From positions 5,078,653 to 5,142,652 of the forward strand of contig JAJEKV010000061.1 in the NCBI GenBank assembly GCA_021234155.1: DNA of 64,000 nucleotides. Reading direction: 5' to 3'. Positions within the stretch are counted from its first letter, which is position 1, and each line of letters opens with the position of its first letter. The notes beneath the pieces are model-generated. The model had not been told where the DNA came from and searched no databases. It saw only the letters and a list, made by a program, of their open reading frames with translations. A program made the position numbers and the translations under genes. Source of the stretch: Isoetes taiwanensis. Its lineage: Eukaryota > Streptophyta > Lycopodiopsida > Isoetales > Isoetaceae. Positions 1 through 64,000 of this stretch are shown here, piece by piece.

Positions 1-50
1 CACCCTTTCACAATCCGATTCCTTGGCCCTTAAAACTGCACACAAGCCGT

Positions 51-332
51 TTACACTTTTCCGGCATGCCATTTTGTTTTCTCTCGCTTTCTCTCAAGCC
101 ACAACTTTGCTATACCAGCCTTCGCCATCATGTGTGCATTTCCCATGGCGGATCCAAAGAAATTCCATATCACTCGAATTTTATTTTCAATATGGTATCT
201 ACAGATTCCATACCATGCCCTTGCAGATTTGAATTGAGATGCACAACCATCCGACCACACATAATGAAGGTTTATGTGTCCACCTCCATTATTCTTAAGC
301 CACCCCAAATGTAATTTAAAACCATGTTGCAC
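51..332 (-). pseudogene. Transposase core fragment (DDE-type, Sola-like?)
   Basis: An open stretch of about 93 codons with no convincing start. It contains VWSDGCASQFKSARAWYG followed by VIWNFFGSAMGNAH. A [F/W]SDG-C-A-x-Q-[F/Y]-K motif followed by a W-x-F-F-x-[S/T]-x-x-G-[K/N] block is the pattern I know from the catalytic core of certain eukaryotic DDE transposases, where the Asp of SDG would be catalytic. The usual GKG-x-x-D-x-x-G segment appears altered to GNAHMMAKAG, so the catalytic triad is probably incomplete. It lies inside the transposon relic and in the orientation expected from its right end. Confidence 0.5.
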
Positions 333-665
333 AAAATGAGTGTCATGCTTCTGTCATCCGAAACATAGAAATGCACCGCTTTTTTTTAAGCTTAACTTCT
401 ATTTTCATCATTGAAATATGGACCAAAATACTAATTTGATCGAGATTCCAATGCTCGGATTGCACTTCGTCCCCTGGTTTCAATGTGTAGTTCTCTGCCA
501 AAGTCAACAACGAGACAACACACTATTATCCGGGAGTTTCTCAACACATCTTTTAAAACTGTTTGCTCTGCCCGATTAATTTGTGTAAAGTTATGATCTC
601 AGAACTTAGCAAGCTGATTTTTCATTCTTTAACAAAACAGATGCTTTGTCATTCGATCAACTAAT

Positions 666-1201
666 CTAAGCCTTCAAATGTACCTTTTTGGATGGCTCAT
701 TGACATATGCATATACTTGCCGGTCCACATTCTCAATTCCATCTTCCTCGTTTGGACGGATGTCTAATTTCTTCACTCCACATTCATCACATTCGCCTTT
801 GATGCATTTTAGTTTATGCCATTCATCCGTCACATATTTCTCGCAAACCGTTGACCTCCACAAGATACTAACATTATCAAAAGTCTTCTTGTTTGCTTGA
901 CATACTCCATTGTTTTGCCGGGATGCACGTATTAACCGCTGCGGCAGCAAGTGCAATTAACATGTAGGGATCTCCTCATATCATTGAAGGCCTTTACAGA
1001 CAGATCTGCTTGCTCATGTTTGATACAACAACATGTGTTTCTCTCCTTCAATTTCCTTATGCAATCGGGTTTCAGATACTTTCGGTGTCGGCTTAATTTT
1101 GGTATCGGGATTACGATATACAAACCGTTGATAAAGCTCGGTGCAATAACAAAAGCAAGAAAGACCATGTTAGCAAAATGATGTCGGCAACCGGATGCCA
1201 A
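666..1201 (-). pseudogene. Cysteine-rich transposase segment, frameshifted
   Basis: Two overlapping minus-strand open stretches (932-1201 and 666-956) read as one protein broken by a frameshift near 940-956. The first has RNTCCCIKHEQADLSVKAFN, a Cys-rich block with a basic and aromatic context. The second has CIKGECDECGVKKLDIRPNE, a CxxC zinc-binding-like pair. CxC...H followed by CxxxCxxCG is a familiar arrangement upstream of the catalytic core in several eukaryotic cut-and-paste transposases. It is collinear with the fragment at 51-332. No intact gene remains. Confidence 0.45.
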
Positions 1202-1214
1202 AAGAGTATTGAAC

Positions 1215-1455
1215 TATACTATTGTACAATTAATGTATGTTCTATGTACATAAAATGTCCATCCAACAGTTCCATCGATGCATTCTTGTACATCTAATGT
1301 ACATCTAATGTACATCAAGACATCTAATGTACGATAACAACAGTTCCATCTGAACATCCAATGTACATCCAATGTACATCTAATTAATATTCCAATATTA
1401 GTACATCACATTAATGTTACAATATTAGTACAACTAATGTACATATGTCAGATTT
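1215..1455. repeat. Short tandem motif TCTAATGTACA within the transposon relic
   Basis: An AT-rich block made of about eight loose copies of an 11-bp motif close to ATCTAATGTAC, with ATCCAATGTAC variants near 1360. Similar words recur at 1494-1516 and near the right end (about 2568-2590 and 2620-2640). The motif may be a subterminal or internal binding repeat of the transposon, or a microsatellite that expanded inside it. Confidence 0.55.
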
Positions 1456-2600
1456 GTTTGGCTTCATTACCTGAAAGTACATGTTAATGGATGTACATCT
1501 AAAAAAGTACCTAATAGCACATCACTGCAAGATTTCTGCTACTATGTAAACAATGTATAAATGTAAACAATGTAAAATGCAATACATTTCATGAAAACCA
1601 TGTGTATTCATTAACGTGTCACTTTCGAACGAACTAGAATGTACAGAAGAAAGTCATGAAAGAATTTTGGAAGAAAACATAATCTCCAAAACTGAATTGA
1701 TTCAATTACAAGAGCAAACCTGTGAGATATCAAGGTATTGTATTGCTTGTGTTCTCCTCTTCATGACATCTCTAACCTTTGGTGAAACTTTGGTATTGTC
1801 AAGCCAAAATTCCACGAACGACATTTGATTGAATCATCGATTCTATTTGATCTTGGCATCCTTCCCGCCAAAGCCCATACATTTGCTCCACTTAATGACA
1901 TTATCTTCCTTCTTGCTGCAGCTTTTGGATAAATTTCTTGGTCGTATCTTTAGCAATTTTGAAGAAACATTCTTGTTTATATCTCCTTTTTTCCAACAAT
2001 CATTGATAATGATGAATGTTTTGCAGCCAATTTATCTTTGCTATTAGCGGACTTTACTTCTTGAAGCCCATCTTTCAAGTTTCATCATTGATTTCATAAC
2101 AATAACCCGGAAGGATTTCCAATTCACGTGTTCGAAAACGTAAAAAAAACCGTCATCTTGCAACAAACGATCACAAAAACTAATCTTTGATCTGGGGACG
2201 GCGTTTGCCCGAAAGGCCGAGGATGCAATCCAATCCGACCTGCCAACACGCGCTTTATTTGTTTTGTGGCATAACACTGGCCAATGTCGGCATACTTGCG
2301 CTTAGAACCATCATTTCCATTGGAATTCTCACCCTCCATGAACAGATTGAAATTGATTTGTATTTCTTGTAGATTCAATTGGCATGTGTTTGCTTCTGGA
2401 ATTCGTTCGGTGTTCGTCCTGTGAAAGGGGGGAATTTCGGAAAGGGAGGGACGGATCCATTCGAATTGGTTCGGTGGTTCGGTGGTTAACCAAGAATTTC
2501 GGGGGAAATGTCAGGGATGATCTTGCAATCATTGCATATCTGACAAAAAACGACAAACCATAGTATCTTGATGTACATCTAAAATGTACCCCAAAAAAGC
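1456..2600 (-). pseudogene. Decayed N-terminal half of the transposon, no clear gene
   Basis: Minus-strand fragments at 2124-2378 and 2044-2277 overlap in different frames. One contains GSKRKYADIGQCYATKQIKR, the other DGFFYVFEHVNWKSFRVIVM. Further down, around 1900-2040, basic Lys/Ser-rich pieces are interrupted by stops. The position just inside the right terminal repeat suggests the start of the transposase, but I see no motif that proves it. The rest of the interval is featureless AT-rich DNA. Confidence 0.25.
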
Positions 2601-2633
2601 ACAAATTCGTCCTTCAATTCAGTACGATGTACG

Positions 2634-2656
2634 TACACCCTTTCATGCTTTTACCC
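2634..2656 (-). repeat. Right terminal inverted repeat of the transposon relic
   Basis: The plus-strand sequence ends GCTTTTACCC at 2656 and is followed by TTTG (2657-2660), the candidate 4-bp target duplication and the first bases of array sequence. It matches the ends of the MITEs at 16593 and 34444 except for two or three bases. Confidence 0.65.
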
Positions 2657-3298
2657 TTTGCCTCAATATCTGTGCCATCGACTTCTTCAACGTGTTCTTG
2701 TCTCCCCTTCCTCTGCATGTTGGAATATAGTCTCAATCTCCATTTCTATGTCTACAGTTGTTTGTTCGATACCAACTTGATCTGGGATCTCCACACTCTC
2801 ATCTATTTCAGATTTTACCAAGTACTCTGCAACTACATCTTCGAACACAACTTCTTCAGCCTTCAAATGAGCAACTGTAACAAGAACATCAGCAAGTTGT
2901 ACATCCAGTATTTCATTCTGTATAACTTTTCTATCATCATCTTGTTGTGATGAGGTAGAAAGAATGAGTGAAATCTCATGCTCGATCTCATGCAATTCTT
3001 CGTCCACGTGAACCATGATACCTAAATCGGCACCTACCTCTTCTACATGCACATCAGCATGTTCAACTACTTCTTTCTCGTTCAAATCTTCTTGGACTTG
3101 CTTGCAAACAAATTCCTCTTCTATTGCAACTTCTATGTCCTTTGTTTGTGCATCCACTAAATTTGTTTCAAAAATTTCTTGAGGTTTTAGATGCTGCACA
3201 GTTAGATGTTCCTTATCTTGAACACAAGAGATTTCATTCTCATCTGCAATTCTTGTATTCTCCTCGGTTTGAGATCTTGTAAATGGTTCTGCAATTAC
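2657..3298 (-). pseudogene. Repeat exon 16, truncated by the transposon
   Basis: Only the upstream part remains. After GETRT a 14-bp deletion shifts the frame and gives a TGA at 2687-2689. The sequence stops at the transposon's terminal repeat at 2656. If the transposon simply inserted, the rest of this exon should resume beyond the window start, preceded by a second TTTG. Confidence 0.6.
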
Positions 3299-6200
3299 CT
3301 ATTCAAATGCAACATTTTCAATGTTTAAATTAGAATTATAATAACTGCATAACTATATTGTGATTCACTATCACTAACCTCTATCTCTTTCGGTATCACT
3401 GTTGGTTCTTCATCTTTGATCGCTTGCATAAGCTCTTCAGCATTCAAATAAATCGTTTCTTTTTCTACATGCACATTAGCGTCTTCAAATAATTAGTCTT
3501 CTTTCAAATCCTCCTTGTTCTGTAATGCTGTAAGTTCCCCTTCCATTCTTACCGCTATGTCTCCTGTCTCTTGTGCATCTACCTCCAGTACTGCTTCCAA
3601 ACATTCTTCAACTGGTACAGACTCAGCAACCAAGTGCACATCATCTTGAATAAGAACATCGATTTCTAGATGGCTGATCGCTTCTCCTGCCATCTTCTCC
3701 ACTTGTCTGGCTTCTATAGGCTCCAACTCCAGAGCTTTCTCATGAATAACAGCTTCTATCTGAATTTCTTGGAGACTGTCCTCTGAAACTGCATGCATAT
3801 GAGCTTCTACAACATCAAGATGTGGTGTCATCTCCTCTTCCTCATTTTGTTGGACTTCTGTCTCAACAATAATTTCCAATTCTAGAGTTGTTTGCTTGGT
3901 TTCAATATCATCCTCATGCACATTTTGCTCTTCTGCAAGCATAATATCCTCGACCAACTCTTTTTCATTAAAATTCTCCTCGACTTGGACTTTAACTTTT
4001 ATTTCAGTTTGTTCTACTTGCAAAGATTCTTGAGATCCAGCATGCTCAACAATTGGTTGTGGATCATTTTGGACGTGAAGAATGATCTCTATATGACTAA
4101 TTTCTTCCTCTACATTGGCCTCTATTTTCTTGGTTTCTACAACCTCTGATTTTACACGTCCTCTATAAGGCGGAGCAGATATCTCATTTTCTTGGACAAT
4201 TGTGTCCAAAATTGCATTTGCCTCAATATCTGTGCCATCGACTTCTTCAAAAACAACATCAAATTGTGTTGTTGTCTTCCCTTCCTCTGCATGTTGGAAT
4301 ATAGTCTCAATCTCCATTTCTATGTCTACAGTTGTTTGTTCGATACCAACTTGATCTGGGATCTCCACACTCTCATCTATTTCAGATTTTACCAAGTACT
4401 CTGCAACTACATCTTCGAACACAACTTCTTCAGCCTTCAAATGAGCAACTGTAACAAGAACATCAGCAAGTTGTACATCCAGTATTTCATTCTGTATAAC
4501 TTTTCTATCATCATCTTGTTGTGATGAGGTAGAAAGAATGAGTGAAATCTCATGCTCGATCTCATGCAATTCTTCGTCCACGTGAACCATGATACCTAAA
4601 TCGGCACCTACCTCTTCTACATGCACATCAGCATGTTCAACTACTTCTTTCTCGTTCAAATCTTCTTGGACTTGCGCTGCAACAAATTCCTCTTCTGTTG
4701 CAACTTCTATGTCCTTTGTTTGTGCATCCACTAAATTTGTTTCAAAAATTTCTTGAGGTTTTAGATGCTGCACAGTTAGATGTTCCTTATCTTGAACACA
4801 AGAGATTTCATTCTCATCTGCAATTCTTGTATTCTCCTCGGTTTGAGATCTTGTAAATGGTTCTGCAATTACCTATTCAAATGCAACATTTTCAATGTTT
4901 AAATTAGAATTATAATAACTGCATAACTATATTGTGATTCACTATCACTAACCTCTATCTCTTTCGGTATCACTGTTGGTTCTTCATCTTTGATCGCTTG
5001 CATAAGCTCTTCAGCATTCAAATAAATCGTTTCTTTTTCTACATGCACATTAGCGTCTTCAAATAATTGGTATCCTTCCAAATCCCCTTGTTCTGTAATG
5101 CTGTAAGTTCCCCTTCCATTCTTACTGCTATGTCTCCTGTCTCTTGTGCATCTAGCACCGGTACTGCTTCCGAACATTCTTCAACTGGTACAGACTCAGC
5201 AACCAAGTGCACATCATCTTGAATAAGAACATCGATTTCTAGATGGCTGATCGCTTCTCCTGCCATCTTCTCCAATTGTCTGGCTTCTATAGGCTCCAAC
5301 TCTACGGCTTTCTCATGAATAACAGCTTCTACCTCACATTCTTGAAGACTGTCCTCTGAAACTGCATGCACATGACCTTCTTCAACATCAAGATGTGGTG
5401 TCATCTCCTCTTCCTCATTTTGTTGGACTTCGGTCTCAACAACAATTTCCAATTCTAGAGTTGTTTGCTTGGTTTCAATATCATCCTCATGCACATTTTG
5501 CTCTTCTGCAAGCATAATATCCTCGACCAACTCTTTTCCATTCAAATTCTCCTCGACTTGGATTTATTTCAGTTTGTTCTACTTGCAAATATTCTTGAGA
5601 TCCAGCATGCTCAACAATTGGTTGTGGATCATTTTGGACGTGAAGAATGATCTCTATATGACTAATTTATTCCTCTACATTGGCCTCCATTTTCTTGGTT
5701 TCTACAACCTCTGATTTTACACGTCCTCTATAAGGCGGAGCAGATATCTCATTTTCTTGGACAATGGTGTCCAAAATTGCATTTGCCTCAATATCTGTGT
5801 CATCGACTTCTTCAACAACAACATCAAATTGTGTTGTTGTCTTCCCTTCCTCTGCATGTTGGGATATAGTCTCAATCTCCATTTCTATGTCTACAGTTGT
5901 TTGTTCGATACCAACTTGATTCGGGATCTCCACAATCTCATCTATTTCAGATTTTACCAAGTGCTCTGCAACTACATCTTCGAACACACCTTCTTCAGCC
6001 TTCAAATGAGCAACTGTAACAAGAACATCAGCAAGTTGTACATCCAGTATTTCATTCTGTATAACTTTTCTATCTCCATCTTGTTGTGATGAGGTGGAAA
6101 TAATGAGTGAAATCTCATGATCGATCTCATGTAATTCTTCGTCCACGTGAACCATGGTACCTAAATTGGCAACTACCTCTTCTATATGCACATCAGCATG

Positions 6201-9200
6201 TTCAACTACTTCTTTCTCATTCAAATCTTCTTGGACTTGCGCTGCAACAAATTCCTCTTCTGTTGCAACTTCTATATCCTCTGTTTGTGCATCCACTAAA
6301 TTTGTTTCAAAAATTTCTTGAGGTTTTAGATGCTGCACAGTTAGATGTTCCTTATCTTGAACACAAGAGATTTCATTCTCATCTGCAATTCTTGTATTCT
6401 CCTCGGTTTGATATCTTGTAAATGGTTCTGCAATTACCTATTCAAATGCAACATTTTCAATGTTTAAATTAGAATTATAATAACTGCATAACTATATTGT
6501 GATTCACTATCACTAACCTCTATCTCTTTCGGTATCACTGTTGGTTCTTCATCTTTGATCGCTTGCATAAGCTCTTCGGCATTCAAATAAATCGTTTCTT
6601 CTTCTACATGCACATTAGCGTCTTCAAATAATTGGTCTTCTTTCAAATCCTCCTTGTTCTGTAATGCTGTAAGTTCCCCTTTCATTCTTACCGCTATGTC
6701 TCCTGTCTCTTGTGCATCTACCTCCAGTACTGCTTCCAAACATTCTTCAACTGGTACAGACTCAGCAACCAAGTGCACATCATCTTGAATAAGAACATCG
6801 ATTTCTAGATGGCTGATCGCTTCTCCTGCCATCTTCTCCAATTGTCTGGCTTCTATAGGCTCCAACTCTACGGCTTTCTCATGAATAACAGCTTCTACCT
6901 CACATTCTTGAAGACTGTCCTCTGAAACTGCATGCACATGACCTTCTTCAACATCAAGATGTGGTGTCATCTCCTCTTCCTCATTTTGTTGGACTTCTGT
7001 CTCAACAATAATTTCCAATTCTAGAGTTGTTTGCTTGGTTTCAATATCATCCTCATGCACATTTTGCTCCTCTGCAAGCATAATATGCTCGACCAACTCT
7101 TTTCCATTCAAATTCTCCTCGACTTGGACTTTAACTTTTATTTCAGTTTGTTCTACTTGCAAAGATTCTTGAGATCCAGCATGCTCAACAATTGGTTGTG
7201 GATCATTTTGGACGTGAAGAATGATTTCTATATGACTAATTTCTTCCTCTACATTGGCCTCCATTTTCTTGGTTTCTACAACCTCTGATTTTACATGTCC
7301 TTTATAAGGCGGAGCAGATATCTCATTTTCTTGGACAATGGTGTCCAAAATTGCATTTGCCTCAATATCTGTGGCATCGACTTCTTCAACAGCAACATCA
7401 AATTGTGTTCTTGTCTCCCCTTCCTCTGCATGTTGGAATATAGTCTCAATCTCCATTTCTATGTCTACAGTTGTTTGTTCGATACCAACTTGATTCGGGA
7501 TCTCCACACTCTCATCTATTTCAGATTTTACCAAGTGCTCTGCAACTACATCTTCGAACACAACTTCTTCAGCCTTCAAATGAGCAGCTGTAACAAGAAC
7601 ATCAGCAAGTTGTACATCCAGTATTTCATTCTGTATAACTTTTCTATCTCCATCTTGTTGTGATGAGGTGGAAATAATGAGTGAAATCTCATGATCGATC
7701 TCATGTAATTCTTCGTCCACGTGAACCATGGTACCTAAATTGGCAACTACCTCTTCTATATGCACATCAGCATGTTCAACTACTTCTTTCTCATTCAAAT
7801 CTTCTTGGACTTGCGCTGCAACAAATTCCTCTTCTGTTGCAACTTCTATGTCCTCTGTTTGTGCATCCACTAAATTTGTTTCAAAAATTTCTTGAGGTTT
7901 TAGATGCTGCACAGTTAGATGTTCCTTATCTTGAACACAAGAGAGTTCATTCTCATCTGCAATTCTTGTATTCTCCTCGGTTTGATATCTTGTAAATGGT
8001 TCTGCAATTACCTATTCAAATGCAACATTTTCAACGTTTAAATTAGAATTATAATAACTGCATAACTATATTGTGATTCACTATCACTAACCTCTACCTC
8101 TTTCGGTATCACTGTTGGTTCTTCATCTTTGATCTCTTGCATAAGCTCTACGGCATTCAAATAAATCGTTTCTTTTTCTACATGCACATCAGCGTCTTCA
8201 AATAATTGGTATCCTTCCAAATCCCCTTGTTCTGTAATGCTGTAAGTTCCCCTTCCATTCTTACTGCTATGTCTCCTGTCTCTTGTGCATCTAGCACCTG
8301 CATCGCTCCAACATTCTTCAACCGGTACGACTTCGAACCAAGTGCACATCATCTTGAATAAGAACATCGATTTCTAGATGGCTGATCGCTTCTCCTGCCA
8401 TCTTCTCCAATTGTCTGGCTTCTATAGGCTCCAACTCTACGGCTTTCTCATGAATAACAGCTTCTACCTCACATTCTTGAAGACTGTCCTCTGAAACTGC
8501 ATGCACATGACCTTCTTCAACATCAAGATGTGGTGTCATCTCCTCTTCCTCATTTTGTTGGACTTCGGTCTCAACAACAATTTCCAATTCTAGAGTTGTT
8601 TGCTTGGTTTCAATATCATCCTCATGCACATTTTGCTCCTCTGCAAGCATAATATGCTCGACCAACTCTTTTCCATTCAAATTCTCCTCGACTTGGACTT
8701 TAACTTTTATTTCAGTTTGTTCTACTTGCAAAGATTCTTGAGATCCAGCATGCTCAACAATTGGTTGTGGATCATTTTGGACGTGAAGAATGATTTCTAT
8801 ATGACTAATTTCTTCCTCTACATTGGCCTCCATTTTCTTGGTTTCTACAACCTCTGATTTTACATGTCCTTTATAAGGCGGAGCAGATATCTCATTTTCT
8901 TGGACAATGGTGTCCAAAATTGCATTTGCCTCAATATCTGTGGCATCGACTTCTTCAACAGCAACATCAAATTGTGTTCTTGTCTCCCCTTCCTCTGCAT
9001 GTTGGAATATAGTCTCAATCTCCATTTCTATGTCTACAGTTGTTTGTTCGATACCAACTTGATCTGGGATCTCCACACTCTCATCTATTTCAGATTTTAC
9101 CAAGTGCTCTGCAACTACATCTTCGAACACAACTTCTTCAGCCTTCAAATGAGCAGCTGTAACAAGAACATCAGCAAGTTGTACATCCAGTATTTCATTC

Positions 9201-12200
9201 TGTATAACTTTTCTATCTCCATCTTGTTGTGATGAGGTGGAAATAATGAGTGAAATCTCATGATCGATCTCATGCAATTCTTCGTCTACGTGAACCATGG
9301 TACCTAAATCGGCAACTACCTCTTCTACATGCACATCAGCATGTTCAACTACTTCTTTCTCGTTCAAATCTTCTTGGACTTGCGCTGCAACAAATTCCTC
9401 TTCTGTTGCAACTTCTATGTCCTCTGTTTGTGCATCCACTAAATTTGTTTCAAAAATTTCTTGAGGTTTTAGATGCTGCACAGTTAGATGTTCCTTATCT
9501 TGAACACAAGAGATTTCATTCTCATCTGCAATTCTTGTATTCTCCTCGGTTTGATATCTTGTAAATGGTTCTGCAATTACCTATTCAAATGCAACATTTT
9601 CAATGTTTAAATTAGAATTATAATAACTGCATAACTATATTGTGATTCACTATCACTAACCTCTATCTCTTTCGGTATCACTGTTGGTTCTTCATCTTTG
9701 ATCGCTTGCATAAGCTCTTCGGCATTCAAATAAATCGTTTCTTCTTCTACATGCACATTAGCGTCTTCAAATAATTGGTCTTCTTTCAAATCCTCCTTGT
9801 TCTGTAATGCTGTAAGTTCCCCTTTCATTCTTACCGCTATGTCTCCTGTCTCTTGTGCATCTACCTCCAGTACTGCTTCCAAACATTCTTCAACTGGTAC
9901 AGACTCAGCAATCAAGTGCACATCATCTTGAATAAGAACATCGATTTCTAGATGGCTGATCGCTTCTCCTGCCATCTTCTCCACTTGTCTGGCTTCTATA
10001 GGCTCCAACTCTACAGCTTTCTCATGAATAACGGCTTCTATCTGACTTTCTTGGAGACCGTCCTCTGAAACTGCATGCACATGAGCTTCTTCAACATCAA
10101 GATGTGGTGTCATCTCCTCTTCCTCATTTTGTTGGACTTCGGACTCAACAACAATTTCCAATTCTAGAGTTGTTTGCTTGGTTTCAATATCATCCTCATG
10201 CACATTTTGCTCTTCTGCAAGCATAATATCCTCAACCAACTCTTTTCCATTCAAATTCTCCTCGACTTGGACTTTAACATTTATTTCAGTTTGTTCTACT
10301 TGCAAAGATTCTTGAGATCCAGCATGCTCAACAATTGGTTGTGGATCATTTTGGACGTGAAGAATGATCTCTATATGACTAATTTCTTCCTCTACACTGG
10401 CCTCCATTTTCTTGGTTTCTACAACCTCTGATTTTACACGTCCTCTATAAGGCGGAGCACATATCTCATTTTCTTGGACAATAGTGTCCAAAATTGCATT
10501 TGCCTCAATATTTCTGCCATCGACTTCTTCAACAGCAACATCAAATTGTGTTGTTGTCTCCCCTTCCTCTGCATGTTGGAATATAGTCTCAATCTCCATT
10601 TCTATGCCTACAGTTGTTTGTTCGATACCAACTTGATCCGGGATCTCCACACTCTCATCTATTTCAGATTTTACCAAGTGCTCTACAACTACATCTCGAA
10701 CACAACTTCTTCAGTCTTCAAATGAGCAACTGTAACAAGAACATCAGCAAGTTGTACATCCAGTATTTCATTCTGTATAACTTTTCTATCTCCATCTTGT
10801 TGTGATGAGGTGGAAATAATGAGTGAAATCTCATGATCGATCTCATGCAATTCTTCGTCTACGTGAACCATGGTACCTAAATCGGCAACTACCTCTTCTA
10901 CATGCACATCAGCATGTTCAACTACTTCTTTCTCGTTCAAATCTTCTTGGACTTGCGCTGCAACAAATTCCTCTTCTGTTGCAACTTCTATATCCTCTGT
11001 TTGTGCATCCACTAATTTTGTTTCAAAAATTTCTTGAGGGTTTAGATGCTGCACAGTTAGATGTTCCTTATCTTAAACACAAGAGATTTCATTCTCATCT
11101 ACAATTCTTGTATTCTCCTCGCTTTGAGATCTTGTAAATGGCTCTGCAATTACCTATTCAAATACAACATTTTCAACGTTTAAATTAGAATTATAATAAC
11201 TGCAAAACTATATTGTGATTCACTATCACTAACCTCTACCTCTTTCGGTATCACTGTTGGTTTTTCATCTTTGATCTCTTGCATAAGCTCTTCGGCATTC
11301 AAATAAATCTTTTCTTCTTCTACATGCACATCAGCATTTTCAAATAATTGGTCTTCTTTCAAATCCTCCTTGTTCTGTAATGCTGTAAGTTCCCCTTCCA
11401 TTCTTACCGCTATGTCTCCTGTCTCTTGTGCATCTACCTCCAGTACTGCTTCTAAACATTCTTCAACTGGTACAGACTCAACAACCAAGTGCACATCATC
11501 TTGAATAAGAACATCGATTTTTAGATGGCTGATCGCTTCTCCTGCCATCTTCTCCACTTGTCTGGCTTCTATAGGCTCCAACTCTACAGCTTTCTCATGA
11601 ATAACGGCTTCTATCTGACTTTCTTGGAGACCGTCCTCTGAAACTGCATGCACATGAGCTTCTTCAACATCAAGATGTGGTGTCATCTCCTCTTCCTCAT
11701 TTTGTTGGACTTCGGACTCAACAACAATTTCCAATTCTAGAGTTGTTTGCTTGGTTTCAATATCATCCTCATGCACATTTTGCTCTTCTGCAAGCATAAT
11801 ATCCTCGACCAACTCTTTTCCATTCAAATTCTCCTCGACTTGGACTTTAACTTTTATTTCAGTTTGTTCTACTTGCAAAGATTCTTGAGATCCAGCATGC
11901 TCAACAATTGGTTGTGGATCATTTTGGACGTGAAGAATGATCTCTATATGACTAATTTCTTCCTCTACATTGGCCTCTATTTTCTTGGTTTCTACAACCT
12001 CTGATTTTACACGTCCTCTATAAGGCGGAGCAGATATCTCATTTTCTTGGACAATAGTGTCCAAAATTGCATTTGCCTCAATATTTCTGCCATCGACTTC
12101 TTCAACAGCAACATCAAATTGTGTTGTTGTCTCCCCTTCCTCTGCATGTTGGAATATAGTCTCAATCTCCATTTCTATGCCTACAGTTGTTTGTTCGATA

Positions 12201-15200
12201 CCAACTTGATCCGGGATCTCCACACTCTCATCTATTTCAGATTTTACCAAGTGCTCTACAACTACATCTCGAACACAACTTCTTCAGTCTTCAAATGAGC
12301 AACTGTAACAAGAACATCAGCAAGTTGTACATCCAGTATTTCATTCTGTATAACTTTTCTATCTCCATCTTGTTGTGATGAGGTGGAAATAATGAGTGAA
12401 ATCTCATGCTCGATCTCATGTAATTCTTCTTCCACGTGAACCATGGTACCTAAATCGGCACCTACCTCTTCTACATGCACGTCAGCATGTTCAACTACTT
12501 CTTTCTCGTTCAAATCTTCTTGGACTTGCGCGGCAACAAATTCCTCTTCTGTTGCAACTTCTATGTCCTCTGTTTGTGCATCCACTAAATTTGTTTCAAA
12601 AATTTCTTGAGGTTTTAGATGCTGCACAGTTAGATGTTCCTTATCTTGAACACAAGAGATTTCATTCTCATCTGCAATTCTTGTATTCTCCTCGCTTTGA
12701 GATCTTGTAAATGGCTCTGCAATTACCTATTCAAATGCAACATTTTCAACGTTTAAATTAGAATTATAATAACTGCATAACTATATTGTGATTCACTATC
12801 ACCAACCTCTACCTCTTTCGGTATCACTGTCGGTTCTTCATCTTTGATCTCTTGCATAAGCTCTTCGGCATTCAAATAAATCGTTTCTTCTTCTACATGC
12901 ACATCAGCGTCTTCAAATAATTGGTCTTCTTGCAAATCCTCCTTGTTCTGTAATGATGTAAGTTCCCCTTCCATTCTTACTGCTATATATCTCCTGTCTC
13001 TTGTGCATCTACCTCCAGTACTGCTTCCAAACATTCTTCAACTGGTACAGACTCAGTAACCAAGTGCACATCATCTTGAATAAAAACATCGTTTTCTAGA
13101 TGGCTGATCGCTTCTCCTGCCATCTTCTCCACTTGTCTGGCTTCTATAGGCTCAAACTCTACAGTTTTCTCATGAATAACAGCTTCTATCTGACTTTCTT
13201 GGAGACTGTCCTCTGAAACTGCATGCACATGAGCTTCTTCAACATCAAGATGTGGTGTCATCTCCTCTTCCTCATTTTGTTGGACTTCGGTCTCAACAAC
13301 AATTTCCAATTCTAGAGTTGTTTGCTTGGTTTCAATATCATCCTCATGCACATTTTGCTCTTCTGCAAGCATAATATCCTCGACCAACTCTTTTCCATTC
13401 AAATTCTCCTCGACTTGGACTTTAACTTTTATTTCAGTTTGTTCTACTTGCAAAGATTCTTGAGATCCAGCATGCTCAACAATTGGTTGTGGATCATTTT
13501 GGACGTGAAGAATGATCTCTATATGACTAATTTCTTCCTCTACATTGGCCTCCATTTTCTTGGTTTCTACAACCTCTGATTTTACACGTCCTCTATAAGG
13601 CGGAGCAGATATCTCATTTTCTTGGACAATGGTGTCCAAAATTGCATTTGCCTCAATATCTGTGCCATCGACTTCTTCAACAACAACATCAAATTGTGTT
13701 GTTGTCTTCCCTTCCTCTGCATGTTGGGATATAGTCTCAATCTCCATTTCTATGTCTACAGTTGTTTGTTCGATACCAACTTGATTCGGGATCTCCACAA
13801 TCTCATCTATTTCAGATTTTACCAAGTGCTCTGCAACTACATCTTCGAACACACCTTCTTCAGCCTTCAAATGAGCAACTGTAACAAGAACATCAGCAAG
13901 TTGTACATCCAGTATTTCATTCTGTATAACTTTTCTATCTTCATCTTGTTGTGATGAGGTGGAAATAATGAGTGAAATCTCATGCTCGATCTCATGCAAT
14001 TCTTCTTCCACGTGAACCATGGTACCTAAATCGGCACCTACCTCTTCTACATGCACGTCAGCATGTTCAACTACTTCTTTCTCGTTCAAATCTTCTTGGA
14101 CTTGCGCTGCAACAAATTCCTCTTCTGTTGCAACTTCTATGTCCTCTGTTTGTGCATCCACTAAATTTGTTTCAAAAATTTCTTGAGGGTTTAGATGCTG
14201 CACAGTTAGATGTTCCTTATCTTGAACACAAGAGATTTCATTCTCATCTGCAATTCTTGTATTCTCCTCGCTTTGAGATCTTGTAAATGGCTCTGCAATT
14301 ACCTATTCAAATGCAACATTTTCAACGTTTGAATTAGAATTATAATAACTGCATAACTATATTGTGATTCACTATCACCAACCTCTACCTCTTTCGGTAT
14401 CACTGTCGGTTCTTCATCTTTGATCTCTTGCATAAGCTCTTCGGCATTCAAATAAATCGTTTCTTCTTCTACATGCACATCAGCGTCTTCAAATAATTGG
14501 TCTTCTTGCAAATCCTCCTTGTTCTGTAATGATGTAAGTTCCCCTTCCATTCTTACTGCTATATATCTCCTGTCTCTTGTGCATCTACCTCCAGTACTGC
14601 TTCCAAACATTCTTCAACTGGTACAGACTCAGCAACCAAGTGCACATCATCTTGAATAAAAACATCGTTTTCTAGATGGCTGATCGCTTCTCCTGCCATC
14701 TTCTCCACTTGTCTGGCTTCTATAGGCTCAAACTCTACATCTTTCTCATGAATAACAGCTTCTATCTGAATTTCTTGGAGACTGTCCTCTGAAACTGCAT
14801 GCACATGAGCTTCTACAACATCAAGATGTGGTGTCATCTCCTCTTCCTCATTTTGTTGGACTTCTGTCTCGACAACAATTTCCAATTCTAGAGTTGTTTG
14901 CTTGGTTTCAATATCATCCTCATGCACATTTTGCTCTTCTGCAAGCATAATATGCTCGACCAACTCTTTTCCATTCAAATTCTCCTCGACTTGGACTTTA
15001 ACTTTTATTTCAGTTTGTTCTACTTGCAAAGATTCTTGAGATCCAGCATGCTCAACAATTGGTTGTGGATCATTTTGGACGTGAAGAATGATTTCTATAT
15101 GACTAATTTCTTCCTCTACATTGGCCTCCATTTTCTTGGTTTCTACAACCTCTGATTTTACACGTCCTCTATAAGGCGGAGCAGATATCTCATTTTCTTG

Positions 15201-18200
15201 GACAATGGTGTCCAAAATTGCATTTGCCTCAATATCTGTGCCATCGACTTCTTCAACAACAACATCAAATTGTGTTGTTGTCTTCCCTTCCTCTGCATGT
15301 TGGAATATAGTCTCAATCTCCATTTCTATATCTACAGTTGTTTGTTCGATACCAACTTGATTCGGGATCTCCACACTCTCATCTATTTCAGATTTTACCA
15401 AGTGCTCTGCAACTACATCTTCGAACACAACTTCTTCAGCCTTCAAATGAGCAACTGTAACAAGAACATCAGCAAGTTGTACATCCAGTATTTCATTCTG
15501 TATAACTTTTCTACCTTCATCTTGTTGTGATGAGGTGGAAATAATGAGTGAAATCTCATGCTCGATCTCATGCAATTCTTCGTCCACGTGAACCATGGTA
15601 CCTAAATTGACACCTACCTCTTCTACATGCACATCAGCATGTTCAACTACTTCTTTCTCGTTCAAATCTTCTTGGACTTGCGCGGCAACAAATTCCTCTT
15701 CTGTTGCAACTTCTATGTCCTCTGTTTGTGCATCCACTAAATTTGTTTCAAAAATTTCTTGAGGTTTTAGATGCTGCACAGTTAGATGTTCCTTATCTTG
15801 AACACAAGAGATTTCATTCTCATCTGCAATTCTTGTATTCTCCTCGCTTTGAGATCTTGTAAATGGCTCTGCAATTACCTATTCAAATGCAACATTTTCA
15901 ACGTTTGAATTAAAATTATAATAACTGCATAACTATATTGTGATTCACTATCACTAACCTCTACCTCTTTCGGTATCACTGTTGGTTCTTCATCTTTGAT
16001 CTCTTGCATAAGCTCTTCGGCATTCAAATAAATCGTTTCTTCTTCTACATGCACATCAACGTCTTCAAATAATTGGTCTTCTTGCAAATCCTCCTTGTTC
16101 TGTAATGCTGTAAGTTCCCCTTCCATTCTTACCGCTATGTCTCCTGTCTCTTGTGCATCTACCTCCAGTACTGCTTCTAAACATTCTTCAACTGGTACAG
16201 ACTCAACAACCAAGTGCACATCATCTTGAATAAGAACATCGATTTTTAGATGGCTGATCACTTCTCCTGCCATCTTCTCCACTTGTCTGGCTTCTATAGG
16301 CTCAAACTCTACAGTTTTCTCATGAATAACAGCTTCTATCTGACTTTCTTGGAGACTGTCCTCTGAAACTGCATGCACATGGGCTTCTTCAACATCAAGA
16401 TGTGGTGTCATCTCCTCTTCCTCATTTTGTTGGACTTCGGTCTCAACAACAATTTCCAATTCTAGAGTTGTTTGCTTGGTTTCAATATCATCCTCATGCA
16501 CATTTTGCTCTTCTGCAAGCATAATATCCTCGACCAACTCTTTTCCATTCAAATTCTCCTCGACTTGGACTTTAACTTTTATTTCAGTTTGTGGGTAAAA
16601 GCATGTTAGGGTGTACCACTTTTGGAACCTGCAAAAGTACATACACTAGGTACTTCTGAACTGGGTACTTTCTCATTTTTCTTTTCATTAAAACTAATAC
16701 AAAAATCCAAAATAAAAGTCAAGGACATGGTAATATTCAAAGTTAAGATAAAGATAATGCTATCGGAGATCAATATATATATAAAAAGTTCTAAAACATA
16801 CCTTATATTGAGATATTATACAGGTACCCAGTACCCAGTCCTGGCTACCTTTTTAGGTACCTTTTTAGTCACTAAATAATACTTTTTAAGGGACACCCTA
16901 ACATGCTTTTACCCTTGTTCTACTTGCAAAGATTCTTGAGATCCAGCATGCTCAACAATTGGTTGTGGATCATTTTGGACGTGAAGAATGATCTCTATAT
17001 GACTAATTTATTCTTCTACATTGGCCTCCATTTTCTTGGTTTCTACAACCTCTGATTTTACACGTCCTCTATAAGGCGGAGCAGATATCTCATTTTCTTG
17101 GACAATAGTGTCCAAAATTGCATTTGCCTCAATATCTGTGCCATCGACTTCTTCAACAACAACATCAAATTGTGTTGTTGTCTTCCCTTCCTCTGCATGT
17201 TGGAATATAGTCTCAATCTCCATTTCTATATCTACAGTTGTTTGTTCGATACCAACTTGATTCGGGATCTCCACACTCTCATCTATTTCAGATTTTACCA
17301 AGTGCTCTGCAACTACATCTTCGAACACAACTTCTTCAGCCTTCAAATGAGCAACTGTAACAAGAACATCAGCAAGTTGTACATCCAGTATTTCATTCTG
17401 TATAACTTTTCTACCTTCATCTTGTTGTGATGAGGTGGAAATAATGAGTGAAATCTCATGCTCGATCTCATGCAATTCTTCGTCCACGTGAACCATGGTA
17501 CCTAAATTGACACCTACCTCTTCTACATGCACATCAGCATGTTCAACTACTTCTTTCTCGTTCAAATCTTCTTGGACTTGCGCTGCAACAAATTCCTCTT
17601 CTGTTGCAACTTCTATATCCTCTGTTTGTGCATCCACTAATTTTGTTTCAAAAATTTCTTGAGGTTTTAGATGCTGCACAGTTAGATGTTCCTTATCTTA
17701 AACACAAGAGATTTCATTCTCATCTACAATTCTTGTATTCTCCTCGCTTTGAGATCTTGTAAATGGCTCTGCAATTACCTATTCAAATGCAACATTTTCA
17801 ACGTTTAAATTATAATAACTGCATAACTATATTGTGATTCACTATCACTAACCTCTACCTCTTTCGGTATCACTGTTGGTTCTTCATCTTTGATCTCTTG
17901 CATAAGCTCTTCGGCATTCAAATAAATCGTTTCTTCTTCTACATGCACATCAACGTCTTCAAATAATTGGTCTTCTTGCAAATCCTCCTTGTTCTGTAAT
18001 GCTGTAAGTTCCCCTTCCATTCTTACCGCTATGTCTCCTGTCTCTTGTGCATCTACCTCCAGTACTGCTTCCAAACATTCTTCAACTGGTACAGACTCAG
18101 CAACCAAGTGCACATCATCTTGAATAAAAACATTGTTTTCTAGATGGCTGATCGCTTCTCCTGCCATCTTCTCCACTTGTCTGGCTTCTATAGGCTCAAA

Positions 18201-21200
18201 CTCTACACCTTTCTCATGAATAACAGCTTCTATCTGAATTTCTTGAAGACTGTCCTCTGAAACTGCATGCACATGAGCTTCTTCAACATCAAGATGTGGT
18301 GTCATCTCCTCTTCCTCATTTTGTTGGACTTCGGTCTCAACAACAATTTCCAATTCTAGAGTTGTTTGCTTGGTTTCAATATCATCCTCATGCACATTTT
18401 GTTCTTCTGCAAGCATAATATCCTCGACCAACTCTTTTCCATTAAAATTCTCCTCGACTTGGACTTTAACTTTTATTTCAGTTTGTTCTACTTGCAAATA
18501 TTCTTGAGATCCAGCATGCTCAACAATTGGTTGTGGATCATTTTGGACGTGAAGAATGATCTCTATATGACTAATTTCTTCCTCTACATTGGCCTCCATT
18601 TTCTTGGTTTCTACAACCTCTGATTTTACACGTCCTCTATAAGGCGGAGCAGATATCTCATTTTCTTGGACAATAGTGTCCAAAATTGCATTTGCCTCAA
18701 TATCTGTGCCATCGACTTCTTCAACAACAACATCAAATTGTGTTGTTGTCTTCCCTTCCTCTGCATGTTGGAATATAGTCTCAATCTCCATTTCTATATC
18801 TACAGTTGTTTGTTCGATACCAACTTGATTCAGGATCTCCACATTCTCATCTATTTCAGATTTTACCAAGTGCTCTGCAACTACATCTTCGAACACAACT
18901 TCTTCAGCCTTCAAATGAGCAACTGTAACAAGAACATCAGCAAGTTGTACATCCAGTATTTCATTCTGTATAACTTTTCTATCTTCATCTTGTTGTGATG
19001 AGGTGGAAATAATGAGTGAAATCTCATGCTCGATCTCATGCAGTTCTTCGTCCACGTGAACCATGGTACCTAAATTGGCACCTACCTCTTCTACATGCAC
19101 ATCAGCATGTTCAACTACTTCTTTCTCGTTCAAATCATCTTGGACTTGCTCTGCAACAAATTCCTCTTCTGTTGCAACTTCTATATCCTCTGTTTGTGCA
19201 TCCACTAAATTTGTTTCAAAAATTTCTTGACGTTTTAGATGCTGCACAGTTAGATGTTCCTTATCTTGAACACAAGAGATTTCATTCTCATCTGCAATTC
19301 TTGTATTCTCCTCGCTTTGAGATCTTGTAAATGGCTCTGCAATTACCTATTCAAATGCAACATTTTCAACGTTTAAATTAGAATTATAAGAACTGCATAA
19401 CTATATTGTGATTCACTATCACTAACCTCTACCTCTTTCGGTATCACTGTTGGTTCTTCATCTTTGATCTCTTGCATAAGCTCGTCGGCATTCAAATAAA
19501 TCATTTCTTCTTCTACATGCACATCAGCGTCTTCAAATAATTGGTCTTCTTGCAAATCCTCCTTGTTCTGTAATGCTGTAAGTTCCCCTTCCATTCTTAC
19601 CGCTATGTCTCCTGTCTCTTGTGCATCTACCTCCAGTACTGCTTCCAAACATTCTTCAACTGGTACAGACTCAGCAACCAAGTGCACATCATCTTGAATA
19701 AAAACATCGTTTTCTAGATGGCTGATCACTTCTCCTGCCATCTTCTCCACTTGTCTGGCTTCTATAGGCTCAAACTCTACATCTTTCTCATGAATAACAG
19801 CTTCTATCTGAATTACTTGGAGACTGTCCTCTGAAACTGCATGCACATGAGCTTCTTCAACATCAAGATGTGGTGTCATCTCCTCTTCCTCATTTTGTTG
19901 GACTTCGGTCTCAACAACAATTTCCAATTCTAGAGTTGTTTGCTTGGTTTCAATATCATCCTCATGCACATTTTGCTTTTCTGCAAGCATAATATCCTCG
20001 ACCAACTCTTTTTCATTAAAATTCTCCTCGACTTGGACTTTAACTTTTATTTCAGTTTGTTCTACTTGCAAAGATTCTTGAGATCCAGCATGCTCAACAA
20101 TTGGTTGTGGATCATTTTGGACGTGAAGAATGATCTCTATATGACTAATTTCTTCCTCTACATTGGCCTCTATTTTCTTGGTTTCTACAACCTCTGATTT
20201 TACACGTCCTCTATAAGGCGGAGCAAATATCTCATTTTCTTGGACAATGGTGTCCAAAATTGCATTTGCCTCAATATTTCTGCCATCGACTTCTTCAACA
20301 ACAACATCAAATTGTGTTGTTGTCTTTCCTTCCTCTGCATGTTGGAATATAGTCTCAATCTCCATTTCTATGCCTACAGTTGTTTGTTCGATACCAACTT
20401 GATTCGGGATCTCCACACTCTCATCTATTTCAGATTTTACCAAGTGCTCAGTAACTACATCTTCGAACACAACTTCTTCAGCCTTCAAATGAGCAACTGT
20501 AACAAGAACATCAGCAAGTTGTACATCCAGTATTTCATTCTGTATAACTTTTCTATCTTCATCTTGTTGTGATGAGGTGGAAATAATGAGTGAAATCTCA
20601 TGATCGATCTCATGCAGTTCTTCGACCATGTGAACCATGGTACCTAAATTGGCACTTACCTCTTCTACATGCACATCAGCATGTTCAACTACTTCTTTCT
20701 CGTTCAAATCTTCTTGGACTTGCGCTGCAACAAATTCCTCTTCTGTTGTAACTTCTATATCCTCTGTTTGTGCATCCACTAAATTTGTTTCAAAAATTTC
20801 TTGAGGTTTTAGATGCTGCACAGTTAGATGTTCCTTATCTTGAACATAAGAGATTTCATTCTCATCTGCAATTCTTGTATTCTCCTCGCTTTGAGATATT
20901 GTAAATGGCTCTGCAATTACCTATTCAAATGTAACATTTTCAACGTTTAAATTAGAATTATAATAATTGCATAACTATATTGTGATTCACTATCACTAAC
21001 CTCTACCTCTTTCGGTATCACTGTTGGTTCTTCATCTTTGATCTCTTGCATAAGCTCTTCGGCATTCAAATAAATCGTTTCTTCTTCTACATGCACATCA
21101 GCGTCTTCAAATAATTGGTCTTCTTTCAAATCCTCCTTGTTCTGTAATGCTGTAAGTTCCCCTTCCATTCTTACCGCTATGTCTCCTGTCTCTTGTGCAT

Positions 21201-24200
21201 CTACCTCCAGTACTGCTTCCAAACATTCTTCAACTGGTACAGACTCAGCAACCAAGTGCACATCATCTTGAATAAGAACATCGATTTCTAGATGGCTGAT
21301 CGCTTCTCCTGCCATCTTCTCCACTTGTCTGGCTTCTATAGGCTCCAACTCTACAGTTTTCTCATGAATAACAGCTTCTATCTGACTTTCTTGGAGACCG
21401 TCCTCTGAAACTGCATGCACATGAGCTTCTTCAACATCAAGATGTGGTGTCATCTCCTCTTCCTCATTTTGTTGGACTTCGGTCTCAACAACAATTTCCA
21501 AGTCTAGAGTTGTTTGCTTGGTTTCAATATCATCCTCATGCACATTTTGCTCTTCTGCAAGCATAATATCTCAAGCAACTCTTTTCCATTCCAATTCTCC
21601 TCGACTTGGACTTTAACGTTTATTTCAGTTTGTTCTACTTGCAAAGATTCTTGAGATCCAGCATGCTCAACTATTGGTTGTCGATCATTTTGGACGTGAA
21701 GAATGATCTCTATATGACTAATTTCTTCCTCTACATTGGCCTCCATTTTCTTGGTTTCTACAACCTCTGATTCTACACGTCCTCTATAAGGCGGAGCAGA
21801 TATCTCATTTTCTTGGGCAATGTTGTCCAAAATTGCATTTGCCTCAATATCTGTGCTATCGACTTCGTCAACAACAACATCAAATTGTGTTGTTGTCTTC
21901 CCTTCCTCTGCATGTTGGAATATAGTCTCAATCTCCATTTCTATGTCTACAGTTGTTTGTTCGATACCAACTTGATCCGGGATCTCCACACTCTCATTTA
22001 TTTCAGATTTTACCAAGTGCTCTGTAACTACATCTTCAAACACAACTTCTTCAGCCTTCAAATGAGCAACTGTAACAAGAACATCAGCAAGTTGTACATC
22101 TAGTATTTCATTCTGTATAACTTTTCTATCTCCATCTTGTTGTGATGAGGTGGAAATAATGAGTGAAATCTCATGCAATTCTTCGTCCACGTGAACCATG
22201 GTACCTAAATCGGCACCTACCTCTTCTAGATGCACATCAGCATGTTCAACTGCTTCTTTCTCGTTCAAATCTTCTTGGACTTGCGCTGCAACAAATTCCT
22301 CTTCTGTTGCAACTTCTATGTCCTCTGTTTGTGCATCCACTAAATTTGTTTCAAAAATTTCTTGAGGTTTTAGATGCTGCACAGTTAGATGTTCCTTATC
22401 TTGAACATAAGAGATTTCATTCTCATCTGCAATTCTTGTATTTTCCTCGCTTTGAGATCTTGTAAATGGCTCTACAATTACCTATTCAAATGCAATATTT
22501 TCAACGTTTAAATTAGAATTATAATAACTGCATAACTATATTGTGATTCACTATCACTAACCTCTACCTTTTTCGGTATCACTGTTGGTTCTTCATCTTT
22601 GATCTCTTGTATAAGCTCTTTGGCATTTAAATAAATCGTTTCTTCTTCTACATGCTCAACAATTGATTGCGGATCATCTTGGACGTGAAGAATGATCTCT
22701 ATATCACTAATCTCTTCCTCTACATTGGCCTCCATTTTGTTGGTTTCTACAATCTCTGATTTTATACGTCCCTTATAAAGTGGAGCAGATATCTCATTTT
22801 CTTGGACAATAGCGCCCAAAATTGCATTTGTCTCAATATCTGTGTCATCGACTTCTTCAACAACAACATCAAACTGTGTTGTTGTCTCCCCTTCCTCTAC
22901 ATATTGGAATATATTATCAATCTCCCTTTCTATGTCTATAGTTGTTTGTTCAATATCAACTTGATCCGGGATCTCCACATTCTTATCTATTTCAGTTTTT
23001 ACCAAGTTCTCTGCAACTACATCTTCGAACGCAACTTCTTCAGCCTTCAAGTGAGCAACTGTAACAAGACCATCGGCAAGTTGTACATCCAATGTTTCAT
23101 TCTCTATAACCTTCTTATCTCCATCTTGTTGTGATGACGTGGAAATGATGAGTGAAATCTCATGTTCGATCTCATGCAATTCTTCTTCCACGCGAACCAT
23201 GGTACCTAAATCGACACCTACCTCTTCTACATGCACATCAACATGTTCAACTACTTCTTTCTCGTTCAAATCTTCTCGGACTTGCGCTGCAACAAATTCC
23301 TCTTCTGTTGCAACCTCTATACTCTTTGTTCGTGCATCCACTAATTTTGTTTCAAAATTTTCTTGAGGTTCTACATGCTGCACAGTTAGATGTTCCTTAT
23401 CTTGAATACACGAGATTTCATTCTCGTCTGCAATTCGTATATTCTCCTCGCTTTGAGATCTTGCAAATGGCTCTGCAACTACCTGTTCAAATGCAACATT
23501 TTCAACGTTTAAATTAGAATTATAATAAATGGATAAATATATTGTGATTCACTATCACTAACCTCTACCTCTTCCGGTATCACTGTTGGTTTTACATCTA
23601 TGGAATTCGCAAGTGATTCTTCATCTTTGATCTCTTGCATAAGCTCATTCAAATAAACCATTTCTTCTTCTATATGCACATCAGCCTCTTCAAACAATTG
23701 TTCTTCTTTCAAATCCTCCTTGTTCTGTAATGCTGTAAGTTCCCCTTCTATTTTTACTGCTATGTCTCCTGTCTCTTGTGCATGTACCACTAGTACTGCT
23801 TCTAAATATTCTTCAACTGGTACAGAGTCAGCAACCAAGTGCATATCATCTTGAATGAGAACATCGATTTCTACATGACTGATCGCTTCTCCTGCCATCT
23901 TCTCCATTTGTCTGGCTTCTGTAGGCTCCAACTCTACAGCTTTCTCATGAATAACAGCTTCTATCTGACTTTCTTTGAGACTATCCTCTGAAACTGCATG
24001 TACATGAGCCTTTTCAACATCAAGATGTGGTATCTCCTCTTCCTCATTTTGTTGGACTGCGGTCTCAACAATAACTTCCAATTCTTGAGTTGCTTGCTTA
24101 GCTTTAATATCCTTCTCACGCACATTTTGCTTTTCTGCAAGCATAATATCCTCAACCAACTCTTCTGGGTTCAAATTCTCCTCGACTTGGACTTTCTCTT

Positions 24201-27200
24201 TTATTTCAGTTTGTTTTACTTGCAAGGATTCCTGAGATCCAGCATGCTCAATAATTGATTGTGTATCATTTTGGACGTGAAGAATGATCTCTATATGACT
24301 AATTTCTTCCTCTATATTGGCCTCCATTTTCTTAGTTTCTATAACCTCTGATATTACACATCCTCTATAAGGAGGAGCAGATGTTTCATTTTCTTGGACT
24401 ATAGCATCCAAAATTTCTTCAACAGCAACATCAAGTTGTGTTGTTATCTCCTCTTCCTCTGCATGTTGGAATATAGTCTCAATCTCCATTTCTATGTCTA
24501 TAGTTATTTGTTCGATACCAACGTGATCCGCGTTCTCCACACTCTCATCTATCTCAGATTTTATCAAATGCTCTGAAATTACATCTTCTAACGCAACTTC
24601 TTCAGCCTTCAAGTGAGCAACTGTAACAAGACCATCAGCAAGTTGTACATCCAATGTTTCATTCTCTATAATCTTTCTATCTCCATCTTGTTGTGATGAG
24701 GTGGAAATGATGAGTGAAATTTCCTGTTCGATCTCATGCAATTCTTCGTCCATGTGAATCATGGTACCTAAATCGGCACCTACCTCTTTTACATGCACAT
24801 TAGCATGTTCAATTACTTTTTTCTCGTTCAAATCTTCTTGGACTTGGGCTGCAACAAATTCCTCTTCTGTTGCAACCTCTATACCCTCTTTTTGTGCATC
24901 CACTAATTTTCTTTCAAAAATTTCTTGAGGTTCTACATGCTGCACAATTAGATGTTCCTTATCTTGAACACACGAGATTTCATTCTCATCTGCGATTCTT
25001 GTATTCTCCTCTCTAAGAGATCTTGCAAATGGCTCCGCAGCTACCTGTTCAAATGCAAAATTTTCAACGTTTAAATTAGAATTACAATAAATGGATAACT
25101 ATATTATGATTCACTATCACTAACATCTACCTCTTCCGGTATCATTGTTAGTTTTACATCTATGGAATTTATAAGTGATTCTTCATCTTTGATCTCTTGC
25201 ATAAACTTTTGGGCATTCAAATACATCGTTTCTTCTTCTACATGCACATCATCGTCTTCAAATAATTGTTCTTCTTTCAAATCCTCCTTGTTCTGTAATG
25301 TTGTAAGTTCCCCGTCCATTTTTACAGCTATGTCTCCTGTCTCTTGTGCATCTACCACCAGTACTGCTTCCAAATATTCTTCAACTGGTACAAACTCAGT
25401 AACTAAGTGCATATCATCTTGAATATGAACATCGATTTCTACATGGCCGATCGCTTCTCTGACCATCTTCTCCACTTGTCTTGCTTCTATAGGCGCCAAC
25501 TCTATAGCTTTTTCATGAATAACAACTTCTATTTGACTTTCTTGGAGACTGTCCTCTGAAACTGGTACATCAAGATGTGTTATCTCCTCTGCCTCATTTT
25601 GTTGGATTGCGGTCTCAACGACAATTTCCAATTCTTGAGTTGTTTGCTTCGTTTCAATATCCTCCTCATGCACATTTTGTTCTTCTGCAAGAATAATATC
25701 CTCAACCAACTCTTCTGCATTCAAATTCTCCTCGACTTGGACTTTCTCTTTTATTTCAGTTTGTTCTACTTGCAAAGATTCTTCAGATCCAGCATGCTCA
25801 ACAATTGATTGTGGATCATTTTGGACGTGAAGAATGATCTCTATATGACTAATTTCTTCCTCTACATTGGCCTCCATTTTCTTGGTTTCTACAACCTCTG
25901 ATTTTACACGTCCTCTATACGGTGGAGCAAATATCTTATTTTCTCGGACAATGGCGTCCAAAATTGCATTTTCCTCCATATCTGTGTTATCAACTTCTTC
26001 AACAGCAACATCAAGTTGTGGTGTTGTCTCCTCTTCCTCTGCATGTTGGAATATAGTCTCAATCTCCATTTCTACGTCTACAGTTGTTTGTTCAATACCA
26101 ACTTCCACACTCTCATCTATTTCAGATTTTACCAAGTGCTCTGCAATTACAACTTCTAGCGCAACTTCTTCAGCCTTCAAGTGAGCATCTGTAACAAGAC
26201 CATCAACAAGTTGTATATCCAATGCTTCATTCTCTATATCTTCTCTGTCTCCATCTTGTTGTGACAAGGTGAAAATGTTGAGCGGAAGCTCATGTATGAT
26301 CTCATGCAATTCTCCGTCCACGTGAACCACGACACCTAAATCAACACCTACCTCTTCTACATGCACATCAGTATGTTCAACCACTTTCTTCTCGTTCAGA
26401 TCTTTCTGGACTTGAGCCGCAATAAATTCCTCTTTTGGTGCAACCTCTATACTCTCTGTTTGTGCATCCACTAATTTTGTTCCAAAATATTCTCGAGCTT
26501 CTACATGCGGCACAATCAGATGTTCGTCATCTTGAATATACGTGATTTCAATCTCATCTGTAATTCTTAAATACTCATCGCTTTGAGATTGTGCAATAGG
26601 CTCTGCAACCGCCTGTTCAAGTGCAACATTTTCAACATTTAAATTAGAAATTATAACAAATGGATAACTATATTGTGATTCACTATTATGAAACCTCTAC
26701 CTCTTCCACATTTAGATGAACCTTGTTTTGAACATGCTTGATCTTAATCTCATCTGCAATCTGCACATGCTTGTTGCTTTGAGATTGTACTAAAAGCTCT
26801 GCAATTACCTGATGAAATGCAACATTTCTAATATTTAAATTATAAATTGTAACGAACACATAATTGATCTATGATTCACTATCTCTAACTTCTACCTCAT
26901 CCACTATTGGTTGTTTTAGACCAGTTGAATTCACAAGTGATTCTTGATCCTTGATCTCTTGTAGCGATTCTTGATTTATATCGCGAACCACATTATCCCA
27001 ATGAACTTTTTCCTTGTCTATATGCAAATTAGTATCTTTAACCATTTTTTGTTCATTCAAATCCACCTTGTCCTGAATAGTTGCAAGTTCTCCTTCCATT
27101 TTAATCCCTATGACGGTTGCTTCCAGTGCACCCATCAATACTGCTTCAAATTGTTTTTCAATTGGTATATGTTTAATAACCAAATGCACATCATCTTGGA

Positions 27201-30098
27201 TGAGAACATCAGTTCTTTCATGGTTGGTTGCTTCTTGCAGTATCTCGTCTACTTGTCTAGCTTCTACAAGCTCTACATTTATATCTTTCTTGTAAACTAT
27301 ATCTTCTATCTTATTTTCTTGGATATTGACCTCTGAAACTACCTGTACATCATCTTCCTCAATATGGACATCAAGATGTGGTGTTATCTTCTCTTGCTTG
27401 TTTGCTTGGATTATGGTCTCAATCCCTTGAGGAACATCAATATCTTTGACTAATTGTTGTTCATCCAAATCCTCCTTGTTCTGGACTGCTAGGAACTGCC
27501 CTTCAACAATCAAATTTGCACCATCTTGAATGTAAGTATCAACTTCTACATAGTTGATTGTTGCATCTAACATCTCCTCCATTTGTCTCGCTTCTGTAAC
27601 CTCTGATTCTGTATCTTTCTCATGAATTGCAGCATTTATCTGAGTTTCTTGGACAATAGTCTCTGAATATAACTTCGCATCGACTTCTTTAGCAGCAAAA
27701 TGAGGATATGATGTTGCTTCCTTTTCATCTTTTTGTTGTATTAATGTCTCAACCGCCCCTTCCACTTGTTCAATGATTTGCTTGATTTCAATGTCCCCCA
27801 CAATTCCCTCTTGTACCTTTTGTTCTTTTAGAAGCACAACACTGTCAGTCACTTCTTCCTCATTCAATTCCTCCTTGTCTTGGACTATATATTTCTCTTT
27901 TAGCTCATCCTGTTTTACTCCCACACATCCTTGAATTGTTGTATGTACAACAATTAAGCGTGCCTCATCTCGGAGGTGAACATTAGTTTCTACATCGTTC
28001 ATTGCTTCTTCTAAGTTCTCCTCCACTTGTTTCTCTATCTCCTTTGATTCTACCCCATGAAGTGTAACATCTATTTGATTTTCTTGGATACTTGACTTTG
28101 AAACTTCTCCTGCTCCAACGTCGGCTTCATTAGCAGTAATATTAAGATGTGTTGTTATTTCCCTTTTCTCTCTTTGTTGGATATCTTGCTTTTTGGTTGT
28201 TTGTTTGGCTTCGATATTAACTGCAGTTTCCACATGCTCGTCTATTTGAGATTGTATTAAGTACTCTGCAATTACATCTCTCAACGCAACCTTTTCAAAG
28301 TTCAAGTCATTAGATGTAACAATTCCATCATTAAATTGTGCATCAAATGGTTCATCCTCTATCACTTCTTTCCCTCCATGCATTTCTTCTGCTGTTTGGT
28401 GTTGTGCAGAGGTAGAAATGACGAGTGATTCTTCATGTTTGATCTCTTGCCATTCTTCCATAACACTCAAATGGAACCTCACCTCTTCTACATGTCTATC
28501 TTCTTGCTCAACCAATTCCTTTTCACTTAGATCTCCCTGGACTTGGATTGCCACAAATTCTGCTTTGGGTTCAACATTCATGCCATCCACTAATTCTGTT
28601 TTTAAACATTCTTGAGTTGTTGTATACTCACCAATCAGATGCATCTCATCTTGAGCATGAGAAGCGGTCTCTATATGGGTGATTCCCTCGTCTACCGTCT
28701 TCTCTAGTTCTCTTGCCTTCGTAACCTTTGATCCATTGATCATTAGTAACATATTGTGTACTTCATTCTTCTCAGAAACAATTAACACATGGCTGTCAGC
28801 CACTTTTGTTGGTGTACATGTATCCAAGAAAGAGGACTGCTTATTATTCCAACATTCACGTTCAACCACTGGCATTATTTCTTCTGGCTTAGAAACAAGG
28901 ATCTCTGTGTCAAATTCGTTATCTTTAAAATGAGATGGCAAAATTGAGGCTCTTGGGAAGATGGGTGTCTGTAAATCTGAATCATCAATAGGAATTCCAA
29001 ATGAAAATTCCAACTTAGAAATTCCTTTTATTTTTCGTCCAGTATCAACAGGTAGATAGGATCTAGAAGAAGACTTTGATTCAGAAAAAATCTCCTGGTT
29101 ATTATTTCCTTCCAACTCAGTAACATCTGGCTTCTTCTTGGATGAGGAAGATTTTTCTTTGATGATGGTATCAATGTTACATTTTGTCTGGAATCTCAAC
29201 TCCTTATCTGTCTTTGACTCTAGATCTGTAGTTGCAGTTTCTTCTTTGCTGGTGCTTATCTCTGCCTTTTCTTTTTCGCAATGTGATATAAATACAGCTG
29301 CATTACTGATATCTGATTCTCCAATTTTTGTTGCATGTTTTACTCCCATGGTTTGGCTCACCGATCTAGAGTTTGAGTAAAGCGGTAGTCGGCTCTGCGA
29401 AATTATGGCAAAGTTTTCCTCTAGAATAGTAGTTCCTGCTTTTTGTTCCTCTTTACACTCACTTTCTTTTGAGTCTTGAAATGGTAAAAGCATCTCTGAT
29501 TTCATATTGATTGAATCCTTTCCAGAACCATTTTGAATTTCTCTAGAAACATGAGATATACCTTCCACTACTTCTGTAGAATTTTCTTTCAGTTTACCTC
29601 TTTTGCTATTGGATAGATATTTGGGATCTTTTTTCTCTTTTTGAATAACTGAACCCTTTGCAAGCCTTTCTTTAGAAGCCTTCCTTCCAAGAACATCTGA
29701 ATCATGAGTGATATCCGTTCTGGGCTTGGGCTCTAAAACAGTCTTAATTGATTCAATATCAACCTCCTTCTCCAGAGATGTGTCTGACTTGTATCAAGAT
29801 CACCTGGAATTTCCTTTATCTCAAATGCCTTTTTAGTTTGTTCAATAGCTCTTTTCTCCAAAGAAATAGTAGCCTCTTGAACCTCTCTCTCTAAAGTAAA
29901 TACTTGGGCGACATTACTTTCTTCGATCAACTCTGAGAGCTCTTCTTCAGCATCATGAAATCCCTCAGATCCAGTATCACCATAAAAGATACTCGACGAA
30001 ACTTGTTTGCCTTGTGAAGATGTTGAACATATGGCCTCTATAGTAGATGAAGATTCCGATAAATTGCCATACTGAGAAGTTCGAGATGCTTCATTTTC
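2657..30098 (-). CDS. Giant acidic repeat-protein gene: 16 tandem exon units (partly decayed)
   Basis: One minus-strand locus of unknown function. A 3.2-kb exon (26890-30098) and a 38-codon exon (26695-26808) are followed by 16 copies of one exon, normally 498 codons. The copies are separated by 80-bp introns with donor GAG|GTTAGTG and acceptor GAATAG|GTAATTGCAG. All junctions are phase 0, so every exon is symmetrical and each repeat unit is exon plus intron. The product is rich in Glu, Val, Asp, Gln and Ile, with no signal peptide or membrane segment seen, and is probably elongated or disordered. Each exon holds three anchor motifs (near residues 26, 267 and 408) of the form VQDD-x-HLV...ECLE. 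Several exons are broken, the 5' exons lie beyond 30.1 kb or are unrecognised, and the 3' end is cut by the transposon at 2656. It is either a partly functional long gene or a decaying expansion; no family was recognised. Confidence 0.6.
3379..4872 (-). pseudogene. Repeat exon 15 of 16, single nonsense near its end
   Basis: Full 1494 bp and open except for a CAA-to-TAA change at 3493-3495 (KEDLKED* where others read DQLFED). If transcripts reached this unit in frame, translation would stop here, about 38 codons before the donor. Confidence 0.6.
4953..6437 (-). pseudogene. Repeat exon 14 of 16, nonsense plus two indels
   Basis: 1485 bp. TAA replaces a sense codon at about 5667 after EANVEE (shared with exon 7). 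An 8-bp loss near 5563 removes part of EIKVKV. A later 1-bp loss near 5085 gives the NKGIWKDTNY wrong-frame tail before the original frame resumes. Net loss is 9 bp. Splice sites are intact. Confidence 0.6.
6438..6517 (-). other. Representative array intron (80 bp, phase 0)
   Basis: Donor GTTAGTGATAG and acceptor TTTGAATAG, with a CTAAT branch-like word about 50 nt after the donor. Equivalent introns lie at 3299-3378, 4873-4952, 8012-8091, 9581-9660, 11154-11233, 12727-12806, 14303-14382, 15879-15958, 17779-17852, 19347-19426, 20921-21000, 22482-22561, 23483-23562, 25045-25124, 26613-26694 and 26809-26889. Splicing is inferred because the frame on both sides is phase 0 and continues cleanly, while the unspliced frame hits TAA within the intron. 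Confidence 0.6.
6518..8011 (-). CDS. Repeat exon 13 of 16, intact, 498 codons
   Basis: Full-length 1494-bp exon, open from acceptor at 8011 to donor at 6517. It is a good representative of the consensus: VIAEPF start, VQDKEH anchor near residue 26, VQNDPQPIVEHAGSQE near 267, IQDDVHLVAESVPVEE near 408, EEPTVIPKEIE end. Neighbouring units 12 and 14 are both broken, so an open copy here could reflect recent conversion from an intact unit, or selection. Confidence 0.65.
8092..9580 (-). pseudogene. Repeat exon 12 of 16, multiple small indels
   Basis: 1489 bp. The upper 387 codons (from 9481) are open, then the frame is lost near 8318-8335 where CAACCGGTACGACTTCGAACC replaces the consensus around anchor 3. 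Downstream, the reading around TEQGDLEGYQLFEDAD is a rearranged version of NKEDLKEDQLFEDAD caused by compensating 1-bp changes. The GYQ variant is shared with exon 14. Confidence 0.6.
9661..11153 (-). pseudogene. Repeat exon 11 of 16, same 1-bp frameshift as exon 10 plus nonsense
   Basis: 1493 bp with the ACATCTCGAAC deletion near 10691-10701 shared with exon 10. In addition, the CAA codon in VQDK is TAA at 11073-11075, a lesion shared with exon 7. The lower 356 codons are open. Confidence 0.65.
11234..12726 (-). pseudogene. Repeat exon 10 of 16, 1-bp deletion frameshift
   Basis: 1493 bp. The consensus ACATCTTCGAAC is ACATCTCGAAC at about 12264-12274, a 1-bp loss that truncates the upper frame after KTEEVVFEM; the lower 356 codons (from 12250) stay open in the other frame. 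Exon 11 has exactly the same loss. Confidence 0.65.
12807..14302 (-). pseudogene. Repeat exon 9 of 16, same 2-bp frameshift as exon 8
   Basis: 1496 bp, with the TATATATCTCC insertion near 12984-12992 and the GTTGGTG donor seen in exon 8. The main frame is open for 406 codons from 14203 before the shift. Its EGVFEDVV and ISQHAEEG variants are shared with exon 14 instead, so the copy is a mosaic. Confidence 0.65.
14383..15878 (-). pseudogene. Repeat exon 8 of 16, 2-bp insertion frameshift
   Basis: 1496 bp. The word TATGTCTCC of the consensus (plus strand) is TATATATCTCC near 14560-14568, a 2-bp gain that ends the main frame after AQETGDI. The lower part (14299-14610) is open in the shifted frame. 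Exon 9 carries the same insertion. The donor is GTTGGTG rather than GTTAGTG, also shared with exon 9. Confidence 0.65.
15959..17778 (-). pseudogene. Repeat exon 7 of 16, split by a MITE and with nonsense codons
   Basis: 1820 bp, equal to the 1494-bp consensus plus a 322-bp MITE (16593-16914) and its 4-bp target duplication. There is a TAA at 17698-17700 near codon 27 (CAA to TAA in VQDK) and another TAA at about 17008 after EANVEE. Both lesions recur elsewhere in the array (exons 11 and 14), so this unit arose partly from already broken copies or by gene conversion. Splice sites look normal. Confidence 0.65.
16593..16914. mobile_element. 322-bp MITE inserted in repeat exon 7
   Basis: Terminal inverted repeats start GGGTAAAAGCATGTTAGGGT and end with the near complement. 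The flanking 4-bp duplication TTGT occupies 16589-16592 and 16915-16918; removing the insert restores the array consensus exactly. It is non-coding, AT-rich inside, with an inner TACCCAGTACCCAG word. It shares ends and length with 34444-34765 and ends with the relic at 1-2656, its possible autonomous relative. Confidence 0.85.
17853..19346 (-). CDS. Repeat exon 6 of 16, intact, 498 codons
   Basis: Full-length and open. It differs from its neighbours by small substitutions (HLKRQEIF, VQDDLNEK, SQEYLQVEQ). The intron on its upstream side (19347-19426) is 80 bp and the one on its downstream side (17779-17852) is 74 bp through a 6-bp loss, the only intron of the array that deviates by more than 1 bp. 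Confidence 0.65.
19427..20920 (-). CDS. Repeat exon 5 of 16, intact, 498 codons
   Basis: Full-length 1494-bp exon, open throughout, standard donor and acceptor. Sequence is near the consensus with scattered changes, for example TVHM-VEELHEID and the Asn-for-Asp changes in SHLENDVF. It shows the normal order: N-terminal VIAEPF block, anchor 1, the STSSQQD segment, the APPYRGRVKSE segment, anchor 2, anchor 3, and C-terminal EEPTVIPKEVE. Confidence 0.65.
21001..22481 (-). pseudogene. Repeat exon 4 of 16, frameshifted
   Basis: 1481 bp, 13 short of the consensus. A 12-bp in-frame loss removes four codons around DEELHEI (near 22170). A 1-bp loss near 21570 shifts the frame, so the upper part (21504-22382) ends in a wrong-frame tail and the lower part (20947-21564) continues in another frame. 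Splice sites are intact. The remaining sequence is close to the consensus. Confidence 0.6.
22562..23482 (-). CDS. Repeat exon 3 of 16, internally deleted but in frame, 307 codons
   Basis: Open reading frame with normal splice sites but 921 bp instead of 1494. After VQDDPQSIVEH the sequence jumps directly to VEEETIYLNAKELIQ, so about 570 bp is gone. The join lies between two VEE-type words, which suggests recombination between the internal sub-repeats. Length stays divisible by three, so the exon can still be read through. Confidence 0.6.
23563..25044 (-). CDS. Repeat exon 2 of 16, intact, 494 codons
   Basis: Open throughout, phase 0 at both ends. It is diverged from the consensus and shares with exon 1 the extra SLANSID-like segment near the C-terminus. 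It lacks the codons for the VDGTDIEANA stretch found after FDV in other units. The anchors VQNDTQSIIEHAGSQE and IQDDMHLVADSVPVEE are clear. Confidence 0.6.
25125..26612 (-). CDS. Repeat exon 1 of 16, intact, 496 codons
   Basis: Fully open from acceptor GAACAG|GCGGTTGC to donor GAT|GTTAGTG. It is one of the three most diverged copies, with many substitutions relative to the consensus (for example VEAREYFGTKLVDAQTES where later units have HLKPQEIFETNLVDAQ). It also has an extra SLINSID segment before the C-terminal PEEVDV, shared with the next unit and resembling SLVNST in the large exon. It is transitional between the large exon and the homogeneous downstream copies. Product function unknown. 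Confidence 0.6.
26695..26808 (-). CDS. Mini exon of the repeat gene, 38 codons
   Basis: An open phase-0 exon between acceptor TCATCAG|GTAATTGC and donor GAG|GTTTCATAA. Its start (VIAELLVQSQSNKH) and end (VHLNVEEVE) correspond to the first about 30 and last few codons of a full unit, so it looks like a full unit that lost its middle by internal deletion while keeping both splice sites and frame. It lies between the large exon and the first full repeat unit. Confidence 0.5.
26890..30098 (-). CDS. Large upstream exon of the acidic repeat gene (one frameshift)
   Basis: About 1070 codons between an acceptor TTTCAG|GAAAATG at 30098 and a donor GAA|GTTAGAG at 26890. The 5' third is Ser/Lys-rich, without repeats. 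From about 28.7 kb downward it carries four diverged anchors (AQDEMHLIGE, LRDEARLIVV, IQDGANLIVE, IQDDVHLVIK), each followed by an E-rich arm with LNE/LDE and VEE words. The repeat exons therefore look like offspring of this exon. The frame breaks near 29785-29800: upstream codons read KEIPGDLDTSQ, downstream ones DTSLEKEVDIESIK. The exon is 3209 bp, one short of a multiple of three, which fits a 1-bp deletion or a sequence error. The upstream exon was not identified. Confidence 0.6.
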
Positions 30099-30902
30099 CT
30101 GAAATCCAATTGGACTTGTTTATTACGACATTAAAGGTACTAAACATATTATTGTTTTAAAGAATCACGATATTGAATTTTTTTTTAATCCAAGTAAGAT
30201 GGCTAAGAGATGAACAAAAATTTTCATTTATTTTGTTAAAACCTACAAATGAAAAACAAAAACCAAAATCAATCATGCAAGTGATTAGTCTATAGATAAC
30301 TTGAGTCTATAGTATGACCACATTCCGACCACGCCTTGCAATCTTATTTTCTTCCTAGAGTTTTTCATAGAATGAAGTAAAGACTACATTGTTCAGTTTA
30401 TTCAACTGCTTTATTTTGCCCCCGATCATGCTCCACGATTGGATTAATCAAATGTAACATGTCTAGGGAAAAAGTCTCCACAAAACATACTTCCATTCCA
30501 ATGGGAAAGTCTTGAGTTAAACAATATCATAAACAATCATGTTTTACTTCTACTGTAGAAAACCAGCCTCATTTAGAATATCCAACTAAATGAAGTTAAA
30601 AATAATCTAGTGGTGATTAAAAAATAGAATAATGAATTATGAAATAAAATAAAGGCAATAATAATAGTAAAGGACAAATGAAAAGGAACTACGGATGAGA
30701 GATGGACTCTTTCGAAAATAGTAGTACATATATAAACATTGAATGCAATTTTATTGTCATATAAAATGCAAAAATCTTGTATTACATTTTTTATGTCGAT
30801 AAATATATCATGACATCAAAGTAGTCAAATTGTTGTAATTGCATAACAATTCTAAATAAAAAAAAAAACTAAGACCATCATCTTAAGAAAAAAACAAAAG
30901 TG
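30099..30902. other. AT-rich non-coding DNA, probable upstream intron of the giant gene
   Basis: Begins with the intron side of the acceptor at 30099 (polypyrimidine-poor, TTGGATTTCAG on the minus strand). I found no open frame with coding character, no upstream exon and no promoter I can defend. Confidence 0.4.
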
Positions 30903-31026
30903 CCCATCGCAATGGTGGTCTGATGGTAAGGCCTTGGATTGGGGTGATCCCCACTAGGGTTCAAAACCCACTGGCTACCATCGGGTGGGAGACGTGAGCG
31001 AGTGCAAGCACCACCAATATGCCTTC

Positions 31027-31054
<28 letters not shown>
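30903..31054 (+). mobile_element. tRNA-derived SINE with poly(A) tail
   Basis: Box A-like TGGTCTGATGGTAAGG at 30916-30931 and box B-like GGTTCAAAACC at 30958-30968, spaced as in tRNA genes, followed by a short body and an A-run of 28 at 31027-31054. This is the standard layout of a plant SINE. A target duplication is not obvious. Confidence 0.7.
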
Positions 31055-31058
<4 letters not shown>

Positions 31059-31544
31059 ATTAAATTAAGGGATTTCTTGAAGGCTCTTCCACATGGATGA
31101 TTATTATACTGTCAGTCTCACACCTATGATGGTTAGGAAACAAAAGTTCCCGTTTTTTTTGGATTTGTATGGCTATAAGATTAGCACAAAATGCACCCAC
31201 TTTATTCCATGCAAAAGCAAAAAATTGGCTATTGTTTGGAAAAAATATTGCTTAAGAGGGGTTAACAACCCCATTGAGCATGCTATGCGCCACAAACCTC
31301 GAGGCTGGCAAGCCGAGAGTGTTATTAGCATAACCTGCGAGAGGGGAATGTTGACCCCTTTAAATCTTTGCTGGAGAAGATGATTAGAGATTCAACGACA
31401 AGATTTGAGACATAAAATTTATGAGAAGCAGATCAACAGAAGGATTTGATGTGGGAGCTTATCACGATAGTATCTCCTTGGTCAGATGGCTAGCAACAGT
31501 TAAACATGATAATCATCAACCGCAAAAATTTAAGACTTAAAAAC

Positions 31545-31880
31545 ATCAACCGAAGGGACCGATTATCTTGCACTCTGATAATGGTTTGATAGCCATGAGA
31601 ACCCTGATCGACAAGATAGGGCTAGACGTATGAGTTTAGTGCTATACACACACCAACAAGAAAATCACACAATTGATATTCTACTTAAACCATTTTAATG
31701 AAGATGTGACTTAAGAAAACATCAACAAAAAGGACCGAGTATCTTGCATTGTGATAATAATAGTTCTATGATCAACAGGATAAAACTAGACGTTTAAAAA
31801 TTGAAATCACTTCATATGTGCTTAGTGCTATGCACATACCAACAAGAAATTAAACAATTGATATTCTAGTTAAACCTATA
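31545..31880 (+). pseudogene. Possible decayed Copia RNase H C-terminus, duplicated
   Basis: Two neighbouring blocks (about 31550-31700 and 31730-31880) share words equivalent to 'GP-x-IL-x-SDN', then 'IG/KTRLDV', then 'HIPTRN..TIDILVKP'. They recall the T-x-I-H-C-D-N, K-H-I-D and V-P-T-x-x-Q-x-A-D-x-x-T-K-P order at the end of Copia polyproteins. Stops and shifts are frequent, so this is a weak call. Confidence 0.3.
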
Positions 31881-32643
31881 AGTTTCCAAGATGTGCGCAT
31901 CTTATAATTCGATGCTTATGATGTACATATGGCGCATTGACACGCATCTTATATCAGATGCATCAAGCTTCCCTTTTTTCCCCTTTCTTTTCTGTTTTGC
32001 TAAAAACAGTTTTGCTAAAAACATGAGACCTCCTAACGGTTTATGATATCCGAGATGCAGTGTTTGTTCCTAAAACCCCTTGCAATGCACAGATCTTGTT
32101 TTAGGCCCTCTGCAGCAGTTCAAAAAACCCTTTGCTCCCATTCCGGTTTTTTAGCAGGTTTGTTTGGAGGGAGGGAGGTTCTTTAGCAGGTTAGGTAACA
32201 AGGAGTTTCAATAGCAGTGCCTATCAGGGCCTGGAGGTTCTGTTCTGTAGCAACTGCAGGTTCTGGAGGTTAGGTACAGGTTGGAGTTCATTTGGAGAGA
32301 TTCTAGGTGGAGTAGGGTTTATCTGTCACTATAATTTAAGGCTGCTATAGATGAAGGTATTCTCAATAATTTTTAAACTTTTTTAAATGCAAGATGCTTC
32401 GATGCTTTAGATGCTCTCGATATGTCACATCTGACGTATCTCTCTTAAGATGTGTTTAAACTGGTTAGAGTTAAACTATTTCAATGAAGATGTATTGAGA
32501 AGGGGTTAAACCTCCCATGGATTGTCAAGGAGGAAGGTTTAACCCCTTTAAATCATGGGGTAGAATATTATCTCCCATCTAAGCCACACACCAACGACCA
32601 TGATTGTTCAAGGAGATTCATTATAATCTCCTAAAAGGGTTAT
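31881..32643. other. Non-coding region, nothing firm
   Basis: Contains short recurring 'gatgc' and 'gcatc' words, a G-rich GGAGGGAGGGAGG block near 32168-32180 and a small inverted repeat around 32485-32525 (GGTTTAACC-like). No coding signal. It could hold the giant gene's promoter, which I cannot demonstrate. Confidence 0.3.
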
Positions 32644-32651
32644 TGTGATAA

Positions 32652-33086
32652 AGGAAAATTACTGAAATACCCTTATTATTTGCTAAAATTATCGAAATGC
32701 CCATCAACCTTCGACATTTTGATAAAAATAGTAATTAGTTTTTTTTTTGCAAATCCGAATGCAAATGTGCCCTTCAAACGAATTGTAAGAAACGACAAGA
32801 GCTTTCCAAAAAGTCTAATATCACATGATTTTAAGATCGCAGCATCAAGTTATGATATATTTTGCTCGTAAAATTTTAAGAGTTTAAAACAACATAACTT
32901 TATATCAACAACTTTAATTCTGATAATCTTATATTTGAAAAGCTCTCATCGTTATCTTCAACTTATTTGAAGTGCACATTTCTATTCAGATCTTTCATAG
33001 AATTACCATTTTGACCAAAATGCCCCTAGTTAGGAGCCATTTCAATGATTTTAGCAAACAATAAGGGCATTTCCGTAACTTTCCCT
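32652..33086. mobile_element. 435-bp foldback MITE with about 50-bp inverted repeats
   Basis: The left end AGGAAAATTACTGAAATACC extends through ATTTGCTAAAATTATCGAAATG and is mirrored at the right end up to 33086 with a few mismatches. Flanks are TGTGATAA (32644-32651) and CGTGATAA (33087-33094), an imperfect 8-bp duplication. Long TIRs with 8-9 bp duplications suggest a Mutator-like or hAT-like MITE; I cannot choose. A 37-bp tandem copy of the right end plus flank follows at about 33093-33130. Confidence 0.6.
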
Positions 33087-33160
33087 CGTGATAATCTCCT
33101 CTTGCATTTCAGTAACTTTCCTTTGTGATAATCTCCTCTTGCCAATTGTCCTACACTTTT

Positions 33161-33335
33161 TGTTGGAATGTTGGAGTATGTGTAATGGGCACACATGAAG
33201 AACGACTCAGTGGAGGAGTGCTAAAAGCCCATCAAAGGGCCAATAGCTCAGCGGTAAAGTATTTTGCTTGCAAACAAGAGGTCCTGGGTTCGATCCCAAC
33301 TTGTCCATCCAATCAACGGAGGCTCATTCTCAACA
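33161..33335 (+). repeat. TRIM left LTR, 175 bp
   Basis: Shares with the right LTR the run GTATGTGTAATGGGCA-ACATGAAGAA, GACTCAGTGGAGGAGTGC and AGCCCATCAAAGGGC, and the ending GGCTCA-TTCTCAA. It contains the tRNA-like block. Confidence 0.8.
33237..33307 (+). other. tRNA-like sequence (Cys-GCA-like) inside the TRIM LTR
   Basis: 71 nt with box A TAGCTCAGCGGTAAAG (33244-33259) and box B GGTTCGATCCC (33287-33297). The anticodon-loop position reads TTGCAAA, giving GCA. The acceptor, D and T stems have several mismatches (for example the left acceptor strand GGGCCAA against CTTGTCC), so this is unlikely to be a working tRNA. The Pol III promoter boxes are well kept. Confidence 0.65.
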
Positions 33336-33351
33336 TGGTATCAGAGCTATG
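33336..33351 (+). promoter_or_regulatory. TRIM primer-binding site, initiator Met-tRNA
   Basis: TGGTATCAGAGCTATG directly follows the CA end of the left LTR; TGGTATCAG is the complement of the plant initiator tRNA-Met 3' end. Confidence 0.8.
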
Positions 33352-33495
33352 ATCCCAAGTAAAGTCCCCAGTAGTGTAAGTCCCAAGTAAAGTCCCCGGT
33401 AGTGTAGGGGTGAGAATGAGCAAAGCTTGGCCAGCAGCCAGTGGAAAGCCCAACTCCTGCAGTGGTGGAGTTGCTCGTGTAGTGGTGGTGGGAAA

Positions 33496-33618
33496 TATTG
33501 AAATGTTGAAGTATGTGTAATGGGCAGACATGAAGAATGACTCAGTGGAGGAGTGCCGAAAGCCCATCAAAGGGCAGTAGCTATCCACCCAACCTATCAA
33601 AAGGCTCAATTCTCAATA
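33496..33618 (+). repeat. TRIM right LTR, 123 bp, lacking most of the tRNA-like block
   Basis: Starts TATTGAAATG and ends CAATA, slightly decayed from TG...CA. Where the left LTR has the tRNA-like sequence, this one keeps only AGTAGCT and then rejoins. Confidence 0.75.
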
Positions 33619-33628
33619 CTTTTATCCC

Positions 33629-35047
33629 GTGATATCTAATGGTTGGGAACGGCTAGAACTCAATCTAATGGTTGATATCTAATGGTTGGGAATGGGCTAT
33701 ATCTAATGGTTGGGAACGGCTAGAACTCAGTCTAATGGTTGATATTTAATGGTTGGAAACGGTTAGAACTCGATAGGGAACGTCTAGAGGTTGATATCTA
33801 ACAGTTGGAAACATCTAGATCTTGATATCTAATGGTTGGGAACGGCTAGATCTCCTGTTGGAAACGTCGGGAACGGCTAGATCTCGGTTGGAAACGTCTA
33901 GATCTTGATATCTAATGGTTGGGAACGGCTAGATCTCGATTGGAAACGTCTAGATCTTGATACCCGTAACTTGTTGAAATTGAAACTGTTAACAGTTGAT
34001 ATCTAACAGTTCATATCCAACGGTTGGGAACGGCTAGATCTCGGTTGGGAACTCTAGATCTTGATATCTAACGGTTGATATCTAATGGTTGGAAAAGGCT
34101 AGAACTTGGTTGGGAACGTCTAGAAGTTGATATCTAACAGTTGGGAACATCTTGATATTGATATCTAATGGTTGATACCTAACAGTTGGGAACGTCTAGA
34201 AGTTGATATCTAACAGTTGGGAACATCTTGATCTTGATATCTAATGGTTGATATCTAACAGTTGGGAACGGCTAGATCCCGGTTGGAAACGTCTAGATCT
34301 TGATATCTAATGGTTGGGAACGGCTAGATCTCGATTGGAAACGTCGATCTTGATACCCGTAACTTGTTGAAATTGAAACTCTTTTACAGTTGATATCTAG
34401 CAGTTGATATCCAACGATTGGGAACGGCTAGATCTCGATTGGGGGGCGAAAGCATGCTACGGTGTACCACTTTTGGAACCCTCAAAAGTACCTACACTGG
34501 GTGCTTTTAAAACTGGTACTTTCTATTTTTTCTTTCCATTAAAATCAATATAAAAATTTTGAGTTAAAGGTCAATAACATGTCAATCTATAGTACTAGAG
34601 GATGACAATACTATTAGAGACTAAAATGGATGAATAAACTCTCAAAGTTATTGTTTATTGAGACATTAATGCAAGTTCCCAGTACCCAGTGTTGGGTACT
34701 TTTTTGGGTAGTTTTGCACTTCCTAAAAAGAACTTTAGATGGTACACTCTAGCATGCTTTCACCCTGGGAACATCTAGATCTTGATATCTAACGGTTGGA
34801 AAAGGCTAGATCTCAATTGGGAACATCTAGATCTTGATACCATGTCTAGATCTTGATACCCGTAACTTGATGAAACTTGATGAAATTGAAACTTTTACGG
34901 TTGATATCTAACGGTTGGGAACAACTAGATCTCAGTTGGGAACCTCTAGATCTTGATATCTAACGGTTGATATCTAACGATTGGGAATGGCCAGATCTCG
35001 GTCGGGAACGTCTAAATCTTGATACCCGTAACTTGATGAAATTGAAA
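33629..35047. repeat. Minisatellite of TTGATATCTAACGGTTGGGA-type units
   Basis: About 1.1 kb of variable-length repeats (roughly 25-55 bp) built from three words: TTGATATCTAAYRGTTGGGA, ACGGCTAGATCTCGGTTGG and AACGTCTAGATCTTGAT. Occasional longer units add ACCCGTAACTTG-TGAAATTGAAAC (about 33961, 34356, 34860, 35024). It is interrupted by the MITE at 34444-34765. It starts right after the TRIM. Confidence 0.85.
34444..34765. mobile_element. 322-bp MITE, second copy of the family
   Basis: The left end GGGCGAAAGCATGCTACGGT and right end ...AGCATGCTTTCACCC are inverted repeats. The 4-bp duplication TGGG is at 34440-34443 and 34766-34769, and its removal restores the minisatellite unit. It is identical in length to the copy at 16593-16914 and shares inner words (TACCACTTTTGGAACC, AGTACCCAGT). 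Confidence 0.85.
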
Positions 35048-35993
35048 CAAAGAATTTGAAGTGTTCGCATCGTGGCATTGATGGGATAGTGATGGAACAA
35101 AAAACAAGCAATATTTCAATATCTTATGATTCAGATTTAATTAATGAGAGCAGGCGAAGTGTGTTAACAAGGCAAACAAAGATGTTAAAGGTGTCTATGT
35201 GGAATGCATTCTGCCGTGCACAAAAGTCTTGCCAACAGGCTACAGCAGGTAAAGAAATGGACAAATGCATAACGGGCGGATCTAGAATATTCTATGTACA
35301 GAACTTATATTGCCTTCAAAGCATGCCAGTCCTTTCTTGACAACAACATGGAAGTTGGGTCTCCGTTTCTTTCTGAGGCTTAATCTCGTGATGCCATCTG
35401 GCATTCTCTACAAATCGGAATGGAAGTTGGGTTCAACATTCCGCAGGCATCATTTTTGTTACAGGTTAACCGGTGGCAGAAGCAGATAAATGGCCACGGC
35501 AAAAATCCCCTGTTCCTGCACACAAAATCCTCTGCATAAAAATCACTTGTTTCTGCTATACAACTGTTTTCTGTGAAGAATCCCTTGGGATCTCTGTTTT
35601 CGCCTTGAATCACCAGAGTTTTGCTCTGAATCGTCGTCCTTCATCTGTTTCTGCACAAAAAAATCCCCTGTTTCCGCACCCTATATTTTCGATGTGAAGA
35701 AATCCCCTGTATTTCGGCTCAGCATCCTCTGTTTTCCCTTTCATAGCTGAAGAAGGGAAGCTGAAAATCGAGCTGTTTTTCCTAAGACGACCGGTGCAGA
35801 GTAGAATGGGTCGGATCAACGGATATGGCAGGAGCAAAGAAATCACCTAAAGGCAAAAAAAGCCGAGCCGTAGCCGAGCTCTAACAAAAAAGGAGGCAGA
35901 AAGTGCAAAATCGAGCTATAACCGAGCTCTGATAAAAAAACGGAGTCTTGAGAAGACGCCATAGCCAAGCTCCGACCCAACTTCCATGTTGTC
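35048..35993. other. No gene; loosely repeated non-coding DNA
   Basis: Contains three or four spaced copies of an AAAAATCCCCTGTTTC-like word (about 35500-35710) and two GGAAGTTGGGT words (35350, 35420). An open stretch at 35056-35340 has no recognisable domain and unconvincing composition. Confidence 0.35.
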
Positions 35994-36102
35994 GGGGAAT
36001 GGAAGAGGGTCGCCTTTTCCGGTTTGGAAGGGACCCGCTCCCGCCATACCACGGTCAGGGGCCCCCTTCCAAACCGAAAAGGCTCCCCTCATTCCATTCC
36101 CC
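35994..36102. mobile_element. GC-rich hairpin element, 109 bp (family with 54525)
   Basis: Left arm GGGGAATGGAAGAGGGTCGC then CTTTTCCGGTTTGGAAGGG; right arm mirrors it (CCCCCTTCCAAACCGAAAAG... ending CATTCCATTCCCC). The loop is about 30 nt. The outer arm resembles that of the hairpin at 54525-54650. No coding content; most simply a foldback MITE. Confidence 0.6.
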
Positions 36103-36354
36103 TATACAAAATTGATCCATTTCTCATAATTCTACAGTAAAAAAACAGGGACCGTCTCGCCAGAATAATCGATTCCTTAACGTCCTTGGCCTCTGCATTT
36201 AGCCCTAGGATTAAATCCCAGCCGTCTATTCTAAGAGGTTGTATCCAGTAACAATTTGGGCCAAAACTGTTATGACCATAACAAGAATGTTATGTCCATA
36301 ACATCCTCTGCTGCCACGAAATATTTTTTCTGGGCACTCCGCTCGTGGTCGATC

Positions 36355-36430
36355 CTTCGCATAGGCCGCCATAGCCAGGCCTCCGGCCTATAGCCAGGCC
36401 TCCAAGCCATAGCCAGACCTCCAGGCAGCC
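36355..36430. repeat. Short tandem repeat CATAGCCAGGCCTCC
   Basis: Three to four imperfect 15-20 bp units of CATAGCCAGGCCTCC with small variation (for example CATAGCCAGACCTCC). No other function is evident. Confidence 0.6.
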
Positions 36431-37173
36431 GGCTTCTCATGTGACTGAATTTTGATGATGTGCTAATTGTGCTTCTGCCTGTTTTTTATGCAGATTTGCA
36501 TGTATGCTTGCCGACCCAAAGGGAGCAGGTGATTTTTGAAGGAAGCAAATGGTCTACAATGGTGTAACTCAGAACTCTGCATTTACAAAGCACTTACTGT
36601 AGAAGAACAGAAACAGGGCAGATATTTCAAGACAGCAGAAAACGACCATGGGCCTCTGTTTCTCGCTGTTGGTCGAAGAAAAAAGCTTATGGAAGAATGC
36701 TGAGCCCTGCTTTTAGTTTGAACGAAGAGATTAAGCTTTATTTTTGCATATACAGCTTAAGGCAGAGCATAGAGGCTGAACAGAGTAAACTTGTTGCCTT
36801 GTCCGGCACAAAGCAATAATTTCGACGACAATAACAGAGCAGAAAAAAGCTTTGTGAGAAAACCGGAGTGAAATCTTACAGATGCTTGAAGAAAATGAGA
36901 TTTTGCCTGTTTGGACTACGGGCCTCCTAATGAAAATCCGAAGAGCATCAAATGCCTGAAGAAAATGAGATATTTCCCCCTTTTGGACTATAGGCCTCCT
37001 ACTGAAAATCCAAAAGGCATCTTCAGCAGGATTTGAGACCCAAAATGCCCAGAAGAAACATTACAGAGGACAAAAATTTGCAGCAGGTGCATTTTTCTTG
37101 CCGGAATGCAGTGCAGGCTGCCAAGCTTGGCTATGGCGCTGTGCCAAATGCCTCGGCCAAGGATGTTAAGGTC
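36431..37173. other. Non-coding, nothing recognised
   Basis: Two short near-repeats, CCTGAAGAAAATGAGAT (around 36887 and 36957) each followed by GGACTA-GGGCCTCCTA-like text, indicate a local 70-bp duplication. No gene seen. Confidence 0.4.
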
Positions 37174-37332
37174 GATAACGTCCTCCCCTCGGCGTTATGG
37201 CCCATGAAAATGGCCTCGTGGCCAGGAAATTCCGAGGCCGTACGCCGTACTGCCGTACGGCCTCGGAATTTCCTGGCCACATGGCCACTCAGCCATTTTC
37301 ATGGGCCATAACGCCTGAGGGAGGACGTTATC
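37174..37332. mobile_element. 159-bp near-perfect hairpin
   Basis: The left arm from GATAACGTCCTCC through GGCGTTATGGCCCATGAAAA and GGCCAGGAAATTCCGAGGCC is mirrored on the right (GGCCTCGGAATTTCCTGGCC ... GGAGGACGTTATC), with a small loop around CGCCGTACTGCC. Arms are about 72-75 nt with very few mismatches. It may be a foldback MITE; the length and pairing would also suit a small-RNA precursor. Confidence 0.6.
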
Positions 37333-40300
37333 TACCCCTTATCTTATTCCTAGTTATGCTAGCTCGATATAAATCGTGCAGATTTTGCAATCCATATGCT
37401 CTGCAGGTAAGGATTATCGTACCTGGGAGGTTTTAAAGCTATCATTAGATGGAGTAGAGCCTGATGCCTTTTGGATTGCCTTAATGTTTGAAACAACCGC
37501 CCTGCCTGCCCTCTCCAAGAGAGGAGAGTTTGTTTTGCAGGGTCAGAAATGGGAAAGTGTTCCAGCATCTCTTTCGCAGATGTTGAGTTGTAAAAAACAG
37601 ACAGATTCAAGCTGATCTTTCCTTTCTCGTCGCTAGACAGACTAATCTGATGGTTTTTTTTGTTTTTTTTCCAATATAAAATGCAATCTTATATAGAACT
37701 TGATCAGAAAGGTGTTCTTGTGAGTTTTTTATTTTTCTGTTTCCAAGAAAGCAGTCTCACTTTTACTAGACAGACTCGATGATGGATTAATTACAGGATT
37801 TCTAGCTTATACTATCGATACTCATCAACTGCAGATCCTTTCGGGTAAGACACTTACCGACAATGCGATATTGACTCAAACCTGGACGGATTGCTTAAGC
37901 CGAAGTCCGTATGCTGGATCGTCGGCCCTGTTCTTCAAAAATTCGAACAGCTCCAAGATCCACAATACTGTACAAATATGCAGGCAGATTCTTAAAATAT
38001 CTAGCAAAATAGAGAGGCAAAATCTTTTGCTACTAAAAGATGCAAATAAATCCTCAATCTGGACAAAGAGCACGCATGAATTGAAGAGGCGAATATTTCA
38101 CACAGATGCTCTGGAGAACTGAAGCTATGCACACTTCGAAAAAGAGAAACCGGCGGGCAGTGGGAGCAGAAAGGGCCGGATTAATGGATTTCTTGGATCG
38201 ATCAATCCGGCTTAAAGATTGAGCTAAAAATCAAGGTTCTAAGCAAGATCGGCAGAAAAAAGTCTGGATAGAAAGGTTGGAATAATGCGAAAAGAGCTCC
38301 GGCAGAGCTCGTGCACGAAATGCAGAGCAAATATTATGCAAATTTGTAATGGCTAGAGCAGTCCTTCCATAGCCAAGCCAATACGGTATGCGTATTTTCG
38401 TAGTTTTACGGATACGTATTAGAAAGTTTCTTTTCCCGGCCATGTATGGAAAATTTATCTTGCTAGTTTGGAAACTTGGTGTTGCACATTGGCTAACCTT
38501 TCTGCCGACCCATATGGGCCACATTAGGCGGCCGTTCGGCCCCATATGGCCGGCCGCACTCTTTGAGATCAACCTAGCCAAGGGCCACATTGGCCCTTGG
38601 ACGGTCGAACATTCGACATCAACCAACTGTTGGACCGTTCGACATCAACCAACTGTTAAACCATTTAGTAGTTCCACTGTTGGACCTTCAGTAGCTCCAC
38701 TTCTTTGTCTATATCAATCTTCCTTAGAAAAATGAGTTTTATCAAAGCCTAGATTCTCTATTCTATCACATGGATACTCATGTTTGGTGGTGTTTGAATA
38801 CCCTCTCTCTGACTTCATGATGTATCTTTCAATGACATGGCTATGATCTCTTTCTCTCATATTTCAAAGTGGCATCTTTTGAGTAAATCCTTATTGGTAC
38901 CACTTTAATGTAAAAAAACAATATGTATGTATAGTCTATTTTGCATCATGCCATTGTATTTCTCTGGGCGGCATCTGATGACAACCAGCTTTATCAAAGC
39001 CGTCTCTTTTATCTGTTTTATCTGAGAGGATAGAGCTTGTTGTTGTATTATAATAGTGTCTTATGCAAATTGCGCCTTCAACTGAAGAACAAACCTTATA
39101 ACGTTATTATCATCTTAAGGATCGTCCATGTAAGCATCACCTTAATTTATTTACGACTCCTCACATATTGGGTGGGTTGCCCGAAGGGCAAACCTTCTTT
39201 GATTGATGGGCAAGTAGATGGGTTTTATTTTAATCGGCCAAGATTATTTTGGAGGGATTTTCAAACGATGGGGATTTGCTAACTTGCATTAATCAACATT
39301 ATTGGGGTGGATCTTGCTGCTGTCGATTAGCGTGAGGCGTAGTTACATCCTAATCTGGTCGTTGGGTTAGACACCCAACGACCAGTTCGACGATGGCATC
39401 CCTTTGCTTCACTTATTGCTACGTTTATTCCAGATTTGATTGGATCTTCGTCGATGGTTGTCAGGAATTCTGAGCTTCAAGCCTCCACAATCTAGAACGC
39501 TCTTTTTCCAATATAAGTGATCCGTGTTAATTTCCTCTGTATTTTTGCTTGGCTCTGCCTTCTTCACGATTTGGTGTATGAGTTTCTTAGATTTTTGGGA
39601 TGCCAGGACCCTATTGCTTTGACTCTGCCATTTTCCCACGATTTGAGATCTGGGTCTTCAGCTGCATGGATAAACCCTTTTCTTCCACATTGTTTTTGTT
39701 TACGGGCAACCCACAATGCGTAGCACCATTTTATTTTATTTTTGGGTTGCCCCTAAGGGGGCAAGCCCTTGTTGAGGTGGATTTGTGGCATATGCTAGGT
39801 ATATGCCAATATATACCCAGAATATGCCAATGACTGCTAAAAACCCATAATAGGCTGTAAATGCTCGGTTGCCCCTCTTGCTGGAGAGGAACTGTGGAAA
39901 CCGGGAAACCGGTGCTCGCTCTTTGCTCGAGAAAGAGCCCATCTCAATATCGCCCACATATTTTGTGATGGCTGTAGATTTTCCCCTTTCTATTAAAGCT
40001 TGAGACAATGGAAAGCAGCAAGCTCAAGAAACATCGTGTGTTCGAGTTGTAACTCAAATCCGGTGATAAATATGGCTCCAGTTCTACCTTCCTCTTGCCG
40101 GACTTGCTCTGTTGTTACATTATTGGGGGCTGCAGTTGGCTGTCACATGTTGAACCCATGATGCCCACCAGGATTCTATCTATAGCTTTTGCCGGATTTC
40201 CGCAACATTCTCCTCCACTTTTGCTTGTGTTATTTCAGATCAATGATGGTCCCATTACTATAATAGATTACATGGAGGAGGTGCTTACGAATGCACAGAC

Positions 40301-40660
40301 AGGTTTTTATGTTTCAAAAGATGCATTTGGTACCACGAAAGTTTAAACCTCCTCTGATCTTAGCCAGATGTGAGGTAACTGATATCGTTATTACTTTCCC
40401 CCTTTTATTTGCTTCATAATTGATCTTCCCTTTAAACCTTTTCATTTGCTTCATTTGCAATGCACAGGTCTGCAATATATTCCTTAGACAGCTTGAAAAA
40501 CATGTGCATAATTTCCACATGCAGACTTTATCTTACGTGCAAGAGGATCTGTTGGAGAGGTTACTGGTAGAGACACATTGTACACTAGGTGTGTGCTACT
40601 AGAGCGTGACCCAATATGGTCTGTTATTATTATTCAAATCACTACAACTAAATTTGACAT
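37333..40660. other. Long non-coding stretch between hairpin and PPR relic
   Basis: No recognisable gene. Points of note: a GGCC-rich palindromic cluster near 38510-38600 (GGGCCACATTGGCCC-like hairpin); a repeated GTTCGACATCAACCAACTGTT at about 38605-38660; and GGGTTGCCC/GGGCAACCC words at 39175, 39702 and 39745. All open stretches here are short and lack domain signatures. Confidence 0.35.
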
Positions 40661-42534
40661 TTGGTTCTTTTCTATACGTGGAGTGCAATTATTTCTGCTT
40701 ATGCTGAACGAGCCCATCTTGCTATTGAATTATACACAAAGATGCAGCAGTTAGGAACACAGAATAATAAATGTATCGACCTTGCTGTTTTGAAAGGAGT
40801 TAACGTAGAATATGGCATGATGGAAGTCAGGCTCATCCATAGCCAGGTTCTAGCACGTGGTTATAAACTTAGTTCAGTTTTGAAAAGTGTCTTAATCGAC
40901 ATATATTCTAAATGCAATAGCTTGGATGGGGCCCAAGAAGTTTTTTACAGATTGCCAGATAGAAACGTGATTTCTTGGAGTACAATGATTGCAAGGCATA
41001 CGCAGAATGGAGATGGTCATCTTGCATTACGGTATTTTAAGGAAATGCAAGATAAATGTGTAAGGCCAGAAAGTGTTTTATTTTCTATCCTCTTGAGGCT
41101 TGTGCCAGTATAGGAGCTGCTGAGAAGGGTAGACTGATCCATGATTTGATTCTAGTACATTAATTTGAATCAAATATTGTCTTAGAGAATGGTCTTATAG
41201 ATATGTATGCCAAATGTGGAAGCCTGAAGGAGGCTCGTATTGTTTGCCAAATTGGAATATTATATCATGGGGTGCCATTATATCTGGATATGCCCAGAAT
41301 GCAGAAGGTGCAATTGCCCTAGATTGGTTCGAAGACATGCAGCAAAGCGACATGAGGCCAAATGAGACCATTTGTGCTAGCATCTTGAAGGTATAGTTAT
41401 GTATCAGACTTCTGCGATTTAGTGCTCCTATATCACCACAGACCTTAAAGCATGGGCTTGAATTGGATGTTGTTGTAGGGACTGCAGTTGTCAATATGTA
41501 TGCAAATTGTGACATTCTATATCAGGCTTGCAAAGTCTTTGATAATATGGAAAAGGGAATGTGGTCTCTTGGAATGCAATAAATATGGACTGTGCAGAGC
41601 ACGGAGAAGGTTTTCTTGCCTTAAGACTGTTTTGAGGAAATGAAGGAAGGAGGCATAAATCCAGATAAAGTGACATTTTTGTGTCTTTTAAAAGCATGCA
41701 GCAACATAGGAGCCTCAGAATTTGGTCATACCATACATGATCAAATCTTGGAACACATCCTCGCTTCAGATGTTCTTGTGGGCAGTAAGTATTGTTGACA
41801 TACATGCTAAATGTGGTAACATAGAGGAGTCATCTAAACTATTTGATAGATTACCTCAATGAAATTTGGTTTCATGGAGTGCTACCATTGTAGGGTACAT
41901 CCAGCGTTAAGTATATGTGAGAAGATGCAGATGCAAGAGGAGGGTTTTAAGCCAGACCGAGTGACATTTTCTTGCATCTTAAAAGCATGCGGCAGCATTG
42001 GAGCCCTAGAGAAAGGCAGGCTCCTTCATGATCGGATTTTGAGCTATGGGCTTCACTCAGACATTTCTGTTGGGAACGCACTTATCGATATGTATTTCAA
42101 ATGTTGTTCCACAAGGGAATCCCTTAATGGTTTTGAGAAATCACTAAATAGGAATATGGCATCCTGGAATTCACTTATTGCATGATATGCACAATGTGAC
42201 AAGTTTCAACTTGCCCTTAGTTGTTTTGAGAGTTTTGCAAGAAGAGGACATTAAGCAACACAAAGTAACATTTATAAATATTTTCAAGGTATGTGCTAGC
42301 TTAGGAGCTATAGAATGGGGTAGACTTACATGTCTTAACCCTGGCCTTGAATCAGGTGCTATGGTAGGGAATATGTTGATTATTATATATGCCAACTGTC
42401 GAATGGGCAAAGAGTCATGTAAGGTCTTTGAAAAAATGTTGAAGCAAGATGTAGTGTCTTGGAATGCAATGCTGACAGGATATGTGGATAATCATCAATG
42501 TCTTCTTGCTTTTGGATATTGTGAGAAGATGTAG
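40661..42534 (+). pseudogene. PLS-type PPR protein pseudogene
   Basis: PPR proteins bind organelle RNA, in plants mostly for editing and processing. Successive 31-36 residue repeats are visible but spread over all three frames. They include YTWSAIISAYAERAHLAIEL, RNVISWSTMIARHTQNGDGH, VVSWNAMLTGYVDNHQ and the L/S-type phrase VTFSCILKACGSIGALEKGR. Relatively open segments are 40661-41113, 41214-41396, 41859-42185 and 42178-42534; between them lie frameshifts and stops (near 41100-41165, 41400, 41620, 41860 and 42183). No E or DYW domain remains. There is no promoter or start I can defend. The repeats are PLS-like (WNA/WST and IHDxIL words), pointing to an editing-factor origin. Confidence 0.75.
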
Positions 42535-42980
42535 AACGAGGGCATAAAACCAGACAGGGTGACATTTTTAGGCATAAAGCAATTCGGATAAGTCCAAATA
42601 GGAAGAGGTGTGGAAATATCCACAAATAATATCGTTAACATAAAAAGTAAAAAATTTAAATATTATAACCATTGTTGCTTAAGCATAATTATGCAATCTG
42701 ACTGCCCAATCTTTTATGTTGCAAATTGTATTGTTGTAAGCTTTTCATTTTTCTTAAATATTGCCATCGTCTGTTTGTGATTTTCAATAATAAACTAAAC
42801 TTGAAAGAGCAAATTCGTTTAGTGATTTTACGTTTGGACTTAACCATCTCTAATATTTCATTCTAAACAAATCTTTTTGAACAAAGTTATTAGAAAACTG
42901 GGCTAAGAAAACAAATCCTTGTGTTTAGATCATTAACAAGGCTCAATACACAAACTGACCAAATAGAAGTATGAAAACAC
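42535..42980. other. AT-rich non-coding
   Basis: No coding or structural signal beyond a tail of PPR-like text to about 42600. Confidence 0.4.
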
Positions 42981-42984
42981 ACTC

Positions 42985-43231
42985 TCGGCCCAACGGAGGG
43001 CAACCCCTCGTGCCCTTATAATTGGAGCTTCTGCAGTTAATGAAAGATTTGGAGCTTCCCAACTCCGGCACTTCCCTTATTTTTATTTATCTTCGGGACT
43101 GTATTCTGGAAGCTAAAGGTTAGGACAGATAGATATATATTATATTAATATCCACGGAGATCCTGTGTGATTTCTTGAGGGATATGACTGTGATTAGGCT
43201 ATTTACTGAGAACTAACAGTGGTATCAAAGC
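42985..43231 (+). mobile_element. LTR end and primer site of a Copia-like retroelement
   Basis: An LTR-like 3' end (GATATGACTGTGATTAGGCT ... AGAACTAACA, ending at 43218) is followed by TGGTATCAAAGCAAGTAGAT from 43220, a decayed initiator-Met primer site with the downstream word common in Copia elements. The left LTR border is unclear; GGAGGGCAACCCCTCGTG at about 42993 and a similar word at 43620 may mark it. No coding region follows, so it is a remnant. Confidence 0.45.
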
Positions 43232-44039
43232 AAGTAGATATGCTCAGTAAGATGTTGACGGAATTTAAACTAGTGTCAAGCACAAGTAGGTACAGGCTGA
43301 GGAGGAGTTGTAAGGATAAGGATGCAGCCTGTACATAAGATTATTAGATGATAATGTGGCATTGGGGCTGCCAAAGGCTGCAGGCATTTGAGTTATTGAT
43401 CAGAGAAACAAGGAGGAGTTCAATCTGCAAGAGGTAAATTGCGTAGGCTTGAATTGGCCCTTTCCAGACCTAGAATAATATTTTAGGGATCAAGGGTCAA
43501 ATTCTTGTTGAAAACAAGAATCAAGTATCAAGTATTGTATTGTTTTGAAGTAGCATTTTTGATTGATTGTGAAACATGACTTTGAAGTATGATTTAAGCC
43601 ACTTCACCCTCGAGTCACGAGGGCAACCCTCCGTGCGCAGCACCTTGTTTTGTATATATTCATGCTTCTCAAACTAGTGGATTTTATTCTTCCTCTTATT
43701 ATATTGCAATGAACTTCGGTTATATTTGACAATTAATGAAGTGGGATGATTTAGATTGTGTTATTGTGAGACCCAAATCAAGGGCAAACATTATTAACAT
43801 CCCATGTCTATGTGTAGTCTCCGTGGATGTGGACGTTAAAATAATAATATCTATCTATTATTAACAAATAAGGAATGTCGAGAGCATTATAAATGAAATG
43901 CATAAATTTAGAGTTATTATGAGATCCCAACTCAAGGGAAAACCATATTTTTTGTATTTCACAAACATAATTTTTTTACTTATAATAGTTCATTCTTGAG
44001 TTCTTCACGCTATTTGCATCAGCTTTATCTTTTGAAATA
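43232..44039. other. Non-coding remnant downstream of the Copia primer site
   Basis: No gag or pol motif is visible. The GAGGGCAACCCTCCGTGCGC-AGCACC word at 43617-43642 resembles GGGCAACCCACAATGCG-AGCACC at 39702-39725, suggesting a dispersed family I cannot delimit. Confidence 0.35.
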
Positions 44040-44044
44040 AAATA

Positions 44045-45680
44045 TGTGACGTTCCACATATTTATACGCCTTTTTTAAGTATAAATATGTGACATGTCAC
44101 TATGAATAATTAATAGCTATGTTAATAATTAAATTATAAAGGTGGAAACCTAACCTTAAACCCTAATTCGAATTTAGGGCTTAATCTAATATTAAAAGGG
44201 CCTAAAATACCAAATTAGCTAATATTAGCCAACCCAGAGCTGCCACCTGGCCCAAATCGATTGGGCAAGGGAGAGTTACCAACTTGGGACCCAAATTGGG
44301 GTTTTGCACCCCCATTTGCCCCAATTCGAATTGGGAGCAATTGGAGATGGAGGAGGAGGAGCAGTAGCCAGGCACCCTTCAGCAAATCGACCAGGAGGAG
44401 CAGCAGCTGAGTGCCCACCCTTGCTGAGCGCCCAAATTACCTGTGTACCCAGTACTGAGCGCCAAGTCCAGAGAGGATGGAGCTACCAAATGACAATGGA
44501 TCTAGCAGGAACTCAGGTGGGTGGTTCGTGTAGCTTGATGTTCTAGAGTAGCGCCCCTGTTGGGCACTTGTTGTGTTCATTTCTTCTGTTCTCTCTGTGC
44601 TTTAATTGTAGGAACTAACCCTTGATTGCAAAGGTGAGTTCTCTTTATCTCTGATTCGATAATTGCTCATGAATGATGGATTGATAGTTCTTTGCATAAG
44701 TATTGCTCTTGAAACGGGGGAATTAAGGGGGGGTAGAGACCTCTGAGCCATGTGTAGTAGTATGCTCCTAGGTAGATCCATGTATTTCCCATTAGATGCA
44801 GCCTGTGTACAGGAGACCACCGGGTCGTAGATGCTATGGAATGGCTTAGCACCAGAAAAGGGACGCAGTGGTGAAGTGGGGGTGGGGTCTTGCATGGGCT
44901 AGGCCTGATAGCCGGTCACGGAGAGGGCCGGGTATGGGTCTGACACTCCCTGGGTGTAGAGGTGTGACCCGTATGGGGCACCTTGCACTTTGAGTAGATT
45001 TAGGGTGAGTAAGTCGGGTACGGATGCGGGGGTCGCTGATGCGGCACGTATTCTCTAGCTCACCCATGGAACCACTGCGATCCTGGAAGGGGACACTTCC
45101 CTGACCTGCCTCATCGGACTAGGGCTTCATGAACCCTAAAGCAGGCTCGAAGGGTGATGCCTTGAGTCTGCGTCTCCGGAAGGCTATAGTGATGCCATAG
45201 CATGATTCGACTCATCTGCAAAGTGTGCACAGGAGGGGCGGATGGAGTGGACAACCCTAGCCGATGTTCTATGCCAGCCAACGCCAGGTTATACCTCTGT
45301 CTGTTGATCTCTTGAGACCGAGCCGTCAGTCCATCCTTACAGGAGTCTGAACCGGGGTAGAACCTAGGGTTTGGGGTGTTTTCCTTAGGATTAGATGCAT
45401 ATTCTTTGACGTTAGTACTTGGATGGATGTGCCACCCTTCGTGGTGGTTATTTATATATGATTTATGCTGTGTGCTAACATGTATTCACGCTTCCGCAAC
45501 TTAGGAGTCCCATTGAAGGCGTGGGCCGAATGACACCTCCGTGTCCTTCACCTGGGCATCTCTCTATGGATGGTCCGAGTTAGACGGAGGGCCCTGCTCA
45601 TGGTGAGCTGATTGCCATGGGAGGGGGAAGTCCCTGTATGTATACGTCCGGAGCGCCGTATATATTCAGGGAGCGTCACA
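44045..45680 (+). repeat. Left LTR, 1636 bp
   Basis: TGTGACG...CGTCACA. Compared with the right LTR it lacks a 31-bp stretch containing ATATAAAAGG (right-LTR positions 53476-53506) and carries about 20 bp extra near 45597-45617. Otherwise it differs by scattered substitutions and a small variable GGAGGAGCAGCAG tract near 44350-44410. Confidence 0.85.
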
Positions 45681-45681
45681 G

Positions 45682-45696
45682 TGGTATCAGAGCATG
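45682..45696 (+). promoter_or_regulatory. Primer-binding site, initiator Met-tRNA
   Basis: TGGTATCAGAGCATG starts one base after the LTR terminus, as expected for a tRNA-Met-primed element. Confidence 0.85.
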
Positions 45697-45869
45697 TTCT
45701 TGGTAGACCAAGCCATTGCACTGGCCATGTATTAACGCGTTAGACCGTTAAGTAGAGAGGATAGCTTTAGAGTAGCCTTAGACCTCTTTGGTACTGTGGT
45801 TGATGGGTTTGCTAGTAAGTAATTTGTTGGTGCGTAAACTTTTAGTTCTCTTTGTAAGAGCGGATGTGG

Positions 45870-46108
45870 GCCGACCATATTTCGCAAAGGGTTATTCGAA
45901 TGCGCAAATAGGCGGCGCCATCGACTCCGGGACCTCAGGAATGATCTACGGGCGACCTGGGACGGCAGTCGAGTGAGTGTGATCCCCACGAAATCGGCCG
46001 AAACCCTAAGTGGCGGGCAGGGGGTACCCGGGCGTTTCTGGCGTCGGTGGGGGAGTCAGGGTAGGGGCTGCCCGCCGCCCTAAAAAAAAAAAAAAAAAAA
46101 AAAAAAAA
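45870..46108 (+). mobile_element. GC-rich insert ending in an A27 tract, possible retroposed sequence
   Basis: A GC-rich block (GGCGGCGCCATCG ... GGGGGTACCCGGGCG ... GCCCGCCGCCC) ends in T then 27 A residues at 46082-46108 and stands out from the AT-rich interior. A poly(A) end suggests a retroposon; no Pol III boxes or target duplication were found. Confidence 0.3.
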
Positions 46109-46267
46109 CCCAGTAAAAAGTTTTTCCCCCCATTTCGAACTAGTTGACCTCCCACTTCCAATCCAACACTCTTTCCATTTTATCAACTCTCTTTACGTAG
46201 CATATATATGTTTTATTTCTTATCTATACACATCTAATATTCTGTTTTGTCTAGTTAAATATTCTTT

Positions 46268-46352
46268 TAAGCAAAAGATATATCCTGGGATTGAACCCTT
46301 GAACCCCTGACCTTCTACACCCAAGCCAAGACCTTTACCAATAAGCCAACTT
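46268..46352 (-). mobile_element. tRNA-derived SINE fragment, minus strand
   Basis: Read on the minus strand: box A TGGCTTATTGGTAAAG (46333-46348), then box B GGTTCAATCCC (46287-46297), a tRNA-like spacing. It lies inside the LARD interior. Confidence 0.5.
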
Positions 46353-49300
46353 CTTTCTTGAAGGAATAGAATCCTTTCTTTACATTTATAGTGCATCTAT
46401 TCTATATTTAAATTAGAGGCTTGCCTTGGTAAACCCATGTTGTGGAGGCAACAACTCCACCGGAGCAAGCTCTCTCGCCATAGCCGCTGGAGCAAGCTCT
46501 CTTGCCATAGCCACGGGGGTCGACCTCTCTCTGCCGTAGTCGACCGGATAACTGTTAACCATATATAAAGCTAGTATCCCCTAGGAATAAACCGACCAAA
46601 TGAAACGACGTAATCTAGCAAGTCCGGCCAACTTGTTATGATAACATCAACTCACTTGGTGGGACTAATTCCGGAATTTAATTAACAACGACAGGGCAAC
46701 TCTCTAGGATAGCAGCATGTGTTATATCCTTGGATATTCTTTAAGCGACGATGATAATGTCCAGTTATCGGTGTTCCTCGACCTATAACTTTAATTATTT
46801 TTTCCTTTGATAGATGCCTTGATAACACAATTTCTTCGTGCCTTGCCATGATTCAACTCGTACCACATTCATATGCTTTATATTAGACCTTATTCGACGT
46901 TATATAAGTAATGTTTTATAGACATAATTATAATTAACGTTGTCTCTCTCTGGTGTCTAAACCTCGACTCGTCTCAGTTCCCAGAGAAAGGATCTCTTTG
47001 TTGTCCAACCGACTAGGGACTGCCATGCAGCACCCCTCTAGACCATCGGTTTGGATTCCTTTGATCCTACCACCCTTCAATATTCCTTCTCATTGGTCCT
47101 GTTCCTTTTATGGATCACTTCCCCTAGATCATGACACATACTCTGTAATACGTAGGGAGTCCTTGTGTTGGGTACAAACCTTGGTATCATTTTGTGCCAA
47201 ACCTCACCGCCTATATGGCTGTGAATAATTATCTGCGCCACACGCCGTCAAATTGATAGCCGTCTACCCTCTTTTGGTGTTCTTCCACCCTAATGGACCA
47301 ATGGCATCCAACCATTGTTGACTAATCACCTCCTAGGATATCTAGATATGGCTGAGGCAAAGTATTTCCAACCATTATTTTAGTGCCTAAACGTCCTTAG
47401 GATCCGCAAATGACCTTACATATGTCCAAGCAATTATGTGAGTATCATAGAGCATAGTACCATCCAAAGACCTCTCATGATAGGCCTCCTCTATTAAGAG
47501 ACCTTGTGTTCAAGTCTCTGGGGGTCCGTCATATGTCCTCATGGACGCTGCCAATGTCGCATGACGAATAGATATTACCTAACTATCTATTTATCTATTA
47601 AAAAGGTTCTTGGTGAATTCAATTCATCTTGTTGTCCTAGGACGCGGAAGTCTTCTTCCCTAAGCCATGCACCAAATCTTTACATAAGCTTTTCAGCTCT
47701 TGCTGCCTCTCAAGCCAGAAATCTACCTTTGCATAATAGGGGGGATCACCCTTGAAGTTATGCCATTCATCCAACAATCATGAAGGTAATAACCTTCCTA
47801 CATAGGTCCTTCCCTTCCTCAATATGTTTTCTACGTCTATGGGCCGATTTTCAGTCGTCCGACCCTTATGCCTAGCACAACGTATCAAATTCACCCTTTG
47901 ACTGTGACCTTTATTCAGTAGACTCACTAATCCATTCACTCCTTTACATATTCATTAATCGTCTTGTGGCTTTTAGTATATGCTCCTTTTGTTGTTAACC
48001 CACCTATCATTGGGGGTTATGAGTCAACATTGTCCTACATCCTGGAAATGTTAATTATTACATTTCTCTGTCATGATGCTATCACATTGTTGTAGCATTC
48101 CAAATGACTTGGCATCCTCGTTCAAGCCATAGTCATGGCCTAAGAGCGGGTGAGCCTTCGTATTAATCGTAAATTACCTGGAGTCATCAAGGTGCCTGCC
48201 TGGTATTTTGTGAGCCTTTCTACAATTACCTATGTGTGACATAACCCGGACTTGTATCCCTGTTCGAGTCCTGTATATATCCTAACATACACCTCGATGT
48301 AACCCATGATGTTCACCAAGTGTCTACGCAAGACACATCTCAACTTCTAGCAAGTAACTGCTATTTGCTACTCATCCTGGAATTGTACTATTGTACTATT
48401 CAACTCCATCATCTTGACCTTTATTTTGTGGGCCCTTGACATTTATTTCAAGTGCCAACTACCCTAGCATGCAACGGATTGGCGGTCCTTTGCACATTTC
48501 GAATATATCTCCAGACCCTTCATTAGTAACTTTGGAGTCGTCTTTCTTCCCTTGTATCGCCCCTTAGATCACCTCTAAGATCTGCTAGAGCTCTGCTCTA
48601 ACTTAGCTAAAGTGTAACCTTGGTAGTTCTTTCAAACAAAACCCATTGCCTATGTGACTTTATGATGTGGCTGCGCCACCTACTTCCCAAATGGACAGGG
48701 GCCAACTTTATGTTGGACTTGTATATGTTGCCTATATTTTGACAGGGTCTCTAGCTATTTCAACCATTCCTTTGGTACCTTATGGTACTTTAACCACGTA
48801 CATAAACTTTATTTTCCCCATGGGATTATGCCATAATTCCAAAGGTCTCTACCACAATCAAAGGCCTTTTCTAAAGGTTCCTTCACTTAATTATCCTTTG
48901 TGTTTCGCCATGCTTTGTCACAACTAACCTATTTTCTTAAGTTATCATATGGACTTCAGCTTTTGATCAGCTTCAAATGCTGCCGTCTTTGACTCCCTCA
49001 TAATGAAGTGGAGGCACTAAAACCTCCTGGTCTTCTAATAGGGAAACCCAATGTTTCAATCTTCGTTAGTAACTGCCATATGATTATTCAATTCCTTACC
49101 CCTAACGGATCTATGCCTCAAGGCAACGGATCCTCCAGCTTCTACTTCAGTATCTAGAATTGTTTCCCGCGATTAGGGTAACTCTTGCGATATATGGACT
49201 ACTGGTCTATATAATCTCACCCCTTCTCATCTATACACATCGTCTTGATTTTTATCCGGACTTGGAATTGCTAGGTTAAAGATATAATCGCCAAAGTCCG

Positions 49301-52300
49301 CGTACTCCTTCTTTTCTTCTATCAGGGGGATGCTATATCTCATACATCCTTTATTTCCCAAAACCGAATAGATGCTCTCAGCTTATAACGCTGAAATAAT
49401 TCATTGGTATCTAGAACCTTTGAGTAGTTAAGCTCTCATTATCAGTTATTCCAACATCGTTCCAACCATCCTCCGGATGTTTTGAATGTAACATCACCGT
49501 ATATGCTGGATTTACTCTAGCTATTTTCACTGATTTAAATTCTTTCCATTTTCCTTAGTACGACGAACTTACGATAGGCAACTCCAGCATTGGGGTAACT
49601 TGACTGCTTATCTCTCCTGGATCATACTTAATCCAATATTTCTGATTATATGCCTATCATTATGCTTATTCTTTAAGCATACCTAAGTAATATTTCACTC
49701 GCCTTATACGAATATTCTGCTATCTCCAATATGATATACATCTAAATATCACAATCGACATCTTCGATAGCCGTACGACCCCATCAAGGGTTTCGAGATC
49801 GTTAGCATCCTTCGCGATCACGCTTCCGAACATTTCTAGCATACGCTCCGTTGCACTTGGAATTATTGGGATTGTACTAAGCAGGAAGCCCTTGCTGATG
49901 CGAACAATCACCTCTCGCAGATATTTTATGCACTTAGAGACCTTTTTAATTGTTCATCGTTGGCCCTACTTTGAGCTATCAATGTGCTATAATTCAAGCT
50001 TGGACTGGGTACATGTCTGAGCCAACTCTAAGTCTAGATTCATAGTGATTATTTGACATAGCCACCTAGCTATGTTCATACTTGCCATCAATCTTTTTCC
50101 TCAACTTGGTTATCTAGTACCATACACATGTTGTGGTTTCAACACCACTAGCCTTAGTTGCCTTCGTCCTCAAGTTTTAGTCATAACTTCCACAGGGGCA
50201 AATGCCAGCCTAAGTTCCTTGTGGACATGTTGATCTCTAGTATAAGAACTCTTATCTTCATTACTTCCGTATTCATATGGAATGTGAACTAAAAGTTCTA
50301 GTATATATCCTATCTTCTTTTAGTTATGTTTTACTATTAAATGGTCCTAGTACATATATACCAACGCGGAGTTACTCCTCGGAATACACACACGATACCA
50401 AGTCCAGAACACATCCTCCTTGGTGAGATGTTCATTGGGCGCCTACCTTGTTCATACTCCAGACTTTGGTACATTCAACGTGTCATTCCAAACTCTCTAT
50501 ATTTGAAACGTTGTTTACAACAACTTTCAAGCACCTCTTGTCTCCCACTTGTCGTGTGCGTACATTACTTGCCTTCCTAATGTATCATTAGTTGAAGGTC
50601 AACTTTCCTTCATAGTCTGGCTTCACCAAAGATCCAACATACCTTGCAGCTTCTCGACGGTTGCGCCTGTTCCTACCAATTGTCGTCTTCTCTTCACCTT
50701 GTGTGCAACTACGTTCCACACTATGTGTCCATTTCCTTAATTTATACCATGCCTTAATGGTCATGCATTTGACCAACGTCATTGAGCATATCCACGTGAC
50801 TATATAGTCATTTGAATCATACGCACGCTTCCATCGTTATTGCACACCTCAGGAACATCAATCTCCTTACGAAACGCAATGTATGCGTAATTTTATAATC
50901 CGTAGTTTATGGATCCGCATCCTCATACAACATTATTCTCTACCTTTCCGCGAATCATACCTCCATTCAAGTAGCATTAGCTATAAATCTCGGGTCGACA
51001 TTCTATGCTTGAACCATCATCGTCGAAACCTACACTTCTAAACTGGTCTCCCTTTCAGGAGCTGGATACTTATGATCCAGTTTCCACCTTAGTATAGTAC
51101 CTCTATAACGTGGTCGATGGTAGATAATCATAAACCACTTCTCCATCCGATATATGATGCTATATCCAATCTCCTTCTACGTTGAGTGGCAATATATATG
51201 CCGCATAATAAATCAATCCTCGTAATTATTGAGTCCAGTGTTTCAATCAGATACCAAGCATCGTCATACCAACTTTCTCGAGTATCCATCCAAAATAGGG
51301 ATACCTTAACACTCCTTATTCCCAACATTCCACACTTCTACTTCAAGTAAGAGCACAAGACCTGCTCATTCATCACCATATAACAGGCTCAGGACAGACC
51401 AGGCATGCTTTCGATGCTTCCGTCGTGGACACCATAGTCACCGCTGGCCTTCTGTGATGCAGGACGATTGCATAGCCATTGCACTGCCAGATAGCGACCC
51501 GGGCAGTACCAATTACGTCGAATGTATCTGTGAGATGTACCTGTAAATATAAGAGTGTCTGTATGCGTGATAAATTTACGGAAATAATAATAATATGAAT
51601 AAGTAATTCAAAGGTGTACCGACGTGAATATAACCTATGGTTAAGATAGACTAGAATAGATAGATAGATAGATAGTAGTTTTAACGTCATGCCACTAGGC
51701 AGCATCCAACTGGACATATGATCACACACCACACGACATTGCTCGGTTGGGCCCTGCCCCCAACCACCTTACATTGCGTCTGTTGGGATTTGACCCCCAA
51801 CAGTACCGAGTGCGATTCTGGGCGGTCTCGAACACATAATCAAACATAATAAAAGGAGATAATTATGTATGTCTTACACAAACTTCTGAGAGAATAACGA
51901 GACTTAGATTATCTTAGAAGGTTATGAATAGTAATTGATGAAGAACGTGTGCCTGTAGTTCATATTAGAGTATAGGGGTAAAAATGTCAGCTGCAGTACG
52001 ATAAAATTGTATTAAAGGGTAAGTCTAAATGTGAGGGGCATGTCAAATACTGAGGATAGGACCTTATGAGTTGTCAAAACTATAACAAAATAGGAAAACA
52101 AAATTCTGATACAAAATTAAATTAGCGCTGGCTGTAATTAAATGGATTGCAAAGCGACGCGAGAATATAATACATATACACAGAAGTTAATATCATTTGA
52201 ATCACTTTCTACTAAACAGTGCGATATTATAATATAAGAACAAATAGAAGTTGCTTGTGTCTATACCTGTCCATAATATATAATCAATTACACGTGTGTA

Positions 52301-52600
52301 TAGAAAGAATGAATTCAAAATTAGCTACACTCTGAAAACAGTGAGACTTCCACACACCTTGACTGTTCACTTTTGACAGTCCTAGGCAATGATCAGGTCT
52401 AATCTATACCTCTACCTTCTATATCCCAGAGTTATAAATTGCACATTACAAGTCATTTCAAACTTAATCACTTTGAACGTGACAAAGTCTGTGTGACCTA
52501 TAATCTCACGCTATCTCTTTAAGGAGGGGAGACTTCCTTCCAATGTACGATGTATTGCCCACAGCAAGAGTAGTCTTGATGCTGAGGACATCATCACTTT
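46353..52600. other. Non-coding interior of the LARD-like element
   Basis: About 6.2 kb. All open stretches are under 120 codons and none shows a retroelement motif on either strand. Small features: a TAGA microsatellite at about 51656-51674 and a short palindrome CTGTTGGGATTTGACCCCCAACAG at about 51779-51802. Confidence 0.55.
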
Positions 52601-52601
52601 T

Positions 52602-52614
52602 AAGGTGGGGAGAA
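52602..52614 (+). promoter_or_regulatory. Polypurine tract of the LTR element
   Basis: AAGGTGGGGAGAA sits immediately before the TGTGACG start of the right LTR, the position used to prime plus-strand synthesis. Confidence 0.8.
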
Positions 52615-54272
52615 TGTGACGTTCCACATATTTATACGCCTTTTTTAAGTATAAATACGTGACACGTCACTATGAATAATTAATAGCTATGTTAATAATT
52701 AAATTATAAAGGTGGAAACCTAACCTTAAACCCTAATTCGAATTTAGGGCTTAATCTAATATTAAAAGGGCCTAAAATACCAAATTAGCTAATATTAGCC
52801 AACTCAGAGCTGCCACCTGGCCCAAATCGATTGGGCAAGGGAGAGTTACTAACTTGGGACCCAAATTGGGGTTTTGCACCCCCATTTGCCCCAATTCGAA
52901 TTGGGAGCAATTGGAGATGGAGGAGGCGCAGCAGCCAGGCACCCTTCAGCAAATCGACCAGGAGATGGAGGAGGAGCAGCAGCAGCTGAGCGCCCACCCT
53001 TGCTGAGCGCCCAAATTACCTGTGTACCCAGTACTGAGCGCCAAGTCCAGAGAGGATGGAGCTACCAAATGACAATGGATCTAGCAGGAACTCAGGTGGG
53101 TGGTTCGTGTAGCTTGATGTTCTAGAGTAGCGCCCCTGTTGGGCACTTGTTGTGTTCATTTCTTCTGTTCTCTCTGTGCTTTAATTGTAGGAACTAACCC
53201 TTGATTGCAAAGGTGAGTTCTCTTTATCTCTGATTCGATACTTGCTCATGAATGATGGATTGATAGTTCTTTGCATAAGTATTGCTCTTGAAACGGGGGA
53301 ATTAAGGGGGGGTAGAGACCTCTGAGCCATGTGTAGTAGTATGCTCCTAGGTAGATCCCTGTATTTCCCATTAGATGCGGCCTGTGTACAGGAGACCACC
53401 GGGTCGTAGATGCTATGGAATGGCTTAGCACCAGAAAAGGGACGCAGTGGTGAAGTGGGGGTGGGGTCTTGCATGAATATAAAAGGCTCATGAGACTCCT
53501 ACAGTGGGCTAGGCCTGATAGCCGGTCACGTAGAGGGCCGGGTATGGGTCTGACACTCCCTGGGTGTAGAGGTGTGACCCGTATGGGGCACCTTGCACTT
53601 TGAGTAGATTTAGGGTGAGTAAGTCGGGTACGGATGCGGGGGTCGCTGATGCGGCACGTATTCTCTAGCTCACCCATGGAACCACTGCGATCCTGGAAGG
53701 GGACACTTCCCTGACCTGCCTCATCGGACTAGGGCTTCATGAACCCTGGAGCAGGCTCGAAGAGTGATGCCTTGAGTCTGCATCTCCGGAAGGCTATAGT
53801 GATGCCATAGCATGATTCGACTCATCTGCAAAGTGTGCACAGGAGGGGCGGATGGAGTGGACAACCCTAGCCGATGTTCTATGCCAGCCAACGCCAGGTT
53901 ATACCTCTGTCTGTTGATCTCTTGAGACCGAGCCGCCGTCAGTCCATCCTCACAGGAGTCTGAACCGGGGTAGAACCTGGGGTTTGGGGTGTTTTCCTTA
54001 GGATTAGATGCATATTCTTTGACGTTAGTACTTGGATGGATGTGCCACCCTTTGTGGTGGTTATTTATATATGATTTATGCTGTGTGCTAACATGTATTC
54101 ACGCTTCCGCAACTTAGGAGTCCCATTGAAGGCGTGGGCCGAATGACACCTCCGTGTCCTTCACCCGGGCATCTCTCTATGGATGGTCCGAGTTAGACGG
54201 AGGGCCCCATGGGAGGGGGAAGTCCCTGTATGTATACGTCCGGAGCGCCGTATATATTCAGGGAGCGTCACA
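52615..54272 (+). repeat. Right LTR, 1658 bp
   Basis: TGTGACG...CGTCACA. It has the 31-bp segment with ATATAAAAGG (53476-53506) missing from the left LTR, a credible TATA box. Confidence 0.85.
53476..53485 (+). promoter_or_regulatory. Candidate TATA box, present only in the right LTR
   Basis: AATATAAAAG within the 31-bp segment absent from the left LTR at 44895/44896. Position within the LTR is consistent with a U3/R promoter. Not experimentally supported. Confidence 0.45.
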
Positions 54273-54524
54273 AAATAGAATAGATTTTTTTAACATCCTC
54301 AAAGACCATGGTACTAGTAGTATTGTTTTGTAGTCTATTTGATAAGGCAATTAAACCTACCCCCCCCGCCCCCAACCCCCAACCCTTCAATACCAAAAAA
54401 ATGAAAATAAAAATAAAAACTGATGCCTTCCAATATCTGAGAACTTAATTTCATATTTTCAGTAATATGTCCTGGCATCATAACTATGAGATTGCCTAGG
54501 AATAATTTATGTGAGTTGTGGAAG
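54273..54524. other. AT-rich flank with a C-rich tract
   Basis: Contains CCCCCCCCGCCCCCAACCCCC around 54361-54382. No gene. Confidence 0.4.
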
Positions 54525-54650
54525 TTGTATAGGGGAAAGGAACAAGAGGACCCCTTTCCGGTGTAGCCAGGTGGGTCCCACGACCGGCGGTAGCCGGGAG
54601 TGGGTCACCGGCTGCACCGGAAAGGGGGACCGTTGTCCTTTCCCCTACAA
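54525..54650. mobile_element. GC-rich hairpin element, 126 bp (family with 35994)
   Basis: The left arm TTGTATAGGGGAAAGGAACA ... CCCCTTTCCGGTGTAGCC is mirrored by GGCTGCACCGGAAAGGGGGA ... GTCCTTTCCCCTACAA. The outer arm (GGGGAAAGGAACAAGAGG..CCTTTCCGGT) aligns with that of the hairpin at 35994, so both belong to one foldback family. The open frame running through it is a by-product. Confidence 0.6.
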
Positions 54651-57600
54651 TATAGAAATAGGGGAGCCATTTTTCCCCATTTTCCCTGTTGCATGGCTCC
54701 ATGGAGGCGCACAGGGCGGCCGCCTCGACCTCCTACAAGCACTGGGTCGGCAGAAGAAGAGTATTGAAGGCATTTGTGCCTTGTTCTTTGCTTTGGTGGA
54801 GCTTTTTGTAGCCGTTGAAGTTTTGTTTCTTGACTTTTGGTGCTTAGTTTATTGCGTCACCGGAGTTGGAGCAGAAGGGTATAATGCTACAGGTTTTTTT
54901 TTTTGTTTCAAGCGATTTTGCAAGGATTTTTTTCGTCATTTAATATTCTTCTTGGTTTTGCAGGTAGTTACATGAATCGAAGTCTATTTCGGCGAGTTTT
55001 TTGTTCAGATGTAGCACCCGTGGGTGTTTCTAAGGCCGATGGCGAGTTTTTTTTGCTCGGATTTAACATCCGTGGATGTTTCCAAGTCTGCAAGTGAAGT
55101 TGCATGCAGAGTTTTTTGCCATTGAGGTTTCTTGCATTGAAGTGTTCTTGGATTTTCATGCCTGTAAGTTTTTTTGAATGTATAATCGTGTTACTCTACT
55201 GCAAATGGTTTTGAAGGCTGAATCTCCATGCATGCTTTTATTTCTTTGTCGGAAGCATGTTCTGCATTTTCTAAGGCCAGGGATAGAAGTGCCTGTGAGG
55301 TACTGCGGGCCAGATCGTTGCCAAATGCACTGCCATTTTTATAGAATTATTGACGACTTTGGATCCTCTTCAAAACCCAGCTTTGCGTAGTTGTAGCCAC
55401 AACAAGGCTGTGATTTTGACAGCGCTTGGAACGGAGCTTGATTCTGATGCGGCTTCGAAAAAATGATGGATTTCTGTTCCTGCCCATGTTTGAAATTTTG
55501 TTTATGTGCCTATGCTCTATTGTTAGGCAAAAATGGATGATTAAAGAGGAGCGATGTTAGGTTGAGACATTGTAGAGCGTGATGTATTTCAATCTGTGTA
55601 TAGCTTTTTCGATGTTAATCTGTGTATCTAATATCTATATCTCTGATTTGCTTCTTGTTTCATTTGATTGCTATCTCATTTGATATTAAAAAAGGTGTGA
55701 CACAAAAAGAATGACAAAAAACTATGGTAACCGGCTAAACCAGTTGAGCGGAATTGGAAGACCCAACTTCCATTCCGCGATGTAGGGACTTGACACGTGT
55801 CAGCACGAAAATACACGCCACAAAAAAATGGCGACCCTATTTCGATATTGTACATTACATGCATAGTCAACATGCATTATTTTTTTTGTAGTTCATGCGT
55901 TATTTTACAACATTCATTTTCATATTACATTCTTTGTAATATTTGCCTGGGCAAGTAGCTGCAAAATTGCGTGCATGCTTCTGTGATGACACAAAAAAAG
56001 TTTCCTTTCATAATTCAGTACACACAAGTATTACAGTTAGTTGTTCAACCCTAGAAGCAACAAACGTTGGAATTGAAATTGACAAGGCCAAGAGAAGGCA
56101 TCGTTGAAGATTGGAGACAAGGACATGGGTCATGTAATGTCATATACAGATCAGTCTTTGTCTTTTAGTGCCACCCCACATGGACTATCCATGTCATCAT
56201 GTAACCACTAGGCCGAGGAAGTACGACATGTGAATATAACATTGCAATGTGCAGCGATGCCAAGTTGTAGTTTAAGGGGCGACATCCATTTCAAGATATA
56301 GTTGGGTTGCTTTTGTGATCTGGATTGCCTGTAAAAGCGACTTTCCAGAGTATTGAAAACAATAGCAGCGAGGATGAAGAGGATTGGCCGATAGATCAAA
56401 TGCTGGTGCTGTATGTGCATCTCATAGCCTAAATATTGGTCCCTAGTAAACATTAAAAACGTTCTCTTTTTTTTCCAAAACTTTGTCACGCCCTTGCATG
56501 TTGTAGCCAATCCAATTTATCATGTTATATAATCCAATGTACTATACATTGCATGCATGCTTGTAGAATTCCATGGGTTAAAAGAAAGCCTCAAGCTATC
56601 TTAACATATATAATTATTATAGGATGATTCTTTTGGCATATTACTTTAAGATTCTTTTTTATGATCACGACACGTTAGCTATTTTCGTGCGCAACACTTC
56701 TATTATAATTTTTTTGACACGTTGCATTAGGTAAAGCAAAGATTTGCTGGTGGCGTCCTTCGACAATGCCCGTGGCATCAAAACGACCGCCAGCCAGATT
56801 TTATGCTGGCCAATTTGCAATGATTGATGATTTGCTGTTGGCCACAACTGTTACTCAGAGAATCGATGGCGTTCTGAGAATCTGCGCTCCTGCTCTTAGA
56901 TCCGGCATCTGGCAACTTGATGAGCATTAGTTGTTGCCATTATATTGATATCTTCGTACAGCGCCAGGCAGTTGGGGTCTGCTAGAATGCCAGGTAGTTG
57001 GAAAAGGCCAGAAAATTTGGGGTCCGCTAGATTTGTGGACAATAAGATTTGTGTGTGGGTTAGACGCTGGCAAATTTGCAGAGGTCTGAAAATTGTGGAC
57101 AGAAGGATTGCATGTGTAATTTGAAGAGATCGGCGAATTTGTGCTGTGGCAGAATGTGGATGAGACAATTCCTAGGTGTTCTGAGTTGCATACAGTAGAA
57201 CGTGCTCTGTCATCTTGCTATTGCCAAAAACACACAGGTTTGAGTTATCACTTCTTCGGCCTTCAATATTCTGGAGGAAAATTCGACACATTTTTTCTGT
57301 CTCAAGCCAAGTGTTGATTAGAAATGCAGATCTGAAGAAAATCCGGTGCTCATAATATCCAAGAGAAAATTCTGGATATCAGCTTTAATTATCTGGCAGT
57401 TCCTATCTGGCTGTTACCATGGCAAATGCCAGCAATCGATTGGATGTAGTATGGTATAAAACAAGATCTATTTGGCTGTTATTGTGAAGTTTAGGAGAAG
57501 CAAAGCATTATGTTTCATGTGGCAGAATACCAAATCCAAATTTCGACCCTCAAGTGAACCGGTGAACTGATCTTTTATTTCCTTATTCTATTGTATTATG

Positions 57601-58026
57601 TTCTGAAAATCTACCTATTTGCTTTTTGCGCGTCAACTGAAAAGAGCAGTTTGAAAAGCAGTGACATTAAAATCCATTGAATGCGTTGAACTGTATCACA
57701 ATTCACAAGACTATTTTCTAAATCCAAAAAGGATGCCCTGTATATAATTCTTCCAATGTCATCAGCTGCATCATCGTCATCTTGAGATATTGGATCATCC
57801 AATAGCTGAATTTCTGCATTTAGCCTGTTGCAGTGATTGGTCTAGTGGCCGCATGCAATTCCTGCAAAGTATGTAGGGATGATCGTGGATTTTTACACAT
57901 GTTGATCTTAAAAAGCCAGGAGATTGACTTCCAAAAAAGTCATGGGTCATTCAGCATCATACAGCTACAAATTGGGGTTTCCGCCTCCATGCATCCGAAA
58001 CCCCAATGCATGGTTTATCCATGATG
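54651..58026. other. Non-coding, no gene recognised
   Basis: Includes a small perfect hairpin (GCGGAATTGGAAG / CTTCCATTCCGC) at about 55748-55779, a local duplication of GAGTTTTTTG-TC-GAT-TA-CACCCGTGG-TGTTTC-AAG-type text at about 54991-55092, and a 'GGGGTCTGCTAGAAT/GGGGTCCGCTAGATT' pair at about 56965-57035. Open stretches are short and unlike known proteins. Confidence 0.4.
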
Positions 58027-58034
58027 GTACCTCC

Positions 58035-58632
58035 CAGTGATGCTTTTAGTGGCGAATATTCGCAAAAAACGAATTTTTAAGGATTTTCAAAAATTTCCTA
58101 CGAATGTTTAGTAGGTTACGTATCACATTTTTTATTAGAATATTCGCCTTAAATTGATACGAAGCTGCCCTTCCAAGAAGACATTCGCCATGTAATCGAA
58201 CCTAGGACAAAAGCGCATTCGCCCCCAATTCTATAGCTTCTTGCGACTAAAAATCTAGTATTCGTTCTGATTCATACCAACACTGGCTTTTGAGCGTCAC
58301 AAGATTGTTTGCAAGTTATTCCTTGAGATTTATATGACTTGATAGAGTTTTCCTTGTTGCATTTATAGGTAATATATTTCATGGGATCAAATTGGTTTTA
58401 GAATGGAATAATGACCTAGAAATTCTATTTGTGCCTTGAATTCAAACCCATTTTTTCTTTGAGCAAAGTTATAAATGTATTTGCTTACAATTTCGAATTA
58501 TAAATATTCAACAACAAAAATCGCCAAATAATGATGAAAAGAAATGGATTATTTAACATATTCGCCATTAAAACTAATTTTATTCTTCTTCACATTCGCC
58601 AACCATTCTATATATAAATAAAAGCATCCCTG
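58035..58632. mobile_element. 598-bp hAT-type MITE
   Basis: Inverted ends CAGTGATGCTTTTA (left) and CAGGGATGCTTTTA (right, complement). The exact 8-bp duplication GTACCTCC is at 58027-58034 and 58633-58640. An 8-bp duplication with CAGNGATG ends is typical of hAT elements. The interior is AT-rich with several ATTCGCC/GGCGAAT words and no coding capacity. Confidence 0.8.
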
Positions 58633-58640
58633 GTACCTCC

Positions 58641-59110
58641 ATACCATTGAAGCCTGAAATCACTTGGGCTTAGATTTAGTAAATGTGACATAGACTAAAT
58701 GTGATTTAACCCAAATAATTTAGGCTAGGATTTAGACTAAAACAAATGGTGAATCTGAAACCATTTGGGCTTAGATTTAGTAAATATGGCATTGATTAAA
58801 TCTAAAAATTAGTTTGAGGTTAAAAAGCTAAGCCACCTAGTTGACCTTTCTATGTCACATTTACTAATGCATGTTCATAAAATGAAGGTTATGGCGAAGT
58901 TAGATTTTGGAATGCGCAAGGTGAGATATTTGACGTTCATAAACCACCTAGTTAAACCCATTTTGTACCTCATATAGCCCCCAAATTGGATTCTAAGCAC
59001 CCTTTAGGCAGCCAGAGACCCCTTAAACTTTGGCACCCCCAAAACCCCATTTGTCTTCCCTTGGCTTGTCTCTGCTTTGCCCTGGTTCCTGGCTCCTTTA
59101 CCGTTGCCTT
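58641..59110. repeat. Non-coding with a roughly 100-bp direct repeat
   Basis: A TTGGGCTTAGATTTAGTAAAT word followed by TG-CAT-GA-TAAAT occurs at about 58664 and 58766. No gene follows. Confidence 0.4.
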
Positions 59111-60322
59111 GTTCTCAGCATGGCACGTAAGATCAAACGTATGGGCCCGAGACCCGTGAAGGAGAAGAATCTCATTCGCCGCCTCGAGCCAGCTCGTCCC
59201 GCCCTATGACCCCACGACATTGCGCCCTATCTTCGTGCAGCCCCATCATTCGGGCCTCGGCCCCTATAATCGGGCAGAATCGCACACGCCCCGCACACGC
59301 AACCCGCTCCAGAACCATTTTTAGCTGCAGCCTTGACTAGGATGGATGCTCTGATCCATTGTTTGCCTCCACATTTGTTGGTTGGGATCCGCACGATCCA
59401 ATCCACAATCACAAAGTACATCGCTCGCTTGCCCTTTGGGAAGTCGGGTCCAGCTTTTCTAGAGATGCCGCTACAAATACGGAGCCGATTCGCTGGTAAA
59501 GACGGCAGCGTTACACCCGCATTCTCCCACGTGGGTAGCGCCGAGCATGTGGATGCTACATCTCGGTAGATGATACCACACTGCGCCTACACGGCCCGCC
59601 ATCCGAGGGTTGTTTGCCCACCGCACGTGTCCCGCTTTCGACCGACCAGGCCACGGTCGCCATTAGCCCCGAACCTACGCATTGTGGGTTTAGAGGAAGC
59701 AAGCGACACTCCCGGGGCGCTTGAGGTGACCCGCTTCTTTTCGTGAGGTGATGCACGCATGTGCGGATGGCATTCTCTTTGTCGAAGTTGGAGCAACACG
59801 GCCCGACCGGCCCCCGCCATTTGCTAGTCGGGCCGGGGATGCTTTATCTAGGCCGCACATCCTCCGCCATGGCAATCACTTGCAAGGGACCTCCTTCTCC
59901 GCCCGGAAGATCTTACCCCAAAGACAGCTCTGCCGACGGAAGGATGAATTATGTCGAGTCCGCGAGGCTCGCCTCGCACCTAAGTGGGTCAGATATAGAG
60001 GCGGCCAGGCTATCATTCGGGATCACTGGCCGCTTGATCCATGGGCAGTGTCTGTGTAGCTGATTTGACTTCGAGATCTGCTAGGGCTTAGGCCCTCTTG
60101 TTTTGTTTTATTTTAGTATTGTGATTTGCTACGGGGCTTAGTCCCCCGAGTTCTCTGTACTGGGGCTAGTCCCCACGTTTGATTTTGGCTCCGGCCTTTT
60201 TGGTTTGGTCACGGGGCTTGGTCCCCGAGTTCCAGTCTGGGCTTTTGCCCTCTCTTTTGTATTGGGTCCCATAACCCGATTGGGTTCCGCGGACGTTAAA
60301 AATTTCTTCCTTCCTTCCTTCC
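59111..60322 (+). mobile_element. GC-rich retroelement-like tract, possibly a LINE 3' end
   Basis: GC-rich with short broken frames; the first, MARKIKRMGPRPVKEKNLIR, stops quickly. After 60060 the text is repetitive (TAGGGCTTAGGCCC, CGGGGCTTAGTCCCC, GGGGCTAGTCCCC, CGGGGCTTGGTCCCCG) and ends in (TTCC)4 at 60307-60322. Such GGGGCYYAGTCCCC palindromes with a simple-sequence tail recall plant LINE 3' regions, but I see no reverse transcriptase, so the call is tentative. Confidence 0.3.
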
Positions 60323-60842
60323 TACTCAACAATGATTTATTAACATGATTTGGCTGTTATTGCGAACGTTAGATGTTTACCCATACCTCGCGACTTTCTG
60401 CTATTATAAACCCATAGAACGCAACCCGAAACTTTCCTTCAATTAAGCTAAGCCATGAGCTATGCCACGGTAGGTTCGGCAGACCCAATAATCTTCTGGC
60501 AAACTCAACAATGGGAAGCTTTAACAATTCACAACTCCAGCCAATCGGGAGCAATCCGACAACTTCCATTTCAAATCACAACCAATCTTTATTCGGTCTG
60601 CATGCATGCCTTGCTCTTTTTGTTTTTCTATTTTTAACGTACATCTACAATTTCCATATGAATAAAAGGCAATAGTTAGTTTTTTGGAATTTCCGTTATT
60701 GTTAACAAATATATAGTCGATTAGTATCCAGTTTGACTGAATATGTTATACATTCAAATGGTACCACAATTATTAATCTATGACTCTTTTTTAGCTCCTC
60801 ATATAAAAGCTTAAATCTTAGAACTCTATTCGACATCACACT
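60323..60842. other. AT-rich non-coding
   Basis: No gene or repeat recognised; lies immediately upstream of the Helitron coding remnant. Confidence 0.4.
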
Positions 60843-62800
60843 GTATGAACCACTTCAGTACCCTCTGTTCTATCCACACGGCACATTAGGTTGGGGACCT
60901 ACGAACGAGTACAATCTCACACAGTTGCAATAGTATAGAGTGAGGTTGTTGCATGAAGAACGATTCCTACAATTAGGTCGACTTTGCGGGGAGTACTTAG
61001 TTGATATGTACTCGAGGGTTGAAAATGCCCGACTGAACTACTTCAGGACTTCAGTCTTTCAAAATAGGAGAACACAATATGACGAGGATTACTCTGAACG
61101 AGGGAACGATGGTTAAAATGACGTCATCTTGCCTGCATCATTCTTAGGGAGTAAAAGATGGTGTTCAATGCAAGTAGCAGACGCGTTGGCACTTTCCCAG
61201 GCAAGAGGCCGCCCCATCTTATTCATTACAATGACAACAAATGTAGATTGGCCTGAGATACGGGTTGCACTTAGACCAGGACAAAATGCCTCTGATGCCC
61301 CTATGGTTGTCGTTCGATGTTTTCATGGTAGGATACAACGGTTGAAAGAGTTGCTACGAAAATTATTTCAGCGGATATCATACATGATTTATGTCGTGGA
61401 ATTTCAAAAACGAACCCCATGCACATCTTGTGCTGTGTACAGAGCCTGAAATACCAATTGAGTGTATTGATGAAATCATTTCTGCTGAACTGCCATCGGA
61501 TCCAGTTTTTCGTGCACAAGTCCAAAAATTTATGATACATAGGCACACAGAAAGATGCTCTGGAAACAATACCCCCTGTTGCTACAAGTTTCCAAAGCCT
61601 GTGAATCCCGTGACATATCTTGATTCAAGGGGTTACGTCCAGTATAGAAGGAGAAATCCAGAGGATATGTGGGTAGTTCCCTATAATGCTTTCTTGTTGC
61701 ATGAGTTAGATTGTCATATCACATTAGACATTGCGTCTACTGTGCATGTGTTCTCCTATCTCTATGGTTACATATACAAAGGGTTCGATATTGCCAATTT
61801 TCGAGTAATTCAAGAGCACAAATCTACGGCTCAACCATCATCAATGAATAATCAACAGACATGTTATACATCACAGTCCTTAGCAAGAAATGTTGAAGAG
61901 GAAGCCATGAGAGAATCGGTCCAAAATATATTAGTGGATCCAAGTGTAAGACGACCTTCTACAAATGAGATACGTGATTACGTCAGTGCACGATATTTGT
62001 CTGCCACAGAGGCATCATGGAGGATAATGTCCTGTAATGCTTTCTTGTTGCATGAGTTAGATTGTCATATCACATTAGACATTGCGTCTACCATGCATGT
62101 GTTCTCCTATCTCTATGGTTACATATACAAAGGGTTCGATACTGCCAATTTTCGAGTAATTCAAGAGCACGAATCTACGGCTCAACCATCATCAATGAAT
62201 AATCAACAGACATGTTATACATCACAGTCCTTAGCAAGAAATGTTGAAGAAAGAACAGAGGCCATGAGAGAATCGGTCCAAAATATATTAGTGGATCCAA
62301 GTGTAAGACGACCTTCTACAAATGAGATACGTGATTACGTCAGTGCACGATATTTGTCTGCCACAGAGGCATCATGGAGGATAATGTCATATCATATAAC
62401 AGACAAATCTCCATCTGTTAAATGCCTTCCATTACACCTACCATTGCCAAATACAAATTCACTCTTAGACCACTATTTTTTACGGCCCTTAGATTCCGAG
62501 TTCGATGCTTTTACATTCATCCAATACTATGAGCAGTATACATTAAGCACATGCAATGGCAGAACTATTTTGCAACGTGGCGAATATCTAGAACAAGAAC
62601 GAGCAGGATATACAAAAAACATTGTGAAAAAGCGAACAAAGCAACCGATTATATATAGAATACGCCTCTTACTGCCTCGAATTGGTGAAGCATTCTACCT
62701 AAGACAGATCTTGCTACATCGACCCATCGGGACATGGGAAGAACTTAAGGTTGTAAATAATCAGCAACATGAAACTTATCGGCAAGCTGCAGAAGCATAA
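60843..62800 (+). pseudogene. Helitron RepHel gene relic: N-terminal and HUH replicase domains
   Basis: Helitron replicases nick and join single strands for rolling-circle transposition. Visible in order: LYEPLQYPLFYPHGTLGWG (60850), LPASFLGSKRW (61127), LFITMTTNVDWPEIRVAL (61220), PHAHLVLC as the HUH motif (about 61417), YLYGYIYKGF and YVSARYLSATEASWRI. This is the canonical order of the Helitron_like_N/Rep region. Damage: TAG near 60931, TAA near 61113, a 1-bp shift just before PHAHLVLC (61390-61415), and TAA at 62798-62800. A 117-codon tandem duplication lies inside. The upstream start is not identifiable. Confidence 0.85.
61684..62388 (+). repeat. In-frame tandem duplication of 351 bp inside the Helitron Rep domain
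   Basis: Copy one is 61684-62031, copy two 62035-62388. They are nearly identical; copy two has a 6-bp gain near 62250 (ERT insertion). The shift of 351 bp equals 117 codons, so the frame is kept and the KYIYKG-type block and the RYLSATEASWR block are each present twice. Confidence 0.85.
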
Positions 62801-64000
62801 GGACTGATTGCAGCATATAATGAAGCAACATTAGTTATGGAAGAAGCAGTATCGTTGTCTCTAAGTCCCACACAACTACGGTTTTTATTTGCAATGGTGT
62901 TACTTGATCAAGCACCAGCAGTTGAAATATGGGACAAATTTCGAGTACCTATGAGTCGTGACATGTTAGACCGATACTCAAACGATGAAGCGCTTGCGTT
63001 TAGTGAGTCCCTCCACCTAATCAATAATGTATTGACACAACATGGAACCAACATCATGGCCTTCGGCTTGCAACTACATGCTCTTCTCGCAAGAGATGTA
63101 ATGCATGAACTTGCCGCTTTTCTTCACCATGCGAGATAGTTAAACTCTGTAATGGAGATATCAAGTGCAATGAATGCTAATCAGATGGAAATATATGATT
63201 ATATACGGAAAATGATAGAATTCTCACAAAGCAAACAACCAACATTCGTAAATTGCAAGGCTGGCACGGGAAAAAAATTCGTCCTTAATTGCATATGCTT
63301 ATTAATACGCGGGCATAAGAACATTGTGCTCCCATGTGGCATCACAGCACTCGCAGCCCTTCAATACCCATAGGCCGAACTGCACACTCGCTCTTTCAAA
63401 TCCCCGTTGTAGAAAACAATGCAGGTTTGCATTCGCTGCTAGAACGGGATTCAGGTGCAGCTCAACTCCTTAATGCAGCAAAGGCCATAATTTGGGATGA
63501 ATTCCAAATGTCTAATAAAGCAGTTATAGAAAGCGCTCATAACCTACTGCAACAATTATGTGGAAATAATTTACCTTTCGGAGGAAAGCATTTTATAGCT
63601 TCTGGAGATTTTAGGCAGGTCGCACCTGTCGTGAAAGGAGGAGGGAAGACCGCAGCTATCAATGCATCCATTAAATCATCACCTCTGTGGCAAATATTCC
63701 ATGTGTTAAAATTATAACAACCAATACGAAATGCAGGTGATCCAGAACTCTTGCGTTATGTTGACAATATAGGAGAAAACTGGGAAGAAATAACAGTCCC
63801 TTTGAATATATTTGACACAACTATTGAAGTTGCAGAAGCAGAGAGCTTTCTCTACCCATCCGACATCCCGAGGAATCCAACTGAGCATGAGAAACGAGCG
63901 TTCCTATCACCTATCAACAAGCACGCCAATAATTTCAACGAGCGTACACTGGACAAGGTTCCAAATCATGATAAACTATACTACAGCCACGATCACATCA
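62801..64000 (+). pseudogene. Helitron RepHel relic: PIF1-like helicase part, runs off the window
   Basis: Same frame as the Rep part after the TAA. It reads SLSPTQLRFLFAMVLLDQAP, then MNANQMEIYDYI, a damaged Walker A (CKAGTGKKFVL, where GTGKT is expected), then PIGRTAHSLFQIP, Walker B IIWDEFQMSN, LPFGGKHFIASGDFRQVAPV, and LSPINKHANNFNER near the end. These are PIF1/Helitron helicase motifs in order. Lesions: TAG at 63137-63139, a frameshift near 63355, and TAA near 63715. Helitron termini (TC...CTRR hairpin) are not in the window. Confidence 0.85.

Follow-up and report, generated by a model that had tools for sequence, protein, structure and literature searches.

A gene on the minus strand of the 64-kb Isoetes taiwanensis window (the whole stretch of DNA analyzed here) would consist, in its 3' part, of tandem copies of a single phase-0 exon, each with its own short intron. 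In the explanation that we prefer, to which sequence comparisons lead us to give an even chance, this is a lineage-specific gene whose 5' part would encode an acidic chain of ~2,700 residues and whose 3' exons would have been multiplied by unequal crossing-over and would now be decaying. We consider it about as likely as not that the 5' portion still functions as a gene. Exon A, exon B, a mini-exon, units 1–3 and part of unit 4 would be read in one frame of ~2,700 residues, and the acidic chain, judged from its composition alone, may serve as a spacer or polyanionic scaffold. Unequal crossing-over would account for the growth of the exon array: with an exon length divisible by three and a donor and acceptor in every copy, the frame would survive the gain or loss of copies. 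Units 5–20, beyond the first stop, would represent a recent expansion under at most weak constraint, decaying through frameshift, nonsense and transposon insertion.

Self-comparison with one unit traced the array on the minus strand from position 26,612 down to 2,657 with a period of 1574 bp, as the sequence-only reading had described it, and located 16 head-to-tail unit starts within the window, all in one orientation, which is the layout of a tandem exon array. The starts lie at 26612, 25044, 23482, 22481, 20920, 19346, 17778, 15878, 14302, 12726, 11153, 9580, 8011, 6437, 4872 and 3298. The majority consensus unit of 1574 bp is composed of 498 open codons (1494 bp) followed by an 80-bp GT-AG segment in phase 0. 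Exon lengths of units 1, 2 and 3 are 1488, 1482 and 921 bp, multiples of three like the consensus, and the unit-to-unit junctions are uniformly in phase 0, as had been claimed. The count of 16 copies in the earlier reading is correct for the window, but the array does not end there: past a transposon at position 2657 follow the rest of unit 16, units 17–19 and 147 bp from the start of unit 20, giving 19 units plus a fragment of unit 20 when DNA beyond the window is included. Beyond the break in unit 20, no further units were found within the following 20 kb or anywhere else on that side.

Open end to end as single exons are seven of the 19 units, namely 1 (25045–26612), 2 (23483–25044), 3 (22482–23482, with a 573-bp in-frame deletion), 5 (19347–20920), 6 (17779–19346, with a 6-bp deletion in its intron), 13 (6438–8011, exon 8011–6518 and intron 6517–6438) and 17. 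The other 12 contain a frameshift, stop or insert, and no one frame is open through the whole array. Unit 4 (20921–22481) has a frameshift and a stop at unit codon 326, where the predicted protein ends, and unit 7 (15879–17778) carries a 326-bp insertion besides two nonsense codons. A 2-bp insertion is common to units 8 (14303–15878) and 9 (12727–14302), and a 1-bp deletion to units 10 (11154–12726) and 11 (9581–11153), the latter also having a nonsense codon. Three small frame-breaking deletions were observed in unit 12 (8012–9580), two deletions and a nonsense codon in unit 14 (4873–6437) and a nonsense codon in unit 15 (3299–4872), while the first part of unit 16 (2657–3298) has a 14-bp deletion before it is cut by the transposon, its remainder lying outside the window.

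The units differ in age along the array. Exon identity is 86–92% between units 1–3 and the other full units, and 95.1–98.7% among units 4–19. A decayed, inverted paralog lies on the opposite strand of the same contig (C1069:4,968,774–4,971,437), ~95 kb from the array. It comprises two units and the initial 95 bp of another, with about a third of the unit missing and the same intron; each of the two units has two nonsense codons, the first also has an insert, and the paralog is cut by other DNA. When this paralog was used as the root of a FastTree tree, units 1, 2 and 3 branched off singly, one after another, and units 4–19 formed one shallow group in which adjacent units were often paired. This is the picture that unequal crossing-over, multiplying units at the 3' side, would be expected to leave.

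Upstream of unit 1, further segments on the minus strand belong to the predicted gene. Exon A (29804–30098, 295 bp) is an open frame that starts in phase 0 after the acceptor TTTCAG, and exon B (26890–29732, 2843 bp) begins with ~335 Ser/Lys-rich amino acids, the rest being a diverged form of the repeat. It is followed by an 81-bp intron (26809–26889), a putative 38-codon mini-exon (U00, 26695–26808) that is a unit remnant, and an 82-bp intron (26613–26694) whose donor is altered to GTTTCA. The frames of exon A and exon B do not join directly, and removal of 71 bp (29803–29733) restores the frame. This putative phase-1 intron (CAG/GTGATC ... TTTTAG, 29733–29803) came from an enumeration of frame-keeping GT-AG pairs and is one of several candidates, ranking third by a crude score behind two that remove more sequence. 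The alternative is a true frameshift, which would favor a pseudogene. No start codon was found, exon A beginning after an acceptor, and no convincing upstream exon was detected up to 64 kb, where open frames were read and a crude codon-usage scan gave four segments with weak scores; the gene may therefore lack its 5' end.

Spliced as modeled, exon A, exon B, the mini-exon and units 1–3 form 2381 codons with no stops, compared to 193 and 202 stops in the other two frames of the same join. From the start of exon A to the stop at codon 326 of unit 4 the model comprises 2706 residues (306 kDa, pI 4.3). With unit 4 left out, the frame stays open through units 5 and 6 and next meets a stop at codon 27 of unit 7. 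The sequence-only reading had proposed a product of more than 7000 residues; because unit 4 has a frameshift and a stop, the predicted chain instead ends near 2,700. Spliced length can therefore not be read off an array, the predicted chain stopping here in unit 4 of 19.

The frame was kept in the older units. Distinct changes in units 1–3, scored against the consensus of the younger units, include no stops where 10.1 were expected from the substitution spectrum, and all seven distinct exon indels in these units are multiples of three (12, 3, 18, 27, 30, 6 and 573 bp, a 3-bp and a 27-bp event that occur in more than one unit each being counted once). In units 4–19, leaving out two transposon inserts, 11 distinct exon indels were counted, of which nine disrupt the frame and two are multiples of three, a contrast to units 1–3 that is significant by Fisher's test (p = 0.002). 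The younger units have four stops versus 11.4 expected (p = 0.012); this deficit suggests that they were not wholly free of constraint, and they may for a time have been translated.

At the level of residues there is little sign of constraint. The spectrum-matched ratio of replacement to silent changes is 1.07 for units 4–19 and 1.12, 0.87 and 0.91 for units 1, 2 and 3, respectively. Maximum likelihood dN/dS is 1.01–1.36 over seven pairs and 2.18 for the two paralog units, and NG86, which ignores transition bias, gives 0.56–1.07 over ten pairs. Because dN/dS is near neutral, residue constraint appears weak or absent, with the frame nonetheless kept in the older part. Replacements that conserve amino acid class showed no steady excess over ten pairs.

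The alternative that survives best, although we consider it rather unlikely, is that the locus as a whole has become a pseudogene, once a tandem-exon gene and now cut short by transposons at both ends and unexpressed, in which the 5' part is merely less decayed. A dN/dS near 1 is what would be expected of a pseudogene, and the change of frame from exon A to exon B (unless the 71-bp intron is accepted), the outcome of the upstream exon search and the break of the 3' end inside unit 20 all agree with it, as does the decay of the paralog with its two nonsense codons per unit, its insert and its cut end. However, 2381 stop-free codons together with only in-frame indels in the oldest and most diverged units need selection until recently.

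The chain encoded by this gene is probably long, very acidic and, as its composition suggests, disordered. In the consensus unit Asp and Glu together make up 28% of residues, with Glu at 20.9% and Val at 12.9%, and the net charge is −114 over 498 residues (acidic minus K and R). A charge-hydropathy analysis placed the unit on the disordered side, and likewise 77% of the 50-residue windows in the 2706-residue model. The AlphaFold2 model of the unit had a mean pLDDT of 29.6 and a pTM of 0.15, which, coming from a six-row alignment, is weak evidence for disorder. Within the unit, residues 26–113 resemble residues 408–493 (Smith-Waterman score above 200 of 200 shuffles at each of seven splits), while BLASTP (E 0.01), used to look for nested repeats in the unit, gave only the self match. 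The later part of exon B resembles the unit in a diverged form, with 38 and 29% identity to it in two registers. Given the older internal repeat and the unit-like exon B, repetition is present at more than one level. With a limit of E 1, no Pfam family matched the unit or the frames of exons B and A, and among PDB sequences no chain matched the unit. Four weak PDB chains that would liken exon B to diadenylate cyclase (E 0.19–0.71) were taken as chance. These searches agree with the earlier statement that no family could be recognized, and since neither Pfam nor PDB gave homology to titin or a muscle family, the likeness to titin PEVK is, as had been said, in style only.

Whether negative charge itself has been selected was assessed in two ways, and the evidence is mixed. 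A unit-to-unit simulation indicated that more acidic residues were kept than under neutrality in the six comparisons run. As the simulation assumes a start composition, changes were then polarized. With other units as outgroups, acidic losses numbered 7 in unit 1 versus 16.2 expected and 5 in unit 2 versus 10.6 expected; with the paralog as outgroup they numbered 5 versus 5.7 (unit 1) and 3 versus 5.4 (unit 2). Units 4–19 had 41 losses versus 40.9 expected. It is conceivable, though we think it unlikely, that this is a protein gene in which only openness of the frame, length and acidity were visible to selection, with residues being replaced at the synonymous rate, frame and negative charge persisting, and exon copy number being the trait that evolves. 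If so, Isoetes species would differ strongly in exon count, from a giant chain to a collapsed array.

A still less likely possibility, which we would give a small chance, is that the giant protein of more than 7,000 residues is made and broken units are skipped. Skipping would keep the frame because all unit junctions are in phase 0, and the seven open units and the nearly invariant splice sites (GT in 19 of 19 units, AG in 18 of 19) are compatible with it. The I. taiwanensis assembly (described as 1658.30 Mb in 204 scaffolds and 909 unplaced contigs) is reported to be a miniasm assembly of nanopore reads, with racon and pilon used for polishing (PMC8566536), and a nanopore-based assembly with short-read polishing could leave errors in repeats. 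However, 12 of 19 units are broken, and the frame-breaking changes are common to neighbors (units 8/9 and 10/11) or to near neighbors (units 12 and 14), so they were copied, and random sequencing error does not explain them. Moreover, the seven open units amount to ~3,300 codons and, with exons A and B and the mini-exon, to ~4,400, not 7,000.

Consecutive exons are separated by an 80-bp linker that is probably removed by splicing. Of the 19 units, 17 have the donor hexamer GTTAGT, and units 8 and 9 have GTTGGT; the one unit without an AG acceptor is unit 16, which has AT. Among eight copies compared, linker lengths are 81 bp (after exon B), 82 bp (after the mini-exon), 80 bp (each of units 1, 2, 3 and 13) and 74 and 81 bp (paralog units 1 and 2). 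GT and AG are present in all eight, and a TTCTAAT-type block (TTCTAATTTAAA) in seven. The 80-bp intron with common donor and acceptor that the sequence-only reading proposed is supported, with some variation in length. In number of distinct changes per site, linkers change no faster than exons (0.100 vs. 0.180 in units 1–3; 0.125 vs. 0.146 in units 4–19).

A competing view, very improbable in our judgment, is that the linker is a former coding linker and each unit a separate open frame ending in it. The 81-bp linker of paralog unit 2 reads through in frame, the paralog comparison points to remnants of one common peptide at both ends of other linkers, and the rate of change in linkers, not above that of exons, would also suit coding sequence. 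Yet lengths of 74, 80, 81 and 82 bp break the frame, and the linker is not frame-keeping across the eight copies, whereas exon indels in the flanking units 1–3 keep it. GT and AG are preserved in all of these diverged copies. The acceptor has also changed from CAG to TAG (C-to-T) in units 3–19 and paralog unit 1, a change that keeps YAG but would be nonsense if the linker were coding. Since its length can differ by one or two bases although the exons on either side cannot change in this way, the linker is best read as an intron, with splicing deduced from the logic of the frame.

Searches of the genome (1,658,258,908 bases in 1110 contigs) showed how narrowly the repeat is distributed. By DNA, 13 of 15 matches fell on contig C1069, in the array or its paralog, and by protein 37 of 39, all of these counts being lower bounds. 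That the repeat is a non-coding satellite or a transposon-borne repeat is barely credible, for although its tandem structure, high identity and surrounding transposons would suit such an origin, the protein-level matches in array or paralog lie on one contig, openness is strong in a single frame, and the copy distribution in these searches, with its lower bounds, speaks against satellite DNA, the same array not recurring at many unlinked loci (one array and one paralog on C1069, two short pieces elsewhere). The two other matches are these short pieces, on contigs C224 and C1040. They lie in two unlinked copies of a longer sequence (L009:2275–5900 and L010:50–4250), which contain a ~200-bp piece of the repeat family closest in pattern to the paralog. 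This longer sequence is common to both contigs, at 95–97% identity over 1.3 and 2.4 kb, and since the short pieces lie inside it they are probably a gene fragment captured on a mobile element. A literature search found no paper on the array locus, and the words 'tandem', 'intron' and 'exon' are absent from the main text of the Isoetes paper (PMC8566536).

The architecture resembles several known systems in part. Titin PEVK and nebulin are built of repeated in-frame exons that encode a low-complexity or repetitive chain, and the PEVK region of titin is Glu/Val-rich and disordered. The array shares the repeated in-frame exons, the repetitive chain and the Glu/Val-rich composition; however, titin and nebulin are animal muscle proteins with short exons, and the unit and exon B have no related PDB chain or Pfam family. 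The kringle IV array of apolipoprotein(a) encodes folded kringle domains, with two exons per repeat in phase 1. Like the Isoetes array, it consists of near-identical exon blocks with introns whose copy number is altered by unequal crossing-over, whereas the Isoetes array has one exon per repeat and no predicted fold. Arrays of the Tetrahymena LRR type, composed of 90-bp phase-2 exons, are described in many genes and with RNA-seq support (PMC6564038). As that paper portrays them, they are likewise tandem single-exon arrays with uniform intron phase, probably grown by unequal crossing-over, near transposons, fast-evolving and lineage-specific. The Isoetes array differs from this description in its 1494-bp exon, its phase 0, its lack of a match to a known domain or LRR family and its restriction to one locus. 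If expressed, it would exemplify, in a plant, the multiplication of a very large exon together with its intron. Frame keeping would be separable from residue turnover within one locus, the older copies keeping the frame and the younger losing it, and the locus would offer a test bed for the growth and death of tandem-exon genes and for selection on the length and charge of a disordered chain alone.

Two inserts interrupt the array itself. A ~9.15-kb element whose ends are inverted (GGGTAAAAGCATG...) splits unit 16 and is accompanied by a 4-bp duplication; one end occupies positions 1–2656, and the other lies outside the window (L001:6658 to the end of L002). In its longest frames no Pfam family passed the cut-off, and one weak match to NIF phosphatase (E 0.18) suggests that the element may carry gene fragments. 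The insert in unit 7 (16589–16918, minus strand, with the 4-bp duplication ACAA counted on both sides) is a small 322-bp element with inverted ends. These resemble the ends of the ~9.15-kb element over 23–26 bp at 88–92% identity, and it is probably a short, non-autonomous relative of that element.

Other repeats and gene remnants were also observed around the locus. Downstream of the array, an LTR-type retrotransposon (L005:4135–8792, minus strand) matches reverse transcriptase (E 2.6e-41) and integrase (E 5.8e-11). Within the window, a complex minisatellite at 33776–35024 contains units with TTGATATCTAA and GGGAACGTCTAGA motifs in several nested periods, and a broken PPR gene at 40658–42182 on the plus strand has PPR matches in two separate open frames. 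A Helitron remnant at 61117–63714, also on the plus strand, retains matches to Helitron_like_N (E 1.4e-22) and a PIF1-like helicase (E 2e-29) in broken frames.
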